A stretch of 48,414 nt of DNA, taken from contig CAIMWI010000023.1 in the NCBI GenBank assembly GCA_903845215.1, positions 1-48,414 of the forward strand, in the 5' to 3' direction. Positions 1 through 48,414 of this stretch are shown here, one piece after another. Each line of letters opens with the position of its first letter. The first letter of the stretch is position 1. The position numbers and the translations under genes were made by a program. Below the pieces are notes generated by a model. That model made no database searches and was not told the DNA's origin. It saw only the letters and a program-made list of their open reading frames with translations. Source of the stretch: an uncultured Rhodobacterales bacterium (lineage in GTDB: Bacteria; Pseudomonadota; Alphaproteobacteria; Rhodobacterales; Rhodobacteraceae).

Positions 1-21
1 AGGTCGGTTTACCCTCCGGGG

Positions 22-50
22 GGGATATTTGGGCACATATGAAAGGGGGG
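22..50 (+). repeat. 3'-end element, copy A (AT-rich part)
   Basis: Reads GATATTTGGG then CACATATGAAAGGGG, preceded by a short CCTCCGGGGG run. It matches seven other copies in this window. In all the others the string lies just downstream of a gene in the same orientation, so it probably marks the 3' end of a plus-strand gene left of the window. No coding sequence is seen in bases 1-82. Confidence 0.6.
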
Positions 51-82
51 GGTGCGGGGGGGTAAGCCCAAAACCGGGGGGC

Positions 83-1159
83 TTAAGGCCAAAAGCGGGT
101 GGGACGGAAGGGGGATAGGTCGGGGGCTGCGGGGGCACCCAGAACCTCAGCCGTTAGAAGATCGGCAACGAGGGGGCCGAGGGTGATGCCAGAGTGCAGC
201 ACGGCCAGCCAAAGGCCGGGGGCGACGGGGCCTATGGCGGGCAGGCTATCACCGGGGACGGGGCGATAGGCCGCGGCCCAGTGGGCGGCGCGTAAGATGG
301 GCGGGCCATGGAACAGGGCGTTCAGGGCGGCCAAGGCGGCATCGACGCTGGCTTGTGGGTCAGCGGGCAGGGTTTCGGTGGCGTCGGACTGGTGATGTGC
401 GGCCACGGGCATCCAGACGTGGCCATTGCGGTCTTGGCGCACCTCTTGGCCGTTGATCGCAAGGATCGGGGCCAGCCTTTGGGGCACAGCTTGGGTGGCC
501 AAGATCACCCCGGGGCGGTGCAGCATGGGCAAGTGCAGGCCCACACCAGCCAAAAGCGCCGCAGCGCCAGTTCCGGCGGCGACGATCACCTGATCGGCGG
601 CAATCTCTTGTGCTGCCAAACGCACGCCGCAGACGCTTTCGCCGCGCGGGATCAGGCCCGTAACGGGGCTGTTCATCAGCACTCTGGCCCCCAGAGATTC
701 GGCCTTGGCCAGCAAGGCGCGGGTCAGGGCGGCGGGATCCACCGCGCCTTCTTGGCGCAGGTAAAGGGCGCGGGGCGGGGGATGGGCCAAGGCGGGGGCG
801 CGGGCTGCGATCTGCGGGCGTGTCAAATCTTGCAGCTCATAACCAAGATGGCCGAGGTCAGCGGCCATCTGGTCAAGCGCTGCCGCCTCTTCGACCCATA
901 GACAGCCTTGCCATTCCCACACGTCGGCCCCCAAATCCCGCGCCAGACGGTGGTGGGCCGCGATGCCCGCCACCCGCAGGTGGTGGTGGGCCGGGGTCAG
1001 GTAATAACTTGCGTTGATCCATCCAAAAGAGTGGCCCGAGGCCTGCGTGGCAGGTTGGGCCATTGCGTCCAGCACAGTGACACGCGCGCCCGCTTGGGCC
1101 AGACGATAGGCCAGCCCCGCGCCGATCAGGCCGGCCCCAATGATCACGACATTCTGCAT
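83..1159 (-). CDS. FAD-dependent oxidoreductase (DAO/DadA-like)
   Basis: 358 residues. The N-terminus has the Rossmann dinucleotide motif GAGLIG at residues 8-13, followed about 20 residues later by an acidic residue (VLDA), as in FAD-binding amine oxidases. A conserved-looking ASGHS segment near residue 40 and a C-terminal stretch ending in HSGITLGPLVADLL fit the D-amino acid dehydrogenase/glycine oxidase (DAO) fold. The likely role is oxidative deamination of an amino acid or N-methyl amine, but the substrate cannot be read from sequence. ATG start. It is divergent from the RarD gene with 89 bases between. No signal peptide is seen, so it is probably cytoplasmic. Confidence 0.85.
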   Translation of the reverse strand: MQNVVIIGAGLIGAGLAYRLAQAGARVTVLDAMAQPATQASGHSFGWINASYYLTPAHHHLRVAGIAAHHRLARDLGADVWEWQGCLWVEEAAALDQMAADLGHLGYELQDLTRPQIAARAPALAHPPPRALYLRQEGAVDPAALTRALLAKAESLGARVLMNSPVTGLIPRGESVCGVRLAAQEIAADQVIVAAGTGAAALLAGVGLHLPMLHRPGVILATQAVPQRLAPILAINGQEVRQDRNGHVWMPVAAHHQSDATETLPADPQASVDAALAALNALFHGPPILRAAHWAAAYRPVPGDSLPAIGPVAPGLWLAVLHSGITLGPLVADLLTAEVLGAPAAPDLSPFRPTRFWP

Positions 1160-1248
1160 CGCTGAAACCTCGCACGGGGGCCCATCCGTGTCGAGAGGCC
1201 GCGCAGTTTACCATAGCGGGTCGGTCCGCAATGGGCTAAGCCCGCGCC

Positions 1249-2124
1249 ATGAAATCGCAAGACACATCCCGCGGCTTTGCCTTTGCCCTGTCAGCCTATC
1301 TGATCTGGGGCTTTTTGCCCTTTTTCATGAAGGCCTTGGGCCATATCCCACCGCCCGAAGTTATCGCCCACCGCGTGGTGTGGAGCGTGCCGATCGCAGC
1401 CCTTGTGCTGGTGGTGCGGGGCGAGTTTGGCGGGATCTGGCCGCTTTTGCACCAACCGCGCATGCTGGCCATGGGGGCGGCGACGGCGGCGCTGATCTCT
1501 GTCAACTGGGGCATCTATGTTTGGGCCATCGGGGCGGGCCATGCGCTGGACGCGGCCTTGGGCTATTACATCAACCCGCTGTTCAGCATCTTTCTGGGCG
1601 CGGTTTTGCTGAAAGAAAAGCTGTCGCCCCGCCAGATGGCTGCCATTGGCCTTGCCGCCTTGGCCGTCGCGCTGCTGACATGGGAGGCGGGCAAGGTGCC
1701 CTTGGTCGCCTTGGGGCTGACGGTGACATGGGGCTTTTACGCCTATCTCAAGCGCAGCCTGCCCTTGGCGGCAAACCAAGGCTTCATGCTAGAGATTTTG
1801 ATCATGTCCCCCTTTGCGCTGGCCTATATAGCGTGGAACGCGGTGCAAGGCAGTGGCCACTTTGCGGCTGGCAGCGCGCCTGATACGGTGCTTTTGCTGG
1901 CCTGCGGGCTGGTCACGGCAGTGCCCTTGATGCTTTACGCCAACGGGGCAAAGGGGTTGCGCCTATCAACCATCGGCATTTTGCAGTATGTCTCGCCCAC
2001 GATGATCTTGATCATCGCCATTTTGGCCTTCAAAGAGCCCTTCGGCACCGCCCAAATGCTGGCTTTCCCGATGATCTGGGCTGCTTTGGCCCTTTACACC
2101 TCGGCCTTGGCGGGAAAATCTTAA
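1249..2124 (+). CDS. rarD: EamA/RarD family permease
   Basis: 291 residues made almost entirely of hydrophobic segments, compatible with ten membrane helices in two EamA (DMT) halves. The opening FALSAYLIWGFLPFFMKAL and the stretch YINPLFSIFLGAVLLKEKL are typical of the RarD subgroup, whose members are annotated as chloramphenicol-sensitive proteins although the substrate is generally unknown. The segment ILQYVSPTMILIIAILAFKE in the second half repeats the pattern of the first. ATG start, single gene. It converges on gatB, and the short space between holds a 3'-end element belonging to gatB. The family call is firm, the substrate is not. Confidence 0.88.
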   Translation: MKSQDTSRGFAFALSAYLIWGFLPFFMKALGHIPPPEVIAHRVVWSVPIAALVLVVRGEFGGIWPLLHQPRMLAMGAATAALISVNWGIYVWAIGAGHALDAALGYYINPLFSIFLGAVLLKEKLSPRQMAAIGLAALAVALLTWEAGKVPLVALGLTVTWGFYAYLKRSLPLAANQGFMLEILIMSPFALAYIAWNAVQGSGHFAAGSAPDTVLLLACGLVTAVPLMLYANGAKGLRLSTIGILQYVSPTMILIIAILAFKEPFGTAQMLAFPMIWAALALYTSALAGKS

Positions 2125-2196
2125 CGTTTTTCATACTTGTGCAAATATCCCCCGCGGAGCGTGCGGCCCTTCAGCCCGCGCAACGCTGGGGCAACA
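2125..2196 (-). repeat. 3'-end element, copy B (downstream of gatB)
   Basis: On the minus strand, after the gatB stop, a GC-rich stretch with a weak imperfect hairpin is followed by GGGGGATATTTGCAC and AAGTATGAAAAA (AT-rich part about 2127-2153). It has the same layout as the other copies: GC-rich region first, then ATATTT, then ATGAAA. It probably acts at the end of the gatB transcript, between convergent rarD and gatB. Confidence 0.5.
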
Positions 2197-2205
2197 AAGC
2201 TGCCC

Positions 2206-3717
2206 TTACAACCCCAGCTTTTGCGCCACCAAAGCGTTGACCACCGCCGGATTGGCCTTGCCACCCGTCGATTTCAGCACCTGCCCCGTGAACCAACCCG
2301 CCAGCTTGGCATTGACCTTGGCTTTTGCGACCTGATCGGGATTGGCGGCGATCAGCGCATCAAGGGCGGCTTCGATGGCGCCCATGTCGGTGACTTGCTT
2401 CATGCCATGTTTGGCGGCCTGTTCGGCCGGATCGCCGCCTTCGGTCCACAGGATTTCAAACAGGTCTTTGGCCATTTTGCCGCTGATCTCGCCTGCACCG
2501 ATCAGATCCAGCACGCCGCCCAATTGCGCGGCAGAGACGGGCGTGTCGCCAATGGCGCGGCCTTCTTTGTTCAAACGGCCGAACAGTTCGTTGATCACCC
2601 AGTTCGCAGCCATCTTGCCATCGCGGCCTGTGGCCACAGCTTCAAAGAACGCGCCAGAATCAAGCTCGGCCGTCAGCACATTGGCGTCGTAATCTGTCAG
2701 GCCGTAATCTTTCATAAACCGCGCCTTCTTGGCGTCGGGCAGTTCGGGCATGGTGGCGGCGATATCGTCGACCCAAGCCTGTTCAATCTCGAGAGGCAAA
2801 AGATCGGGGCACGGGAAATAGCGGTAATCATGCGCCTCTTCCTTGCTGCGCATGGAACGGGTTTCGCCCTTGTCGGGATCGTACAGGCGGGTTTCTTGAA
2901 TGACCGATCCACCATCTTCGACAATGGCAATCTGGCGGCGGGCTTCATAGTCAATCGCTTGCTGGATAAAGCGCAACGAGTTCATGTTCTTGATCTCGCA
3001 GCGCGTGCCAAGGTGCGAAAAGTCTTGGCTGGCCTGATATTTTTCATATTGGCCGGGGCGGCAGACCGATACGTTCACATCGGCGCGCAGATTGCCGTTT
3101 TGCATATTGCCATCACAAGTCCCCAGATAGCGCAGGATCTGGCGCAGTTTGGCGACATAGGCTGCGGCCTCTTCGGGGCCGCGAATGTCGGGGCGGCTGA
3201 CGATTTCCATCAAGGCCACGCCAGTGCGGTTGAAATCGACAAAAGACATGGCCGGATCCATATCATGGATCGACTTGCCCGCGTCTTGTTCCAAATGAAT
3301 ACGCTCGATGCGCACCAAGCGGGCCACGCCGGGCGACATTTCCACCAAAACCTCACCCTCGCCCACGATGGGGTGGTACAACTGGCTGATCTGGTAGCCC
3401 TGCGGCAGGTCGGGGTAGAAATAATTCTTGCGGTCAAAGGCCGAGCGCAGGTTGATCGCGGCCTTTAGGCCCAAACCGGTGCGCACGGCCTGTTCCACGC
3501 AAAAATCGTTGATCACGGGCAACATGCCGGGCATGGCGGCGTCAACAAAGGCCACGTTGGAATTGGGCTCTGCGCCCACTTGGGTCGAAGCCCCTGAAAA
3601 CAGCTTGGAATTCGAGGCGACCTGGGCATGGATCTCCATCCCGATCACCAGTTCCCAATCGTGCTTGGCCCCGGCAATCACCTTGGGCATAGGCTGGGTA
3701 TAGGTCAGATCAAGCAT
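2206..3717 (-). CDS. gatB: Asp-tRNA(Asn)/Glu-tRNA(Gln) amidotransferase subunit B
   Basis: 503 residues, the usual length of GatB. With GatA and GatC it forms the transamidase that converts mischarged Glu-tRNA(Gln) or Asp-tRNA(Asn) to the amidated form. Family signatures include [12 protein letters not shown] near residue 21, [17 protein letters not shown] near 95, and the C-terminal GatB/YqeY tail rich in Lys and Ala. The ATG start is preceded by a good GGAGG ribosome site (reverse complement of bases near 3721-3727). gatA and gatC are not in the window, so the gene stands alone here. It is divergent from the lytic transglycosylase gene. Confidence 0.97.
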
Positions 3718-3825
3718 GAAAACCTCCGGCGCTGTTCAGGGCCTTTTAGGGGGGGGGCGGGGGCGGTTCAAGGCCAAAGGCGGCGGAAATTCGCCGCTTG
3801 GGCGGGCAGGCCCCTGCCCTTGGGT

Positions 3826-3856
3826 TGGCTTTTGCGCCCTTGGCCCGCAAAAGCCA
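3826..3856. promoter_or_regulatory. 11-bp perfect inverted repeat between gatB and slt
   Basis: TGGCTTTTGCG (3826-3836) and CGCAAAAGCCA (3846-3856) are perfect reverse complements with a 9-base gap. The repeat lies in the divergent spacer between gatB (minus) and the transglycosylase gene (plus), 37 bases before the latter's ATG. It has no T-run, so it is not a classic terminator. It could be an operator or a leader hairpin. Function unknown. Confidence 0.45.
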
Positions 3857-3893
3857 GCAGTCACGCGCGGTGTGACGGCAACTTTTCGGTTCC

Positions 3894-4496
3894 ATGCAAG
3901 TCTTAAATCCTTTGCGTCTGACGTTGGCGATTTTCGCCTTTTGCCTTTGCGTGAGCACCCCTGCCGCAGCAAACGAGGCCAAATCCACGGCAAGCCTGCC
4001 GGCCATGCGCTGGGATCACACAGCCAATGGTGCGCAATGGACGGCCGAGGCTTTGGCCCAAGTTGCAAACCATGACGCAAAGCTGGCAGATCTGATCCCC
4101 AAGGATATCGAAACCTATTGCCCAAGCTATGCCAAAGCCTCGCATGAGGATCGCCGCGCCTTTTGGGTGGCGATTTTGTCGGCCACGGCGAAATATGAAA
4201 GCGGATACAACGCCAAGGCCATGGGCCTGCATGGCCGCTATGTGGGCCTGATGCAGATCAGCTTGGCCACGGCCCGCCGCTCTGGCTGCGAAGCAACCAC
4301 AACCGCCAGCCTTAAGGACGGCATGGCCAACCTGTCATGCGCCATCGCCATCATCGCCCCGCGCGTGGCCAACGATGGCATGGTGGCCGGCAAAGGCAAC
4401 CGCGGCATCGCACGCGACTGGGGCCCTTGGGCCAAGGCCAGCACCCGCGCCAGCATCGCCAAATGGACGCGCGCGCAGGCCTATTGCCAGCCTTGA
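3894..4496 (+). CDS. Small exported lytic transglycosylase (SLT fold)
   Basis: 200 residues. Residues 1-26 form a signal peptide (LTLAIFAFCLCVSTPAAANE). The mature part carries the SLT/lysozyme-like pattern: a helix ending in the likely catalytic glutamate in KYESGYN, then GLMQIS, which is the GLMQ(I/V) motif of transglycosylases. Such enzymes cleave peptidoglycan glycan strands in the periplasm. The protein is short and has no obvious extra binding domain. ATG start. It converges on pepN, and only about 100 bases separate the two stop codons. Confidence 0.85.
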   Translation: MQVLNPLRLTLAIFAFCLCVSTPAAANEAKSTASLPAMRWDHTANGAQWTAEALAQVANHDAKLADLIPKDIETYCPSYAKASHEDRRAFWVAILSATAKYESGYNAKAMGLHGRYVGLMQISLATARRSGCEATTTASLKDGMANLSCAIAIIAPRVANDGMVAGKGNRGIARDWGPWAKASTRASIAKWTRAQAYCQP

Positions 4497-4524
4497 ATTC
4501 GTATCACGCCTGATCCGTTTCAGG

Positions 4525-4594
4525 CTTGGCAAAAACATCCCTGCGCCACGCTTGGGGCTGCGGGGAGCATGGATATTTAGACACGCATGAAAGG
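4525..4594 (+). repeat. 3'-end element, copy C (downstream of slt)
   Basis: After the transglycosylase gene comes a GC-rich stretch that can fold weakly (CCCTGC with GCGGGG), then GGATATTTAGACACG and CATGAAAGG at 4571-4594. The order and orientation agree with the other copies. The copy ends two bases before the stop codon of convergent pepN. Confidence 0.5.
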
Positions 4595-4595
4595 A

Positions 4596-7136
4596 TCACC
4601 CGTTCATACGGGCGACCATCTCGGCCAGATTGCGGCTGATCGGAGCGGCGGCGATCCGCGCAAGCTGGGCTTTGATCAGCGCCTGCCGGCCCGCGTCATA
4701 GCGCATCCACGTCTCGAATGCGCCAGACATGCGGGCGGCGGTTTGCGGGTTCAGCGGGTCAAGCATAATCAACCAATCCGCCATCAACGCATAGCCCGCG
4801 CCAGAGGCGTGGTGAAAGCCCGCATGATTGCCCGACAGCGCACCAAAGACTGCGCGAAAACGGTTGGGGTTTTTCCAATCAAACAGCGAATGCTGGGCCA
4901 GCTTTTGTGTCACTGCTGCCGCCCGATCGGGGGCGGCGCACAGGATTTGCAGGCTGAACCATTTGTCCATCACCAGCCGCTCGCCCTGCCAGCGGGTTTC
5001 AAAGCGGGCCACTTCATCCTGACCCGCGCCGCCATCTAACAGAAGGGCCAGCGTGCCGACCTCTTCGGTCATGTTGGTCGCGGCCAAATGCGCTGCGCGC
5101 AAGGGCGCCAGATCAAGCCGCGCCCAAAGGCCCAAGGCCACCAAGCGCAGCGCGCGTTGGCCGGCCTGATCCGCCGCAGGGCTGAAGGCGCCCGCGATAG
5201 GGGCGGCAAGGGCGGGCAGATGCGGGACCAACTTATCCGCCAAGGTGCGCTGCAAGGTAAGCCGCGCTTGCCGGATCGCGTCAGGGTCGGGCACGCGGCC
5301 AAGGGCGGCCAAGGTCGCGGCCATGTCATCATCGCCGGGCAAGCGCAGCGTTAAGGCGCGAAAGGCCGGATCAAGGCTGGTGTCCAGCGCCACGCGTGCC
5401 AAACCTTCGATCAGGGGCGCGGGGTCGGCTTGCCCCATCAGCACCTCTTTGGCCAGCGCACGCCCCGACTCCCAACGGTTGAAGGGATCGGTGTCATGGG
5501 CCAGCAAGAACGCCCGCTCGCTGGCCGCGACCTGCCGGTTCAGCACAACGGGGGCCGAAAAGTCGCGCAGAACCGATGCGATGGGGCGGCTGGCCAGGCC
5601 TGCGAAGTCAAAGCTTTGCGTGGTCTGGGTCAGTTCCAGCACCGTGGTGGCAAGCACCTCGTCGCCGTTGGGGTTTAACAGGCCGACCGCCACGGGAATC
5701 ACCTTGGGGTCTTTTGTCGGCTGGCCGGGGGTGGGCGGATTGTCTTGGCGCAATGTCAGACGGAAGGTGCCGGTTTCAGCCAGCCAATCCTCGGTCACGC
5801 TTAGGTGCGGGGTGCCGGCTTGGGCGTACCAGCGCTTGAACTGGGTCAGATCGCGGCCCGTGGATTCTTCAAAAACCGCCAGCCAATCTTCGATTGTGGC
5901 GGCTTGGCCATCGTGGCGGTCAAAATACAAATCCAGTGCGGCCTGATAGCCCTGATCGCCCACGAGGCGCTTGAGCATCCCGATAACTTCGGCCCCCTTT
6001 TCATAGACGGTGGCGGTGTAGAAATTGTTGATCTCGACAAAGCTTTCCGGCCGCACGGGATGGGCCAAGGGGCCGGCATCTTCGCGAAACTGCCGCGCGC
6101 GCAGGGTTAGCACGTCTTCGATGCGCTTGACGGCGGCAGAGCGCATGTCGCCGGTGAATTGCTGGTCGCGAAAGACTGTCAGCCCCTCTTTCAGGCACAG
6201 TTGAAACCAGTCGCGGCAGGTGATGCGGTTGCCTGTCCAGTTGTGGAAATACTCATGCGCGATGACCGATTCGATGCGGCCATAATCGTCGTCGGTGGCC
6301 GTCTGCGGGCTGGCGAGCACAAGTTTAGAGTTGAAGATATTCAGCCCCTTATTCTCCATCGCCCCCATGTTGAAATCATCGACCGCCACGATGTTAAAGA
6401 TATCCAGATCATATGCGCGCCCATAAACCTGCTCGTCCCAGCGCATCGAGCGGATCAAACTGTCCATCGCATAGGCGCAGCGGTCTTCGTCGCCTTGGCG
6501 GACGTAGATGTTCAGATCCACCTTGCGGCCCGAGATCGTGGTGAAATCGGCGCGGTGGGCCAAAAGATCGCCCGCCACCAGCGCGAACAGATAGGCAGGC
6601 TTGGGCCAAGGGTCGTGCCATTCGGCCCATCCCGCCCCTTGCGCCACCGGATTGCCGTTTGACAAAAGCACCGGCAGATCGCTTTCGATGCGCACGTCAA
6701 AGGGGGCCATCACATCGGGGCGGTCGGGGTAAAAGGTGATGTGGCGAAAGCCCTGCGCCTCGCACTGGGTGCAATACATGCCGTTGGACATATACAGCCC
6801 TTCTAGCGTGAAATTGCCTTCGGGGGCGATCTCGACTTCGGTTTCCAAGGTGAAATCGCCCGAGGGCAGCAGATGGGCTGCAATGGTCAGGCCCGTGTCA
6901 TCGGGCACCACATCCAGCACCGCGCCGTTCAGGCGGGCAGAGATCAGGCGCAGCCCCTCGCCGTCCAGCCGCAGATCCTGGCCTGCGCCGCGCGCGGGGT
7001 TGGGCTGCATCTGCAAGCGCGCCAAGACCCGCGTGGCTTTTGGGGCCAGACGGAAGGTTAAAAAGACGCCCGTCACCAGATGGGTAAAGGGCTGGTAATC
7101 GGCCAGATAGACGGTCTTGGGGCTGTGCTCGGTCAT
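4596..7136 (-). CDS. pepN: Aminopeptidase N (M1 zinc metallopeptidase)
   Basis: 846 residues from the ATG at 7136 (MTEHSPKT). The open frame extends 31 codons further but that extension is not PepN-like. Motifs are GAMEN in FNMGAMENKGLN (substrate N-terminus recognition) and the zinc motif HEYFH (His294, Glu295, His298) followed by KEGLTVF carrying the third ligand Glu. The C-terminal half matches the E. coli-type PepN helical domain (DUF3458/ARM-like), and the length is close to the usual 870. The enzyme removes N-terminal residues from peptides in the cytoplasm. The gene lies 49 bases downstream of the double-SRPBCC gene on the same strand, so they may be co-transcribed. Confidence 0.95.
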   Translation of the reverse strand: MTEHSPKTVYLADYQPFTHLVTGVFLTFRLAPKATRVLARLQMQPNPARGAGQDLRLDGEGLRLISARLNGAVLDVVPDDTGLTIAAHLLPSGDFTLETEVEIAPEGNFTLEGLYMSNGMYCTQCEAQGFRHITFYPDRPDVMAPFDVRIESDLPVLLSNGNPVAQGAGWAEWHDPWPKPAYLFALVAGDLLAHRADFTTISGRKVDLNIYVRQGDEDRCAYAMDSLIRSMRWDEQVYGRAYDLDIFNIVAVDDFNMGAMENKGLNIFNSKLVLASPQTATDDDYGRIESVIAHEYFHNWTGNRITCRDWFQLCLKEGLTVFRDQQFTGDMRSAAVKRIEDVLTLRARQFREDAGPLAHPVRPESFVEINNFYTATVYEKGAEVIGMLKRLVGDQGYQAALDLYFDRHDGQAATIEDWLAVFEESTGRDLTQFKRWYAQAGTPHLSVTEDWLAETGTFRLTLRQDNPPTPGQPTKDPKVIPVAVGLLNPNGDEVLATTVLELTQTTQSFDFAGLASRPIASVLRDFSAPVVLNRQVAASERAFLLAHDTDPFNRWESGRALAKEVLMGQADPAPLIEGLARVALDTSLDPAFRALTLRLPGDDDMAATLAALGRVPDPDAIRQARLTLQRTLADKLVPHLPALAAPIAGAFSPAADQAGQRALRLVALGLWARLDLAPLRAAHLAATNMTEEVGTLALLLDGGAGQDEVARFETRWQGERLVMDKWFSLQILCAAPDRAAAVTQKLAQHSLFDWKNPNRFRAVFGALSGNHAGFHHASGAGYALMADWLIMLDPLNPQTAARMSGAFETWMRYDAGRQALIKAQLARIAAAPISRNLAEMVARMNG

Positions 7137-7185
7137 CGGGTCGATCCTTATGGGGAAACGGGGGCGAAAGCCGCCCCAGCACGGA

Positions 7186-8085
7186 TTACAGGCTTTGCGC
7201 CAGCGCCGCCAGCTTGCCCAAGGTTTCAAGCCCGCGCGCGTCGGCCTGATAGCCCATGGCCGCCGCCCGCGCTGCAGCGTCGGGCAGGGTCAGGGTTTGG
7301 GTCACCAGCGTGCCGCCCGCTTGCGCGGTCAAGGTTAGCTCTGCGTACATGGGCGGGCTTTGGGCGTCATCATCCAGCACAAAGGCGATGCGGTTGGCGT
7401 CCATCGCGGTATAGCGGTGGCGGTTGGGATAGGTTTGGCCGTGGCCCACCATGTCAAACCGCCACAAACCGCCCGCGCGTAGGTCGATTTCTTTGGTGAC
7501 GCAGCTAAATCCTGCAGGCCCAAACCATCGGGGCAACAGCGCAGGGTCGCTCCAGCAGCGCAGGATCGTGGCGGGATGGGCCGCGATCTGGGTGGAAATC
7601 GTGATCTGGCGGGCTGCAAGCTCTTGGGCGTAAGCTTCAAGCTGGGTGGCGACGGTGCCCCACCCGTCATGAAAGCCCATGGCGCGGTGCTGATCCGCCG
7701 CCGCTTTCGACCGATGCCGCACCACAGCGCGGTAGCGGGTGACGCCGGGTGCCAGATCCGCCAAGGTGATGATGGCCGTCATGAAAGGCTCTGCCACAGG
7801 CTTCCATCCGGCCTGATAGGTATCGGTAAAGACCAGCTTTTCGCCGGGGATCACCTCAAGATAAACCCCGTTGTTTTCCATGATGGTCCCTTCGAGATCA
7901 AAGGTGGTCGAACACGCCCCTCCCGCCCGCAGGTCCAACGCACAGGCCACCACTTTGTGCGGCTTGGGCACGAACCAATGGGGCAGATGCTGCGGATCGG
8001 TCCAGCAGGTCCACAGGGCCGCGCGCGGCGCGTTCAGGTCACGGACCAGTTCAAGGTCCAGGTCGGGGTCCAACTCAATGCTCAT
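7186..8085 (-). CDS. Two-domain SRPBCC (AHSA1/activator of Hsp90 type) protein
   Basis: 299 residues from the ATG at 8085, which has a strong GGAGGTG ribosome site four bases upstream. The open frame continues upstream without support. Two copies of the AHSA1 domain are fused: residues about 10-135 (start RDLNAPRAALWTCWTDP, later LPHWFVPKP) and about 150-290 (TISTQIAAHPATILRCWSDP, later LPRWFGP). Both carry the W-x-D-P and W-F-x-P marks of this START-like fold, which binds small hydrophobic molecules. Bacterial single-domain members are common next to ArsR regulators, but none is present here. The function is unknown. Confidence 0.85.
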   Translation of the reverse strand: MSIELDPDLDLELVRDLNAPRAALWTCWTDPQHLPHWFVPKPHKVVACALDLRAGGACSTTFDLEGTIMENNGVYLEVIPGEKLVFTDTYQAGWKPVAEPFMTAIITLADLAPGVTRYRAVVRHRSKAAADQHRAMGFHDGWGTVATQLEAYAQELAARQITISTQIAAHPATILRCWSDPALLPRWFGPAGFSCVTKEIDLRAGGLWRFDMVGHGQTYPNRHRYTAMDANRIAFVLDDDAQSPPMYAELTLTAQAGGTLVTQTLTLPDAAARAAAMGYQADARGLETLGKLAALAQSL

Positions 8086-8157
8086 TTTCACCTCCATTGG
8101 CGCGCGTGCCTTCGTCTTACACCCCTGCGCCACAAACCCCAAGCCTCCCCCCACACC

Positions 8158-8244
8158 CCCCTTTCATATGTGCCCAAATATCCCACGGGGGTGCGGGGGT
8201 GTGAAACCCCCGCTCTTACAGCGGGTGCGGGGGTGTGAAGCACC
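8158..8244 (-). repeat. 3'-end element, copy D (downstream of the EcsC gene)
   Basis: On the minus strand, directly after the EcsC-family stop, come a hairpin GCGGGGGT-TTCAC-ACCCCCGC (8193-8213), then CCCCGTGGGATATTTGGG and CACATATGAAAGGGG (8160-8184). A second partial GC hairpin lies at about 8223-8244. The TTCAC loop is the same as in copies F and G, although the stem bases differ. Confidence 0.65.
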
Positions 8245-8988
8245 CTATTGCACGGCCGGCAATGCTTGCGCCCGCGCAAAGGCGCGCACCACCGGCTCTG
8301 CACCGTGATGTTCGGCCAAGACCATCAGCCGAAAGCGAATCCGTGCCAGACGGCGGTAGTGGTCCAGCCAAGCGGCGTTCAGCACCGCCCCGCCCAAGGC
8401 CCCCACCAGCGGCACAGCCGAGGCCGCAAGCCTTGGCCCGATCAGCGGCACCAAGCGCGGCACGGTGCGCGCGATCCAGCCTGACAGGCTGGGCCCCGCC
8501 AGCGCCAAGCGGCCCGTCAGATAGGCAGGGTCCAGCACCTCGGCCGCGCCCAGCACCTTCCCGCTGGCAAGAATGTCCAAACTGGCCAAAGCCACCCCGT
8601 CGCGGTCAGGATCAAGCCCCGCTGCGCGCGCCTCTTCACGGATGGCTTGCAAAAAGATCACCAAGGCAAAGGGCAGTTCCGCCAAGGCCCCCGCAAGACC
8701 AACAGACCCGCCCGCCGCCCCTGCCGCGATAATCAGCAAGCGTTGCTGGCGCGGGCTGGCTTGGGGGCCGGATTTGGCAACACCCAGCCCCACCCGCAGG
8801 GCTTGGGCCACCTGCGCCTCGACCTGCGCGCGCAAGGTTTGGGGCATCTTTGCCCATTGCGCTTCGAGCCCCGCACCAAGGCTGCGGCTTTTAGCTACCC
8901 AAGAGCTTTCAGCCCGTGCGCTTTCTTGCGCCAAGGTCGCGGCCTCTAACTCTAGATCATGCAGGATGGGGGCGGGAAGGTGGCTCAT
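8245..8988 (-). CDS. EcsC family protein
   Basis: 247 residues from the ATG at 8988 (MSHLPAPILHDLE). The longer open frame above it has unlikely composition. The middle part has Gly/Ala-rich hydrophobic segments (IIAAGAAGGSVGLAGALAELP, FALVIFLQAIREEAR and the C-terminal ASAVPLVGALGGAVLNAAWL) that match the EcsC domain, named after a Bacillus protein linked to an ABC exporter. In proteobacteria EcsC proteins are usually single genes of unknown role. It lies 49 bases downstream of a GNAT gene on the same strand. Probably membrane-associated. Confidence 0.8.
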   Translation of the reverse strand: MSHLPAPILHDLELEAATLAQESARAESSWVAKSRSLGAGLEAQWAKMPQTLRAQVEAQVAQALRVGLGVAKSGPQASPRQQRLLIIAAGAAGGSVGLAGALAELPFALVIFLQAIREEARAAGLDPDRDGVALASLDILASGKVLGAAEVLDPAYLTGRLALAGPSLSGWIARTVPRLVPLIGPRLAASAVPLVGALGGAVLNAAWLDHYRRLARIRFRLMVLAEHHGAEPVVRAFARAQALPAVQ

Positions 8989-9037
8989 CGGCCCAATATG
9001 GGCCTCAAAGGGCAGACAGAAAAGCCCCGTGACGGGT

Positions 9038-9526
9038 TTAAGCAGCGGTGACTTTGGTGACCGGCCCGCCGACATTGTCCCAAGCCCCGGCTTTGAGGGC
9101 AAAGCCCAGCACGCGGTCGGGGTTGGTGGGCGGGGGCATGATGACATTGGCGCGTTTTTCAAAGCCAAAGCGCCGGTAATAGGGCAGATCGCCCACCAGC
9201 AAAACACGCTCCCACCCCAAACGGCGGGCCTCGGTCAGGCTTTCGTTGATCAACAAACCGCCCAGGCCTTCGCCCTGATGCGTGGGGTGCACGGCGACGG
9301 GGCCTAACAGTAAGGCATCCTCGCCGCCCACCTCGATCGGCCAATAGCGAATGGCCGCCACCAGCACCCCGTCGGCGCGCAGCGTTAAGCACAGCGCCGC
9401 AACCGTGGGCACGCCGTCGCGCAAGCGGTAAGAGGACAAAGCCGTCCGACCGGGCGAAAAGCACAGGTCATACAGGGCCTCTACCTCCCACCAGTCGGCT
9501 TCGCTTTCTTCTTCCAGCTGGTACAA
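9038..9526 (-). CDS. GNAT family N-acetyltransferase (YhbS-like)
   Basis: 162 residues. The start is TTG at 9526, chosen because GGAGG sits four bases upstream and no in-frame ATG fits better. The acetyl-CoA-binding motif A is visible as LLGPVAVHPTHQGEGLGGLL (residues about 72-91), with the Q-x-x-G-x-G/A pattern, followed by YYRRFGFEK, the typical beta5-alpha4 end of GNATs. The central layout resembles YhbS-type predicted acetyltransferases. The substrate cannot be predicted. It precedes the EcsC gene on the same strand. Confidence 0.82.
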   Translation of the reverse strand: MYQLEEESEADWWEVEALYDLCFSPGRTALSSYRLRDGVPTVAALCLTLRADGVLVAAIRYWPIEVGGEDALLLGPVAVHPTHQGEGLGGLLINESLTEARRLGWERVLLVGDLPYYRRFGFEKRANVIMPPPTNPDRVLGFALKAGAWDNVGGPVTKVTAA

Positions 9527-9679
9527 GGCGCCTCCGCATCGGGCCCAAGGGAATCATCTGCAAACGCGCGTAACATGCGAAGATGACAGGATCAAATCCC
9601 ATGCCTTTGGGCGCCCCCTTCCCTTCCGCCCCTGCCCCGCCTAAGCTGCGCGCGTCCCCCAAACCGAACGAGCCGCCCC

Positions 9680-10255
9680 ATGTTCTACCAGCCCAAAGAC
9701 GGCCACGGCCTGCCCCATTCGCCCTTTAACGCCATCGTCGCCCCCCGCCCCATCGGCTGGATTTCCACCCGTGGCCCGCAGGGCGACAATCTGGCCCCCT
9801 ATTCGTTCTTTAATGCAGTTGCCTATACCCCGCCGCAGGTGATGTTTGCCGGTACGATGAAGGATTCGATCCGCAACATCCAAGACACCGGCGTCTTTGC
9901 CACCAACGTCGTCTCGCGCCCGATGTGGGAACAGATGAACCAAACCGCGGCCCATCTGGCACTTGGGGTGGATGAATTCGCCCATGCCGGTGTGCAAAAA
10001 GCCGAATGCAGCCTGATCAATTGCCCCCGTGTGGCGCAATCGCCTGCAACGCTGGAATGCCGCTTGCAACAGGTGGTGACGCTAGAAGGTGGTGAGGATT
10101 TTATGGTGATCGGCACCGTGATCGGCGTGCATATTGGCGATGAATATCTGACAGCCGGCAAATTCGACATCGTCAAAGCCCAAGTCATGTCGCGCCTAGG
10201 CTATATGGATTACGCGCAGATCAGCGAAACCCTGTCGCTAAAACGCCCCGATTAA
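9680..10255 (+). CDS. Flavin reductase-like (FMN-binding split-barrel) protein
   Basis: 191 residues. The N-terminal half has the pattern of the flavin reductase-like/DIM6-NTAB family: IVAPRPIGWISTRGPQG near residue 18, NLAPYSFFNAVAYTPPQVMF, then KDSIRNIQDTGVFATNVVS. These proteins bind FMN and often supply reduced flavin to a monooxygenase, but no partner oxygenase lies nearby. ATG start. The last four bases overlap the end of the convergent DddQ-like gene. The family call is strong, the specific reaction is unknown. Confidence 0.88.
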   Translation: MFYQPKDGHGLPHSPFNAIVAPRPIGWISTRGPQGDNLAPYSFFNAVAYTPPQVMFAGTMKDSIRNIQDTGVFATNVVSRPMWEQMNQTAAHLALGVDEFAHAGVQKAECSLINCPRVAQSPATLECRLQQVVTLEGGEDFMVIGTVIGVHIGDEYLTAGKFDIVKAQVMSRLGYMDYAQISETLSLKRPD

Positions 10256-10815
10256 GCGCCCAAAATCACCGACTTCGCCGCCAAATCCCCGCCGCGCCAC
10301 AGGTATAGGGCGGCCAGCGGCTCTGCCCCCACCCGCATCGCATGGGGCACCCAAGGCGCGTGGTGGATAGGCTGGCCGACCGGCACGGGGGCAAAGGGGC
10401 CGTCGCCCTGCTGCCACTCGGCTTGGCCGAAGATCGGCACATACACCTCTTCTGCGGCATGGGCATGGGCGGGATAGGTGATGTGCGGCCCCAGCAGCAA
10501 AACCCCGCAAGCGATCTGCGTGCTGGGGTAAGGCCCGCGCAGACCAATAAACTCCGCCCATCCATAGCCTTGCAGAAAATCCGCCCCGAAATCGCCCACC
10601 CCGTAGGTTTGCTGCCAGCGTAAGGACGGCGCCGCCGCCCGCAATATCCCCACGATGCCCGCCGTGCCCATCGTGCTTAACCACTGACATACCGGCAGGC
10701 TCGCTGGCTGCACGTCGCGCAACGGCCCCATCTCTGGCCACTCTGCCAAAAACGGCCGTGCCGCCCCCACCGCATCAAAGGCCGCCCGCACTGCAGCCAA
10801 AAGCTCTGCCGTCAT
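10252..10815 (-). CDS. DMSP lyase, DddQ-like cupin
   Basis: 187 residues. The C-terminal half is a single cupin barrel: motif 1 HAHAAEEVY (His117, His119, Glu123, Tyr125) then FGQAEW, and motif 2 with His151/His152 and VPHAMRVG (His158), followed by LAALYLWRGG. The Y-P-x-H-x-H-x-x-x-E-x-Y pattern and the closing LYLWRG are those of DddQ/DddL dimethylsulfoniopropionate lyases, which split DMSP to dimethyl sulfide and acrylate. The N-terminal helical part is shortish. No acrylate-use genes or DMSP transporter adjoin it, so the substrate could differ. It is divergent from apt and tail-to-tail with the flavin reductase gene. Confidence 0.78.
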   Translation of the reverse strand: MTAELLAAVRAAFDAVGAARPFLAEWPEMGPLRDVQPASLPVCQWLSTMGTAGIVGILRAAAPSLRWQQTYGVGDFGADFLQGYGWAEFIGLRGPYPSTQIACGVLLLGPHITYPAHAHAAEEVYVPIFGQAEWQQGDGPFAPVPVGQPIHHAPWVPHAMRVGAEPLAALYLWRGGDLAAKSVILGA

Positions 10816-11037
10816 CGCTTGCCCTTTCGTGTGAGGTTGGTCATGGCTGAAGGGGTATTTGAGCGCAGCGGATTTGTCATCGCGTCATTCGATCGGATTG
10901 CGGATTTTGCATCGGAAAGATGCGCTGCTTAGGGCATTGGTTGCGGTGCGTCAGATCGGTGCGATCCGCGACTGAGCAAAGCTTGTAGCGCAGCTTTGGG
11001 TCGTGCTAGCCATAGCGGGCGCAGTTCAGGGGCCGAT

Positions 11038-11571
11038 ATGAAAAAAAGCGTCAAAGACTATATCCGCACCATCGTAGACTTCCCGCATGACGGGATCTTG
11101 TTTCGCGATGTCACCACGCTTTTTGCAGACCCACGCGGGTTTCGCATGTGTGTGGACCAGTTGCTGGCACCCTATGCCGGATTGCGGATTGACAAGGTGG
11201 CGGGCCTAGAGGCGCGCGGATTTATTCTGGGCGGCGCTGTGGCGCACCAGCTGTCGACCGGCTTTGTGCCGATCCGCAAGAAGGGCAAGTTGCCAGGCCA
11301 AACGATCTCGCAGGCCTATAAGCTGGAATATGGCGAGGCCGTGGTCGAGGTGCATGACGATGCGATGCGCGCCGGAGAAAAGGTGCTGCTGGTGGATGAC
11401 CTTTTGGCCACCGGCGGGACTGCCGAGGCCGGCATTCGCCTGATCGAGCGTTTGGGCGCGCAGGTGATCGGCTGCGCCTTTGTGGTCGACCTGCCCGATC
11501 TGGGCGGGCGCAAAAAGTTAGAAGCCATGGGGATGGAGGTGCACGCCCTATGCGCCTTTGAAGGGCTGTAG
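11038..11571 (+). CDS. apt: Adenine phosphoribosyltransferase
   Basis: 177 residues from the ATG at 11038 ([12 protein letters not shown]). The open frame above it is not conserved-looking. It salvages adenine to AMP with PRPP. The PRPP-binding motif [14 protein letters not shown] spans residues 116-129, and [10 protein letters not shown] (56-65) and the flexible KKGKLPGQT region (81-89) match Apt closely. Length is as expected (about 175). Single gene between the DddQ-like gene (divergent) and the FAD dehydrogenase (convergent). Confidence 0.96.
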
Positions 11572-11575
11572 GGCG

Positions 11576-11589
11576 TGAAGAATTCTTCA
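11576..11589. repeat. 14-bp perfect palindrome after apt
   Basis: TGAAGAATTCTTCA begins five bases after the apt stop codon. It has no U-tract and no loop, so it is not a standard terminator. It could be chance or a dimeric-protein site. Confidence 0.3.
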
Positions 11590-11693
11590 TGGCGTTAACG
11601 CTTTTCTAACCCGAATCAGCCTATCCCTTCGGCATCCGGTCTACCCAACTGGATGGGCGCTGCTTGCAAAAGTGACCCACTACCCCACCCCAG

Positions 11694-11719
11694 CGCCCTG
11701 TCGGAACTCCGGCAGGGCG
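11694..11719. terminator. GC-rich hairpin between convergent apt and FAD dehydrogenase genes
   Basis: CGCCCTGTCGG (11694-11704) pairs with CCGGCAGGGCG (11709-11719), with one G-T pair and the 4-base loop AACT. It lacks a T-run on either side. It lies in the 209-base space between two convergent stop codons, where a bidirectional transcript end is expected. Nothing else is recognised in that space apart from the palindrome at 11576-11589. Confidence 0.4.
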
Positions 11720-11780
11720 TGCCTATGCCAAAAACCGCGGCCGCCCCCAAAAGGGCAATATTTGTCGATCGATGAAGGGC

Positions 11781-13184
11781 TTAGCGCAAGACAGCGCCGG
11801 GGTTCATGATGCCCAAAGGATCAAGGGCCTGTTTGATCGCCCGCATCGCGGCCAGTTTGGCCGGATCACCAAAGCGTTCCAGATCGGCCACTTTCAGACG
11901 GCCAATCCCATGCTCGGCGCTGAAAGACCCGCCCCGCGCCATGACCATGGCATGGACCAGATCCTGCACCGCCGCGGCCTTGTCTTGATAGGCAGCGGCC
12001 TTTTCTCCCTTCGGCGGGAAGACATTGTAATGCAGATTGCCATCGCCCAGATGGCCAAAACAATTGATCCGCCAATCGCCAATCCCTGCAAGGGCCTGAT
12101 CGGCGTCGCGGATAAACCCCGCCACCTCGCCCAAGGGCAACGAGATGTCATGCGACGACACGGCCCCCACCGCACGGTTGGCCAGCGGGATCGTTTCGCG
12201 CAGCGCCCAAAACTGGGCGCGTTGGGGGCCGGATTGGGCAATCAGGCCGTCTTGCACCAGCCCCTCGGCCTGAGCGGCCTCGAATATCTCGCCCAGCACC
12301 GCCTCGGGCGATCCTGTCGCTAGGCCAAGGTCGATCAACACCATCCAGTCCGGCACTTCGCCAAAGGGTTGGCGGATTTGGGGCATGGTTTCAGCCAAAA
12401 ACCGCAACCCCATGCCCGAGATCAGCTCAAACGCCGAAACATCACCGCTGCGCGCCTGTGCCAAGGCCAGCAACCGCAAGGCCGCCGCCGGATCACGCAC
12501 CACCATCAGCGCGGCCCCCTCGGCGGCGGGTTTGGGAAACAGGCGCAGGCTGGCCGCCGTGATCACCCCCAGCGTGCCTTCCGAACCGATCATCAAGTGG
12601 CGCAGGTCGTAGCCGGTGTTGTCCTTGCGCAGGCGTTGCAAGCCGTGCCAGATCGCCCCATCGGGCAAAACCACCTCCAGCCCCAAGCACAGATCACGCG
12701 CATTGCCATAGCGCAGCACATTCACCCCGCCAGCATTGGTGGCCAAGTTGCCGCCAATCCGGCACGATCCCTGACTGGCCAGCGTCAAAGGAAAAATCCG
12801 CCCCACAGCCTCGGCCGCTTTGTGCACATCGGCCAAGATCACCCCTGCCTCGGCCACCAGCACATTCTCGTTGGTATAGATGGCGCGGATCTGCGCCATC
12901 CGCTCTAAAGACATCAGCAGCGGCACAGGCCCCGCCCCCATCACCTGCGCGCCCACCAACCCCGTCCCGCCACCCCATGGCACCAGCCCCACCCGCGCCG
13001 CCGCGCAAGCGCGCACAATCACCGCCACTTCGGCAGCAGTGCTTGGACAAGCCACCGCCGCCCCCTGCCCCCGCCACTTGCCGCGCGGCTCTTCCAGATA
13101 GCGCGGCGCAACAGGGCGCAGCGTGCCCTGCGGCAGGTGCCCCTCAAGGTCGCTCAGAAACGATGGGTCCGCCGCATTCAACAT
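11781..13184 (-). CDS. FAD-linked 2-hydroxyacid dehydrogenase (GlcD/D2HGDH family)
   Basis: 467 residues from the ATG at 13184 (MLNAADPSFLSDLEG). An upstream extension is open but not convincing. Domains: the PCMH/FAD_binding_4 domain at about 35-215 with the pyrophosphate loop GLVPWGGGTGLVGA and CRIGGNLATNAGG, then FAD-oxidase_C with the metal/substrate motif HLGDGNLHYNVF. This is the pattern of D-lactate, D-2-hydroxyglutarate or glycolate (GlcD) dehydrogenases. No glcE or glcF follows, which favours a stand-alone D-lactate or D-2-hydroxyglutarate type enzyme. It is followed (minus strand) by the hairpin space shared with apt. Confidence 0.88.
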   Translation of the reverse strand: MLNAADPSFLSDLEGHLPQGTLRPVAPRYLEEPRGKWRGQGAAVACPSTAAEVAVIVRACAAARVGLVPWGGGTGLVGAQVMGAGPVPLLMSLERMAQIRAIYTNENVLVAEAGVILADVHKAAEAVGRIFPLTLASQGSCRIGGNLATNAGGVNVLRYGNARDLCLGLEVVLPDGAIWHGLQRLRKDNTGYDLRHLMIGSEGTLGVITAASLRLFPKPAAEGAALMVVRDPAAALRLLALAQARSGDVSAFELISGMGLRFLAETMPQIRQPFGEVPDWMVLIDLGLATGSPEAVLGEIFEAAQAEGLVQDGLIAQSGPQRAQFWALRETIPLANRAVGAVSSHDISLPLGEVAGFIRDADQALAGIGDWRINCFGHLGDGNLHYNVFPPKGEKAAAYQDKAAAVQDLVHAMVMARGGSFSAEHGIGRLKVADLERFGDPAKLAAMRAIKQALDPLGIMNPGAVLR

Positions 13185-13230
13185 CACACACCCCATACCC
13201 GCCCAAAGGCCCCTGCCAAAGCCCCCTGCC

Positions 13231-13321
13231 CCTTTCACATGAGTCCAAATATCCTCAAGGGGTCCCTAGGGGAGGCGAGCCTCCCCTAGGCGCGGGGGGT
13301 CGGGGGGCGGCGCAGCCCCCC
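13231..13321 (-). repeat. 3'-end element, copy E (downstream of the RimJ-type gene)
   Basis: On the minus strand after the GNAT stop come GGGGGGC-loop-GCCCCCC (13302-13321), then a 12-bp perfect hairpin CCTAGGGGAGGC/GCCTCCCCTAGG (13265-13290), then GAGGATATTTGGACTC and ATGTGAAAGGGG (13231-13258). It is the only copy with two strong hairpins. The spacer holds nothing else. Confidence 0.65.
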
Positions 13322-13347
13322 GATCTTCGCCTCAACAGATTCTCGCC

Positions 13348-13932
13348 TCACCCCACATCCGTCCGCCCGCGCCGATCAAAGCGCAGGTTGGCGTAAAGCA
13401 CATGGTTGCGCCAGCGCCCGTTGATCTGCAGGTAGCTTTGTGCCACCCCTTCGTATTTAAAACCGCTGGTCTCTAACACCCCGCGCGAGGGGATGTTTTC
13501 GGGCAAACAGGCGGCCTCGATCCGGCTAAGGTCCATGATCTGAAAGGCATTATGCACCACGGCTTGGATCGCCTCGCGCATATAGCCTTGGCGGGCAAAG
13601 GGCGCGCCGATCCAATAGCCCAAGGTCCCCGCCTGCACCGGACCCCGGCGAATATTGTCCAGCGTGATGGCCCCTAGCAGCACATTATCCACCCGCCGGA
13701 TCATCATCAACGGCAAAGCCGTGCCCTGCGCATCGGCCCGCCCCGCCCAATAGACGCGGTTGGTAAAGGCTTTGCGCGACAAATGATCTTCGGCGCGCAC
13801 CGGTTCCCACGGGATCAGATGATCCGCCGAGATTTCGCGCAGTTCAGCCCAAGCGCGGTAATCGCCATGCACCGGCAAGCGCAGCGTCATGCGCTGGCTT
13901 TCGATATTGGGCCTTTTGCGCAGGCCAAACAT
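13348..13932 (-). CDS. GNAT acetyltransferase, RimJ/RimL type
   Basis: 194 residues. Typical RimJ/RimL-like order: LRLPVHGDYRAWAELR near residue 17, LGAITLDNIRRGPVQAGTLG (about 111-130), the acetyl-CoA loop APFARQGYMREAIQAVV, and the closing EAACLPENIPSRGVLETSGF (about 157-176) that marks the family. Members acetylate the N-terminal residue of ribosomal proteins or other amino groups, and the target here is unknown. The ATG shares one base with the stop codon of the M16 peptidase gene (TGATG), so translation is probably coupled. It is the last gene of the run that starts at ctaC. Confidence 0.9.
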   Translation of the reverse strand: MFGLRKRPNIESQRMTLRLPVHGDYRAWAELREISADHLIPWEPVRAEDHLSRKAFTNRVYWAGRADAQGTALPLMMIRRVDNVLLGAITLDNIRRGPVQAGTLGYWIGAPFARQGYMREAIQAVVHNAFQIMDLSRIEAACLPENIPSRGVLETSGFKYEGVAQSYLQINGRWRNHVLYANLRFDRRGRTDVG

Positions 13933-15191
13933 CAGCCGCGCAACCGCGCACGCACTGTGTCTAGATCGGGCGCAGCGCCGGCGGGCCCGTAGAGCGCCAG
14001 CGCCGCCCCCGCCTCGGTCACAGCGCCGGCAAAGCGGCGCACATCGGCGGTGGTGACAGCATCAATCTTGGCCACGACCTCGTCCACATCCAACACGCGG
14101 CCATAAATCGCCAACATCCGCGCCACGCGCTCGGCCCGCGACGAGGCACTTTCCAGCCCCATCAACATGCCAGCCTTCATCTGCGCGCGCGCGCGCGCCA
14201 CTTCGGCGTCTGACATATCGTCCGCGGCGCGTTTCAACTCGTCCATGGTCAGCGCCATCAAATCAGCGATCTCGTCGGCAGAGGTTCCCGCATAAAGCGT
14301 AATCTGCCCCGCATCCTCTGACGCCCCCGCTTGTGCAAAGATCGAATAGCACAGGCCGCGTTCTTCGCGGATTTTTTGGAACAGGCGGCTGGACATGCCA
14401 CCCCCCATCGCCGTGGCATAAATCTGCGCCACATGCACATCGGGGTGCCGATAACCTGGCCCGTCAAAGGCCATGGCGAAATGAACCTGTTCCAGATCCT
14501 TGACCTCGCGCCGCTCAGACCCCGCAAAGCGTGCCGCTTCAAAACCCAAGGCCGGACGCGCCGCAAGGGTGCCAAACATCCCTTCCGCTTGGGCGACAAT
14601 CACATCATGATCCACCCCGCCCGCCGCGGCCAAGATCATCTGCCCCGGCGCATAGCGTTCGGCCACAAAGCCTTGCAAATCCGCACGGGTAAAGGCGCCC
14701 ACCCGTTCTTGCGGCCCCAAGATCGTGCGGCCAAAGGATTGGTCGGGGTAAGACACCTCTTGCAGCCAATCAAACACGATATCGTCGGGCGTATCCAAAG
14801 CCTGCCCGATTTCTTGCAAGATCACATGCCGCTCGGTTTCGATATCGGCCTCGTCAAAGGCGGGGTTCAGCACGATGTCGCCAATCACATCCAAGGCCAT
14901 CGCGACATCGTCTTTAAGGACACGGGCGTAATAGGCCGTCATCTCGCGGCTGGTGTAGGCGTTGATATAGCCGCCCACATCCTCGATCTCTTCGGCGATC
15001 TGCAAGGCGCTGCGCCGCTGGGTGCCCTTAAAGGCCATATGTTCCAGAAAATGCGCGATGCCGTTTTGTTCAGGCCGCTCATGGCGCCCGCCGGCCGTCA
15101 CCCAAACCCCGGCCGAGGCGCTTTTCAGCCCCGGCATGTCTTCGGTCACAATGCGCAGCCCGTTGGAAAGTGTGGTAAGCTTGACCGTCAC
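13932..15191 (-). CDS. M16 family zinc peptidase (processing-peptidase-like)
   Basis: 419 residues. The inverted zinc motif HFLEH (His47, Glu50, His51) and a downstream Glu127 in LQEIG at the usual 76-residue distance make this a catalytically complete M16B subunit, like the mitochondrial processing peptidase beta subunit and Rickettsia/Rhodobacter homologues. The C-terminal domain has GGGMSSRLFQKIREERGL, the conserved M16 second-domain motif. The length fits. The start overlaps the thrC stop by four bases (ATGA), and this thrC-M16-RimJ order is common in Rhodobacterales. Probably cytoplasmic, since no signal peptide is visible. Confidence 0.93.
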   Translation of the reverse strand: MTVKLTTLSNGLRIVTEDMPGLKSASAGVWVTAGGRHERPEQNGIAHFLEHMAFKGTQRRSALQIAEEIEDVGGYINAYTSREMTAYYARVLKDDVAMALDVIGDIVLNPAFDEADIETERHVILQEIGQALDTPDDIVFDWLQEVSYPDQSFGRTILGPQERVGAFTRADLQGFVAERYAPGQMILAAAGGVDHDVIVAQAEGMFGTLAARPALGFEAARFAGSERREVKDLEQVHFAMAFDGPGYRHPDVHVAQIYATAMGGGMSSRLFQKIREERGLCYSIFAQAGASEDAGQITLYAGTSADEIADLMALTMDELKRAADDMSDAEVARARAQMKAGMLMGLESASSRAERVARMLAIYGRVLDVDEVVAKIDAVTTADVRRFAGAVTEAGAALALYGPAGAAPDLDTVRARLRG

Positions 15192-16573
15192 GAAGCGATC
15201 CTTTCGCGGACCAAAGATTGCAAAGCGCCCAGATCATTGGGCACGCGGGTGACCCGTTCGGGCCGTTCGAACAAATCCGCCATGCGCGGTGGCAGGGCGG
15301 GGCGCAGACCCACGGCCTGTTCCACCGCATCGGGAAATTTCGCCGGATGGGCTGTGGCCAGCGTGATCATCGGCACATCGTCCAGATGCTCTTCGGCGAC
15401 CTTAACCCCCACCGCGCCATGCGGGCACAAAAGCTCGCCGGTTTGGGCGAAGGTGCGCGTGATGGTGGCCAAGGTTTCGTCTTCCGAACAGCGGCCCGAG
15501 GCGAAGGTGCCCCGCAGGCTGTGTAAGGCGGCATCGCCAATCTGAAACCCGCCGTCCTTCATTTGCGCCATCAACCCCGCCACCGCCGCCCCGTCGCGGC
15601 CATAGGCATCAAACAAGGCGCGTTCAAAGTTGGACGAGATCTGAATATCCATCGACGGCGAGATCGAGGGTTTCACCCCATCCATCGCATACCGCCCCGC
15701 CCGCAGCGCGCGGTCCAGAATGTCGTTCTGGTTGGTGGCGATCACCAGTTTGTCGATCGGCAGTCCCATAGACCGCGCGATATAGCCTGCAAAGACATCG
15801 CCGAAATTGCCCGTTGGCACGGTAAAGCTGACAGGCCGATGCGGTGCACCCAAAGACAGCGCGCTGCTGACGTAATAGACCACCTGCGCTAAAACCCGCG
15901 CCCAGTTGATGCTGTTGACCCCTGCCAACCGCACCCCATCGCGAAAGGCGAAGTCGTTGAACATATCCTTGACCCGCGCCTGCGCATCGTCAAATGACCC
16001 GTCCATCGCCAGCGCATGCACATTTCTTTCCATCGGAGTCGTCATCTGCCGGCGCTGCACATCTGACACGCGGCCATGCGGGAACAGAATGAACACATCC
16101 ACATTGGCCAAACCGCGAAACGCTTCCATCGCGGCACTGCCGGTGTCGCCGCTGGTGGCCCCCACGATGGTGATCCGCTCGCCCGTCTTGGCAAGGGCTG
16201 CTTGCATCATCTGGCCGATCAGTTGCATGGCAAAGTCTTTGAAGGCCAAGGTCGGCCCGTGGAACAATTCCAGCAAGAAATGGTTCGGTGCCAATTGTTT
16301 CAGCGGGGCACGCGCCGGATGGCCAAAGCCCGCATAGGCCTTGGCGATCAATCCGCGAAATTCATCGTCGCTGAACGTGTCGCCCATAAAGGGTTTCATC
16401 ACGCCAAAGGCAATGTCCTCATAAGACTTGCCCGCCAGTGCGGCAAAATCAGCCTTGGTGAACTGCGGCACCGTTTGGGGCACATAAAGCCCGCCATCGC
16501 GCGCCAGCCCGGTCATCATGGCTTGGCCAAAGGTCAAAATCGGGGCCATCCCCCGGGTCGAGATATAGCGCAT
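15188..16573 (-). CDS. thrC: Threonine synthase
   Basis: 461 residues from MRYISTRG. The preceding codon is also ATG (16576) and forms an ATGA overlap with the SURF1 stop, so either start is possible. The enzyme converts O-phosphohomoserine to threonine using PLP. The PLP lysine is Lys112 in PTLAFKDFAMQ, the glycine-rich phosphate loop is ATSGDTGSAA, and VPTGNFGDVFAGY is typical of the longer, fungal/proteobacterial threonine synthase class. No other threonine genes are nearby. It sits in the cytochrome oxidase run, overlapping genes on both sides. Confidence 0.96.
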   Translation of the reverse strand: MRYISTRGMAPILTFGQAMMTGLARDGGLYVPQTVPQFTKADFAALAGKSYEDIAFGVMKPFMGDTFSDDEFRGLIAKAYAGFGHPARAPLKQLAPNHFLLELFHGPTLAFKDFAMQLIGQMMQAALAKTGERITIVGATSGDTGSAAMEAFRGLANVDVFILFPHGRVSDVQRRQMTTPMERNVHALAMDGSFDDAQARVKDMFNDFAFRDGVRLAGVNSINWARVLAQVVYYVSSALSLGAPHRPVSFTVPTGNFGDVFAGYIARSMGLPIDKLVIATNQNDILDRALRAGRYAMDGVKPSISPSMDIQISSNFERALFDAYGRDGAAVAGLMAQMKDGGFQIGDAALHSLRGTFASGRCSEDETLATITRTFAQTGELLCPHGAVGVKVAEEHLDDVPMITLATAHPAKFPDAVEQAVGLRPALPPRMADLFERPERVTRVPNDLGALQSLVRERIAS

Positions 16574-17250
16574 CATCCAGCCTTTGCAGTTTGCTGCCTG
16601 ATACGCCACAACAGAAAGCCTGTCATCACGAACCAGACAGCAGCCAAAGAAAACCATGTCACGGCATATTGCCAATGGTTGTTGGAAATAGCCAAGGTGT
16701 CCAGCGGCATCGCAACAATTCCGTCCCCCGTCGGATCGCGCGCGACAATCAAGATCGGCTCTGCGCCCAAGGCTTTGGCCATAGCAGGCACATCGCGGGC
16801 GAACCACAGGCCGGTTTTGGCATCTGGCGGCGGGGTGTAGCTGTCGGCCTCTTGCGGCCAATCCAGATTGCCCACCACGGTGGCGTCATGGGGCGTATTT
16901 GGCGCGGCATCGGTGCCATCCAGCCAGATGCCGCGATCCACCAGCACGCGCCGCCCGTCGGGCATGACAAAAACGGCGATCACCCGCTTGCCGGGGCCTT
17001 GGCCTTGCAAACTGTCCAGCTTGAAAGCCGCCTCGCCGGTGTAAGCGCCTTTCAGAACAACACCGCGGTACCGGTCCGCCTCTGGGGTGACCTGCGCAGG
17101 CAATGCCACCGGCGCATCCACCAGCATGGCCGAAATTTGGGCCAACTTGGCCTCTTTCCAGCCCATACGCTGCACTTGCCAAATCCCCAAAGTGATGAGG
17201 ATCAAAACCCCGAACACCCCCACCAAGCTTGGCCCGATCATCCGACCCAT
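16573..17250 (-). CDS. SURF1 family cytochrome oxidase assembly protein
   Basis: 225 residues. The ATG at 17250 is chosen because GGAGG sits five bases before it. An in-frame TTG four codons upstream overlaps that ribosome site. Two membrane segments frame a periplasmic domain: residues about 5-25 (VGVFGVLILITLGIWQVQRM) and about 193-215 (FSLAAVWFVMTGFLLWRI). This is the Surf1/Shy1 topology. The N-terminal LGIWQVQRMGWKEA and the GTVT-like RYRGVVLKGAY segment match the family. Surf1 helps insert heme a into subunit I of aa3-type oxidase. Its place after ctaE supports this. It overlaps thrC. Confidence 0.93.
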   Translation of the reverse strand: MGRMIGPSLVGVFGVLILITLGIWQVQRMGWKEAKLAQISAMLVDAPVALPAQVTPEADRYRGVVLKGAYTGEAAFKLDSLQGQGPGKRVIAVFVMPDGRRVLVDRGIWLDGTDAAPNTPHDATVVGNLDWPQEADSYTPPPDAKTGLWFARDVPAMAKALGAEPILIVARDPTGDGIVAMPLDTLAISNNHWQYAVTWFSLAAVWFVMTGFLLWRIRQQTAKAG

Positions 17251-17289
17251 CACATCCTCCAAAGCAAAAGGGGCGCAAACCCGCGCCCC

Positions 17290-17342
17290 CTTTCAGACTT
17301 GCCTAAACATCTCACGGGGGTCCGGGGGTGTGAAACCCCCGG
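17290..17342 (-). repeat. 3'-end element, copy F (downstream of ctaE)
   Basis: Minus strand after the subunit III stop: hairpin CCGGGGGT-TTCAC-ACCCCCGG (17322-17342), then CCCCGTGAGATGTTTAGG and CAAGTCTGAAAGGGGG (17290-17316). The loop TTCAC equals that in copies D and G. It lies between ctaE and SURF1 in the same-strand run, so it may separate transcripts or reduce read-through. Confidence 0.65.
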
Positions 17343-17367
17343 CTTGGGTAAGCAAAGCAATCTTGCG

Positions 17368-18189
17368 TCAGCCAGCGCCCCAAACATAGACGGCGGCAAA
17401 AAGGAACAGCCAAACCACATCCACAAAGTGCCAGTACCATGCAGCGGCTTCAAAGCCGACATGGGCCTCGGGCGTGAAATCGCCATTATAGGTGCGGATC
17501 AGGCAGACCAGCAAGAAGATCGACCCGATGATCACATGAAAGCCGTGGAACCCCGTCGCCATAAAGAACGACGCGCCGTAGATGTTTCCTGCAAAGCCAA
17601 AGCCTGCATGGGCATACTCATAGGCTTGAAAGAACGTGAACATCACGCCCAAAACCACCGAAAGGATCAAACCATTCTTGATATCGCGGCGGTTGTTGTT
17701 GTCATGCACCAGCGCATGGTGGGCCCAAGTGGCAGCAGCGCCCGAACACAGCAAGATCAGCGTGTTGATGATTGGCAGATGCCAAGGATCAAACAGTTCA
17801 ATCCCCGCCGGCGGCCAAACGCCATCCTGAATCGGGCTCATCGGCCCCATCGGATACATGCGGTGCTTGAAGAAGGTCCAGAACCACGCGGCAAAGAACA
17901 TCGCTTCCGACATGATGAACATGATAAAGCCGTAACGCAGGCCGATGCGCACCACGGGGGTGTGATCGCCTGTGTTGCCTTCATGCACCACCGCCGACCA
18001 CCACGCGTACATGGTGTACAGCACGCCCAGCAAGCCGATCAGCATCACAAAAGGCGTGCCGCGTTCGGCTGCGCCGTGGTTCATCCAGATCACCACGCCA
18101 AACAGCATAACGAAGGCCGACAAGGCCCCGGCAAAGGGCCAGATTGACGGCGGCAGGATGTGGTAGTCGTGGTTCTTGGCATGCGCCAT
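17368..18189 (-). CDS. ctaE: Cytochrome c oxidase subunit III
   Basis: 273 residues with about seven hydrophobic segments, the normal length and topology of aa3-type subunit III. Recognisable stretches are [15 protein letters not shown] at the N-terminus, [13 protein letters not shown] near the middle, [16 protein letters not shown] and [14 protein letters not shown] near the C-terminus, all strongly conserved in the mitochondrial/alphaproteobacterial family. Subunit III stabilises the proton-pumping oxidase in the inner membrane. ATG start with a GGGAG site upstream. It lies 27 bases after ctaG. Subunit I (ctaD) is not in the window, as is usual in this group. Confidence 0.97.
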
Positions 18190-18216
18190 GGGGCGGGCTC
18201 CCTCGTTTTTCTCGTG

Positions 18217-18795
18217 TCAGTTTATCGGCTTGGTGGTGGCGGGGGCAAGGGCTGCCTCGGCATCCTCCAGCGAGATTTGGTGGAAAGTGTAGGAAAGGGT
18301 GATCTCGGTGATGTATTTCGCCTCGCGGTCTTGGGCGATGGCGGGGTCGACGTAGAATGTTACGGGCATCTGCACGGTTTGATGCGGTTGCAGAATTTGC
18401 GCGGTAAAGCAGAAACAGGCGATCTTGGTGAAATACCCACCTGCACCGTCCGGCGTGACGTTATAGCTCGCTTGGCCTGCCACGGGCTTGTCGGTCGGGT
18501 TGGTCGCCTCGTAAAACGCCAATCCGGTTTCACCGATGCGCAGTTTCATGCTGGGCTGGGCAGCTTTGAAAACCCACGGCATATCGCGCTCTTTTGAGGC
18601 ATCAAACCGCACCGTTATAAACTGGTCCAAAGGTTGATCCGGCGCCTTTTGCGAGACCGACGTGGTGCCTGCAAACCCTGTTGTGCGACAAAACCAATCA
18701 TAAAATGGCACAGCCGCAAAAGACAGGCTTACCATCACCAGCGCCACCAGCGCCAGCCATCCTGCCGTGCGGTTTTGCGGTGACAGTTTGGCCAT
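18217..18795 (-). CDS. ctaG: Cytochrome c oxidase assembly protein CtaG/Cox11
   Basis: 192 residues: a short cytoplasmic tail, one membrane helix at about 12-31, and a periplasmic copper-binding domain. Conserved cysteines are present: Cys36 in FCRTTGFAGT and the CuB-donor pair Cys127/Cys129 in KIACFCFTAQ. YDWFCRTTG, MPWVFKAAQPSMKLRIGE and MPVTFYVDPAI are classic Cox11 strings. It delivers copper to the CuB centre of subunit I. Its ATG shares a base with the stop codon of the upstream small membrane protein gene. Confidence 0.96.
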   Translation of the reverse strand: MAKLSPQNRTAGWLALVALVMVSLSFAAVPFYDWFCRTTGFAGTTSVSQKAPDQPLDQFITVRFDASKERDMPWVFKAAQPSMKLRIGETGLAFYEATNPTDKPVAGQASYNVTPDGAGGYFTKIACFCFTAQILQPHQTVQMPVTFYVDPAIAQDREAKYITEITLSYTFHQISLEDAEAALAPATTKPIN

Positions 18796-19010
18796 CAGTT
18801 CGTGTCCTTGACCAAAGGCTTGGTTGTGATCGCGGTACCATCGGGGTTCACAGCCCCCTTGCCTTCAATGGCGTGCATCGGGTCGCCATGCGTGACCTTT
18901 TCCACTGTCAACAAGAAGGACAGCAGCACAAAGGCCCCCAAGACCACGCCCACACCCACATTGCGCGACAAGCGGCGACGGTAAATTTCATGTTCGGCCC
19001 GAAGTGCCAT
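18795..19010 (-). CDS. Small membrane protein between ctaB and ctaG (CoxF-like)
   Basis: 71 residues from the ATG at 19010. A GTG one codon upstream is also possible. A charged N-terminus (EHEIYRRRLSRN) is followed by one membrane helix (VGVGVVLGAFVLLSFLLTVEKV) and a short tail. Alphaproteobacterial oxidase operons commonly hold a tiny protein at this place (called CoxF or Orf in Rhodobacter), of uncertain function. One-base stop/start overlaps with ctaB and ctaG suggest tight translational coupling and a role in oxidase assembly. Confidence 0.82.
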   Translation of the reverse strand: MALRAEHEIYRRRLSRNVGVGVVLGAFVLLSFLLTVEKVTHGDPMHAIEGKGAVNPDGTAITTKPLVKDTN

Positions 19011-19957
19011 CACAGTGCCCCATAGCCAAAGCTGTGCAAGCCAGCCTCGACCAAAATTGCGCCAAAAAGAACGAAAAGGTACAAAAGAGAGAACGAAAAC
19101 ACCTTCTTTTCCACCTTGTAGCGGTCGGCCTCGGCCATGGTCTCATCGCGCCGCACGATGCGCCACGCACCCCAGACAAAGCCCGCATTCATCACGATTG
19201 CGGCCGTCAGGTAGACAGGCCCGCCCACCGGCGTGAAAGCCAAGGCCAAGGCGACCGGCACCATCAGCACGGTGTAAACCAAAATGTGCCGCCGTGTCGA
19301 TTTGCGGCCATGCGTTACCGTCAGCATCGGCACGCCCGCATTCGAATAATCTTCTTTCATAAACAAGGCCAAGGCCCAGAAATGCGGTGGCGTCCACATG
19401 AAGATCAGCGCGAACATCAAGAAAGACTCGACCGAGACAGACCCCGTCATCGCCGCCCAGCCCACCATGGGCGGAAAGGCCCCGGCAGCACCGCCAATGA
19501 CAATGTTCTGCGGCGTCAAGCGCTTTAGCCCCATCGAGTAGACGACGACATAAAAGAAGATGGTAAACGCCAACAGGGCTGCGGCCACCCAGTTGGTGGC
19601 CAGCCACAGCATGATCACCGAGGCCACCGACAAGGCCATGCCAAAGCCCAAAGCTTCGCCGGGGGCGATCATGCCTGCGGGGATCGGACGGCGCGCCGTG
19701 CGCTTCATCAGCGCGTCAATATCGGCATCCCACCACATGTTCAGCGCGCCCGAAGCCCCTGCCCCCAAGGCGATAAACAAAATCGCAGTAAAGAACGCGA
19801 CGGGCGGCAAATGCACCGGTGCTGCGATCATGCCCGCCAAGGCGGTGAACACCACCAGCGACATCACGCGCGGCTTTAGCAATTGCACAAAATCGGAAAA
19901 GCCCGGCTCTGCCGCAATTTGGCCACCTAAATCGCCGCTGGACCTGATGTCGGTCAT
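19010..19957 (-). CDS. ctaB: Protoheme IX farnesyltransferase (heme O synthase)
   Basis: 315 residues from the ATG at 19957 (MTDIRSSG). The 43-codon upstream extension is unlikely. A UbiA-family prenyltransferase with about nine membrane helices. The prenyl diphosphate motif NMWWDADIDALMKRT (Asn73, Asp77, Asp81) and RRPIPAG that follows are typical of CtaB/CyoE, as is the second region YSMGLKRLTPQNIVIGG. It adds a farnesyl group to heme B to make heme O for the oxidase. It sits between ctaC and the small CoxF-like gene. Confidence 0.96.
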   Translation of the reverse strand: MTDIRSSGDLGGQIAAEPGFSDFVQLLKPRVMSLVVFTALAGMIAAPVHLPPVAFFTAILFIALGAGASGALNMWWDADIDALMKRTARRPIPAGMIAPGEALGFGMALSVASVIMLWLATNWVAAALLAFTIFFYVVVYSMGLKRLTPQNIVIGGAAGAFPPMVGWAAMTGSVSVESFLMFALIFMWTPPHFWALALFMKEDYSNAGVPMLTVTHGRKSTRRHILVYTVLMVPVALALAFTPVGGPVYLTAAIVMNAGFVWGAWRIVRRDETMAEADRYKVEKKVFSFSLLYLFVLFGAILVEAGLHSFGYGAL

Positions 19958-20037
19958 GGCACTCGCTTTCGTTGCACTCTTAACCACGAAGGCCCTGCAA
20001 GGGCCCCCGCCAATTCCAGCTTCGGCGCAGTGCGCCC

Positions 20038-20880
20038 TTAGTTCGAGGCCAGTTCGTAGTTGCCGCCCTTGGCCTGCTCTAGCCAAGCCGCATAAGCCGC
20101 GTCAGACACAACCTTAACGGCGATGGGCATATAGGCGTGGCCCTGACCGCACAGCGAGGTGCACTGACCAAAATAAACGCCCTCTTGCGTGGCTTTGAAC
20201 CAAGTCTCGCCCAAGCGGCCCGGCACAGCCGAATGCATGACGGCAAAAGCAGGCACAGCCCAAGCATGGATCACATCCGCGCCCGTCATTTCAACTTTGA
20301 TCACCTTGTTCACCGGCACAACCATGGCATTGTCCACGGCCAACAGATAATCGGACTCGGCATAGCCGGCGGCAACCAAGTCTTTCTTTTCCAGCATCAC
20401 CGAATCGAACGCCACATCTGCATCTGGATAAGCATAAGACCAGTACCACTGGTTGCCGGTGACTTTCACCGTGACATCGGCGGGCGGGATTTCCACCTGA
20501 TCAAACAAGGCGGGCAAAGAGAACGACCCGATAAAGACCAAAACCAGCACGGGCACCAATGTCCACAAAATCTCGACCGGTGTGTTGTGGGTGAACTTGG
20601 CCGGTACCGGATTGCGCTTGGCGTTAAAGCGCACGATCACATACAGCATCAGCAAACAGACAAAAATTGTGATGGCTGTGATGATCCACATCACCAGGCC
20701 TTCCAGCGCTTGGGCTTGAACAGCCACGGTCGAAGAGGCCGGCTGAAAGCCCATTTTACCTTGCTCAGGCACGCCGATTTTTGGCAGCGCTTGGCCAAAG
20801 GCAAAGCTTGTCAGCGTCAGGTTTGCCATAAACGCCAGCGCCAAAGTCGTAACACCGCGAATGGGGGTCAGAAGAGCCAT
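20038..20880 (-). CDS. ctaC: Cytochrome c oxidase subunit II (unusual CuA motif)
   Basis: 280 residues from the ATG at 20880. Signal peptide about 1-30, two membrane helices (about 62-85 and 104-124), then the periplasmic CuA domain with the aromatic patch NQWYWSYAYPD (143-153). The CuA ligands His205, Cys240, Cys244, His248 and Met251 are all present at normal spacing. However, the loop reads C-T-S-L-C, so the usual Glu (bovine Glu198, C-S-E-x-C) is Ser242. The upstream K-x-D-A-x-PGR segment reads MHSAVPGR, losing the usual Lys and Asp as well. Glu198 normally supplies its carbonyl to CuA and its side chain to the Mg/Mn site. First gene of the oxidase run. Confidence 0.96.
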   Translation of the reverse strand: MALLTPIRGVTTLALAFMANLTLTSFAFGQALPKIGVPEQGKMGFQPASSTVAVQAQALEGLVMWIITAITIFVCLLMLYVIVRFNAKRNPVPAKFTHNTPVEILWTLVPVLVLVFIGSFSLPALFDQVEIPPADVTVKVTGNQWYWSYAYPDADVAFDSVMLEKKDLVAAGYAESDYLLAVDNAMVVPVNKVIKVEMTGADVIHAWAVPAFAVMHSAVPGRLGETWFKATQEGVYFGQCTSLCGQGHAYMPIAVKVVSDAAYAAWLEQAKGGNYELASN

Positions 20881-21173
20881 GTTCAATTCCCGTGACTGGG
20901 CGGCCGTTTTGCCGCTTGTTCGATCCCACCCAACTTGAGCAGAATCCGGTTGGTTATGACGGCCCTGAAACCATATTCAGCGCGCCACGACAAGAGAAAC
21001 CGCGCAGGATCAGAGGGGATAACGCCGCGATCTGCCGCCTTTTTTTGGAACTTTTGCGTGAGCTGCCTGATTTTGGGGGTTGGCTGGGCCCGACGGATCA
21101 CAAAACCCCCAGCCCGTCTTGCGGGTAGGCCCGCCGAAGCCTAGGTTCTGCCCAACACATAGAAAGCCCCCAA
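20881..21173. promoter_or_regulatory. Divergent promoter region ctaC / tldD
   Basis: 293 bases between the divergent starts of ctaC (minus) and tldD (plus), the largest gap in the window. It must hold both promoters. I see no clear sigma-70 boxes, no FNR-type TTGAT-N4-ATCAA and no convincing ORF. A long-range pairing GGGGGTT/AACCCCC near 21073-21110 is possible but weak. Confidence 0.4.
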
Positions 21174-22607
21174 ATGCCCGATCGCCAATCTGACGCCCCC
21201 TTCCGCCCGTTTGAAACCCACCTTGACGAAGCCGTGGCCCTGCGCATTTTGCGCGATGCCACGGCGGGGGCCGATGACGGCGAGCTTTTTTTGGAACGCC
21301 GCCGGTCTGAATCCATTGTGCTGGATGATCGCCGCATCAAAACCGCAAGCTATGATGCCTCGGAAGGGTTTGGTCTGCGTGCGGTGCGCGGTGAAGTGGC
21401 AGGCTATGCCCATGCGACTGAGATAAGCGAAAAGGCCATGATCCGCGCCGCAGAAACCGCGCGTTTGGCCGTGGGCGACGGCGGCGGTGTCATGGCTCCG
21501 CCGCCCAAGGGCACCAATGCGCGCCTGTACGGCGACGCGGATCCAATGGCTGATGCGCTTTTTGCCGCCAAGATCGACATTCTCAAAGAGATCGACGCCT
21601 ACGCCCGCGCGCTGGACCCGCGGGTGATTCAAGTCTCGGCCACTTTATCGGCAGGCCTGCAAGAGGTCGAGATATTGCGCCCGGAAGGCTTGCGCCTGTC
21701 AGATATCCGCCCCATGGCGCGGTTGAATGTGTCGGTGGTGGTTGAAGAGAACGGCAAGCGCGACCAAGGCGGCACGGGCGGCGGCGGGCGGCATGGGCTG
21801 GCGCAACTGCTAGAACCTGCCTTTTGGCAAGCCCAACTGCGTGAGGCGCTGCGCATTGCTTTGGTTAACCTGCACGCTGAACCTGCGCCCGCAGGCATGA
21901 TGGATGTGGTCTTGGGGCCAGGCTGGCCCGGCATTTTGCTGCATGAAGCCATTGGCCACGGGCTAGAGGGTGACTTTAACCGCAAGAAAACCTCGGCCTT
22001 TTCTGGCCTTATGGGCCAAAGAATCGCAGCCCAAGGGGTGACGGTGCTGGATGACGGCACAATCCCCAACCGGCGCGGATCCCTATCGGTTGATGACGAG
22101 GGCACGCCCTCGGCGCGCAACGTGTTGATCGAGGACGGGATTTTGGTGGGCTTCATGCAAGACCGCCAGAATGCCCGCCTCATGGGGGTGGCTGCCACCG
22201 GAAACGGGCGGCGCGAAAGCTTTGCCCATATTCCGATGCCGCGCATGACGAACACCTATATGCTCTCTGGCCAAGACAGCCCGCAAGACATTGTGGCCAG
22301 CCTGAAAGACGGGATTTATGCCGTAGGCTTTGGCGGCGGGCAGGTCGATATCACCAATGGCAAATTCGTCTTCAGCTGCACCGAGGCCTACCGCGTGAAG
22401 AACGGTGTGATCGGCGCGCCCGTCAAAGGGGCAACATTGATCGGTGACGGGGCGACCGCACTCAAACACATCCGCGCCATTGGCAACGATTTGCAGATGG
22501 ACCCGGGGATTGGAAGTTGCGGGAAGGCGGGCCAATATGTGCCAGTGGGGGTGGGCCAACCCACTTTGCTGATCGGTGGTCTGACGGTGGGCGGATCGGC
22601 CAGTTAG
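21174..22607 (+). CDS. tldD: Metalloprotease TldD
   Basis: 477 residues, the usual length of TldD (about 480). The zinc motif HEAIGHGLEGD is at residues 257-267 (His257, Glu258, His262), and SRSV-like TGNGRRESFAHIPMPRMTN and the C-terminal GSCGKAGQ follow the family. TldD pairs with TldE/PmbA to form a cytoplasmic protease that processes peptides such as microcin B17 precursors and acts on some antitoxins. tldE is not in the window. ATG start. Directly convergent with tex across the hairpin-repeat cluster. Confidence 0.96.
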   Translation: MPDRQSDAPFRPFETHLDEAVALRILRDATAGADDGELFLERRRSESIVLDDRRIKTASYDASEGFGLRAVRGEVAGYAHATEISEKAMIRAAETARLAVGDGGGVMAPPPKGTNARLYGDADPMADALFAAKIDILKEIDAYARALDPRVIQVSATLSAGLQEVEILRPEGLRLSDIRPMARLNVSVVVEENGKRDQGGTGGGGRHGLAQLLEPAFWQAQLREALRIALVNLHAEPAPAGMMDVVLGPGWPGILLHEAIGHGLEGDFNRKKTSAFSGLMGQRIAAQGVTVLDDGTIPNRRGSLSVDDEGTPSARNVLIEDGILVGFMQDRQNARLMGVAATGNGRRESFAHIPMPRMTNTYMLSGQDSPQDIVASLKDGIYAVGFGGGQVDITNGKFVFSCTEAYRVKNGVIGAPVKGATLIGDGATALKHIRAIGNDLQMDPGIGSCGKAGQYVPVGVGQPTLLIGGLTVGGSAS

Positions 22608-22642
22608 GCCGTTGCGTTCGCTTAGAAAAACGCCTTGGCCAC

Positions 22643-22772
22643 GAATTTTCTGCGAAAATTCCCCTTCGACGCCGAGGTCTTTTCGATCTGAATTTTCGCA
22701 GAAAATTCGGGACTTGGACTTGAATTTTCGCAGAAAATTCGGGACTTGGACTTGAATTTTCGCAGAAAATTC
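22643..22772. repeat. Cluster of four 19-base hairpin repeats between tldD and tex
   Basis: GAATTTTCGCAGAAAATTC occurs at 22690-22708, 22722-22740 and 22754-22772, exactly 32 bases apart, with the spacer GGGACTTGGACTT repeated between them. Its reverse complement GAATTTTCTGCGAAAATTC lies at 22643-22661. Each unit is an 8-bp perfect inverted repeat (GAATTTTC/GAAAATTC) around 3 bases and so can fold on either strand. Its place between two convergent stop codons suggests bidirectional termination or a small repeat family. The tex 3' end carries a similar string, GCGAAAATTTCCCCTTC (about 22795-22811). Confidence 0.8.
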
Positions 22773-22786
22773 GGGGCAAGTGACCT

Positions 22787-25090
22787 TTAGCTGCGCGAAA
22801 ATTTCCCCTTCAGGGCCTCGGCAAAAGCGCCGCTGGCCGGGGCCTGTTGCGGGGCGGCTGTCATCGGCCCGGGCTTAGCCTTGGGCGGGGGCGTGCCACG
22901 CTCGCGCACCATCTCACGCGCCTCAGCACTGTCTTTTTTCATCGTCAAGGCGATGCGTTTGCGCGCCACGTCCACCTCGACCACGCGCACCTGCACCACA
23001 TCGCCGGCTTTCACCACCTCGTGCGGGTCTTTGACGAATTTATCGGCCAATTGGCTGACATGCACCAAACCGTCCTGATGCACGCCGATGTCAACAAAGG
23101 CCCCAAAGGCTGCAACATTGGTCACTGTGCCTTCCAAAAGCATCCCCACGCGCAGGTCTTTGATCTCATTCACCCCATCGGCAAAACTGGCAGTTTTGAA
23201 TTCCGGTCGCGGGTCGCGGCCGGGTTTTTCCAACTCGGCCAGAATATCCTTGACCGTGGGCAGACCAAAGCGCGCATCGACAAAGCGCTGTGGGTCCAGC
23301 CGCGCCAAAGTGGCCGCATCGCCCATCAATGCGCGAATATCACGGCCCGAGGCGGCAACAATCTTGCGCACCACCACATAAGCTTCAGGATGCACAGACG
23401 AGGCATCCAAAGGCTCGTCCCCATTCCTGATGCGCAAGAAGCCTGCCGCCTGTTCGTAGGCTTTGGGCCCCAAACGCGCCACTTTTAGCAGGTCTTGGCG
23501 CGTCTGAAACGGGCCATGGGCCTCGCGGTGGGCCACGATGGCCGCACCCAACCCCGCGCCAAGGCCCGAGACTTGGGCCAACAACGGGGAAGACGCGGTG
23601 TTCAAATCCACCCCAACCGCGTTTACGGCATCTTCCACCACCTCGGCCAAACTGCGCCCTAGGCGGCTTTGGTCGACATCGTGCTGATACTGGCCCACGC
23701 CGATCGCCTTGGGTTCGATCTTGACCAGTTCGGCCAAGGGGTCTTGCAAGCGCCGCGCGATGCTGACAGCCCCGCGCAATGACACGTCCAGATCGGGAAA
23801 TTCTTTCGCCGCCAGTTCTGAGGCCGAATAAACCGAGGCCCCCGCTTCCGACACAATCACCTTGACCGGCTTGTCGCCCGACAAAACCGCCAGCAGATCG
23901 GCCACCATCTTTTCGGTTTCGCGGCTCGCCGTGCCATTGCCGATGGCAATCAGTTTGACACCGTGCGCCGCAATCAACCGCGCAAGGCTGGCTTGGGCGG
24001 CGCGCATTTCGTTCTTGGGCTGGAAGGGATAGACGGTATCGGTGGCCAGCACCTTGCCCGTGGCATCAATCACCGCGACCTTCACACCGGTGCGAATGCC
24101 CGGATCAAGGCCCATAGTGGCCTTGCCCCCTGCTGGCGCTGCCAAAAGCAAGTCTTTCATATTGCGCGCAAAAATGCGGATGGCCTCGGTTTCCGAACGC
24201 GCCCGCATCTCGGCCATCAAGTCCAGTGTCAAGCTGGTGCGCAGTTTGACCCGCCACGCCCAAGCGGCCGCCTCGCGCAACCACCTGTCGCCCAATCCCT
24301 GACCGCCCGCGCCAAGAACTGCGGCACAGGCGCGTTCTGCGGGGCTTTCGCCTTTGGCGGCATCGGCATCAATGGCCAGATCCAGCGCCAAAAACCCCTC
24401 GTTTTGGCCGCGCAACATGGCCAGCACGCGGTGTGACGGGGCTGTGGCCCAAGGTTCCAGATGGCTAAAATAGTCCGAAAACTTGGCACCTTCGGTCTCT
24501 TTACCGGAAACGACCTTGGCGGACAGCTGGCCCACCTGTTTCATATGGCCCCGCAGACGGCCCAAAAGCTCGGCGTTTTCGCTCAAGCCCTCCGCCAGAA
24601 TATCGCGCGCGCCCTCTAGCGCGGTTTTGGCATCGGGCACGGCATCGTTGACAAATCCCAAGGCCAAATCCTGCGGGTTGGCACTGCGTTGTGCCACAAT
24701 GCCATCGTATAGCCCCTGCAACCCCAATTCCCGCGCCATCATCGCCTTAGAGCGGCGCTTGGGCTTGTAGGGCAGGTACAAATCCTCCAACTCGGCCTTG
24801 GTGGTGGCCCCCGCTATGGCCTGCGCCAAACCTTCGGTCAGTTTGCCCTGCCCTTCGATCGAACTGGCAATCGCCCCGCGCCTGTCTTCCAAGTCGCGCA
24901 GATAGACCAAACGCTCGGCCAAAGTGCGCAACTGCGTGTCATCCAAGCCGCCGGTTGCCTCTTTGCGATAGCGCGCGATGAAGGGCACGGTGGACCCGGC
25001 ATCCAGCAACGACACCGCCGCCTGCACCTGCCCGCTGGATGCACCAATTTCAGCGGCAATGATCTGGTCAATCGGGCGCGGGCGGGCCAT
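22787..25090 (-). CDS. tex: Tex-family RNA-binding transcription accessory protein
   Basis: 767 residues from the ATG at 25090, which has GGAG seven bases upstream. Earlier codons are not conserved. Order of domains: Tex N-terminal helical part ([20 protein letters not shown] near 41-60), the YqgF/RNase H-like fold ([17 protein letters not shown]), helix-hairpin-helix region ([20 protein letters not shown]), then a C-terminal S1 RNA-binding domain ([20 protein letters not shown]). Tex affects transcription in Bordetella and Pseudomonas and binds nucleic acid. The tail after S1 is Pro/Ala-rich. Single gene, divergent from iolE. Confidence 0.95.
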
Positions 25091-25157
25091 GGGAATCTCC
25101 TGCAAGGTAAAGCGCGACCATAGGGGCGCGGGCCCAAGCCGCAAGCGGGAATTGGCC

Positions 25158-25179
25158 GTGACACATCTGTGACACATCC
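25158..25179. repeat. Tandem 11-base repeat upstream of tex
   Basis: GTGACACATCT is followed at once by GTGACACATCC, 68 bases before the tex ATG in the divergent tex/iolE spacer. The one-turn spacing could place two protein subunits on the same face of DNA. No known site is recognised. Confidence 0.35.
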
Positions 25180-25186
25180 CGCCGTT

Positions 25187-25206
25187 TTTGGAATTTTCAT
25201 TCCAAA
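25187..25206 (+). promoter_or_regulatory. IolR-like operator (GGAA-N6-TTCC palindrome) before iolE
   Basis: TTTGGAAT-TTTC-ATTCCAAA is a perfect 8-bp inverted repeat 62 bases before the iolE ATG. Its core GGAA-TTTTCA-TTCC matches the GGAA-N6-TTCC motif I recall for the RpiR-family inositol repressor IolR of Sinorhizobium meliloti. No iolR gene is in the window, so the regulator would be encoded elsewhere. Confidence 0.55.
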
Positions 25207-25268
25207 CCCCTTGTCCGAAGCGGGCAGATTGGCTAGGTCAAGGCCATACAAAACCAAAGGGTGCTGCG

Positions 25269-26174
25269 ATGCTAAAGGCCAAACTGGGGATTTCCCCGAT
25301 CTGCTGGTGGAACGACGATCTGGTCGAACTGTCTGACGATGTCAGCTTGGAAGAATGCCTGCGTCAGGCAGCACAGGCGGGATACACCGGCATGGAAACC
25401 GGGCGCCGTTTTCCGATGACCATGGCCGAACTTGGGCCGATCCTGACGAAATACGGCATTTCGGTGTGCGGCGGCTGGTTTTCCGGCACCGTGCTAGAGG
25501 GCGATCTGGAAGAGAACAAAGACCGCATCCGCGCCCAGATGGATCTGTTTATCGCGGCCAAAGCGCCGTGCATTGTTTACGGCGAAGTGGCACGCTCGGT
25601 CCAAGGCGACCGCTCTAAGCCTTTGGCCAGCAAGCCCAAGCTGGATGAAGACCAGATCAAGACCTATGCCCGCAACATGACCGCATTTGGCGAATGGTGC
25701 GCCGAACAGGGCATGCCGCTATCCTACCATCACCACATGGCTGCCGTGATCGAAACCGAAGCCGAGCTTGACCTGTTTATGAAACATTCTGGCGCGGGTA
25801 TTCCTTTGCTGTTTGACGCGGGCCATCTGGCCTTTGCCGGCGGCGATGTGCTGCGCGCCATCGACAATCACCATGCCCGCATCACCCATGTGCACACCAA
25901 AGACGTGCGGATGCAGGTGATCAACGCCCTTGATCGGTCAAAGGACAGCTTCCTTGACGCCGTGGTGAAGGGGGCCTTCACTGTGCCCGGCGATGGATCT
26001 TTGGATTTCGAGGCGATTGTCAAACGCCTTGCGAGCTATGGCTACGAGGGCTGGTTTGTGGTCGAAGCCGAGCAAGACCCCAAAAAAGCCCCGCCGCTGG
26101 AATGGTCAACCAAGGGCAACAAGGAACTGCACCGCGTGATGGCGGCGGCGGGCTATCAGGTGGTGGCAGCCTAA
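25269..26174 (+). CDS. iolE: Inosose dehydratase (myo-inosose-2 dehydratase)
   Basis: 301 residues from the ATG at 25269. The extra 27 codons upstream run through the palindrome and are not used. A TIM-barrel xylose-isomerase-like (AP endonuclease 2 fold) protein. KLGISPICWWNDDL, VSLEECLRQA, GYTGMETGRRFPM and SYHHHMAAVIE are characteristic of IolE, and GHLAFAGGD plus THVHTKDVR carry the metal-binding residues. It dehydrates 2-keto-myo-inositol in inositol breakdown. The rest of the iol pathway is not here: its neighbours are tex and the xylose genes. Relatedness to other sugar isomerase/epimerases makes the substrate slightly uncertain. Confidence 0.88.
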   Translation: MLKAKLGISPICWWNDDLVELSDDVSLEECLRQAAQAGYTGMETGRRFPMTMAELGPILTKYGISVCGGWFSGTVLEGDLEENKDRIRAQMDLFIAAKAPCIVYGEVARSVQGDRSKPLASKPKLDEDQIKTYARNMTAFGEWCAEQGMPLSYHHHMAAVIETEAELDLFMKHSGAGIPLLFDAGHLAFAGGDVLRAIDNHHARITHVHTKDVRMQVINALDRSKDSFLDAVVKGAFTVPGDGSLDFEAIVKRLASYGYEGWFVVEAEQDPKKAPPLEWSTKGNKELHRVMAAAGYQVVAA

Positions 26175-26186
26175 AACCCGCCCCCC

Positions 26187-26241
26187 CTTCATCTTGGCAA
26201 AAATACTCCACGGGAGGTCTGGAGGGTGTGAAACCCTCCAG
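26187..26241 (-). repeat. 3'-end element, copy G (downstream of the ROK repressor gene)
   Basis: Minus strand after the ROK stop: hairpin CTGGAGGGT-TTCAC-ACCCTCCAG (26219-26241), then CTCCCGTGGAGTATTTTTG and CCAAGATGAAGGGGGG (26187-26211). Compared with copies D and F the stem has changed base pairs but still pairs perfectly, and the loop TTCAC is unchanged. Confidence 0.65.
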
Positions 26242-26286
26242 CCTGCAGCAAGGCGGCCTTGGGCTTTGCGCTGAGCGCCAATGCCG

Positions 26287-27561
26287 CTATTGGGCCGCCA
26301 TCTCGCGCTGCGCGGTCAAGGCTTTCTCACTCACCGCCGAAAGGGCTAAGGCCGCCGCCCCATGTGCCCACATCAGATCACCCCAAGCGTGAATTTCAAT
26401 CGGCAGGCGGGGACGGCCAGAGTTGATGACAAGATCCTGCATCTCGGCCAAAGTCTCGGCCGCATAAAGATAGTCGTACTGCATCCGCACGCCTGACAGG
26501 ATGATCAGGGCCGGGTCAAACAGGTTGACCACATTGGCCAAGCCCATCGCCAGATAGCGCCCTGCCCGGCGAAAGATGCTGCGGGCGGTGGCATTGCCGG
26601 CTTTGGCATGATCATACAGGCTTTCCAGCAAAACCGGCATCGACAGGCTTTGACTGGCGTTCAGGTTCAAGGCCGTCACCGCCTCGCGCGCAAGGGCGTA
26701 ATCAGCCACATAAGCCTCAAGACAGCCGCGCTGGCCGCAGCGGCACAGCGCGCCGTCCAGTTCGACCTTGATATGCCCCAGTTCCAACCCCAGCCGTTGG
26801 GCGCCGCGGTAAATGCGGTGGTTCATCACAAAGCCCATGCCGACGCCGTGTTCAATCGTTACCACGGCAAAATCGGCCAAGCTGCGGCCCGCGCCAAACC
26901 ACAGCTCGGCCAAGGCCACCAGATTGGCGTCATTGTCGATGGCCACGGGCAAACCCATCCGCGCTTGGGCGGCAGCGGCAAAGGGCACGGCGCGTTCGAC
27001 CAAGGTTGAAGACCAATGCACAAATCCTGAATCATGGTCGACAAATCCGGGCAGGCCGATGCCCAACCACGACAAATCGCCCCGCCCGATCCCCGCCTTG
27101 GCACAGACACGGTTCAGCAGATGATCGACCACATCCAGCATATCGGCCACCGACGCCGGGCCTGGATCGCGCGCAATCGAGTCGTCGGCCAGTTTGTTTC
27201 CGGCAAAATCCACCACGACAGCCGTATGTTCGCGGTCAGACAGTTTCATGCCCACGACATAATGCGCAGCCCTGCGCACACCCAAAGCCACCGCAGGCCG
27301 CCCACGGCCATGGTCGGTGTCGCGGGGTACTGCGACCTCTTCGATCAGGCCCGCCTCGATCAATTCCGACGTGATCGTGGTCACTGTGGCAGGGCTGACG
27401 CCCAGATCCTTGGCCACTTGCACGCGCGCCACCAAACCCTCGGCGCGCACGCGGTCAAACACCTGTTGGCGCAAAGGGCGCATCTGTTCAGACCACGGTG
27501 TGATCAGCGGGCCGCAGCCTAGGCGGCTTTCGTCTGGCACCGCGACCAAATCTTTGCGCAT
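26287..27561 (-). CDS. ROK-family transcriptional repressor (XylR-like)
   Basis: 424 residues. An N-terminal winged helix-turn-helix at about 30-85 (VAKDLGVSPATVTTITSELIEAGLI, with GRGRP after the wing) is joined to a ROK sugar-kinase-like domain. The structural zinc motif CRCGQRGCLEAY (Cys273, Cys275, Cys280) with GHIKVE (His263) is intact, as are GIGLPGFVD and AIDNDANLVALAE. Such proteins repress sugar genes until xylose or a relative binds. It is divergent from xylF, so it is very probably the local xylose regulator. ATG start with GGAG upstream. A later Met27 (MRPLRQQVFD) is an alternative start. Confidence 0.92.
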   Translation of the reverse strand: MRKDLVAVPDESRLGCGPLITPWSEQMRPLRQQVFDRVRAEGLVARVQVAKDLGVSPATVTTITSELIEAGLIEEVAVPRDTDHGRGRPAVALGVRRAAHYVVGMKLSDREHTAVVVDFAGNKLADDSIARDPGPASVADMLDVVDHLLNRVCAKAGIGRGDLSWLGIGLPGFVDHDSGFVHWSSTLVERAVPFAAAAQARMGLPVAIDNDANLVALAELWFGAGRSLADFAVVTIEHGVGMGFVMNHRIYRGAQRLGLELGHIKVELDGALCRCGQRGCLEAYVADYALAREAVTALNLNASQSLSMPVLLESLYDHAKAGNATARSIFRRAGRYLAMGLANVVNLFDPALIILSGVRMQYDYLYAAETLAEMQDLVINSGRPRLPIEIHAWGDLMWAHGAAALALSAVSEKALTAQREMAAQ

Positions 27562-27614
27562 TTCTTCACACTCCGAACGAAAGATCGGTCATTTGGTCGC
27601 AATACCTGCCATAA

Positions 27615-27631
27615 ATGCTGCACCGCAGCAT
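27615..27631. promoter_or_regulatory. Candidate repressor operator in the ROK/xylF spacer
   Basis: ATGCTGC-ACC-GCAGCAT, a perfect 7-bp inverted repeat, lies between the divergent ROK and xylF starts. A -35-like TTGACA is found downstream at 27682-27687, without a convincing -10 at 17 bases. The position suits an operator controlling both genes. Binding of the ROK protein is inferred only from context. Confidence 0.4.
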
Positions 27632-27774
27632 ATTTAGCGCGTAATTTATCGTTATCTTCAGCTTGCCACCCGATTTTTATTTTGACAACTGAATTTATTA
27701 GGGGCAGTTTCCGCAAATCCCCGCGAATCTGCAGGGACGGCCACCGCAGGGCCGCATCCATTGGGAGGATTTAC

Positions 27775-28800
27775 ATGCGTAAGGTACTTCTGGCTGCTGT
27801 CATCGCAGCTACCGGCCTTTCCACTGCAGCTTATGCAGAAGGCAAAAAAATTGGCGTCTCTTGGGCTCAGTTCCAAGAAGAGCGTTGGAAGATCGACGAA
27901 GCCGCGATGAAGGCTGCGATTGAAGCGGCTGGCAACGAGTATGTCTCGGCTGACGCGCAATCTTCGGCTGAAAAGCAATTGTCCGACATCGACGCGCTGA
28001 TCGCACAGGGCGTTGACGCCTTGATCATCAACGCATGGGACAAAGACGCCATTGCACCGGCTATCGAGAAAGCCGCTGCCGAAGGCATTCCGGTCGTAGG
28101 CTACGACCGCCTGATCGAAGACGCGCGCACCTTCTACCTGACGTTCGACAACGTCGGCGTTGGCCGCATCATCGCGGAATCGGTTTTTGCCGTCGCCCCC
28201 AAGGGCAACTATGCCATCATCAAGGGCGACCCCGGTGATCCGAACGTTGGCTTCCTGCGTCAAGGCATGGAAGAAGTCATCGGCGCGGCTGTTGCCTCGG
28301 GCGACATCGTGATCGTTGGCGAAGCAAACTCGGACGGCTGGAAGCCCGAGAATGCGCAAAAGAACATGGAACAGATCCTCACCGCCAACAACAACGCTGT
28401 TGACGCCGTTCTTAGCCAGAACGACGGCATGGCCGGTGGTGCTGCTGCCGCTTTGGCAGCGCAGGGCTTGAACGTTCCGCTGGGTGGCCAAGACGGCGAC
28501 ATGGCGGCGATCAACCGTGTGGCACGCGGCACACAGACTGTTTCGGTCTGGAAGAACGCACGTGATCTCGGCAAGGCCGCTGGCGAAATCGCCTCGGCTT
28601 TGGCAGACGGGGCAGCGCTGGATGCAATTCCGGGCGCTTCCAAGTTCTCGGGCGGCGAAAAGGGCGTGGAAATGAACGCGATCCTTCTGAACCCGACACC
28701 GATCACCAAAGAGACCCTGAACCTTGCGATTGACGCAGGTCACATCTCGAAAGAAGCGGCTTGCGAAGGGGCTTTGCCCGACGTTGCTGCTTGCCAGTGA
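27775..28800 (+). CDS. xylF: D-xylose ABC transporter substrate-binding protein
   Basis: 341 residues from the ATG at 27775, with GGGAGGAT upstream. Signal peptide 1-21 (LLAAVIAATGLSTAAYA). The mature protein is a periplasmic binding protein of the ribose/xylose class (Peripla_BP_4): KKIGVSWAQFQEERWKIDE, SAEKQLSDIDALIAQGVDAL, VVGYDRLIEDA and VLSQNDGMAGGAAAAL match XylF. It captures xylose for the XylHG permease. First gene of xylFHGBA. It is followed by a strong hairpin with a short T-run, which could keep xylF mRNA more abundant than the rest. Confidence 0.95.
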   Translation: MRKVLLAAVIAATGLSTAAYAEGKKIGVSWAQFQEERWKIDEAAMKAAIEAAGNEYVSADAQSSAEKQLSDIDALIAQGVDALIINAWDKDAIAPAIEKAAAEGIPVVGYDRLIEDARTFYLTFDNVGVGRIIAESVFAVAPKGNYAIIKGDPGDPNVGFLRQGMEEVIGAAVASGDIVIVGEANSDGWKPENAQKNMEQILTANNNAVDAVLSQNDGMAGGAAAALAAQGLNVPLGGQDGDMAAINRVARGTQTVSVWKNARDLGKAAGEIASALADGAALDAIPGASKFSGGEKGVEMNAILLNPTPITKETLNLAIDAGHISKEAACEGALPDVAACQ

Positions 28801-28814
28801 TCTAGTCTGACCTT

Positions 28815-28853
28815 CCGGCGCCGCCTTATCATAAGGCGGCGCCGGTTTTCGTT
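28815..28853 (+). terminator. Strong hairpin with T-run between xylF and xylH
   Basis: CCGGCGCCGCCTTAT (28815-28829) pairs perfectly with ATAAGGCGGCGCCGG (28831-28845), then TTTTCGTTT. It has the form of an intrinsic terminator. Since xylHGBA follow on the same strand with no other clear promoter, it probably acts as a partial terminator or 3' stabiliser after xylF. Confidence 0.8.
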
Positions 28854-28954
28854 TATGGATATCGGGCGGCATCACGTGCCGGATCTGGCGCTGCGCGTTG
28901 CGGCCTTTACCCCAAGCGCTTGCAGACCACCCCCCTCTCTGGCTGGACGAGGAC

Positions 28955-30310
28955 ATGAGCAACACATCCCATTCCCCCGCGACCCAATCAGCACCGGAAA
29001 GCCGCTTTGGCCGGTTCTTGCGTGCCACCGAAATTGACCCGCGCCTTTTGGGCATGGTCGGCGCCTTGGTTCTGATCTGGGTGGCGTTTGAGGCCTATTC
29101 GACCTTTGTACTGGGCCGCCCAAGCATGCTGCTGGGCGCCGCCCAAGCGGAAGCGAATGGCTTTTTGACCCCGCGCAACCTTTGGAACCTTAGCGTTCAA
29201 ACCGCCTATATCGGCATCATGGCCACGGGGATGGTTCTGGTCATTATCACGCGCAACATTGACCTATCCGTCGGCTCGATCATGGGCATGGTCGGGATGT
29301 ATATGGGGCTGTTGCAGATTGATTACCTAACGCCTGCCCTTGGGCTGGGTCATCCGGCGATCTGGGGGATCACTGTGATCTTCGGGATTGTCATGGGTGC
29401 GCTGATCGGGGCCTTGCAAGGCAGCATGATTGCTTATCTGAACATTCCCTCTTTCATCGTCACCTTGGGTGGCTTGCTGGTCTGGCGCGGCGCGGCCTTT
29501 CTGGTTGCCGGCGGCAAGACAATCGCCCCGATGGACGACACATTCGCGCTGATCGGTGGCGGGTCTTTCGGCGCTTTGGGCCGCACTGGCAGCTGGATTT
29601 TTGCCGCTATTGCCGTTGTCGCCGTGGTTTGGGGTGTCGTAAAAAGCCGCAAGGCACGCACGGTGCACGGTTTTCAACAACGCCCGATTTGGGCGGAATG
29701 GTTCATGGGCGGGCTGATCTGCGCCGTGATCTTGGGGGCCACGGCCACCGTGAACGCCTATATCTGGCCCAAGGGTAACATTAAGAAATACTACGACCAG
29801 CTGGGCATGGCCGTGCCTGACGGGGCAGAGTTTGGTCACGGCTACGCCTATCCCGTGCTGATCTTGATCGTCGTCGCCATCTTCATGACGGTATTGATGA
29901 CGCGCACCCGCTTTGGCCGGTATGTCTTTGCCATTGGCGGCAACCCAGAAGCCGCAGCCTTGTCGGGCATCAACACCCGAGTGATGACTGTGAAGATCTT
30001 CGCCCTGATGGGCGGGTTGGCGGGGATCGCCGCTGTAATCGGCTCTGCCCGGCAAAACAGCGCAACCAACGCCATGGGCAACCTAGACGAATTGTATGTG
30101 ATCGCCGCCGCGGTGGTTGGGGGAACCTCGCTGGCCGGTGGGGTGGGCACGGTCTATGGGGCCATTATCGGCGCGCTTATATTAACGTCCCTGCAGACGG
30201 GCATGGTGTTGATCGGGTTTGGCGATGGCTCATACCAGCGCATCGTGATCGGTATCGCCTTGGTCTTGGCCGTTTGGCTGGACATCGTTTATCGCAAGCG
30301 CATCAAGTGA
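28955..30310 (+). CDS. xylH: Xylose ABC transporter permease
   Basis: 451 residues from MSNTSHSP, with a GAGGA site upstream. About ten hydrophobic segments of the BPD_transp_2 (CUT2/ribose-xylose) permease family. Typical segments are [21 protein letters not shown] (residues about 91-111), [20 protein letters not shown], and the late [14 protein letters not shown] with [20 protein letters not shown]. XylH-type permeases are longer than RbsC because of an inserted loop, as here. It forms the membrane channel for xylose with XylF and the ATPase downstream. Confidence 0.95.
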
Positions 30311-30323
30311 GGGGGCCAAGACC

Positions 30324-31085
30324 ATGCTGAATAGAACAGGAACTCCTTTGGTCGAACTGCGGGATATGTCGATCTCGTTTGGCGGGATCAAGGCAGTCGA
30401 CCATGTCACGGTCGACCTGTACCCGGGCGAGGTCGTCGGGCTTTTGGGCCACAACGGTGCCGGAAAATCGACGCTGATCAAATGCCTGTCAGGTGCCTAT
30501 AAGGCCGATGCTGGGCAAATTTTGATCAACGGGGCTGAGGTTGACATCAACAATCCCCGCGATGCTCGCGCGCAAAACATTGAGACGATCTATCAAACGC
30601 TGGCCCTTGCCGACAATTTGAACGCCGCCTCGAACTTGTTTTTAGGGCGCGAACTTGTAGGCCCCGGCGGCTTTCTTGACGACAGCAAGATGGAAGCTGA
30701 AACCCGCAAGATCATGGCCCGACTGAACCCGAACTTTCGCAAGTTCAACGTGCCGGTCAGCGCCCTATCGGGCGGGCAGCGCCAGTCGGTGGCCATTGCA
30801 CGCGCCGTCTATTTCAACGCCAAGATCTTGATCATGGACGAACCGACCGCCGCCTTGGGCCCGCAAGAAACCCAGATGGTGGCGGAACTGATCCAAGAGC
30901 TAAAGGCCCAAGGGCTGGGCATTTTCCTGATTGAACATGACATCCACAACGTGATGAAACTATGCGACCGCGCTTCGGTGATGAAAAACGGGCAATTGGT
31001 CGGCACGGTTGATGTCAAACAGGTGACAGACGAAGATATCCTCTCCATGATCATCCTTGGAAAGAAACCTGCAAAGGCTGCGTAA
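30324..31085 (+). CDS. xylG: Xylose ABC transporter ATP-binding protein (single domain)
   Basis: 253 residues: one ABC domain only, whereas E. coli XylG has two (about 513). Walker [10 protein letters not shown] (42-50), signature LSGGQRQS (148-155), Walker [10 protein letters not shown] (168-176) and the H-loop IEHDIHN are all intact. Active transport would need a homodimer, as for other short ATPases of this group in alphaproteobacteria. It is 13 bases after xylH, and its stop overlaps the xylB start by one base (TAATG). Confidence 0.92.
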
Positions 31086-32524
31086 TGTACATCGGTCTTG
31101 ATCTTGGAACATCTGGATTAAAGGGCATTTTGATCGACGACGATCAAAAGATCATCGCCGAGGCCACGGCCGCCTTGACCGTGCAACGCCCCCATGACGG
31201 GTGGAGCGAGCAAGCCCCCGACAGCTGGATCACCGCTGCCGAGACCGTTCTAGACCGACTTTCAGGCCATGGTTTGGCGGCTGTGCGCGGTATTGGCCTG
31301 TCGGGTCATATGCACGGTGCAACTTTGCTGGACGGGGCCGATGATGTGCTGCGGCCCTGCATCCTGTGGAACGACACCCGCAGCCATGCCCAAGCCGCCG
31401 AGATGGACGCCGACCCGATCTTTCGGCGCATCACGGGCAATATCGTCTTCCCGGGTTTTACCGCGCCCAAACTTGCTTGGGTGCAAAAGCACGAACCCGC
31501 CCTGTGGGCCAAGGTGGCCAAGGTTTTGCTGCCCAAAGACTACCTGCGCCTGTGGCTGACGGGCGAGCATGTGGGCGAGATGTCGGATGCCGCAGGCACG
31601 GCGTGGTTTGACACGGGCCTGCGCGATTGGTCGGATGACTTGCTGCACGCCACGGGCCTGACACGGGCACAGATGCCGCGGCTGGTTGAAGGATCGGCCG
31701 TTTCGGGCCATCTGCGCGGCGATTTGGCCAAACGCTGGGGCTTGACCAGCGGTGTGGTTGTGGCGGGCGGTGCCGGCGACAATGCGGCGGCTGGGGTGGG
31801 CGTGGGCGTGGTGAAGGCTGGACAAGCCTTTGTCAGCCTTGGCACCTCGGGTGTGCTGTTTGCCGCCAATGCGGGCTATCAGCCCGATCCCGCAACCGCC
31901 GTGCATACCTTTTGTCACGCCTTGCCCAACACATGGCACCAGATGGGCGTGGTCTTGGCCGCAACCGATGCGCTGAACTGGTATGCAGCCCTTGTCGGCC
32001 AGACAGCCGCCACCCTGACGGGCGAGCTTGGCACGCTGCAGGCCCCCGGCAAGGCGCTGTTCCTGCCCTATCTGGGCGGCGAGCGCACGCCCTTGAACGA
32101 TGCCGCCATTCGCGGGGCCTTTTTGGGGCTGGAACACCAAACCGACCGCGCCGCAGGCACGCGCGCGGTGCTGGAAGGCGTGACCTTTGCCTTCCGCGAC
32201 AGCCGCGATGCTTTGGCAGCCACCGGCACCAAGCTGGAAAGCCTGCTGGCCGTGGGCGGTGGGGCCAAATCGGATTATTGGCTCAAAGCCATTGCCACCG
32301 CCCTTGATTGCCCCGTTCAAGTCCCCGCCGCTGGCGATTTTGGCGGTGCTTTGGGCGCAGCACGTCTGGGGATGATGGCTGCGACGGGTGCTGGGGCAGA
32401 AATTGCCACCCTGCCCCCCATTGCCCGCACCATCGACCCCGACACCAAACTGACCGCCGCCTTTGACGCCGGTCACGCCCGCTATCGTGCCGCGGCAGCG
32501 GCTATTCTGAAACTTTCCCACTAA
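31085..32524 (+). CDS. xylB: Xylulokinase
   Basis: 479 residues, an FGGY carbohydrate kinase of normal length. N-terminal phosphate-binding GLDLGTSGLKGILID, then GLSGHMHGATLLD with a xylulose-recognition look, RPCILWNDTR, and the C-terminal GGGAKSDYWLKAIATALD with AGDFGGALGAARLG. It phosphorylates xylulose made by XylA. A one-base overlap with xylG suggests coupled translation, and xylA follows after nine bases. A long open frame on the opposite strand across xylB and xylA is a shadow of codon bias. Confidence 0.95.
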   Translation: MYIGLDLGTSGLKGILIDDDQKIIAEATAALTVQRPHDGWSEQAPDSWITAAETVLDRLSGHGLAAVRGIGLSGHMHGATLLDGADDVLRPCILWNDTRSHAQAAEMDADPIFRRITGNIVFPGFTAPKLAWVQKHEPALWAKVAKVLLPKDYLRLWLTGEHVGEMSDAAGTAWFDTGLRDWSDDLLHATGLTRAQMPRLVEGSAVSGHLRGDLAKRWGLTSGVVVAGGAGDNAAAGVGVGVVKAGQAFVSLGTSGVLFAANAGYQPDPATAVHTFCHALPNTWHQMGVVLAATDALNWYAALVGQTAATLTGELGTLQAPGKALFLPYLGGERTPLNDAAIRGAFLGLEHQTDRAAGTRAVLEGVTFAFRDSRDALAATGTKLESLLAVGGGAKSDYWLKAIATALDCPVQVPAAGDFGGALGAARLGMMAATGAGAEIATLPPIARTIDPDTKLTAAFDAGHARYRAAAAAILKLSH

Positions 32525-32533
32525 AGGGCCGCC

Positions 32534-33835
32534 ATGACCGACTTTTTCAAAGATATCCCGGCCATCACCTATGAAGGGCCGACCTCCTCCAACGAATTCG
32601 CCTTTCACCACTACAACCCCGACGAGGTGATCTTGGGCAAGCGGATGGAAGACCATCTGCGCTTTGCCGTCGCCTACTGGCACTCGTTCGCCTATCAGGG
32701 CCACGACCCCTTTGGCGGCCAAACCCTGCTGCGCCCGTGGTTTGGCGAGACGATGGACCTGGCCCGCCAAAAAGCCGATGCCGCCTTTGAGATGTTCGAT
32801 ATCTTGGGCGTGCCCTTCTACTGCTTCCACGACGCCGATGTGCGCCCCGAAGGGGCCACGTTTGCCGAAAGCAATCGCAATCTGGACGCGATGGTGGATT
32901 ATCTGGGCGAAAAGCAAGCGTCCCATAAGGCCAAGCTCTTGTGGGGCACGGCCAACATGTTCTCGAACCGCCGCTGGATGAGCGGCGCTGCCACCAACCC
33001 CGATCCGGATGTGTACGCCTATGCGGCGGCGATGGTGAAAGCCAATCTGGATGCCACCCATAAGCTGGGCGGGGCAAACTATGTGCTGTGGGGTGGGCGC
33101 GAAGGCTATGAAACGCTTTTGAACACCGACCTGAAAGCCGAGCGCGAACACGCCGGCCGTTTCTTGCAACAGGTCGTTGAATATAAGCACAAGATCGGCT
33201 TCAAAGGCACGATCCTGATTGAACCGAAACCGCAAGAACCCTCTAAGCACCAGTACGACTATGATGTGGCCACGGTTTACGGCTTTTTGGTGCAGTTTGG
33301 CTTGGAAAAAGAGGTCAAGGTCAACATCGAACAGGGCCATGCCATTCTGGCGGGCCATTCGTTCGAACATGAACTGGCGCTGGCGACATCCTTGGGCATC
33401 CTTGGGTCGATCGACATGAACCGCAACGATTACCAATCGGGCTGGGACACCGACCAATTCCCCAACAACACCCCCGAAATGGCGCTGGCCTATTACGAGA
33501 TCCTCAAAGGCGGCGGGTTGCACACGGGCGGCACCAACTTTGACGCCAAGATCCGCCGTCAAAGCCTTGATGCCGAAGACCTTATTCTGGGCCATGTCGG
33601 CGGCATGGACACTTGCGCGCGCGCTTTGAAGGCCGCTGCGGCCTTGCTGGCCGATGGCGGGTTGGAAAAGGCCCGCGCCGAACGCTATGCAGGCTGGTCG
33701 ACCCCCAAAGCGCAGGCCATGCTGCAAGGCGGTTTGGCCGAAGCCGCAGCGCGTGTGACGACTGAAGGGCTAGAACCGCAGCCCAAATCGGGCCGGCAAG
33801 AGCGGCTGGAAAACCTGTGGAACCGGTTCGTGTGA
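32534..33835 (+). CDS. xylA: Xylose isomerase
   Basis: 433 residues, group II xylose isomerase length. The signatures [12 protein letters not shown] (catalytic His/Asp pair), [35 protein letters not shown] with metal-binding Glu and His, [17 protein letters not shown] and [20 protein letters not shown] are complete. It converts D-xylose to D-xylulose using two divalent metals. Last gene of xylFHGBA, followed by 3'-end element copy H. Confidence 0.97.
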
Positions 33836-33868
33836 TCTGAGACGGCAGCGCAGGGTGCAGCGGCAGGA

Positions 33869-33917
33869 CCGGGGCCAGCCCCGGACCCCGGAGTATTGGG
33901 ACAAAGAGCAAATGGGG
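33869..33917 (+). repeat. 3'-end element, copy H (downstream of xylA)
   Basis: After xylA: hairpin CCGGGGC-CA-GCCCCGG (33869-33884), then CCCCGGAGTATTGGGACAAA and GAGCAAATGGGGGG. It is the most divergent copy but keeps the order hairpin, GGAGTATT, A-rich, G-run. It ends 12 bases before the haloperoxidase start. Confidence 0.55.
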
Positions 33918-33928
33918 GGTGCGGGGGG

Positions 33929-35245
33929 ATGAACCGGCGCAAGTTTCTGACCGCAGGGGTCGCTTTGGCGCTGCTGGGGGGCACGGCACGGGCCGCAGGC
34001 GACACGCGCGAGGCTGTGGCGGCGCAGGTGCTGGCGACTTGGCTGCGTCTGGCGTTAGAACTGGTGCGCCACACGCCCACCTATACCCCGCCCGTCGCCA
34101 GCCGCACGCTGGCCTATATCGGCGTGGCAGCCTTTGAGGCGATGGCAAGCGGCGATACGAGCCTGCGCAGTTTGCGGGGCCAGTTGAACGGCCTGACCGC
34201 CCTGCCCGACCGTGCGGCGGGCCAAGGCTATGATGCGGCCGTGATTTTGAACGCGGTGATGGATCTTGTGATCCACGATCTGTTTTCCAACACCGGACCC
34301 ACGGGCCAACACGCGGTGCAAACCCTGACCGCGCGCTTGGCCCAGCAGGCCGCAGACGAGGTTGGAGCGGATGTCGTGGCCGCAAGCCGGTCTTACGGGG
34401 CAACCTTGGCGGCGGCAATCTTGGCGTGGAGCCGCAAGGATGGCGGCGCTGTGGTCGAGAACATGGGCTTTCCGGCGACCTACACCTTGAACCCCGCGCC
34501 GGGGCATTGGGTGCCCACGTCAAAAATCGTTCTGCAACAAGCGCCTTTGCTGCCCGATTGGGGCAAAAACCGCCCCTTTGCCATGCCTGCGGGTGACACT
34601 TGCACCTTGCCAGCACCCACGGAATATTCGGAAGACCCGTCCTCGGCCTTTTATGCCGAGGCGATGGAGGTTTACACCACCAGCCAATCGCTGACCGATG
34701 CGCAAAAGCAAATCGCGCGGTTTTGGTCGGATGACGCCATGCTGTCTTACACCCCGCCCGGCCATTGGGTCGCCATCATGGCCCAAGTTTCCCGCGAAAA
34801 GGGACTGGACCTGACCGCGCAGGTCGAAGCCTTGGCGCGCATGGGTGTGGCAATGGCCGATGCTTTCATCGGCTGCTGGCAGGCGAAGTTCCAATACGAC
34901 CTGATCCGCCCGATCAGCTATATCAAAAAGGTCATTGATCCCAAGTGGGAGCCTTTGTTGAACACCCCGCCCTTCCCCGAATACCCCTCGGGTCATTCGA
35001 CGCAATCGGCGGCGGCGGCGGCGGTTTTAACGGCCCTGTTTGGCGAGAACTACAGCTTTACCGACGAAAGCCCCACGCCAGACGGCGCACCGACCCGCAG
35101 CTTTGCCAGTTTCTGGGCCGCAGCGGATGAGGCGGCGATGTCGCGGCTGTACGGCGGCATTCATTTCATGCCGGCGATCACGAACGGGCAAGATCAAGGC
35201 CGCTGCATTGCGGCCTATGCCATTGCTTTGCAGACGAGGGCGTAA
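33929..35245 (+). CDS. Vanadium-dependent haloperoxidase / PAP2-type protein, Tat-exported
   Basis: 438 residues from MNRRKFLTAG. The start carries a twin-arginine signal (RRKFLTAG, hydrophobic part to about residue 24). The vanadate/phosphate site is complete: Lys320 and Arg327 in KFQYDLIRP, Ser354-Gly355-His356 in YPSGHSTQ, and Arg406 with His412 in RLYGGIHF. These residues are shared by vanadium haloperoxidases and type 2 acid phosphatases, and the overall length with its N-terminal helices favours the haloperoxidase branch. Halogen preference cannot be told. The next gene starts two bases after the stop, so the two are surely co-expressed. Periplasmic. Confidence 0.88.
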   Translation: MNRRKFLTAGVALALLGGTARAAGDTREAVAAQVLATWLRLALELVRHTPTYTPPVASRTLAYIGVAAFEAMASGDTSLRSLRGQLNGLTALPDRAAGQGYDAAVILNAVMDLVIHDLFSNTGPTGQHAVQTLTARLAQQAADEVGADVVAASRSYGATLAAAILAWSRKDGGAVVENMGFPATYTLNPAPGHWVPTSKIVLQQAPLLPDWGKNRPFAMPAGDTCTLPAPTEYSEDPSSAFYAEAMEVYTTSQSLTDAQKQIARFWSDDAMLSYTPPGHWVAIMAQVSREKGLDLTAQVEALARMGVAMADAFIGCWQAKFQYDLIRPISYIKKVIDPKWEPLLNTPPFPEYPSGHSTQSAAAAAVLTALFGENYSFTDESPTPDGAPTRSFASFWAAADEAAMSRLYGGIHFMPAITNGQDQGRCIAAYAIALQTRA

Positions 35246-35246
35246 G

Positions 35247-36809
35247 ATGCGGCTTTTGGCCTTAACCCTGCTGGTCAGCCCAGCTTTGGCAGCGCCGGCT
35301 TTGGCCGATGTCGAGGTTCCACGCTATTTGAACGAAACCGCCACCGCCGGCGTTTCCAGCACCTATGCCGGCGATTGGGAGTTTATGACGGGCGGCGGCG
35401 TTGCGGCCTTTGATTGCTCGGGCGATGGCAAGCCGGAACTGCTTTTGGCGGGCGGCACGCAAAAGGCTACGCTTTACCGCAACGACAGCCCAACGGGGGG
35501 CGCGCTGAAATTCAGTGCGCTGACAGCAGGGGTGGAGTTGGACCGCGTGACGGGGGCCTATCCGCTGGATATCGACAGCGACGGGATCATGGACCTTGTT
35601 TTGCTACGCTCGGGCGAAGATGTGGTGATGCGCGGTGCGGGTCAGTGCCAGTTTCGCCGCGCCAACGAGGCATGGGGTTTTGACGGGCGCGATCTGTGGT
35701 CAACAGCCTTTGCCGCAACATGGGAAAAGGGGCAGACTTGGCCCACGCTGGCCATTGGCACCTATATCGACCGCAAGGAGGAAGCTTTTCCTTGGGGATC
35801 ATGCACGCCGGATGCGCTGTACCGCCCCAAGGGGCAGGGCTTTGCCGCACCCTTTGATCTGAAACCCAGCTTTTGCAGCCTTTCGATGCTGTTCACCGAC
35901 TGGAACCGTTCTGGCACGCCGTCTTTGCGGGTGTCGAACGACCGCGAGTATTACAAGGGCGGCAGCGAGCAGATGTGGCAGATCGCCCCCGATGCGCCCC
36001 CTGCCCTTTACACCGCCGCGCAAGGGTGGAAGCCGCTGAAAATCTGGGGCATGGGCATTGCCAGCACCGATGTGAACAGCGACGGCTTTCCAGATTACTT
36101 CCTGACCTCGATGGCCGACAGCAAGCTGCAGGTGCTGGCCGCAGGGCCAGACAAGGCCACCTTCAAGGACATCGCCTTTGCCAGCCATGCCATCGCCCAG
36201 CGGCCCTATACGGGCGGCGATTTTCGCCCCTCGACCGGATGGCATGCCGAGTTTCAGGATGTGAACAACGACGGCGTGCAAGACTTGATTGTCGCCAAGG
36301 GCAATGTGTCGGCGATGCCGGACTTTGCGCTGAAAGACCCCAACAACCTGCTGCTGGGCCTTGCCGATGGCACGTTTGAGGAGGCAGGCGATCGGGCCGG
36401 TGTGGCGAGTTTTGCCCAAGCGCGCGGCGCCTCGGTTGTGGATTTGAACGGCGATGGCCAATTGGACATCGTGGTCGTCAATCGCAACACAGGCGCCGAG
36501 GTCTGGCGCAACGAGGGGGCAAGCAAGGGGCACTGGCTGCAACTGGCGCTACATCAAGACGGGGCCAACCGCGACGGCATTGGCGCATGGATCGAGGTGC
36601 GCCAAGGCGACCTTGTGCAGCGGCGCGAAATCACCTCTGGCGGGGGCCATGCGGGGGGGCAGTTGGGCTGGTGGCACTTTGGTCTTGGCGCAAACCCTGC
36701 CGCAGAGGTGCGGGTGATCTGGCCGGATGGCAGCGCGTCAGACTGGGCCAAGGTGGCGGGGAATGGGTTTTACGACCTGACCAAGGGGCAAGCGCCCAAA
36801 GCCCGCTGA
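35247..36809 (+). CDS. Exported CRTAC1-like protein with FG-GAP repeats and UnbV/ASPIC domain
   Basis: 520 residues from MRLLALTLLV; a longer open frame overlaps the preceding gene and is rejected. Signal peptide 1-19. Repeated calcium-loop-like blades of FG-GAP/VCBS type are seen: FDCSGDGKPELLLAG, IDSDGIMDLVLLRSG, VNSDGFPDYFLTSMA, VNNDGVQDLIVAKGN, LNGDGQLDIVVVNRN, which probably form a beta-propeller. A C-terminal ASPIC/UnbV domain follows (GIGAWIEVRQGD, QRREITSGGGHAGGQ, EVRVIWPDGSASDW). The function is not known. It probably works outside the cytoplasm with the haloperoxidase. Confidence 0.85.
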   Translation: MRLLALTLLVSPALAAPALADVEVPRYLNETATAGVSSTYAGDWEFMTGGGVAAFDCSGDGKPELLLAGGTQKATLYRNDSPTGGALKFSALTAGVELDRVTGAYPLDIDSDGIMDLVLLRSGEDVVMRGAGQCQFRRANEAWGFDGRDLWSTAFAATWEKGQTWPTLAIGTYIDRKEEAFPWGSCTPDALYRPKGQGFAAPFDLKPSFCSLSMLFTDWNRSGTPSLRVSNDREYYKGGSEQMWQIAPDAPPALYTAAQGWKPLKIWGMGIASTDVNSDGFPDYFLTSMADSKLQVLAAGPDKATFKDIAFASHAIAQRPYTGGDFRPSTGWHAEFQDVNNDGVQDLIVAKGNVSAMPDFALKDPNNLLLGLADGTFEEAGDRAGVASFAQARGASVVDLNGDGQLDIVVVNRNTGAEVWRNEGASKGHWLQLALHQDGANRDGIGAWIEVRQGDLVQRREITSGGGHAGGQLGWWHFGLGANPAAEVRVIWPDGSASDWAKVAGNGFYDLTKGQAPKAR

Positions 36810-36811
36810 TC

Positions 36812-37849
36812 TTAGCCCAAAAGATCGGTGATCACCGCCACGCCGGGGGGCATGGGCCCGTCAAAGGCGCGCAATTCGGCGCTGGCCTGTGATAGGGCGA
36901 CATGGCGGGCCACAATCGGGCGCACATCGACTTGGCCGGTTTCGATCAGCGACAACAGCGAAGGATAGCGCCACGCAGGCATTCCGCGTGTGCCAAAAAG
37001 GGCGAGTTGCTTCATATAGACCGCGTTCATATTAATCTGCATCTGGGCTGTGTGCCCTGTGGGCAGACCCACCTGCACATGCCGCCCCAAGGGCCGCAGA
37101 CATTCGATCGAGGCATTGGCGGTGGCCTCTATCCCCAAGGCTTCGATAGACACATGCGCCCCACCGTCTGTCACCTCGCGGATGCGCGCTGCGGTGTCAC
37201 CGTCATCGGCGTTGATGACATGTTCGGCCCCAAGCGCGCGGGCATGGGTTAGCCGATCGGGCACCACATCCACCGCCACAATCCGCGCCCCAAGCGCTTT
37301 GCCGATCAGCAGTGCTGACAGGCCAATGCCACCCGTGCCATGAATGGCCAGCCATTCGCCCGCCTGCAAACCCGCCCGCCCCGTAAGCGCATGATAGGCC
37401 GTCGTCACACGGCACCCTAACCCCGCCGCCAGCGCGGGGGTCAGAAAATCAGGCAAGCGCGTCAGGTTATGGGCGTGGGGAACCGAGACATATTCGGCAT
37501 AAGCCCCCGGTTCGCCAAAGCCCGGTACGCGCTGCGCGCGGCAGGTGGTGGTTTGGCCTGATCGGCATTCGGGGCATTCGCCACAGGCAAGGATAAAGGG
37601 CGCAATGATGCGGTCGCCCACCTTCCAGCGCGCCAAAGGGCCCGTTTGGACCACTTCGCCGCAGTATTCATGGCCCGGAATGGCCCCGGGTTTGACCTTG
37701 GCATGTTCGCCCACCCAGCCGTGCCAATCGCTGCGGCAGATGCCGCAAGCCAGCACTTTGACCACCACGCCGTCCGCCTCGCATATAGGGTCGGGTACGG
37801 TTTGCAGGCTAAGATCGGCCCGATACTGTCGGATAACGGCTGCGCGCAT
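36812..37849 (-). CDS. Zinc-dependent alcohol dehydrogenase
   Basis: 345 residues, medium-chain dehydrogenase family. Catalytic zinc ligands Cys38 (CGICRSDWH), His60 and Glu61 (PGHEYCGE); structural zinc cysteines 89, 92, 95 and 103 (CGECPECRSGQTTTC). NAD(P)-binding motif GTGGIGLSAL, followed by Asp at the end of the second strand (VAVDV), favours NAD. The substrate is an unspecified alcohol. ATG start. It lies 58 bases after purS on the same strand and converges on the FG-GAP gene, with only two bases between stops. Confidence 0.9.
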   Translation of the reverse strand: MRAAVIRQYRADLSLQTVPDPICEADGVVVKVLACGICRSDWHGWVGEHAKVKPGAIPGHEYCGEVVQTGPLARWKVGDRIIAPFILACGECPECRSGQTTTCRAQRVPGFGEPGAYAEYVSVPHAHNLTRLPDFLTPALAAGLGCRVTTAYHALTGRAGLQAGEWLAIHGTGGIGLSALLIGKALGARIVAVDVVPDRLTHARALGAEHVINADDGDTAARIREVTDGGAHVSIEALGIEATANASIECLRPLGRHVQVGLPTGHTAQMQINMNAVYMKQLALFGTRGMPAWRYPSLLSLIETGQVDVRPIVARHVALSQASAELRAFDGPMPPGVAVITDLLG

Positions 37850-37907
37850 GATTGGCCCCCTGTTTGGTCAAGGGGTGGCGCAGGTCGGCACCAAGGTCAA
37901 GAAGCGC

Positions 37908-38147
37908 TTACAGGATTTCGACCTTGTAGCTTTCAATCACCGTATTGGCCAAAAGCTTTTCGCACATCGCTTTAACGGCAGCCTCGGCAGCGGCAGCATC
38001 GGTTTCGGCCAAGTCCAGTTCAATCACCTTGCCTTGCCGCACGCCGTTCACCCCGCCAAAGCCCAAAGTGCCCAAAGCAAAGCGCACGGCTTCGCCTTGC
38101 ACATCCAAAACGCCAGCTTTCAGCATAACGGTGACACGGGCTTTCAT
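37908..38147 (-). CDS. purS: Phosphoribosylformylglycinamidine synthase subunit PurS
   Basis: 79 residues. KARVTVMLKAGVLDVQGEAV at the start, LGFGGVNGVRQGKVIELDL and a closing EKLLANTVIESYKVEIL match PurS, the small subunit that joins PurQ and PurL in the fourth step of purine synthesis. The ATG has TTAGGAG upstream. It follows purC after 17 bases, the usual order. purQ and purL are not found next to it: an alcohol dehydrogenase comes instead. Confidence 0.95.
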   Translation of the reverse strand: MKARVTVMLKAGVLDVQGEAVRFALGTLGFGGVNGVRQGKVIELDLAETDAAAAEAAVKAMCEKLLANTVIESYKVEIL

Positions 38148-38164
38148 GGCGGGCTCCTAAAGGA

Positions 38165-38926
38165 TCAGTTGATCAGGGTCGGTTTGGGCGCATGCGTGAC
38201 ATTCGAAGGCAAAACCCCCAGACGCCGTGCAAGTTCGGTGTAGACATCGGCCAAGGGGCCGGGCTCTGCTCCGGTGCCAGCCCCCTCGGGGCGGCGCAGA
38301 TCCCACAGGCGGCAGCTGTCGGGGCTGATTTCATCGGCCAAAAGCAGGCGCATGAAATCGCCCTCCCACACCCTGCCGACTTCGATGCGAAAATCGGCCA
38401 AGCGAATCCCGACGCCCAGCATGACGCCAGACAAAAAGTCGTTCACCCGCAGGGCAAGGGCGATGATATCGTCCAGATCTTGCTGGCTGGCCCAGCCAAA
38501 GGCGATGATATGCTCTTCGCTGACCAAGGGCGCATTCAGGCGCGGATCTTTGTAGAAATATTCCACAATCGGGCGTGGCAAGGCGGTGCCTTCGGGAATG
38601 CCCAAACGGGCTGACAGATCGCCTGCGGCAAAGTTGCGCACGACAACTTCGAGCGGGACAATCTCGACCTCGCGGACCAACTGCTCGCGCATGTTGATGC
38701 GGCGGATGAAATGGGTGGGAACCCCGATCGAATTCAGGCCCGACATGAAGAATTCTGACAGGCGGTTGTTCAGCACGCCCTTGCCTTCCGAGGCGAGGTT
38801 CTCGCCCTCGGTCGCGGTGGGGCCTGCAGCACCTTCGTCTTTGAAATACTGCACCAAGGTGCCCGGCTCTGGCCCTTCATACAGGATCTTCGCCTTGCCC
38901 TCGTAAATCTTTTTGCGCCGTGCCAT
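38165..38926 (-). CDS. purC: SAICAR synthetase
   Basis: 253 residues from [20 protein letters not shown], the normal PurC start. Eleven upstream codons in frame are discarded. The SAICAR synthetase signatures [20 protein letters not shown] (near 79-98) and the [12 protein letters not shown] segment with the substrate Asp are present. It ligates aspartate to CAIR in purine synthesis. Upstream is a 216-base divergent spacer shared with the zeta subunit gene, with nothing else recognised in it. Confidence 0.96.
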
Positions 38927-39142
38927 GAACGCTCCGAAACTTTCCACAGGGCGGCGCATGCCTTAAGCGGCACCATGGGCGCCGACCCTTCTGAGGCGGG
39001 CTATACGCCATGGCCAGCCCTGCGGCAAGGCAGAACGGCCAAGCCCGCCAGACCCTTGTGGAATGTGACAGAGGGGCCTTGAAGTAAGGGCTTGAGGCGG
39101 GCATATGAAGCAGGAAAGCAGCATGCAGCCGAGGGGCCTATC

Positions 39143-39457
39143 ATGACCACGTTTAATGACCGCGAAAATGCCTTTGAAAGCAAATTCGCCCATGATTCCG
39201 AAATGCAGTTTCGGGCCGAAGCCCGCCGCAACAAGCTCTTGGGCCTCTGGGCTGCAGGGCTTTTGGGCAAATCGGGGGCGGATGCCGACGCCTATGCCAT
39301 GGAGGTCGTCATGGCCGACATGGCAGAATCTGGATCCGAGGATGTGGTGGCCAAGGTTGCCAAAGATTTGGGCGCCAAATCCAACGCCGAGACTGTGCGT
39401 GCCAAACTGACGGCTCTTTTGCCCGAAGCCAAAGCGCAGCTGATATCCGAACTCTGA
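39143..39457 (+). CDS. F1-ATPase inhibitor, zeta subunit (DUF1476)
   Basis: 104 residues from MTTFNDRENAFESKFAHD. DUF1476 matches the zeta subunit first described in Paracoccus denitrificans, which blocks ATP hydrolysis by F1Fo-ATP synthase with its N-terminus. The N-terminal stretch to KFAHD and the following helices (FRAEARRNKLLGLWAAGLLG) fit well. Found only in alphaproteobacteria, and usually away from the atp operon, as here. The methyltransferase gene begins 18 bases later. Confidence 0.93.
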   Translation: MTTFNDRENAFESKFAHDSEMQFRAEARRNKLLGLWAAGLLGKSGADADAYAMEVVMADMAESGSEDVVAKVAKDLGAKSNAETVRAKLTALLPEAKAQLISEL

Positions 39458-39475
39458 GTGGATCAAGGGGGCCTT

Positions 39476-40492
39476 ATGGCACAAGATCTTCTGTCGCGCC
39501 TGATGGCGACGCAGGACTGGCTTTTGGCCGATGGCGCCACCGGCACGAATTTGTTCAATATGGGTCTATCCTCGGGCGAGCCGCCCGAGTTTTGGAACAT
39601 TGAACAGCCCGATAACATCCGCAGCCTGTACCGAAATGCGGTTCAGGCGGGGTCGGATTTGTTCCTGACCAACTCGTTTGGCGGCAACGCCGCGCGGCTA
39701 AAGCTGCACAATGCCCAAGGCCGCGTGGGAGAGTTGAACCGTGTGGCCGCCAGTCTGGGCCGCGAGATTGCCGATGCCGCAGGCCGCCCTGTGGTTGTGG
39801 CCGGATCCATCGGCCCGACGGGAGAGATTTTTGAACCGATGGGCACCATGACCCATGCTTTGGCCGTCGAAATCTTTCAAGAACAGGCCGAGGCGTTGAA
39901 AGCCGGCGGCGCGGATGTGCTGTGGATTGAAACCATGTCCGCCTTCGAAGAATACGCCGCCGCCGCCGAGGCCGCGACGCGCGCAGGCCTGCCGTGGTGC
40001 GGCACGATGAGCTTTGACACCGCAGGGCACACAATGATGGGCCTAACCTCGACCAAAATGGCGGCTTTGGTGGAAAAGATGGCGCATCCGCCGCTGGCCT
40101 TTGGGGCCAATTGCGGTGTGGGTGCGTCTGATCTGATGCGCACGGTCTTGGGGTTTGAGATGACAAACACCAGCCGCCCGATTATTGCCAAGGGCAATGC
40201 GGGCATCCCCAAGTATCACGATGGCCATATCCATTATGACGGCACACCCGAGTTGATGGCCGACTATGCCGTGCTGGCGCGCGATGCAGGGGTGAAGATC
40301 ATCGGCGGGTGCTGCGGGACCATGCCAGACCATCTGAAAGCGATGCGCCACGCTTTGGAAACGCGGCCCAAGGGGCCAAAGCCCTCGGTCGCGGATATTC
40401 AGGCCAAGCTGGGGGCGTTTTCCTCGGCCAATGATGGCACGGGCGACACGTCGGGCCAGCCCACGCGCGAGCGGCGCAACAAGCGCGGGTGA
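39476..40492 (+). CDS. bmt: Homocysteine S-methyltransferase (Bmt/BHMT-type)
   Basis: 338 residues from the ATG at 39476; a GTG six codons upstream is a weaker choice. Zinc ligands Cys213 (GANCGVGA) and Cys279-Cys280 (GGCCGTMPDH) are in place, and LLADGATGTNLFNMGL opens the barrel in the family manner. It moves a methyl group to homocysteine to make methionine. It resembles the N-terminal module of MetH and is commonly annotated betaine-homocysteine methyltransferase. With the corrinoid protein downstream it may be part of a split methionine synthase. A Lys/Arg-rich tail ends the protein. Confidence 0.9.
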   Translation: MAQDLLSRLMATQDWLLADGATGTNLFNMGLSSGEPPEFWNIEQPDNIRSLYRNAVQAGSDLFLTNSFGGNAARLKLHNAQGRVGELNRVAASLGREIADAAGRPVVVAGSIGPTGEIFEPMGTMTHALAVEIFQEQAEALKAGGADVLWIETMSAFEEYAAAAEAATRAGLPWCGTMSFDTAGHTMMGLTSTKMAALVEKMAHPPLAFGANCGVGASDLMRTVLGFEMTNTSRPIIAKGNAGIPKYHDGHIHYDGTPELMADYAVLARDAGVKIIGGCCGTMPDHLKAMRHALETRPKGPKPSVADIQAKLGAFSSANDGTGDTSGQPTRERRNKRG

Positions 40493-40518
40493 TCGGGTCG
40501 GGCGCATCCTAGGCCCGC

Positions 40519-41610
40519 TTACAGATCAAACCCCAACTGCCCGCCTTGTGATCTGGGCGGACGAAACAGGTCGGTGCGCAGGGCGGGCAGCGGCTGGTCT
40601 AGGCCAAAGCGCGCCAAGGCCACATCAAAGCGGCGTTTCATCAGATTGGCCCAAAGGCCGGTGCCGCGAAAGCGTTTGCCCCAGTCGGCATCGTAATCTT
40701 TGCCGCCTTGCATCTCGCGCAGCCGCGCCATGACCTTCGCGGCGCGGTCGGGGTAATGGGTGGCAAGCCAGTCTTGAAACAAGGACGACACTTCGCGCGG
40801 CAGGCGCAGGTTGATATAGCTTGCCGCCGTGGCCCCCGCTTTGGCCGCCGCCTCTAGGATCGGTTCCAGCTCGTGGTCTGACAATCCCGGCACCAAGGGC
40901 GACACCATCACCCGCACCGACACCCCCGCTTTGGCCAGCTTTTCGATCACCGCCAAGCGGCGCGCGGGGCTTGGCGCGCGCGGCTCCATCTTGCGCGAAA
41001 GGACTGGGTCAAGTGTGGTCACCGAAATGCCCACCCGCGTCAGGCCCAACTGGGCCAAGGGCACCAGCAGGTCTAAATCACGTTCGACCAAGGTGCCTTT
41101 GGTGGTGATGGCGACGGGGTGGCGAAAGGCAAGCAAGGTCGCCAAGACATCGCGCATCACGCGCTGTTCCGCCTCGATCGGCTGATAGGGGTCAGTGTTG
41201 GTGCCCAGAGCAATGGGCGCCACTTTGTAGGCGCGGCCGCGCAACTCGCGGTCTAACACCTGCGCGATGCCGGGGCGGGCGATGAGTTTGGTTTCAAAAT
41301 CCAAGCCGGGTGACAGGTTCAAATAGGCGTGGGTGGGGCGTGCAAAGCAATAAATGCAGCCATGCTCGCAGCCGCGATAAGGGTTGATCGACCGGTCAAA
41401 GGGCAGATCGGGCGAGGTGTTGTAGGTGATGGCCGAGCGCGGCACTTCGATGCTGACCTCGGTGCGCAAAAGGCGAGGGTCTTCGGGCAAATCCCAACCG
41501 TCGTCAAACCCCTCACGCTGGGTGGGTTCAAAACGACCAGCCTGATTGCTGGCAGCCCCACGGGCGCGCAGCTTTTGGGTGGGATTCGCAAGGGGAATGG
41601 GGTGATCCAT
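40519..41610 (-). CDS. PA0069-family radical SAM protein (SplB-like)
   Basis: 363 residues. The 4Fe-4S motif is C-x3-C-x2-C at Cys81, Cys85 and Cys88 in RGCEHGCIYCFARP, and the family string TYNTSPDLPFDRSINPYRGC precedes it. LVERDLDLLVPLA and VGISVTTLDPVLSRKMEPRAPSP mark the barrel. It is related to spore photoproduct lyase, a DNA repair enzyme, and to the Rv2578c group, but the substrate is unknown. A consensus alphaproteobacterial LexA box lies 13 bases before its ATG, so it should be induced by DNA damage. Orientation is opposite to the methyltransferase genes on both sides. Confidence 0.9.
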   Translation of the reverse strand: MDHPIPLANPTQKLRARGAASNQAGRFEPTQREGFDDGWDLPEDPRLLRTEVSIEVPRSAITYNTSPDLPFDRSINPYRGCEHGCIYCFARPTHAYLNLSPGLDFETKLIARPGIAQVLDRELRGRAYKVAPIALGTNTDPYQPIEAEQRVMRDVLATLLAFRHPVAITTKGTLVERDLDLLVPLAQLGLTRVGISVTTLDPVLSRKMEPRAPSPARRLAVIEKLAKAGVSVRVMVSPLVPGLSDHELEPILEAAAKAGATAASYINLRLPREVSSLFQDWLATHYPDRAAKVMARLREMQGGKDYDADWGKRFRGTGLWANLMKRRFDVALARFGLDQPLPALRTDLFRPPRSQGGQLGFDL

Positions 41611-41622
41611 AAGGCCAAATTA

Positions 41623-41637
41623 GAACATAATAAGAAC
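41623..41637 (-). promoter_or_regulatory. LexA (SOS) box before the radical SAM gene
   Basis: GAAC-ATAATAA-GAAC on the plus strand (GTTC-TTATTAT-GTTC toward the gene) is a perfect match to the alphaproteobacterial LexA consensus GTTC-N7-GTTC, with an AT-rich centre. It is 12 bases from the ATG of the radical SAM gene (41610) and would overlap its promoter. Confidence 0.78.
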
Positions 41638-41841
41638 ATTTCCAAGGACATTCCGTCCAACCTGTCGCAAAAGACCCATCCCACCATTTTACGCCCCAAA
41701 AGCCAAACCGCCCAAATCCTTTGCAATTCCCGCACCACTTGCCCCCTTGCTGTCGGCTTTCATTCGGGGCATGTCGCTAAAGGAAAAGTGGCGGACGGGC
41801 TTTGGCCCCATTGACAAAGAAACGCGTGAAGGAGCTGAAGC

Positions 41842-42540
41842 ATGGCCGACGACGACGAAATCATCCTGTCTGATCTGTCTGACGATGAACTTGTCTTGCA
41901 AATGCACGACGACCTTTACGACGGTCTGAAAGAAGAGATCGAAGAAGGCGTCAATATCCTGATCGCGCGCAAATGGACGCCTTACGACGTTCTGACCAAA
42001 GCCTTGGTTGCGGGCATGACGATCGTGGGCGCAGACTTCCGCGATGGTATTTTGTTTGTGCCCGAAGTGCTGCTGGCCGCCAATGCGATGAAGGGTGGCA
42101 TGGCCATCTTAAAGCCCTTGCTGATCGCCACCGGTGCCCCGCGCATGGGCAAAATGGTTATCGGCACCGTCAAAGGCGACATCCATGATATCGGCAAGAA
42201 CCTTGTCGGCATGATGATGGAAGGTGCAGGCTTTGAAGTGAAAGACCTTGGCATCAACAACTCGGTCGAGAAGTATCTTGAGGCGATGGAAGCTGAAAAG
42301 CCCGATATCTTGGGCATGTCGGCCCTGCTGACCACCACGATGCCCTATATGAAAGTCGTGATCGACACGATGAAAGAAAAGGGCATGCGCGACGATTACA
42401 TCGTGCTTGTGGGCGGCGCGCCGTTGAACGAAGAATTCTCCAAAGCCATTGGGGCTGATGCCTATTGCCGCGATGCCGCTGTGGCGGTTGAAACTGCCAA
42501 GGCCTATATGCTGCGCAAACACAACCGCGCCACCGCCTGA
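41842..42540 (+). CDS. Corrinoid (B12-binding) protein of a methyltransferase system
   Basis: 232 residues. N-terminal helical cap (about 15-95), then the cobalamin domain with the D-x-H-x-x-G motif DIHDIGKN (His115 as the lower cobalt ligand), GFEVKDLGIN, GMSALLTTTMPYMK and VLVGGAPLNEEF. This is the MetH/MtbC-type B12-binding module. It carries the methyl group between donor and acceptor proteins. With a homocysteine methyltransferase upstream and DUF1638 downstream it fits the split methionine synthase of Rhodobacterales. ATG with GAAGGAG site. A terminator follows. Confidence 0.92.
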   Translation: MADDDEIILSDLSDDELVLQMHDDLYDGLKEEIEEGVNILIARKWTPYDVLTKALVAGMTIVGADFRDGILFVPEVLLAANAMKGGMAILKPLLIATGAPRMGKMVIGTVKGDIHDIGKNLVGMMMEGAGFEVKDLGINNSVEKYLEAMEAEKPDILGMSALLTTTMPYMKVVIDTMKEKGMRDDYIVLVGGAPLNEEFSKAIGADAYCRDAAVAVETAKAYMLRKHNRATA

Positions 42541-42558
42541 TCGCTGAAAATCGCCGAT

Positions 42559-42590
42559 AGCCCCGGGCCCATGGCCCGGGGCTTTCATTT
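42559..42590 (+). terminator. Intrinsic terminator after the corrinoid gene
   Basis: AGCCCCGGGCC (42559-42569) pairs with GGCCCGGGGCT (42573-42583) around a 3-base loop, then TTCATTT. A short T-rich tail follows an 11-bp stem. The DUF1638 gene starts 47 bases later, so read-through or its own promoter is needed. Confidence 0.75.
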
Positions 42591-42629
42591 GCGGCTTGGG
42601 CTTTGGCGCAGAGCCATCTAAAAGGGCGC

Positions 42630-43271
42630 ATGGAACAGCCAAGTGACACCGATCTAACCGAAACAGGGCTTGCGCGCCGCCAAAGCGGGTCGGTGCTGCT
42701 GATCGCCTGCGGTGCTTTGGCGCATGAGGTTTTGGCGTTGATCAAGGCCAATGGCTGGCAGCACATGGATGTGCAATGCCTACCTGCCAAGTTGCATCTT
42801 TACCCTGAAAAGATCACAGCAGAAGTGGCCCGCACTGTCGAACAGCACCGCAATCAGTATCAGACTTTGTTCGTGCTGTATGCCGATTGCGGCACGGGCG
42901 GCTTGCTTGCGGCCAAATGCGCCGAATTGGGTGTCGAGATGATCGCAGGTCCGCATTGCTATGCGTTCTTTGAAGGCAATGAAACCTTTGCCCAGCATCT
43001 GGACACTGAAATATCGGCCTTTTATCTGACTGATTTTCTGGTGCGCCAATTCGATGCCTTTGTCTGGAAACCGATGGGGTTAGACCGCTATCCCCAACTG
43101 CGCGACACTTACTTTGGCAATTACACCAAACTTGTCTATCAGGCCCAAACCAACGACCCCGCCTTGGATGCAAAAGCCGCCGACTGTGCCAAACGGCTTG
43201 GGCTCGCCTATGAACGCCGTTTCACGGGATATGGGGATCTTGCCACAACACTGGAGCGGATTGCGCCATGA
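42630..43271 (+). CDS. DUF1638 protein linked to methionine/corrinoid metabolism
   Basis: 213 residues from the ATG at 42630; the TTG nine codons above is inside the spacer after the terminator. Conserved-looking cysteines stand in LIACGALAHE (Cys27), DVQCLPAKLH (Cys50), YADCGTGG (Cys87) and GPHCYAFF (Cys110), suggesting metal or cofactor binding. DUF1638 genes commonly sit beside corrinoid methyltransferase genes, and I recall fitness data in Phaeobacter linking such a gene to methionine synthesis. The biochemical role is not known to me. It overlaps the next gene by four bases (ATGA). Confidence 0.85.
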   Translation: MEQPSDTDLTETGLARRQSGSVLLIACGALAHEVLALIKANGWQHMDVQCLPAKLHLYPEKITAEVARTVEQHRNQYQTLFVLYADCGTGGLLAAKCAELGVEMIAGPHCYAFFEGNETFAQHLDTEISAFYLTDFLVRQFDAFVWKPMGLDRYPQLRDTYFGNYTKLVYQAQTNDPALDAKAADCAKRLGLAYERRFTGYGDLATTLERIAP

Positions 43272-43654
43272 CAGGCCCAGAAGAGTTTGCCAAGCATTTC
43301 GCCAGTGCCTTTGGGCGTCAAGACGGGGCGGAACTGGCCGGTTTCTTGGCCGAAGATGCCGATGTGCTGACCCTGACAGGGGCTTTGGTTGACACCGCCG
43401 ATGAGGCCGAAGTGGCCTTTGCCGCCGAGTTCAACGGCATATTTGCGGCCGCGCGCTTGGTATCGGGCAGGCACCGCTTGCGGATGTTAGGGCCGGGGGC
43501 TGCGATTGTGACGCAGCGCTATGTTGTCAGCGGTGCGCGTGACGATCAAGGTGCCGAAATGCCGCGGTTTAGCGCTGTGCTGACGGCGGTTTTGACCGCC
43601 CGCACCACGGGGTGGCAGGCCGTAAGCCTGACGTTCTCAGCCACCGGCCAATAG
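43268..43654 (+). CDS. NTF2-like/DUF4440-type small protein (SgcJ/EcaC-like)
   Basis: 128 residues. Begins with FAKHFASAFGRQDGAELAGFL, then a beta-rich part (HRLRMLGPGAAIVTQRYVVS, FSAVLTAVLTARTTGWQAVSL), the pattern of the SnoaL/DUF4440 NTF2-like fold. No catalytic residues can be named. It overlaps DUF1638 by four bases, so it is co-translated. Its last 18 bases overlap the convergent recN tail. Confidence 0.75.
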   Translation: MTGPEEFAKHFASAFGRQDGAELAGFLAEDADVLTLTGALVDTADEAEVAFAAEFNGIFAAARLVSGRHRLRMLGPGAAIVTQRYVVSGARDDQGAEMPRFSAVLTAVLTARTTGWQAVSLTFSATGQ

Positions 43655-45280
43655 GGCGCGTGCGGCGTCACGGGCGGCTTGGGTGACCGTATCGCCCGCC
43701 AGCATGCGGGCGATTTCCTCAACCCGCGCCTCGGGGGTCAGGGCGACAACCGTAGAGAGGGTGATGTCGTTTTCCACGCGTTTTTCCACCCGCCAGTGAT
43801 GCGCGCCCAAAGCGGCCACTTGGGGAGAATGGGTGACAACCAGCACCTGTGCATCCTGTGACAAATGTGCCAGACGGCGGCCCACGGCATCGGCCGTGGC
43901 CCCACCGACACCGCGGTCAATCTCGTCAAAGATCAGCGTCAGGCCGGGCGTTTGGCCTGTCAGGCAAACCTTCAACGCCAAAAGAAAGCGGCTCAACTCT
44001 CCGCCCGAGGCAATGCGGTTGAGGGCACCGGCAGGGGCGCCCGGGTTGGTGGCGACGGTAAAGGTGACCTCGTCTTGCCCATCGGGGCCGGGCTGTTGGG
44101 GGGCAAGTTCGGTGCGAAAGACAGCGCGTTCCATCTTTAGCGGGCCAAGTTCGCGCTGCATGGCGCTGTCCAGCCGCGCGCCAGCCAACCGGCGCGCTTG
44201 GGTCATGGCGTCAGCCTGGCGGGCAAAGTCACCCTCAGCCGCGCTAGCGGCTTGGCGCAAACGGACCAAACCGCGCTCGCCACCATCCAGCGCGTCCAGC
44301 CTTGCGCGCAAAACATCGGCATGAGGGCCCAGATCGTCGGGCAAGACCCCATGTTTGCGCGCCAGAGCGCGGATGGCAAACAGGCGTTCTTCGAGCCGTT
44401 CTAAGGCGGACTCGTCAAAATCAAGCGCCTCCAGGCAGCTTTCCACGCCAGATTGCGCCTCACCCAATTCTGCAATGGCACGTTCAAGGGCAGCAAGGGG
44501 GGCGTCAAGCCGTGTTTCGGCCTTGTCTGCCACACCGGCCAACCAGCGCAGCGCATCTTGCAAGGCCGGATCAGCCCCCTGCCCCAAGACCTGATGCGCC
44601 CGGGCGATGTCTTCGCGAATGCGCGCTGCGCCCTGCATAGATCGGCGTTGGGTGTCAAGAGTTGCCTCTTCACCGGCCTTTGGATCAAGCTTGTTCAACT
44701 CGGCCACAGCGTGGCGCAGAAAATCCTCTTCGGCGCGGATTGCGGCTAGCGCAACTTCGGCCGCAGCCAGATCACGCAAGGCATCGGCCCTTGCCCGCCA
44801 AGCGGCGCGCAAGCCTGACAGATCAAGGGCTGCAAAACTGTCCAGCAACTGGCGATGGCCGCGCGGGTTTAGCAGGCCACGATCATCGTGCTGGCCGTGC
44901 AGTTCAACCAAAGTCTCTGACAGATCCCGCAGCACCTCACCCGAGGCGCGGCGATCGTTGACAAAAGCGCTTTTGCGGCCATCTGCACTGTTGATGCGCC
45001 GCAAGATCAACTCATCCGCAGGTTCAAGCCCTGCAGCTTTCAGCACGGCACGGGCAGCGTGATCTTGGGGCAGGTCAAAGACGGCCGTCACCTCTCCCTG
45101 ATCGGCGCCTGAACGCACCAAATCAGCGCGACCGCGCCAGCCAAGCACAAAGCCCAAAGCGTCCAGCAAAATGGATTTGCCCGCGCCCGTTTCGCCCGTC
45201 AGCACGTTCAGGCCCGGCTGAAACGACAGATCCAGCCGATCGATGATCAGCACATCGCGGATTTCAAGGATGCGTAACAT
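43637..45280 (-). CDS. recN: DNA repair protein RecN
   Basis: 547 residues from MLRILEIRDVLIIDRLDL (ATG 45280; a GTG one codon upstream is also possible). An SMC-like ATPase with Walker A GETGAGKSILLD (29-40) and the C-terminal Walker B LTLIFDEIDRGVGG, with IASGGELSRFLLALK as ABC signature. The middle is a Leu/Ala-rich coiled-coil arm. It acts in double-strand break repair. It lies 24 bases after bamD, so it is probably in the lpxC-bamD transcript. I see no LexA box directly before it. Confidence 0.96.
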   Translation of the reverse strand: MLRILEIRDVLIIDRLDLSFQPGLNVLTGETGAGKSILLDALGFVLGWRGRADLVRSGADQGEVTAVFDLPQDHAARAVLKAAGLEPADELILRRINSADGRKSAFVNDRRASGEVLRDLSETLVELHGQHDDRGLLNPRGHRQLLDSFAALDLSGLRAAWRARADALRDLAAAEVALAAIRAEEDFLRHAVAELNKLDPKAGEEATLDTQRRSMQGAARIREDIARAHQVLGQGADPALQDALRWLAGVADKAETRLDAPLAALERAIAELGEAQSGVESCLEALDFDESALERLEERLFAIRALARKHGVLPDDLGPHADVLRARLDALDGGERGLVRLRQAASAAEGDFARQADAMTQARRLAGARLDSAMQRELGPLKMERAVFRTELAPQQPGPDGQDEVTFTVATNPGAPAGALNRIASGGELSRFLLALKVCLTGQTPGLTLIFDEIDRGVGGATADAVGRRLAHLSQDAQVLVVTHSPQVAALGAHHWRVEKRVENDITLSTVVALTPEARVEEIARMLAGDTVTQAARDAARALLAGG

Positions 45281-45304
45281 CACGCCATCCGCAGGCTTTT
45301 GGGG

Positions 45305-46162
45305 TCACAGCCACTCGCCCTTGATCATCTGCCGATAAATGGTTGACAGCCAGCCCGTGCCCTTGGCTTCGGGTGCCAAGCCCTGCTTTTTCAGCAGGTT
45401 AAAAGCGTCAACGTAAAAGGGGCTGGATTTGTAGTTATAGCCCAAAATGGCACCGGCGGTCTGCGCCTCGTCGGGTAGGCCAAGGGCCAGATAGCATTCG
45501 ACCAAACGTTCCAGCGCCTCAGCCGTCTGGGCGGTGTTTTGGTAATCTTGAACCACTGTGCGAAAGCGGTTCAAAGCGGCGCTGTATTGGCGCTTTTTAA
45601 GATAATAGCGTCCAATTTCCATTTCTTTGGCGGCCAGATGGTCAAAAGCCAAATCGAATTTCATCATGGCAGATTTGGCATATTCGCTGTCGGGATATTG
45701 CTCGATCACAACGCGAAGGGCTTGCAGGGCTTGGAAGGTCAGGCCCTGATCGCGGCCCACCTCGTCGATTTGATCATAATAGGAAAGCGCCACAAGATAA
45801 TGAGCATAAGCCATATCTTCGCCTGCGGGGTAGAACTCGATATAGCGTTGGGCAGCGACGCGCGATTCGTCGTAGTTCTTTGTTTTATGCAGCGTAAAGG
45901 CCTGCATGATCACGGCGCGCTTAGCCCATTCCGTATAAGGATAAAGCCGTTCCACATCTTGAAAATAGGTCAGGGCTGTCTTGGCGTTGGTTTTGGCATC
46001 GCCTTTGCCATCAAAGGCCAATTCGCCCTTCATATAGATTTGTTCAGCCGTCAAACTATCAAGAGGATTGGCGTCTGGTGTCTTTGGGCTGCAAGCGGCC
46101 AGTGCGGCCAAAATCAGCGCAATTCCCAGACCGCGCCGTAAGCTTGACCTTGCCATTGCCAT
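45305..46162 (-). CDS. bamD: Outer membrane assembly lipoprotein BamD
   Basis: 285 residues from the ATG at 46162 (a second ATG is two codons on). Lipoprotein signal with lipobox LAAC at Cys24. TPR-type repeats follow: AEQIYMKGELAF, YFQDVERLYPYTEWAKRA, DESRVAAQRYIEFYPAGED, LRVVIEQYPDSEYAKSA, FRTVVQDYQNTAQTAEALER. These are the typical BamD (ComL/YfiO) helices. Part of the BamA complex folding outer-membrane proteins, anchored to the inner leaflet of the outer membrane. It comes 119 bases after lpxC. Confidence 0.96.
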   Translation of the reverse strand: MAMARSSLRRGLGIALILAALAACSPKTPDANPLDSLTAEQIYMKGELAFDGKGDAKTNAKTALTYFQDVERLYPYTEWAKRAVIMQAFTLHKTKNYDESRVAAQRYIEFYPAGEDMAYAHYLVALSYYDQIDEVGRDQGLTFQALQALRVVIEQYPDSEYAKSAMMKFDLAFDHLAAKEMEIGRYYLKKRQYSAALNRFRTVVQDYQNTAQTAEALERLVECYLALGLPDEAQTAGAILGYNYKSSPFYVDAFNLLKKQGLAPEAKGTGWLSTIYRQMIKGEWL

Positions 46163-46281
46163 CGTCTTGCCTATCCCCAACCCATCGCGGCCTGACGCAA
46201 CCTGCGCCTTGCCATCCTTGAGGGTTTCCTAACACATAAAAATCCAAGGCGCAAAACGGCTTTCACCGCAGAGGCGCAGGC

Positions 46282-47202
46282 TTAGGCGTAAAGCGGGAAA
46301 TCCCCGCGATGCACGCCAACACCGGGCAACTTACCGCCCGCCAAGGCATCGCAATCATCCATGACAAAAGCGCCCGGCGTGGTGAAAAGCTTATGGAGCA
46401 GCCGGTTTGTCAGGGCATGACCCGCCCGAACCCCCGTATAGCGGGCCAAAAGCGGCGCGCCGGCCAAAGAAAGATCGCCCAAAGCATCCAACATTTTGTG
46501 GCGCACAGGTTCGTCGGCATAACGCAAACCGCCCGGAGACAGCACCTTGTCGCCATCAAACACCACGGCATTGTCCAGCGTCCCACCTTGGGCAAGGCCC
46601 AAAGCGCGCATCGCCTCGACATCTGACTGCCGACAGAACGTACGCGAATCGCACAGTTCGCGCACAAAGGCGCCGTTGGCCATGTTCAGGTGGCGCGATT
46701 GCTGGCCTATGCCGCCTTCAGCGAAGTCGATTCGAAAGTCGATCTCAAGCATTTCAGCGGGATCTAGGCGCGCAATAGCTGCACCGTCTTGCACCTCAAC
46801 CGGAAGAAGAACGCGAATGGCGCGGGCGGGGGCCGATTGGGGTTGAATGCCCTTGGCCATAATGGCCGCAACAAATGGCGCGGCAGACCCGTCAAGGATC
46901 GGCACTTCAGGGCCGTCAATTTCGATCAAGGCGTTGTTCACGGCCAAACCGGCCAGTGCCGCCATCAGATGTTCAATGGTGGACACCTGCACGCCGTCGT
47001 CATTGGCGATTTGGGTGCACAGTTTTGAGGCAACGACCGCATCCCAGCGCGCGGCCACCAAAGGATCGCCTTTGCGCAAATCGGTGCGGCGAAACCAAAT
47101 GCCATAATCGGCCGAAGCGGGACGAATAACCAAATGCACGGGCTTGCCACTGTGCAGGCCCGTACCTTTAAAGCTTACCGCCGATTTGACCGTATTTTGC
47201 AC
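46282..47202 (-). CDS. lpxC: UDP-3-O-acyl-N-acetylglucosamine deacetylase
   Basis: 306 residues from a GTG start at 47202 (read MQNTVKSAVSFKG), chosen because it aligns with other LpxC starts and has AGAGGT six bases upstream. The open frame runs 52 codons further but has an unlikely sequence. Zinc ligands His78 (TIEHLM), His235 and Asp239 (RHKMLDALGDL), the base Glu77 and His262 (GH) are intact. It carries out the committed step of lipid A synthesis. The leader contains a terminator-like hairpin. It lies downstream of ftsZ on the same strand, as in many proteobacteria. Confidence 0.95.
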   Translation of the reverse strand: MQNTVKSAVSFKGTGLHSGKPVHLVIRPASADYGIWFRRTDLRKGDPLVAARWDAVVASKLCTQIANDDGVQVSTIEHLMAALAGLAVNNALIEIDGPEVPILDGSAAPFVAAIMAKGIQPQSAPARAIRVLLPVEVQDGAAIARLDPAEMLEIDFRIDFAEGGIGQQSRHLNMANGAFVRELCDSRTFCRQSDVEAMRALGLAQGGTLDNAVVFDGDKVLSPGGLRYADEPVRHKMLDALGDLSLAGAPLLARYTGVRAGHALTNRLLHKLFTTPGAFVMDDCDALAGGKLPGVGVHRGDFPLYA

Positions 47203-47212
47203 CAGCACCTCT

Positions 47213-47238
47213 AAAAAAACCCCGCAAGCAGGCTGCGG
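47213..47238 (-). terminator. Terminator-like hairpin in the lpxC leader
   Basis: On the minus strand CCGCA-loop-TGCGG (47238-47222) is followed by GG and seven Ts (47219-47213), then the lpxC ribosome site and GTG. The stem is short (5 bp plus a possible G-T) but the T-tract is excellent. It could be an attenuator for lpxC. Confidence 0.5.
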
Positions 47239-47297
47239 ATCGTTCTGACTTATGACGTTTTTAACGCGCAAGGCAGGCAAGCTCAATTCACGCTTTG

Positions 47298-47305
47298 TGA
47301 CGTCA
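47298..47305. promoter_or_regulatory. TGACGTCA palindrome in the ftsZ/lpxC spacer
   Basis: An 8-bp palindrome 96 bases upstream of the lpxC start. The region between it and the ftsZ terminator is AT-rich and could hold the lpxC promoter. No known regulator is assigned. Confidence 0.3.
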
Positions 47306-47345
47306 TGTAACAATCCAAAATGCGAACAACTCATTGATAAGAAAT

Positions 47346-47380
47346 AAAAAAAGCCCAAGGTTTGAACCCGGGCTTTTCTA
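47346..47380 (-). terminator. Intrinsic terminator of ftsZ
   Basis: On the minus strand AAAAGCCCGGGTTC-AAACC-TTGGGCTTTTTTTATT: outer arms AAAAGCCC/GGGCTTTT (47377-47370 with 47356-47349) and inner GGTT/AACC, ending in a run of Ts. It starts 27 bases after the ftsZ stop and separates ftsZ from lpxC. Confidence 0.88.
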
Positions 47381-47403
47381 CATCTTTCAAGGGACCGCTT
47401 GGG

Positions 47404-48414
47404 TCAGTTTGCCTGCCTGCGCAAGAATGCGGGAATTTCCAACCGGTCTTGATCGGACGACGGCTCTGCTTCGTCATCATAACTGGTGACGGGGGGCTGG
47501 GCGCGCTGCGGTTGGGCTGCTTCGGCGCTGCCGCCCGACATGCGGCTGATCAACGACCCGATGCCAAAGCGGGGGCGTTCTGCCACTTTGGGCGCGGCAG
47601 GGGCCATAACGCGGGCGGCCTGCGGGGCGGGCGCCCTGCTGACGGCGGCTTGCAGGCGTGCCATCGCCTCGGGCGAGGGCGAACCCATGGGGCGCGGGCG
47701 CGGCGCGATGAAATTGGCCGCGTCATTTTCGCGTGGCATGGCTTGGGTGACTTGCGCAGGGCGCTGCTCTTCTGCCGGGCGATAGACGGGGGCGGGCACT
47801 TCGTCGACTTCGGGGGTGAAGCTGCGCGGTTGTTCGAATTGGGCGCGCACGGGTGCAGGTTCCGGTTCAGCCACGACGGGTGCCTTTTGGACAACGGGGG
47901 CTTCAACCACCGGCGCGGGCTTTAGCGGTTCGTGCATCGAGCGGCGGGCGTGTGGCGGTTCGACCTTGGCGTTCTTGATGTCGATGCCAGTCGCCACGAC
48001 CGACACGCGCAGCACACCTTCCATCGTGGTGTCCAAGGTAGAGCCGACGATGATATTCGCGTCAGGATCAACCTTTTCGCGGATGATATTGGCCGCCTCG
48101 TCCAGTTCAAACAAGGTCAGGTCATAGCCACCGGTGATGTTGATCAGCACACCCTTGGCACCATGCAGGCTGATTTCATCCAAAAGCGGGTTGGCAATCG
48201 CCTTTTCAGCCGCCTGCACGGCGCGGTCGTCACCCGAAGCTTCGCCGGTGCCCATCATGGCCTTGCCCATCTCGTCCATCACGGCGCGTACATCGGCAAA
48301 ATCTAGGTTAATCAAGCCAGGGCGAACCATCAGGTCGGTCACACCTTTCACGCCTTGATACAAAACGTCGTCCGCCATCGCGAAGGCTTCGGTAAAGGTG
48401 GTGCGTTCGTTGGC
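47404..48414 (-). CDS. ftsZ: Cell division protein FtsZ (C-terminal part, runs off the window)
   Basis: 336 residues are visible. The frame stays open to the last base, and the N-terminal GTP-binding part lies outside. Visible are the end of the GTPase domain ([20 protein letters not shown]) and its activation domain ([40 protein letters not shown]), then a long Pro/Ala-rich linker (about 170 residues from the window start on) and the conserved C-terminal peptide [10 protein letters not shown] that binds FtsA/ZipA-type partners. FtsZ polymerises into the division ring. The linker is long, as is common in alphaproteobacteria. Confidence 0.96.

Follow-up and report, generated by a model that had tools for sequence, protein, structure and literature searches.

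The window (the whole stretch of 48,414 nucleotides, G000:C23:1-48414) carries repeated copies of a module made up of a frequent upstream hairpin or mini-hairpin (CCTCCGGC-GGG), RTATTT, three bases (NNN), a genome-specific five-letter word and ATGAA. On balance we favour the reading that this module is a polar transcription terminator, in which a weak U-tract, TATTT(T), is combined with a sequence-specific tail read by a putative factor that varies between lineages; termination itself we infer.

When the generalised pattern RTATTT-N8-ATGAA was scanned across the window, with 40 dinucleotide shuffles as the null, six exact matches were obtained, against a mean of 0.025 per shuffle and a maximum of 1, and alternative patterns gave 5 matches against 0.04 expected and 9 against 1.7. 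Further places appeared at one or two mismatches, mostly within genes, and are taken as chance. Seven of the eight copies that the initial annotation had listed fit the pattern (five exactly, one with one mismatch and one with two), but they are not eight equivalents. The element at 33869-33917 (plus strand) is decayed, keeping the hairpin CCGGGGCCAGCCCCGG and GGAGTATT with the tail gone and no match within two mismatches, and an exact copy at 11758-11776 had been overlooked.

The exact matches lie at 25-43 (plus strand, word CACAT), where the upstream portion is lost at the contig start; at 2130-2148 (minus, CAAGT), in the convergent gap between an EamA-type gene (1249-2124) and gatB (2206-3717), named from Pfam; at 4573-4591 (plus, CACGC), 4 nt away from the stop codon of gene 4596-7136, which converges on it; at 8163-8181 (CACAT), within a ~100-bp dispersed repeat (8147-8245, minus) that also contains a TTCAC hairpin (8193-8213); at 11758-11776 (plus, GATCG), which matches the second pattern too, has no strong GC hairpin alongside and, like the 4573-4591 motif, lies 4 nt from the stop codon of a convergent gene (11781-13184); and at 26188-26206 (minus, type C, TATTTTT, word CCAAG), with a TTCAC hairpin of different stem at 26219-26241. 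The copy with one mismatch (13234-13252, minus) has an upstream GC hairpin at about 13265-13290 and a second hairpin reaching 13321, both placed by eye, and the copy with two (17292-17310, minus) follows the cytochrome oxidase subunit III gene (Pfam COX3) and has a TTCAC hairpin at 17322-17342. A decayed partner at 4518-4540 (minus, coordinates by eye) faces outward from the 4573-4591 motif and is recognisable in G149, G155, G150 and G162. Rfam 15 at gathering score gave no match in the whole window, and a permissive Rfam search of 8050-17450 returned a single chance-level match.

Beyond the window, the genome itself holds 114 exact copies (control, 0), and all 15 of the genus mates carry the module, with 29-245 copies each. 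One dialect occurs in named genomes that nearly all belong to Rhodobacterales: among 80 listed loci with one dialect, used from the 116 stretches found with it, four are titled as another group and one only as Alphaproteobacteria. The loci with non-Rhodobacterales titles (L101, L105, L139 and L164) were excluded from the placement, hairpin and linker analyses. We found no published description of the module among the open-licence PMC papers searched.

Among 200 placed copies 194 are intergenic and 6 lie in genes, nine hits at sequence edges having been excluded from the placement shares. Convergent gaps are favoured, with 32% of intergenic copies in 18% of the gap length (p = 6e-6), and divergent gaps are avoided, with 7.7% of copies in 29% of the gap length (p = 3e-13), p values that assume independent copies. 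Out of 23 close pairs, three of which come from one three-motif cluster, 21 face inward, one outward and one lies on the same strand (p = 3e-11); since inward facing is the arrangement expected of two opposed terminators, we count this for a termination module. Strand is a weaker matter, as the 117 copies in tandem gaps divide into 71 sense and 46 antisense to both genes (p = 0.026). The proposal that each copy comes after a gene and points the same way as that gene is true of the accepted non-edge copies of the window, where either strand qualifies in a convergent gap, but applies only loosely to the pooled tandem gaps; the expected bias shows at gene 3' ends and in convergent gaps, and weakly with respect to the gene strand. 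Our gene caller, checked on two annotated plasmid loci, recovered all 14 annotated genes with the correct 3' end and strand, made two calls absent from the plasmid gene table and placed both motifs in the annotated context.

Stems of at least 8 bp occur upstream of 47% of 206 copies (13% in shuffled sequence) and downstream of 16% (11%), an enrichment that is strong on the upstream side only and that we also count for termination. A hairpin with a constant TTCAC loop and a varying paired stem, as first described from three copies, is upheld and likewise counts for termination: the loop occurs in 30 distinct copies, whose arms fall into 8 complementary kinds, some of them differing in length alone. 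At several copies in the pooled listing a strong hairpin is missing, which counts against termination, and a C-rich linker of 8-16 nt often separates hairpin and A/T-rich tract. Pairing of the C-run with the G-run that follows the motif was considered and rejected, being inconsistent by eye among the G062 copies. As for the tract, the statement that the element lacks a T-tract suits the typical TATTT but is too strong for TATTTTT at 26188 and for GTTTTTT in the copy downstream of rnpB in G125.

These features recall intrinsic (Rho-independent) terminators, which likewise place a GC hairpin and then an A/T-rich tract at the 3' ends of genes. The likeness extends to the COX3 site, where G153 has, by eye, a GC hairpin then TGTTGTTTT, a canonical-looking terminator, in place of the module, and this counts for termination. 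Unlike intrinsic terminators, however, the module has a short, interrupted U-tract, often set off by the linker, and carries its conserved word and ATGAA past the expected release point. The typical TATTT falls short of a U-tract of ~6-8 positions with at least five T after the stem, and a canonical terminator scan of window positions 1-20000 passed over all seven copies lying there.

The tail is not one fixed consensus string, as had been supposed, but a genome-specific dialect. N8 resolves into NNN plus the five-letter word, which is near-constant within several genomes and differs between them. In G062, G057 and G118 the word positions hold 1.4-2.0 bits and the preceding NNN 0.1-1.4 bits (computed from 19 of 23 copies in G057 and 50 of 64 in G118), and the 3-base spacing between word and TATTT is kept in the genomes tabulated for these statistics. 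We count the information in the word positions for termination. The one copy seen in Cereibacter sphaeroides has the word CCAGA, and for Allgaiera indica and Roseovarius the words are CCAAG or GCAAG. Of hairpin and tail, the tail is most likely the part recognised, as RNA or as DNA.

Comparison of orthologous sites showed both persistence and turnover. At the COX3 site an element with the same position and orientation is present in 11 of the 13 genus mates having both anchors, with unrelated hairpins in several of them; this conservation counts for termination. The 2130-2148 copy is found at the same place in G149, G155 and G162 and is absent in G150; the 4573-4591 copy is found in G149, G155, G162 and G150 and is absent in G160 and G159. 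At 13234-13252 the same hairpins recur in G162 and G149, and decayed forms comparable to 33869-33917 occur in G162, G149 and G155.

On the terminator reading, RNA polymerase would be released by the hairpin and the short A/U tract, at or close to the three free bases. Just downstream of this predicted release point a putative sequence-specific factor, which might sit on the DNA as a roadblock or be a protein associated with the polymerase, would read the word with ATGAA, compensating for the weak U-tract. Any transcript entering from the hairpin side would stop: at 3' ends this would be mRNA, and where the module faces the next gene, antisense RNA. The word could drift from one lineage to the next because the site would change along with its reader. 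A more specific version, in which a fast-evolving protein acts on the word and ATGAA, forming reader-dialect pairs per lineage and guarding genes from both sense and antisense read-through, is possible but doubtful.

Several observations count against termination. Of the tandem-sense copies, 22/71 are too close to the next called start for a promoter to fit in between: the motif ends at most 16 nt short of that start, and in 6 cases runs into it. The position of a Cereibacter sphaeroides copy between annotated gap and fba also counts here. Antisense copies make up 46/117 of those in tandem gaps, and one that precedes the SRP RNA gene is conserved in all four relatives with both anchors. Dialects, too, are not expected of a core-polymerase signal. 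Noncoding RNA genes point both ways. After rnpB, a copy on the gene's strand with no more than one mismatch lies within 130 nt in 3/27 genomes (G062, G035 and G125), one of them with TTTTTT, after exclusion of three contig-edge loci, and this counts for termination. Against it, antisense copies lie downstream of rnpB in G073 and upstream in G076, G027 and G103, and after the SRP RNA gene no sense copy was found within 300 nt at any of 29 loci. T-tracts do not consistently take the motif's place in the genomes sampled: they occur in 9/11 convergent gaps of G033, which is almost without the motif, but in only 3/18 across the motif-poor genomes with at least 64% GC (one stretch sampled each). GC content as the cause of presence or absence was rejected as not decisive, the distributions overlapping around means of 62% in motif-poor (19 genomes) and 66% in motif-rich genomes (30 genomes, ~3 kb each). 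The original suggestion of a lineage-specific terminator is nonetheless partly supported and remains the leading reading, given the concentration at 3' ends and in convergent gaps and the almost exclusively Rhodobacterales origin of the listed named loci, though not with a strict strand bias.

The copies lying right before start codons and in likely operons, as between the annotated gap and fba of Cereibacter sphaeroides, would suit an RNA stability or processing element, whose hairpin would block 3' exonucleases and whose tail would be an RNA cleavage or protein-binding site, with transcription passing through. Such an mRNA element is expected in sense orientation, yet antisense copies are common and one is conserved, and PNPase-dependent 3' ends are reported to have no upstream motif (PMC7866481), so we regard this as rather unlikely. 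Mobility offers another account. REP elements with RAYT transposases are intergenic hairpin repeats near 3' ends with a family-specific conserved foot, a description that the module shares, and a self-copying repeat would owe its homogeneity within a genome to recent spread. The 8147-8245 repeat has copies with 86-94% identity elsewhere in the genome and in relatives (a search of phage records with it gave no match), the element at 26174-26287 is missing in G160, G162 and G163, where the gaps measure 21, 33 and 36 nt, and is reversed in G158 and G159, and GGG is favoured as NNN among the genome's own copies. Against this, G062 and G118 show variable NNN although the word next to it hardly changes, the tail is kept at orthologous sites where some hairpins were replaced, and the Y1 (RAYT) transposase PF01797, present in 5 of 14 controls, gave no match in the module's own genome (93% complete); we hold a mobile origin improbable. 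We hold it very improbable that TATTT is a -10 element and ATGAA a start codon, a promoter or small reading frame that we thought unlikely on placement. The distance from TATTT to ATG fits a leaderless start, reading frames of at least 60 codons open from the module ATG in 29% of cases against 18% in the other two frames, and a sigma-70 scan gave a 9-of-12 match at 8205-8177 from the loop TTCACA and GATATT; but that scan found 4 promoter-like sites against 5.2 in shuffles, placement favours convergent gaps and avoids divergent ones, and both Paracoccus denitrificans loci lack the ATG.

The module could also be a DNA landmark for a DNA-binding protein, involved in chromosome organisation or uptake-like self-recognition and tolerated at gene ends, with the hairpin secondary. 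The weak orientation bias in tandem gaps agrees with this, as does a likeness to the DNA uptake sequences of Neisseriaceae, which, according to PMC3630211, have genome dialects, inverted pairs, an association with terminators and thousands of copies. The 29-245 copies per genome in the genus are, however, some ten to a hundred times fewer, coding regions are nearly free of them (6/200) where uptake sequences are numerous in coding DNA as well, the upstream hairpins are unrelated in sequence, the word is held three bases from TATTT, needless for an uptake word, and the pairs are nearly all inward. We consider a landmark unlikely.

In the proposed terminator, the arrangement would be that of the roadblock terminators. 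Reb1, TTF-I and mTERF impose a polar stop through a specific sequence lying beyond the release point; both features would be shared, but the module involves a bacterial polymerase and a hairpin, and it is known here from sequence, with a hypothetical reader. The module bears on transcription termination in GC-rich bacteria, where U-tracts are few. With a fixed architecture, and with genome-specific words in other genera of the order, it supplies defined sites, word swaps made by nature and orthologous pairs for testing. A reader, if there is one, would be a bacterial termination factor whose specificity changes, and even if the module merely stabilises RNA, it would improve the annotation of 3' ends in the genera that carry it.

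When the eight copies of the element proposed in the initial annotation were re-scanned with several patterns, the best fit was RTATTT-N8-ATGAA, which matches the window exactly six times (starting at 25, 2130, 4573, 8163, 11758 and 26188), against a mean of 0.025 in 40 dinucleotide shuffles. Six of the proposed copies fit this pattern exactly or nearly (one mismatch at 13234), a seventh at 17292 has two mismatches, and the last (33869-33917) is decayed; the exact match at 11758-11776 had been overlooked. All accepted copies away from the window's edges are intergenic, and four lie in convergent gaps, with 4-13 nt between motif end and opposing stop codon. The copy at 8147-8245 is a dispersed repeat of ~100 bp; its loop TTCACA and a GATATT 17 nt apart (8177-8205) form a sigma-70-like match, of a kind no commoner in our scan than in shuffles. 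Six contigs of the window's own genome, G000 (C12, C13, C19, C23, which holds the window, C61 and C88), start within 66 bases of a copy, and the assembly may break at such copies.

Across this genome (3.0 Mb in 88 contigs) the long type-A pattern gave 65 matches when up to two mismatches were allowed, versus 0 for its reverse; a looser pattern gave 131 versus 0 for its control, and exact RTATTTN8ATGAA 114 versus 0. All 15 genus mates carry the exact motif, in 29-245 copies apiece, with controls of 0 in every one. With a narrower class of words, 31 of 149 genomes of the order had at least 10 copies and 63 had none, controls being 0 or 1 per strand. Among the 80 loci listed for an exact search of named genomes with one dialect (the five-letter word characteristic of a genome), almost all were Rhodobacterales or Rhodobacteraceae, one was titled merely Alphaproteobacteria, and four bore titles of other groups (a Gammaproteobacteria MAG, Pseudomonas, Polynucleobacter and Tenacibaculum). 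The portions covered here of three R. sphaeroides studies (PMC8625941, PMC7866481, PMC5089854) and a Paracoccus denitrificans sRNA study (PMC5107571) mention terminators, predicted with TransTerm or TransTermHP in three of the four, and no motif of this kind; those of a structured-RNA survey (PMC8632094) name other Rhodobacterales motifs.

Placement was analysed with a home-made codon-usage gene caller, which recovers all 14 genes annotated on two plasmid loci, on matches pooled from the own genome, six other genomes and 76 named loci. Of the 209 matches, 9 were at edges and 6 inside genes; convergent gaps had 62, tandem gaps 117 (71 sense, 46 antisense) and divergent gaps 15. Copies are enriched in convergent gaps (32% of intergenic copies on 18% of gap length) and depleted in divergent ones (7.7% on 29%). 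In this set per-kb counts are biased, because the named loci were selected by one dialect and most stretches around known matches, and genomes that are related are not independent. Of 23 close pairs (at most 250 bp apart), 21 point inward. Often the motif's 3' end is close to the next gene: a stop is no more than 20 nt away for 27 of the 62 convergent copies and 22 of the 46 antisense ones, and a start no more than 16 nt away for 22 of the 71 tandem-sense copies. Annotated records show a sense tandem copy between gap and fba (C. sphaeroides) and an antisense tandem copy 4 nt from a stop (Gemmobacter fulvus). At several loci (L026:499, L012:17554, L017:16764 and others) the tail reads GAAAGG or GAAGG ~10 nt upstream of a start codon, where it may provide the next gene's ribosome-binding site.

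Upstream of the motif, a stem of at least 8 bp is present in 47% of 206 copies (13% when shuffled), against 16% downstream (11% shuffled); 38 of the 206 have a CCTCCGGC-type mini-hairpin, and 106 a C-run then G directly before RTATTT. The TTCAC-loop hairpins number 30 distinct forms with eight complementary arms, some different in length only. In this class much of the 3' arm is repeated in the linker, the C-rich stretch before TATTT. Seven listed copies have stems that go beyond plain G/C runs; in these the linker likewise has a T and is complementary to at least 5 bases of the 5' arm (counted by eye), as with arm CCGGGAGGG and linker ACCCTCCCG.

The element persists at some orthologous sites. 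At the COX3 gene it has the same place and orientation in 11 of 13 genus mates having both anchors (decayed in one, G154), with a hairpin common to close mates and unrelated in others. At this gene G153 has a hairpin then TGTTGTTTT, and G151 a hairpin then CTGCATTTGAGGGG. An antisense copy lying upstream of the SRP RNA gene is kept in all four relatives that have both anchors; the word there is CACAT, CACGT or CAAGC. At 26174-26287 there is turnover: G160, G162 and G163 are without the element (gaps of 21-36 nt), and in G158 and G159 it is on the opposite strand.

Between TATTT and ATGAA stand three free bases and then the word, which is CCAGA in G062 (33 copies, 94-97% at each position), ACAGA in G057 (19 copies) and GCAAG in G118 (50 copies), and mixed in G099 (GCAAG 12, CCACA/CCACG 15, of 27 copies) and in the sampled part of G000 (CACAT 22, CAAGT 12, CCAAG 7, of 47 copies). 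Word positions carry 1.4-2.0 bits in G062 and G118, and the first two free bases 0.1-0.3 bits in these genomes and G099; the third shows a stronger bias, which reaches 1.4 bits in G057, and G000 prefers GGG. Counting intergenic words without a prior pattern revealed in G016, which had scored zero in the narrower scan, a related string, TATTT-NNN-GGATAAAGATG, behind GC hairpins; 260 kb contain 4 copies, of which 3 match TATTTGAAGGATAAAGATG exactly. In two Paracoccus denitrificans loci the hairpin, the C-rich linker and GTATTT are retained, with the tail AACAGAGAAATC or AACGGAGAAATC; one C. sphaeroides copy has CCAGA, and G033 (GC 55%) has T-tracts instead in 9 of 11 convergent gaps. The nearest precedent we found for such dialects, in the part of the source covered, is the DUS dialects of Neisseriaceae (PMC3630211). 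Copy spreading may account for part of the homogeneity in G000; it does not explain why bases next to fixed words vary in G062 or G118. A word that is almost invariant yet different from genome to genome is what would be expected of a site with a predicted, co-changing reader.

Inward pairs ~150-173 bp apart enclose, by alignment, a conserved structured sequence, GGTACAGG-N8-CCGATGACC...GGTGAAG (L012:4531-4661, L309:7475-7623, L104:6276-6429, L112:4173-4321, L117:1713-1857, L128:2885-3029 and L152:3158-3307). It shows compensatory changes in the inner N8, occurs in 1-4 exact copies in 66 of 101 genomes of the order (one copy in the own genome lies between genes that, judged by eye, are edd- and eda-like) and has no Rfam match at gathering score, making it a candidate noncoding RNA absent from Rfam. 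Separately, a stretch of up to ~130 bp covering an inward pair and its upstream flank (L024:14719-14848) recurs at many sites in the genus as partial copies (77-93% identity), and AT-rich palindromes of GATTTTTCGCNGAAAAATC type, seen by eye in L017, L021 and the L092 gap, recur near gene ends and are possibly ordinary bidirectional terminators.

Noncoding genes bear on what the element does. Within 130 nt downstream of rnpB a same-strand copy (at most one mismatch) is found in 3 of 27 genomes, with look-alikes by eye in two more (G013 and G050) and an antisense copy in one; upstream, three genomes have an antisense copy. The copies at rnpB argue against a function in translation alone. Downstream of the SRP RNA gene a sense copy occurs in 0 of 29, a negative result for the terminator reading; the conserved antisense copy fits either a site that ends antisense transcription or a role at the DNA level. 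Termination itself is inferred; a directional transcription stop is favoured by the upstream hairpin, the weak A/U tract, the inward pairs, the placement at gene ends and, in one relative, a canonical-looking terminator at the same site. The tail would then lie in the DNA downstream of the release point, its word read by the predicted co-changing reader. Since the linker repeats much of the 3' arm and is complementary to part of the 5' arm, the 5' arm of the TTCAC class could pair with either copy, and pairing with the linker, if formed, would bring the hairpin nearer to the TATTT tract.
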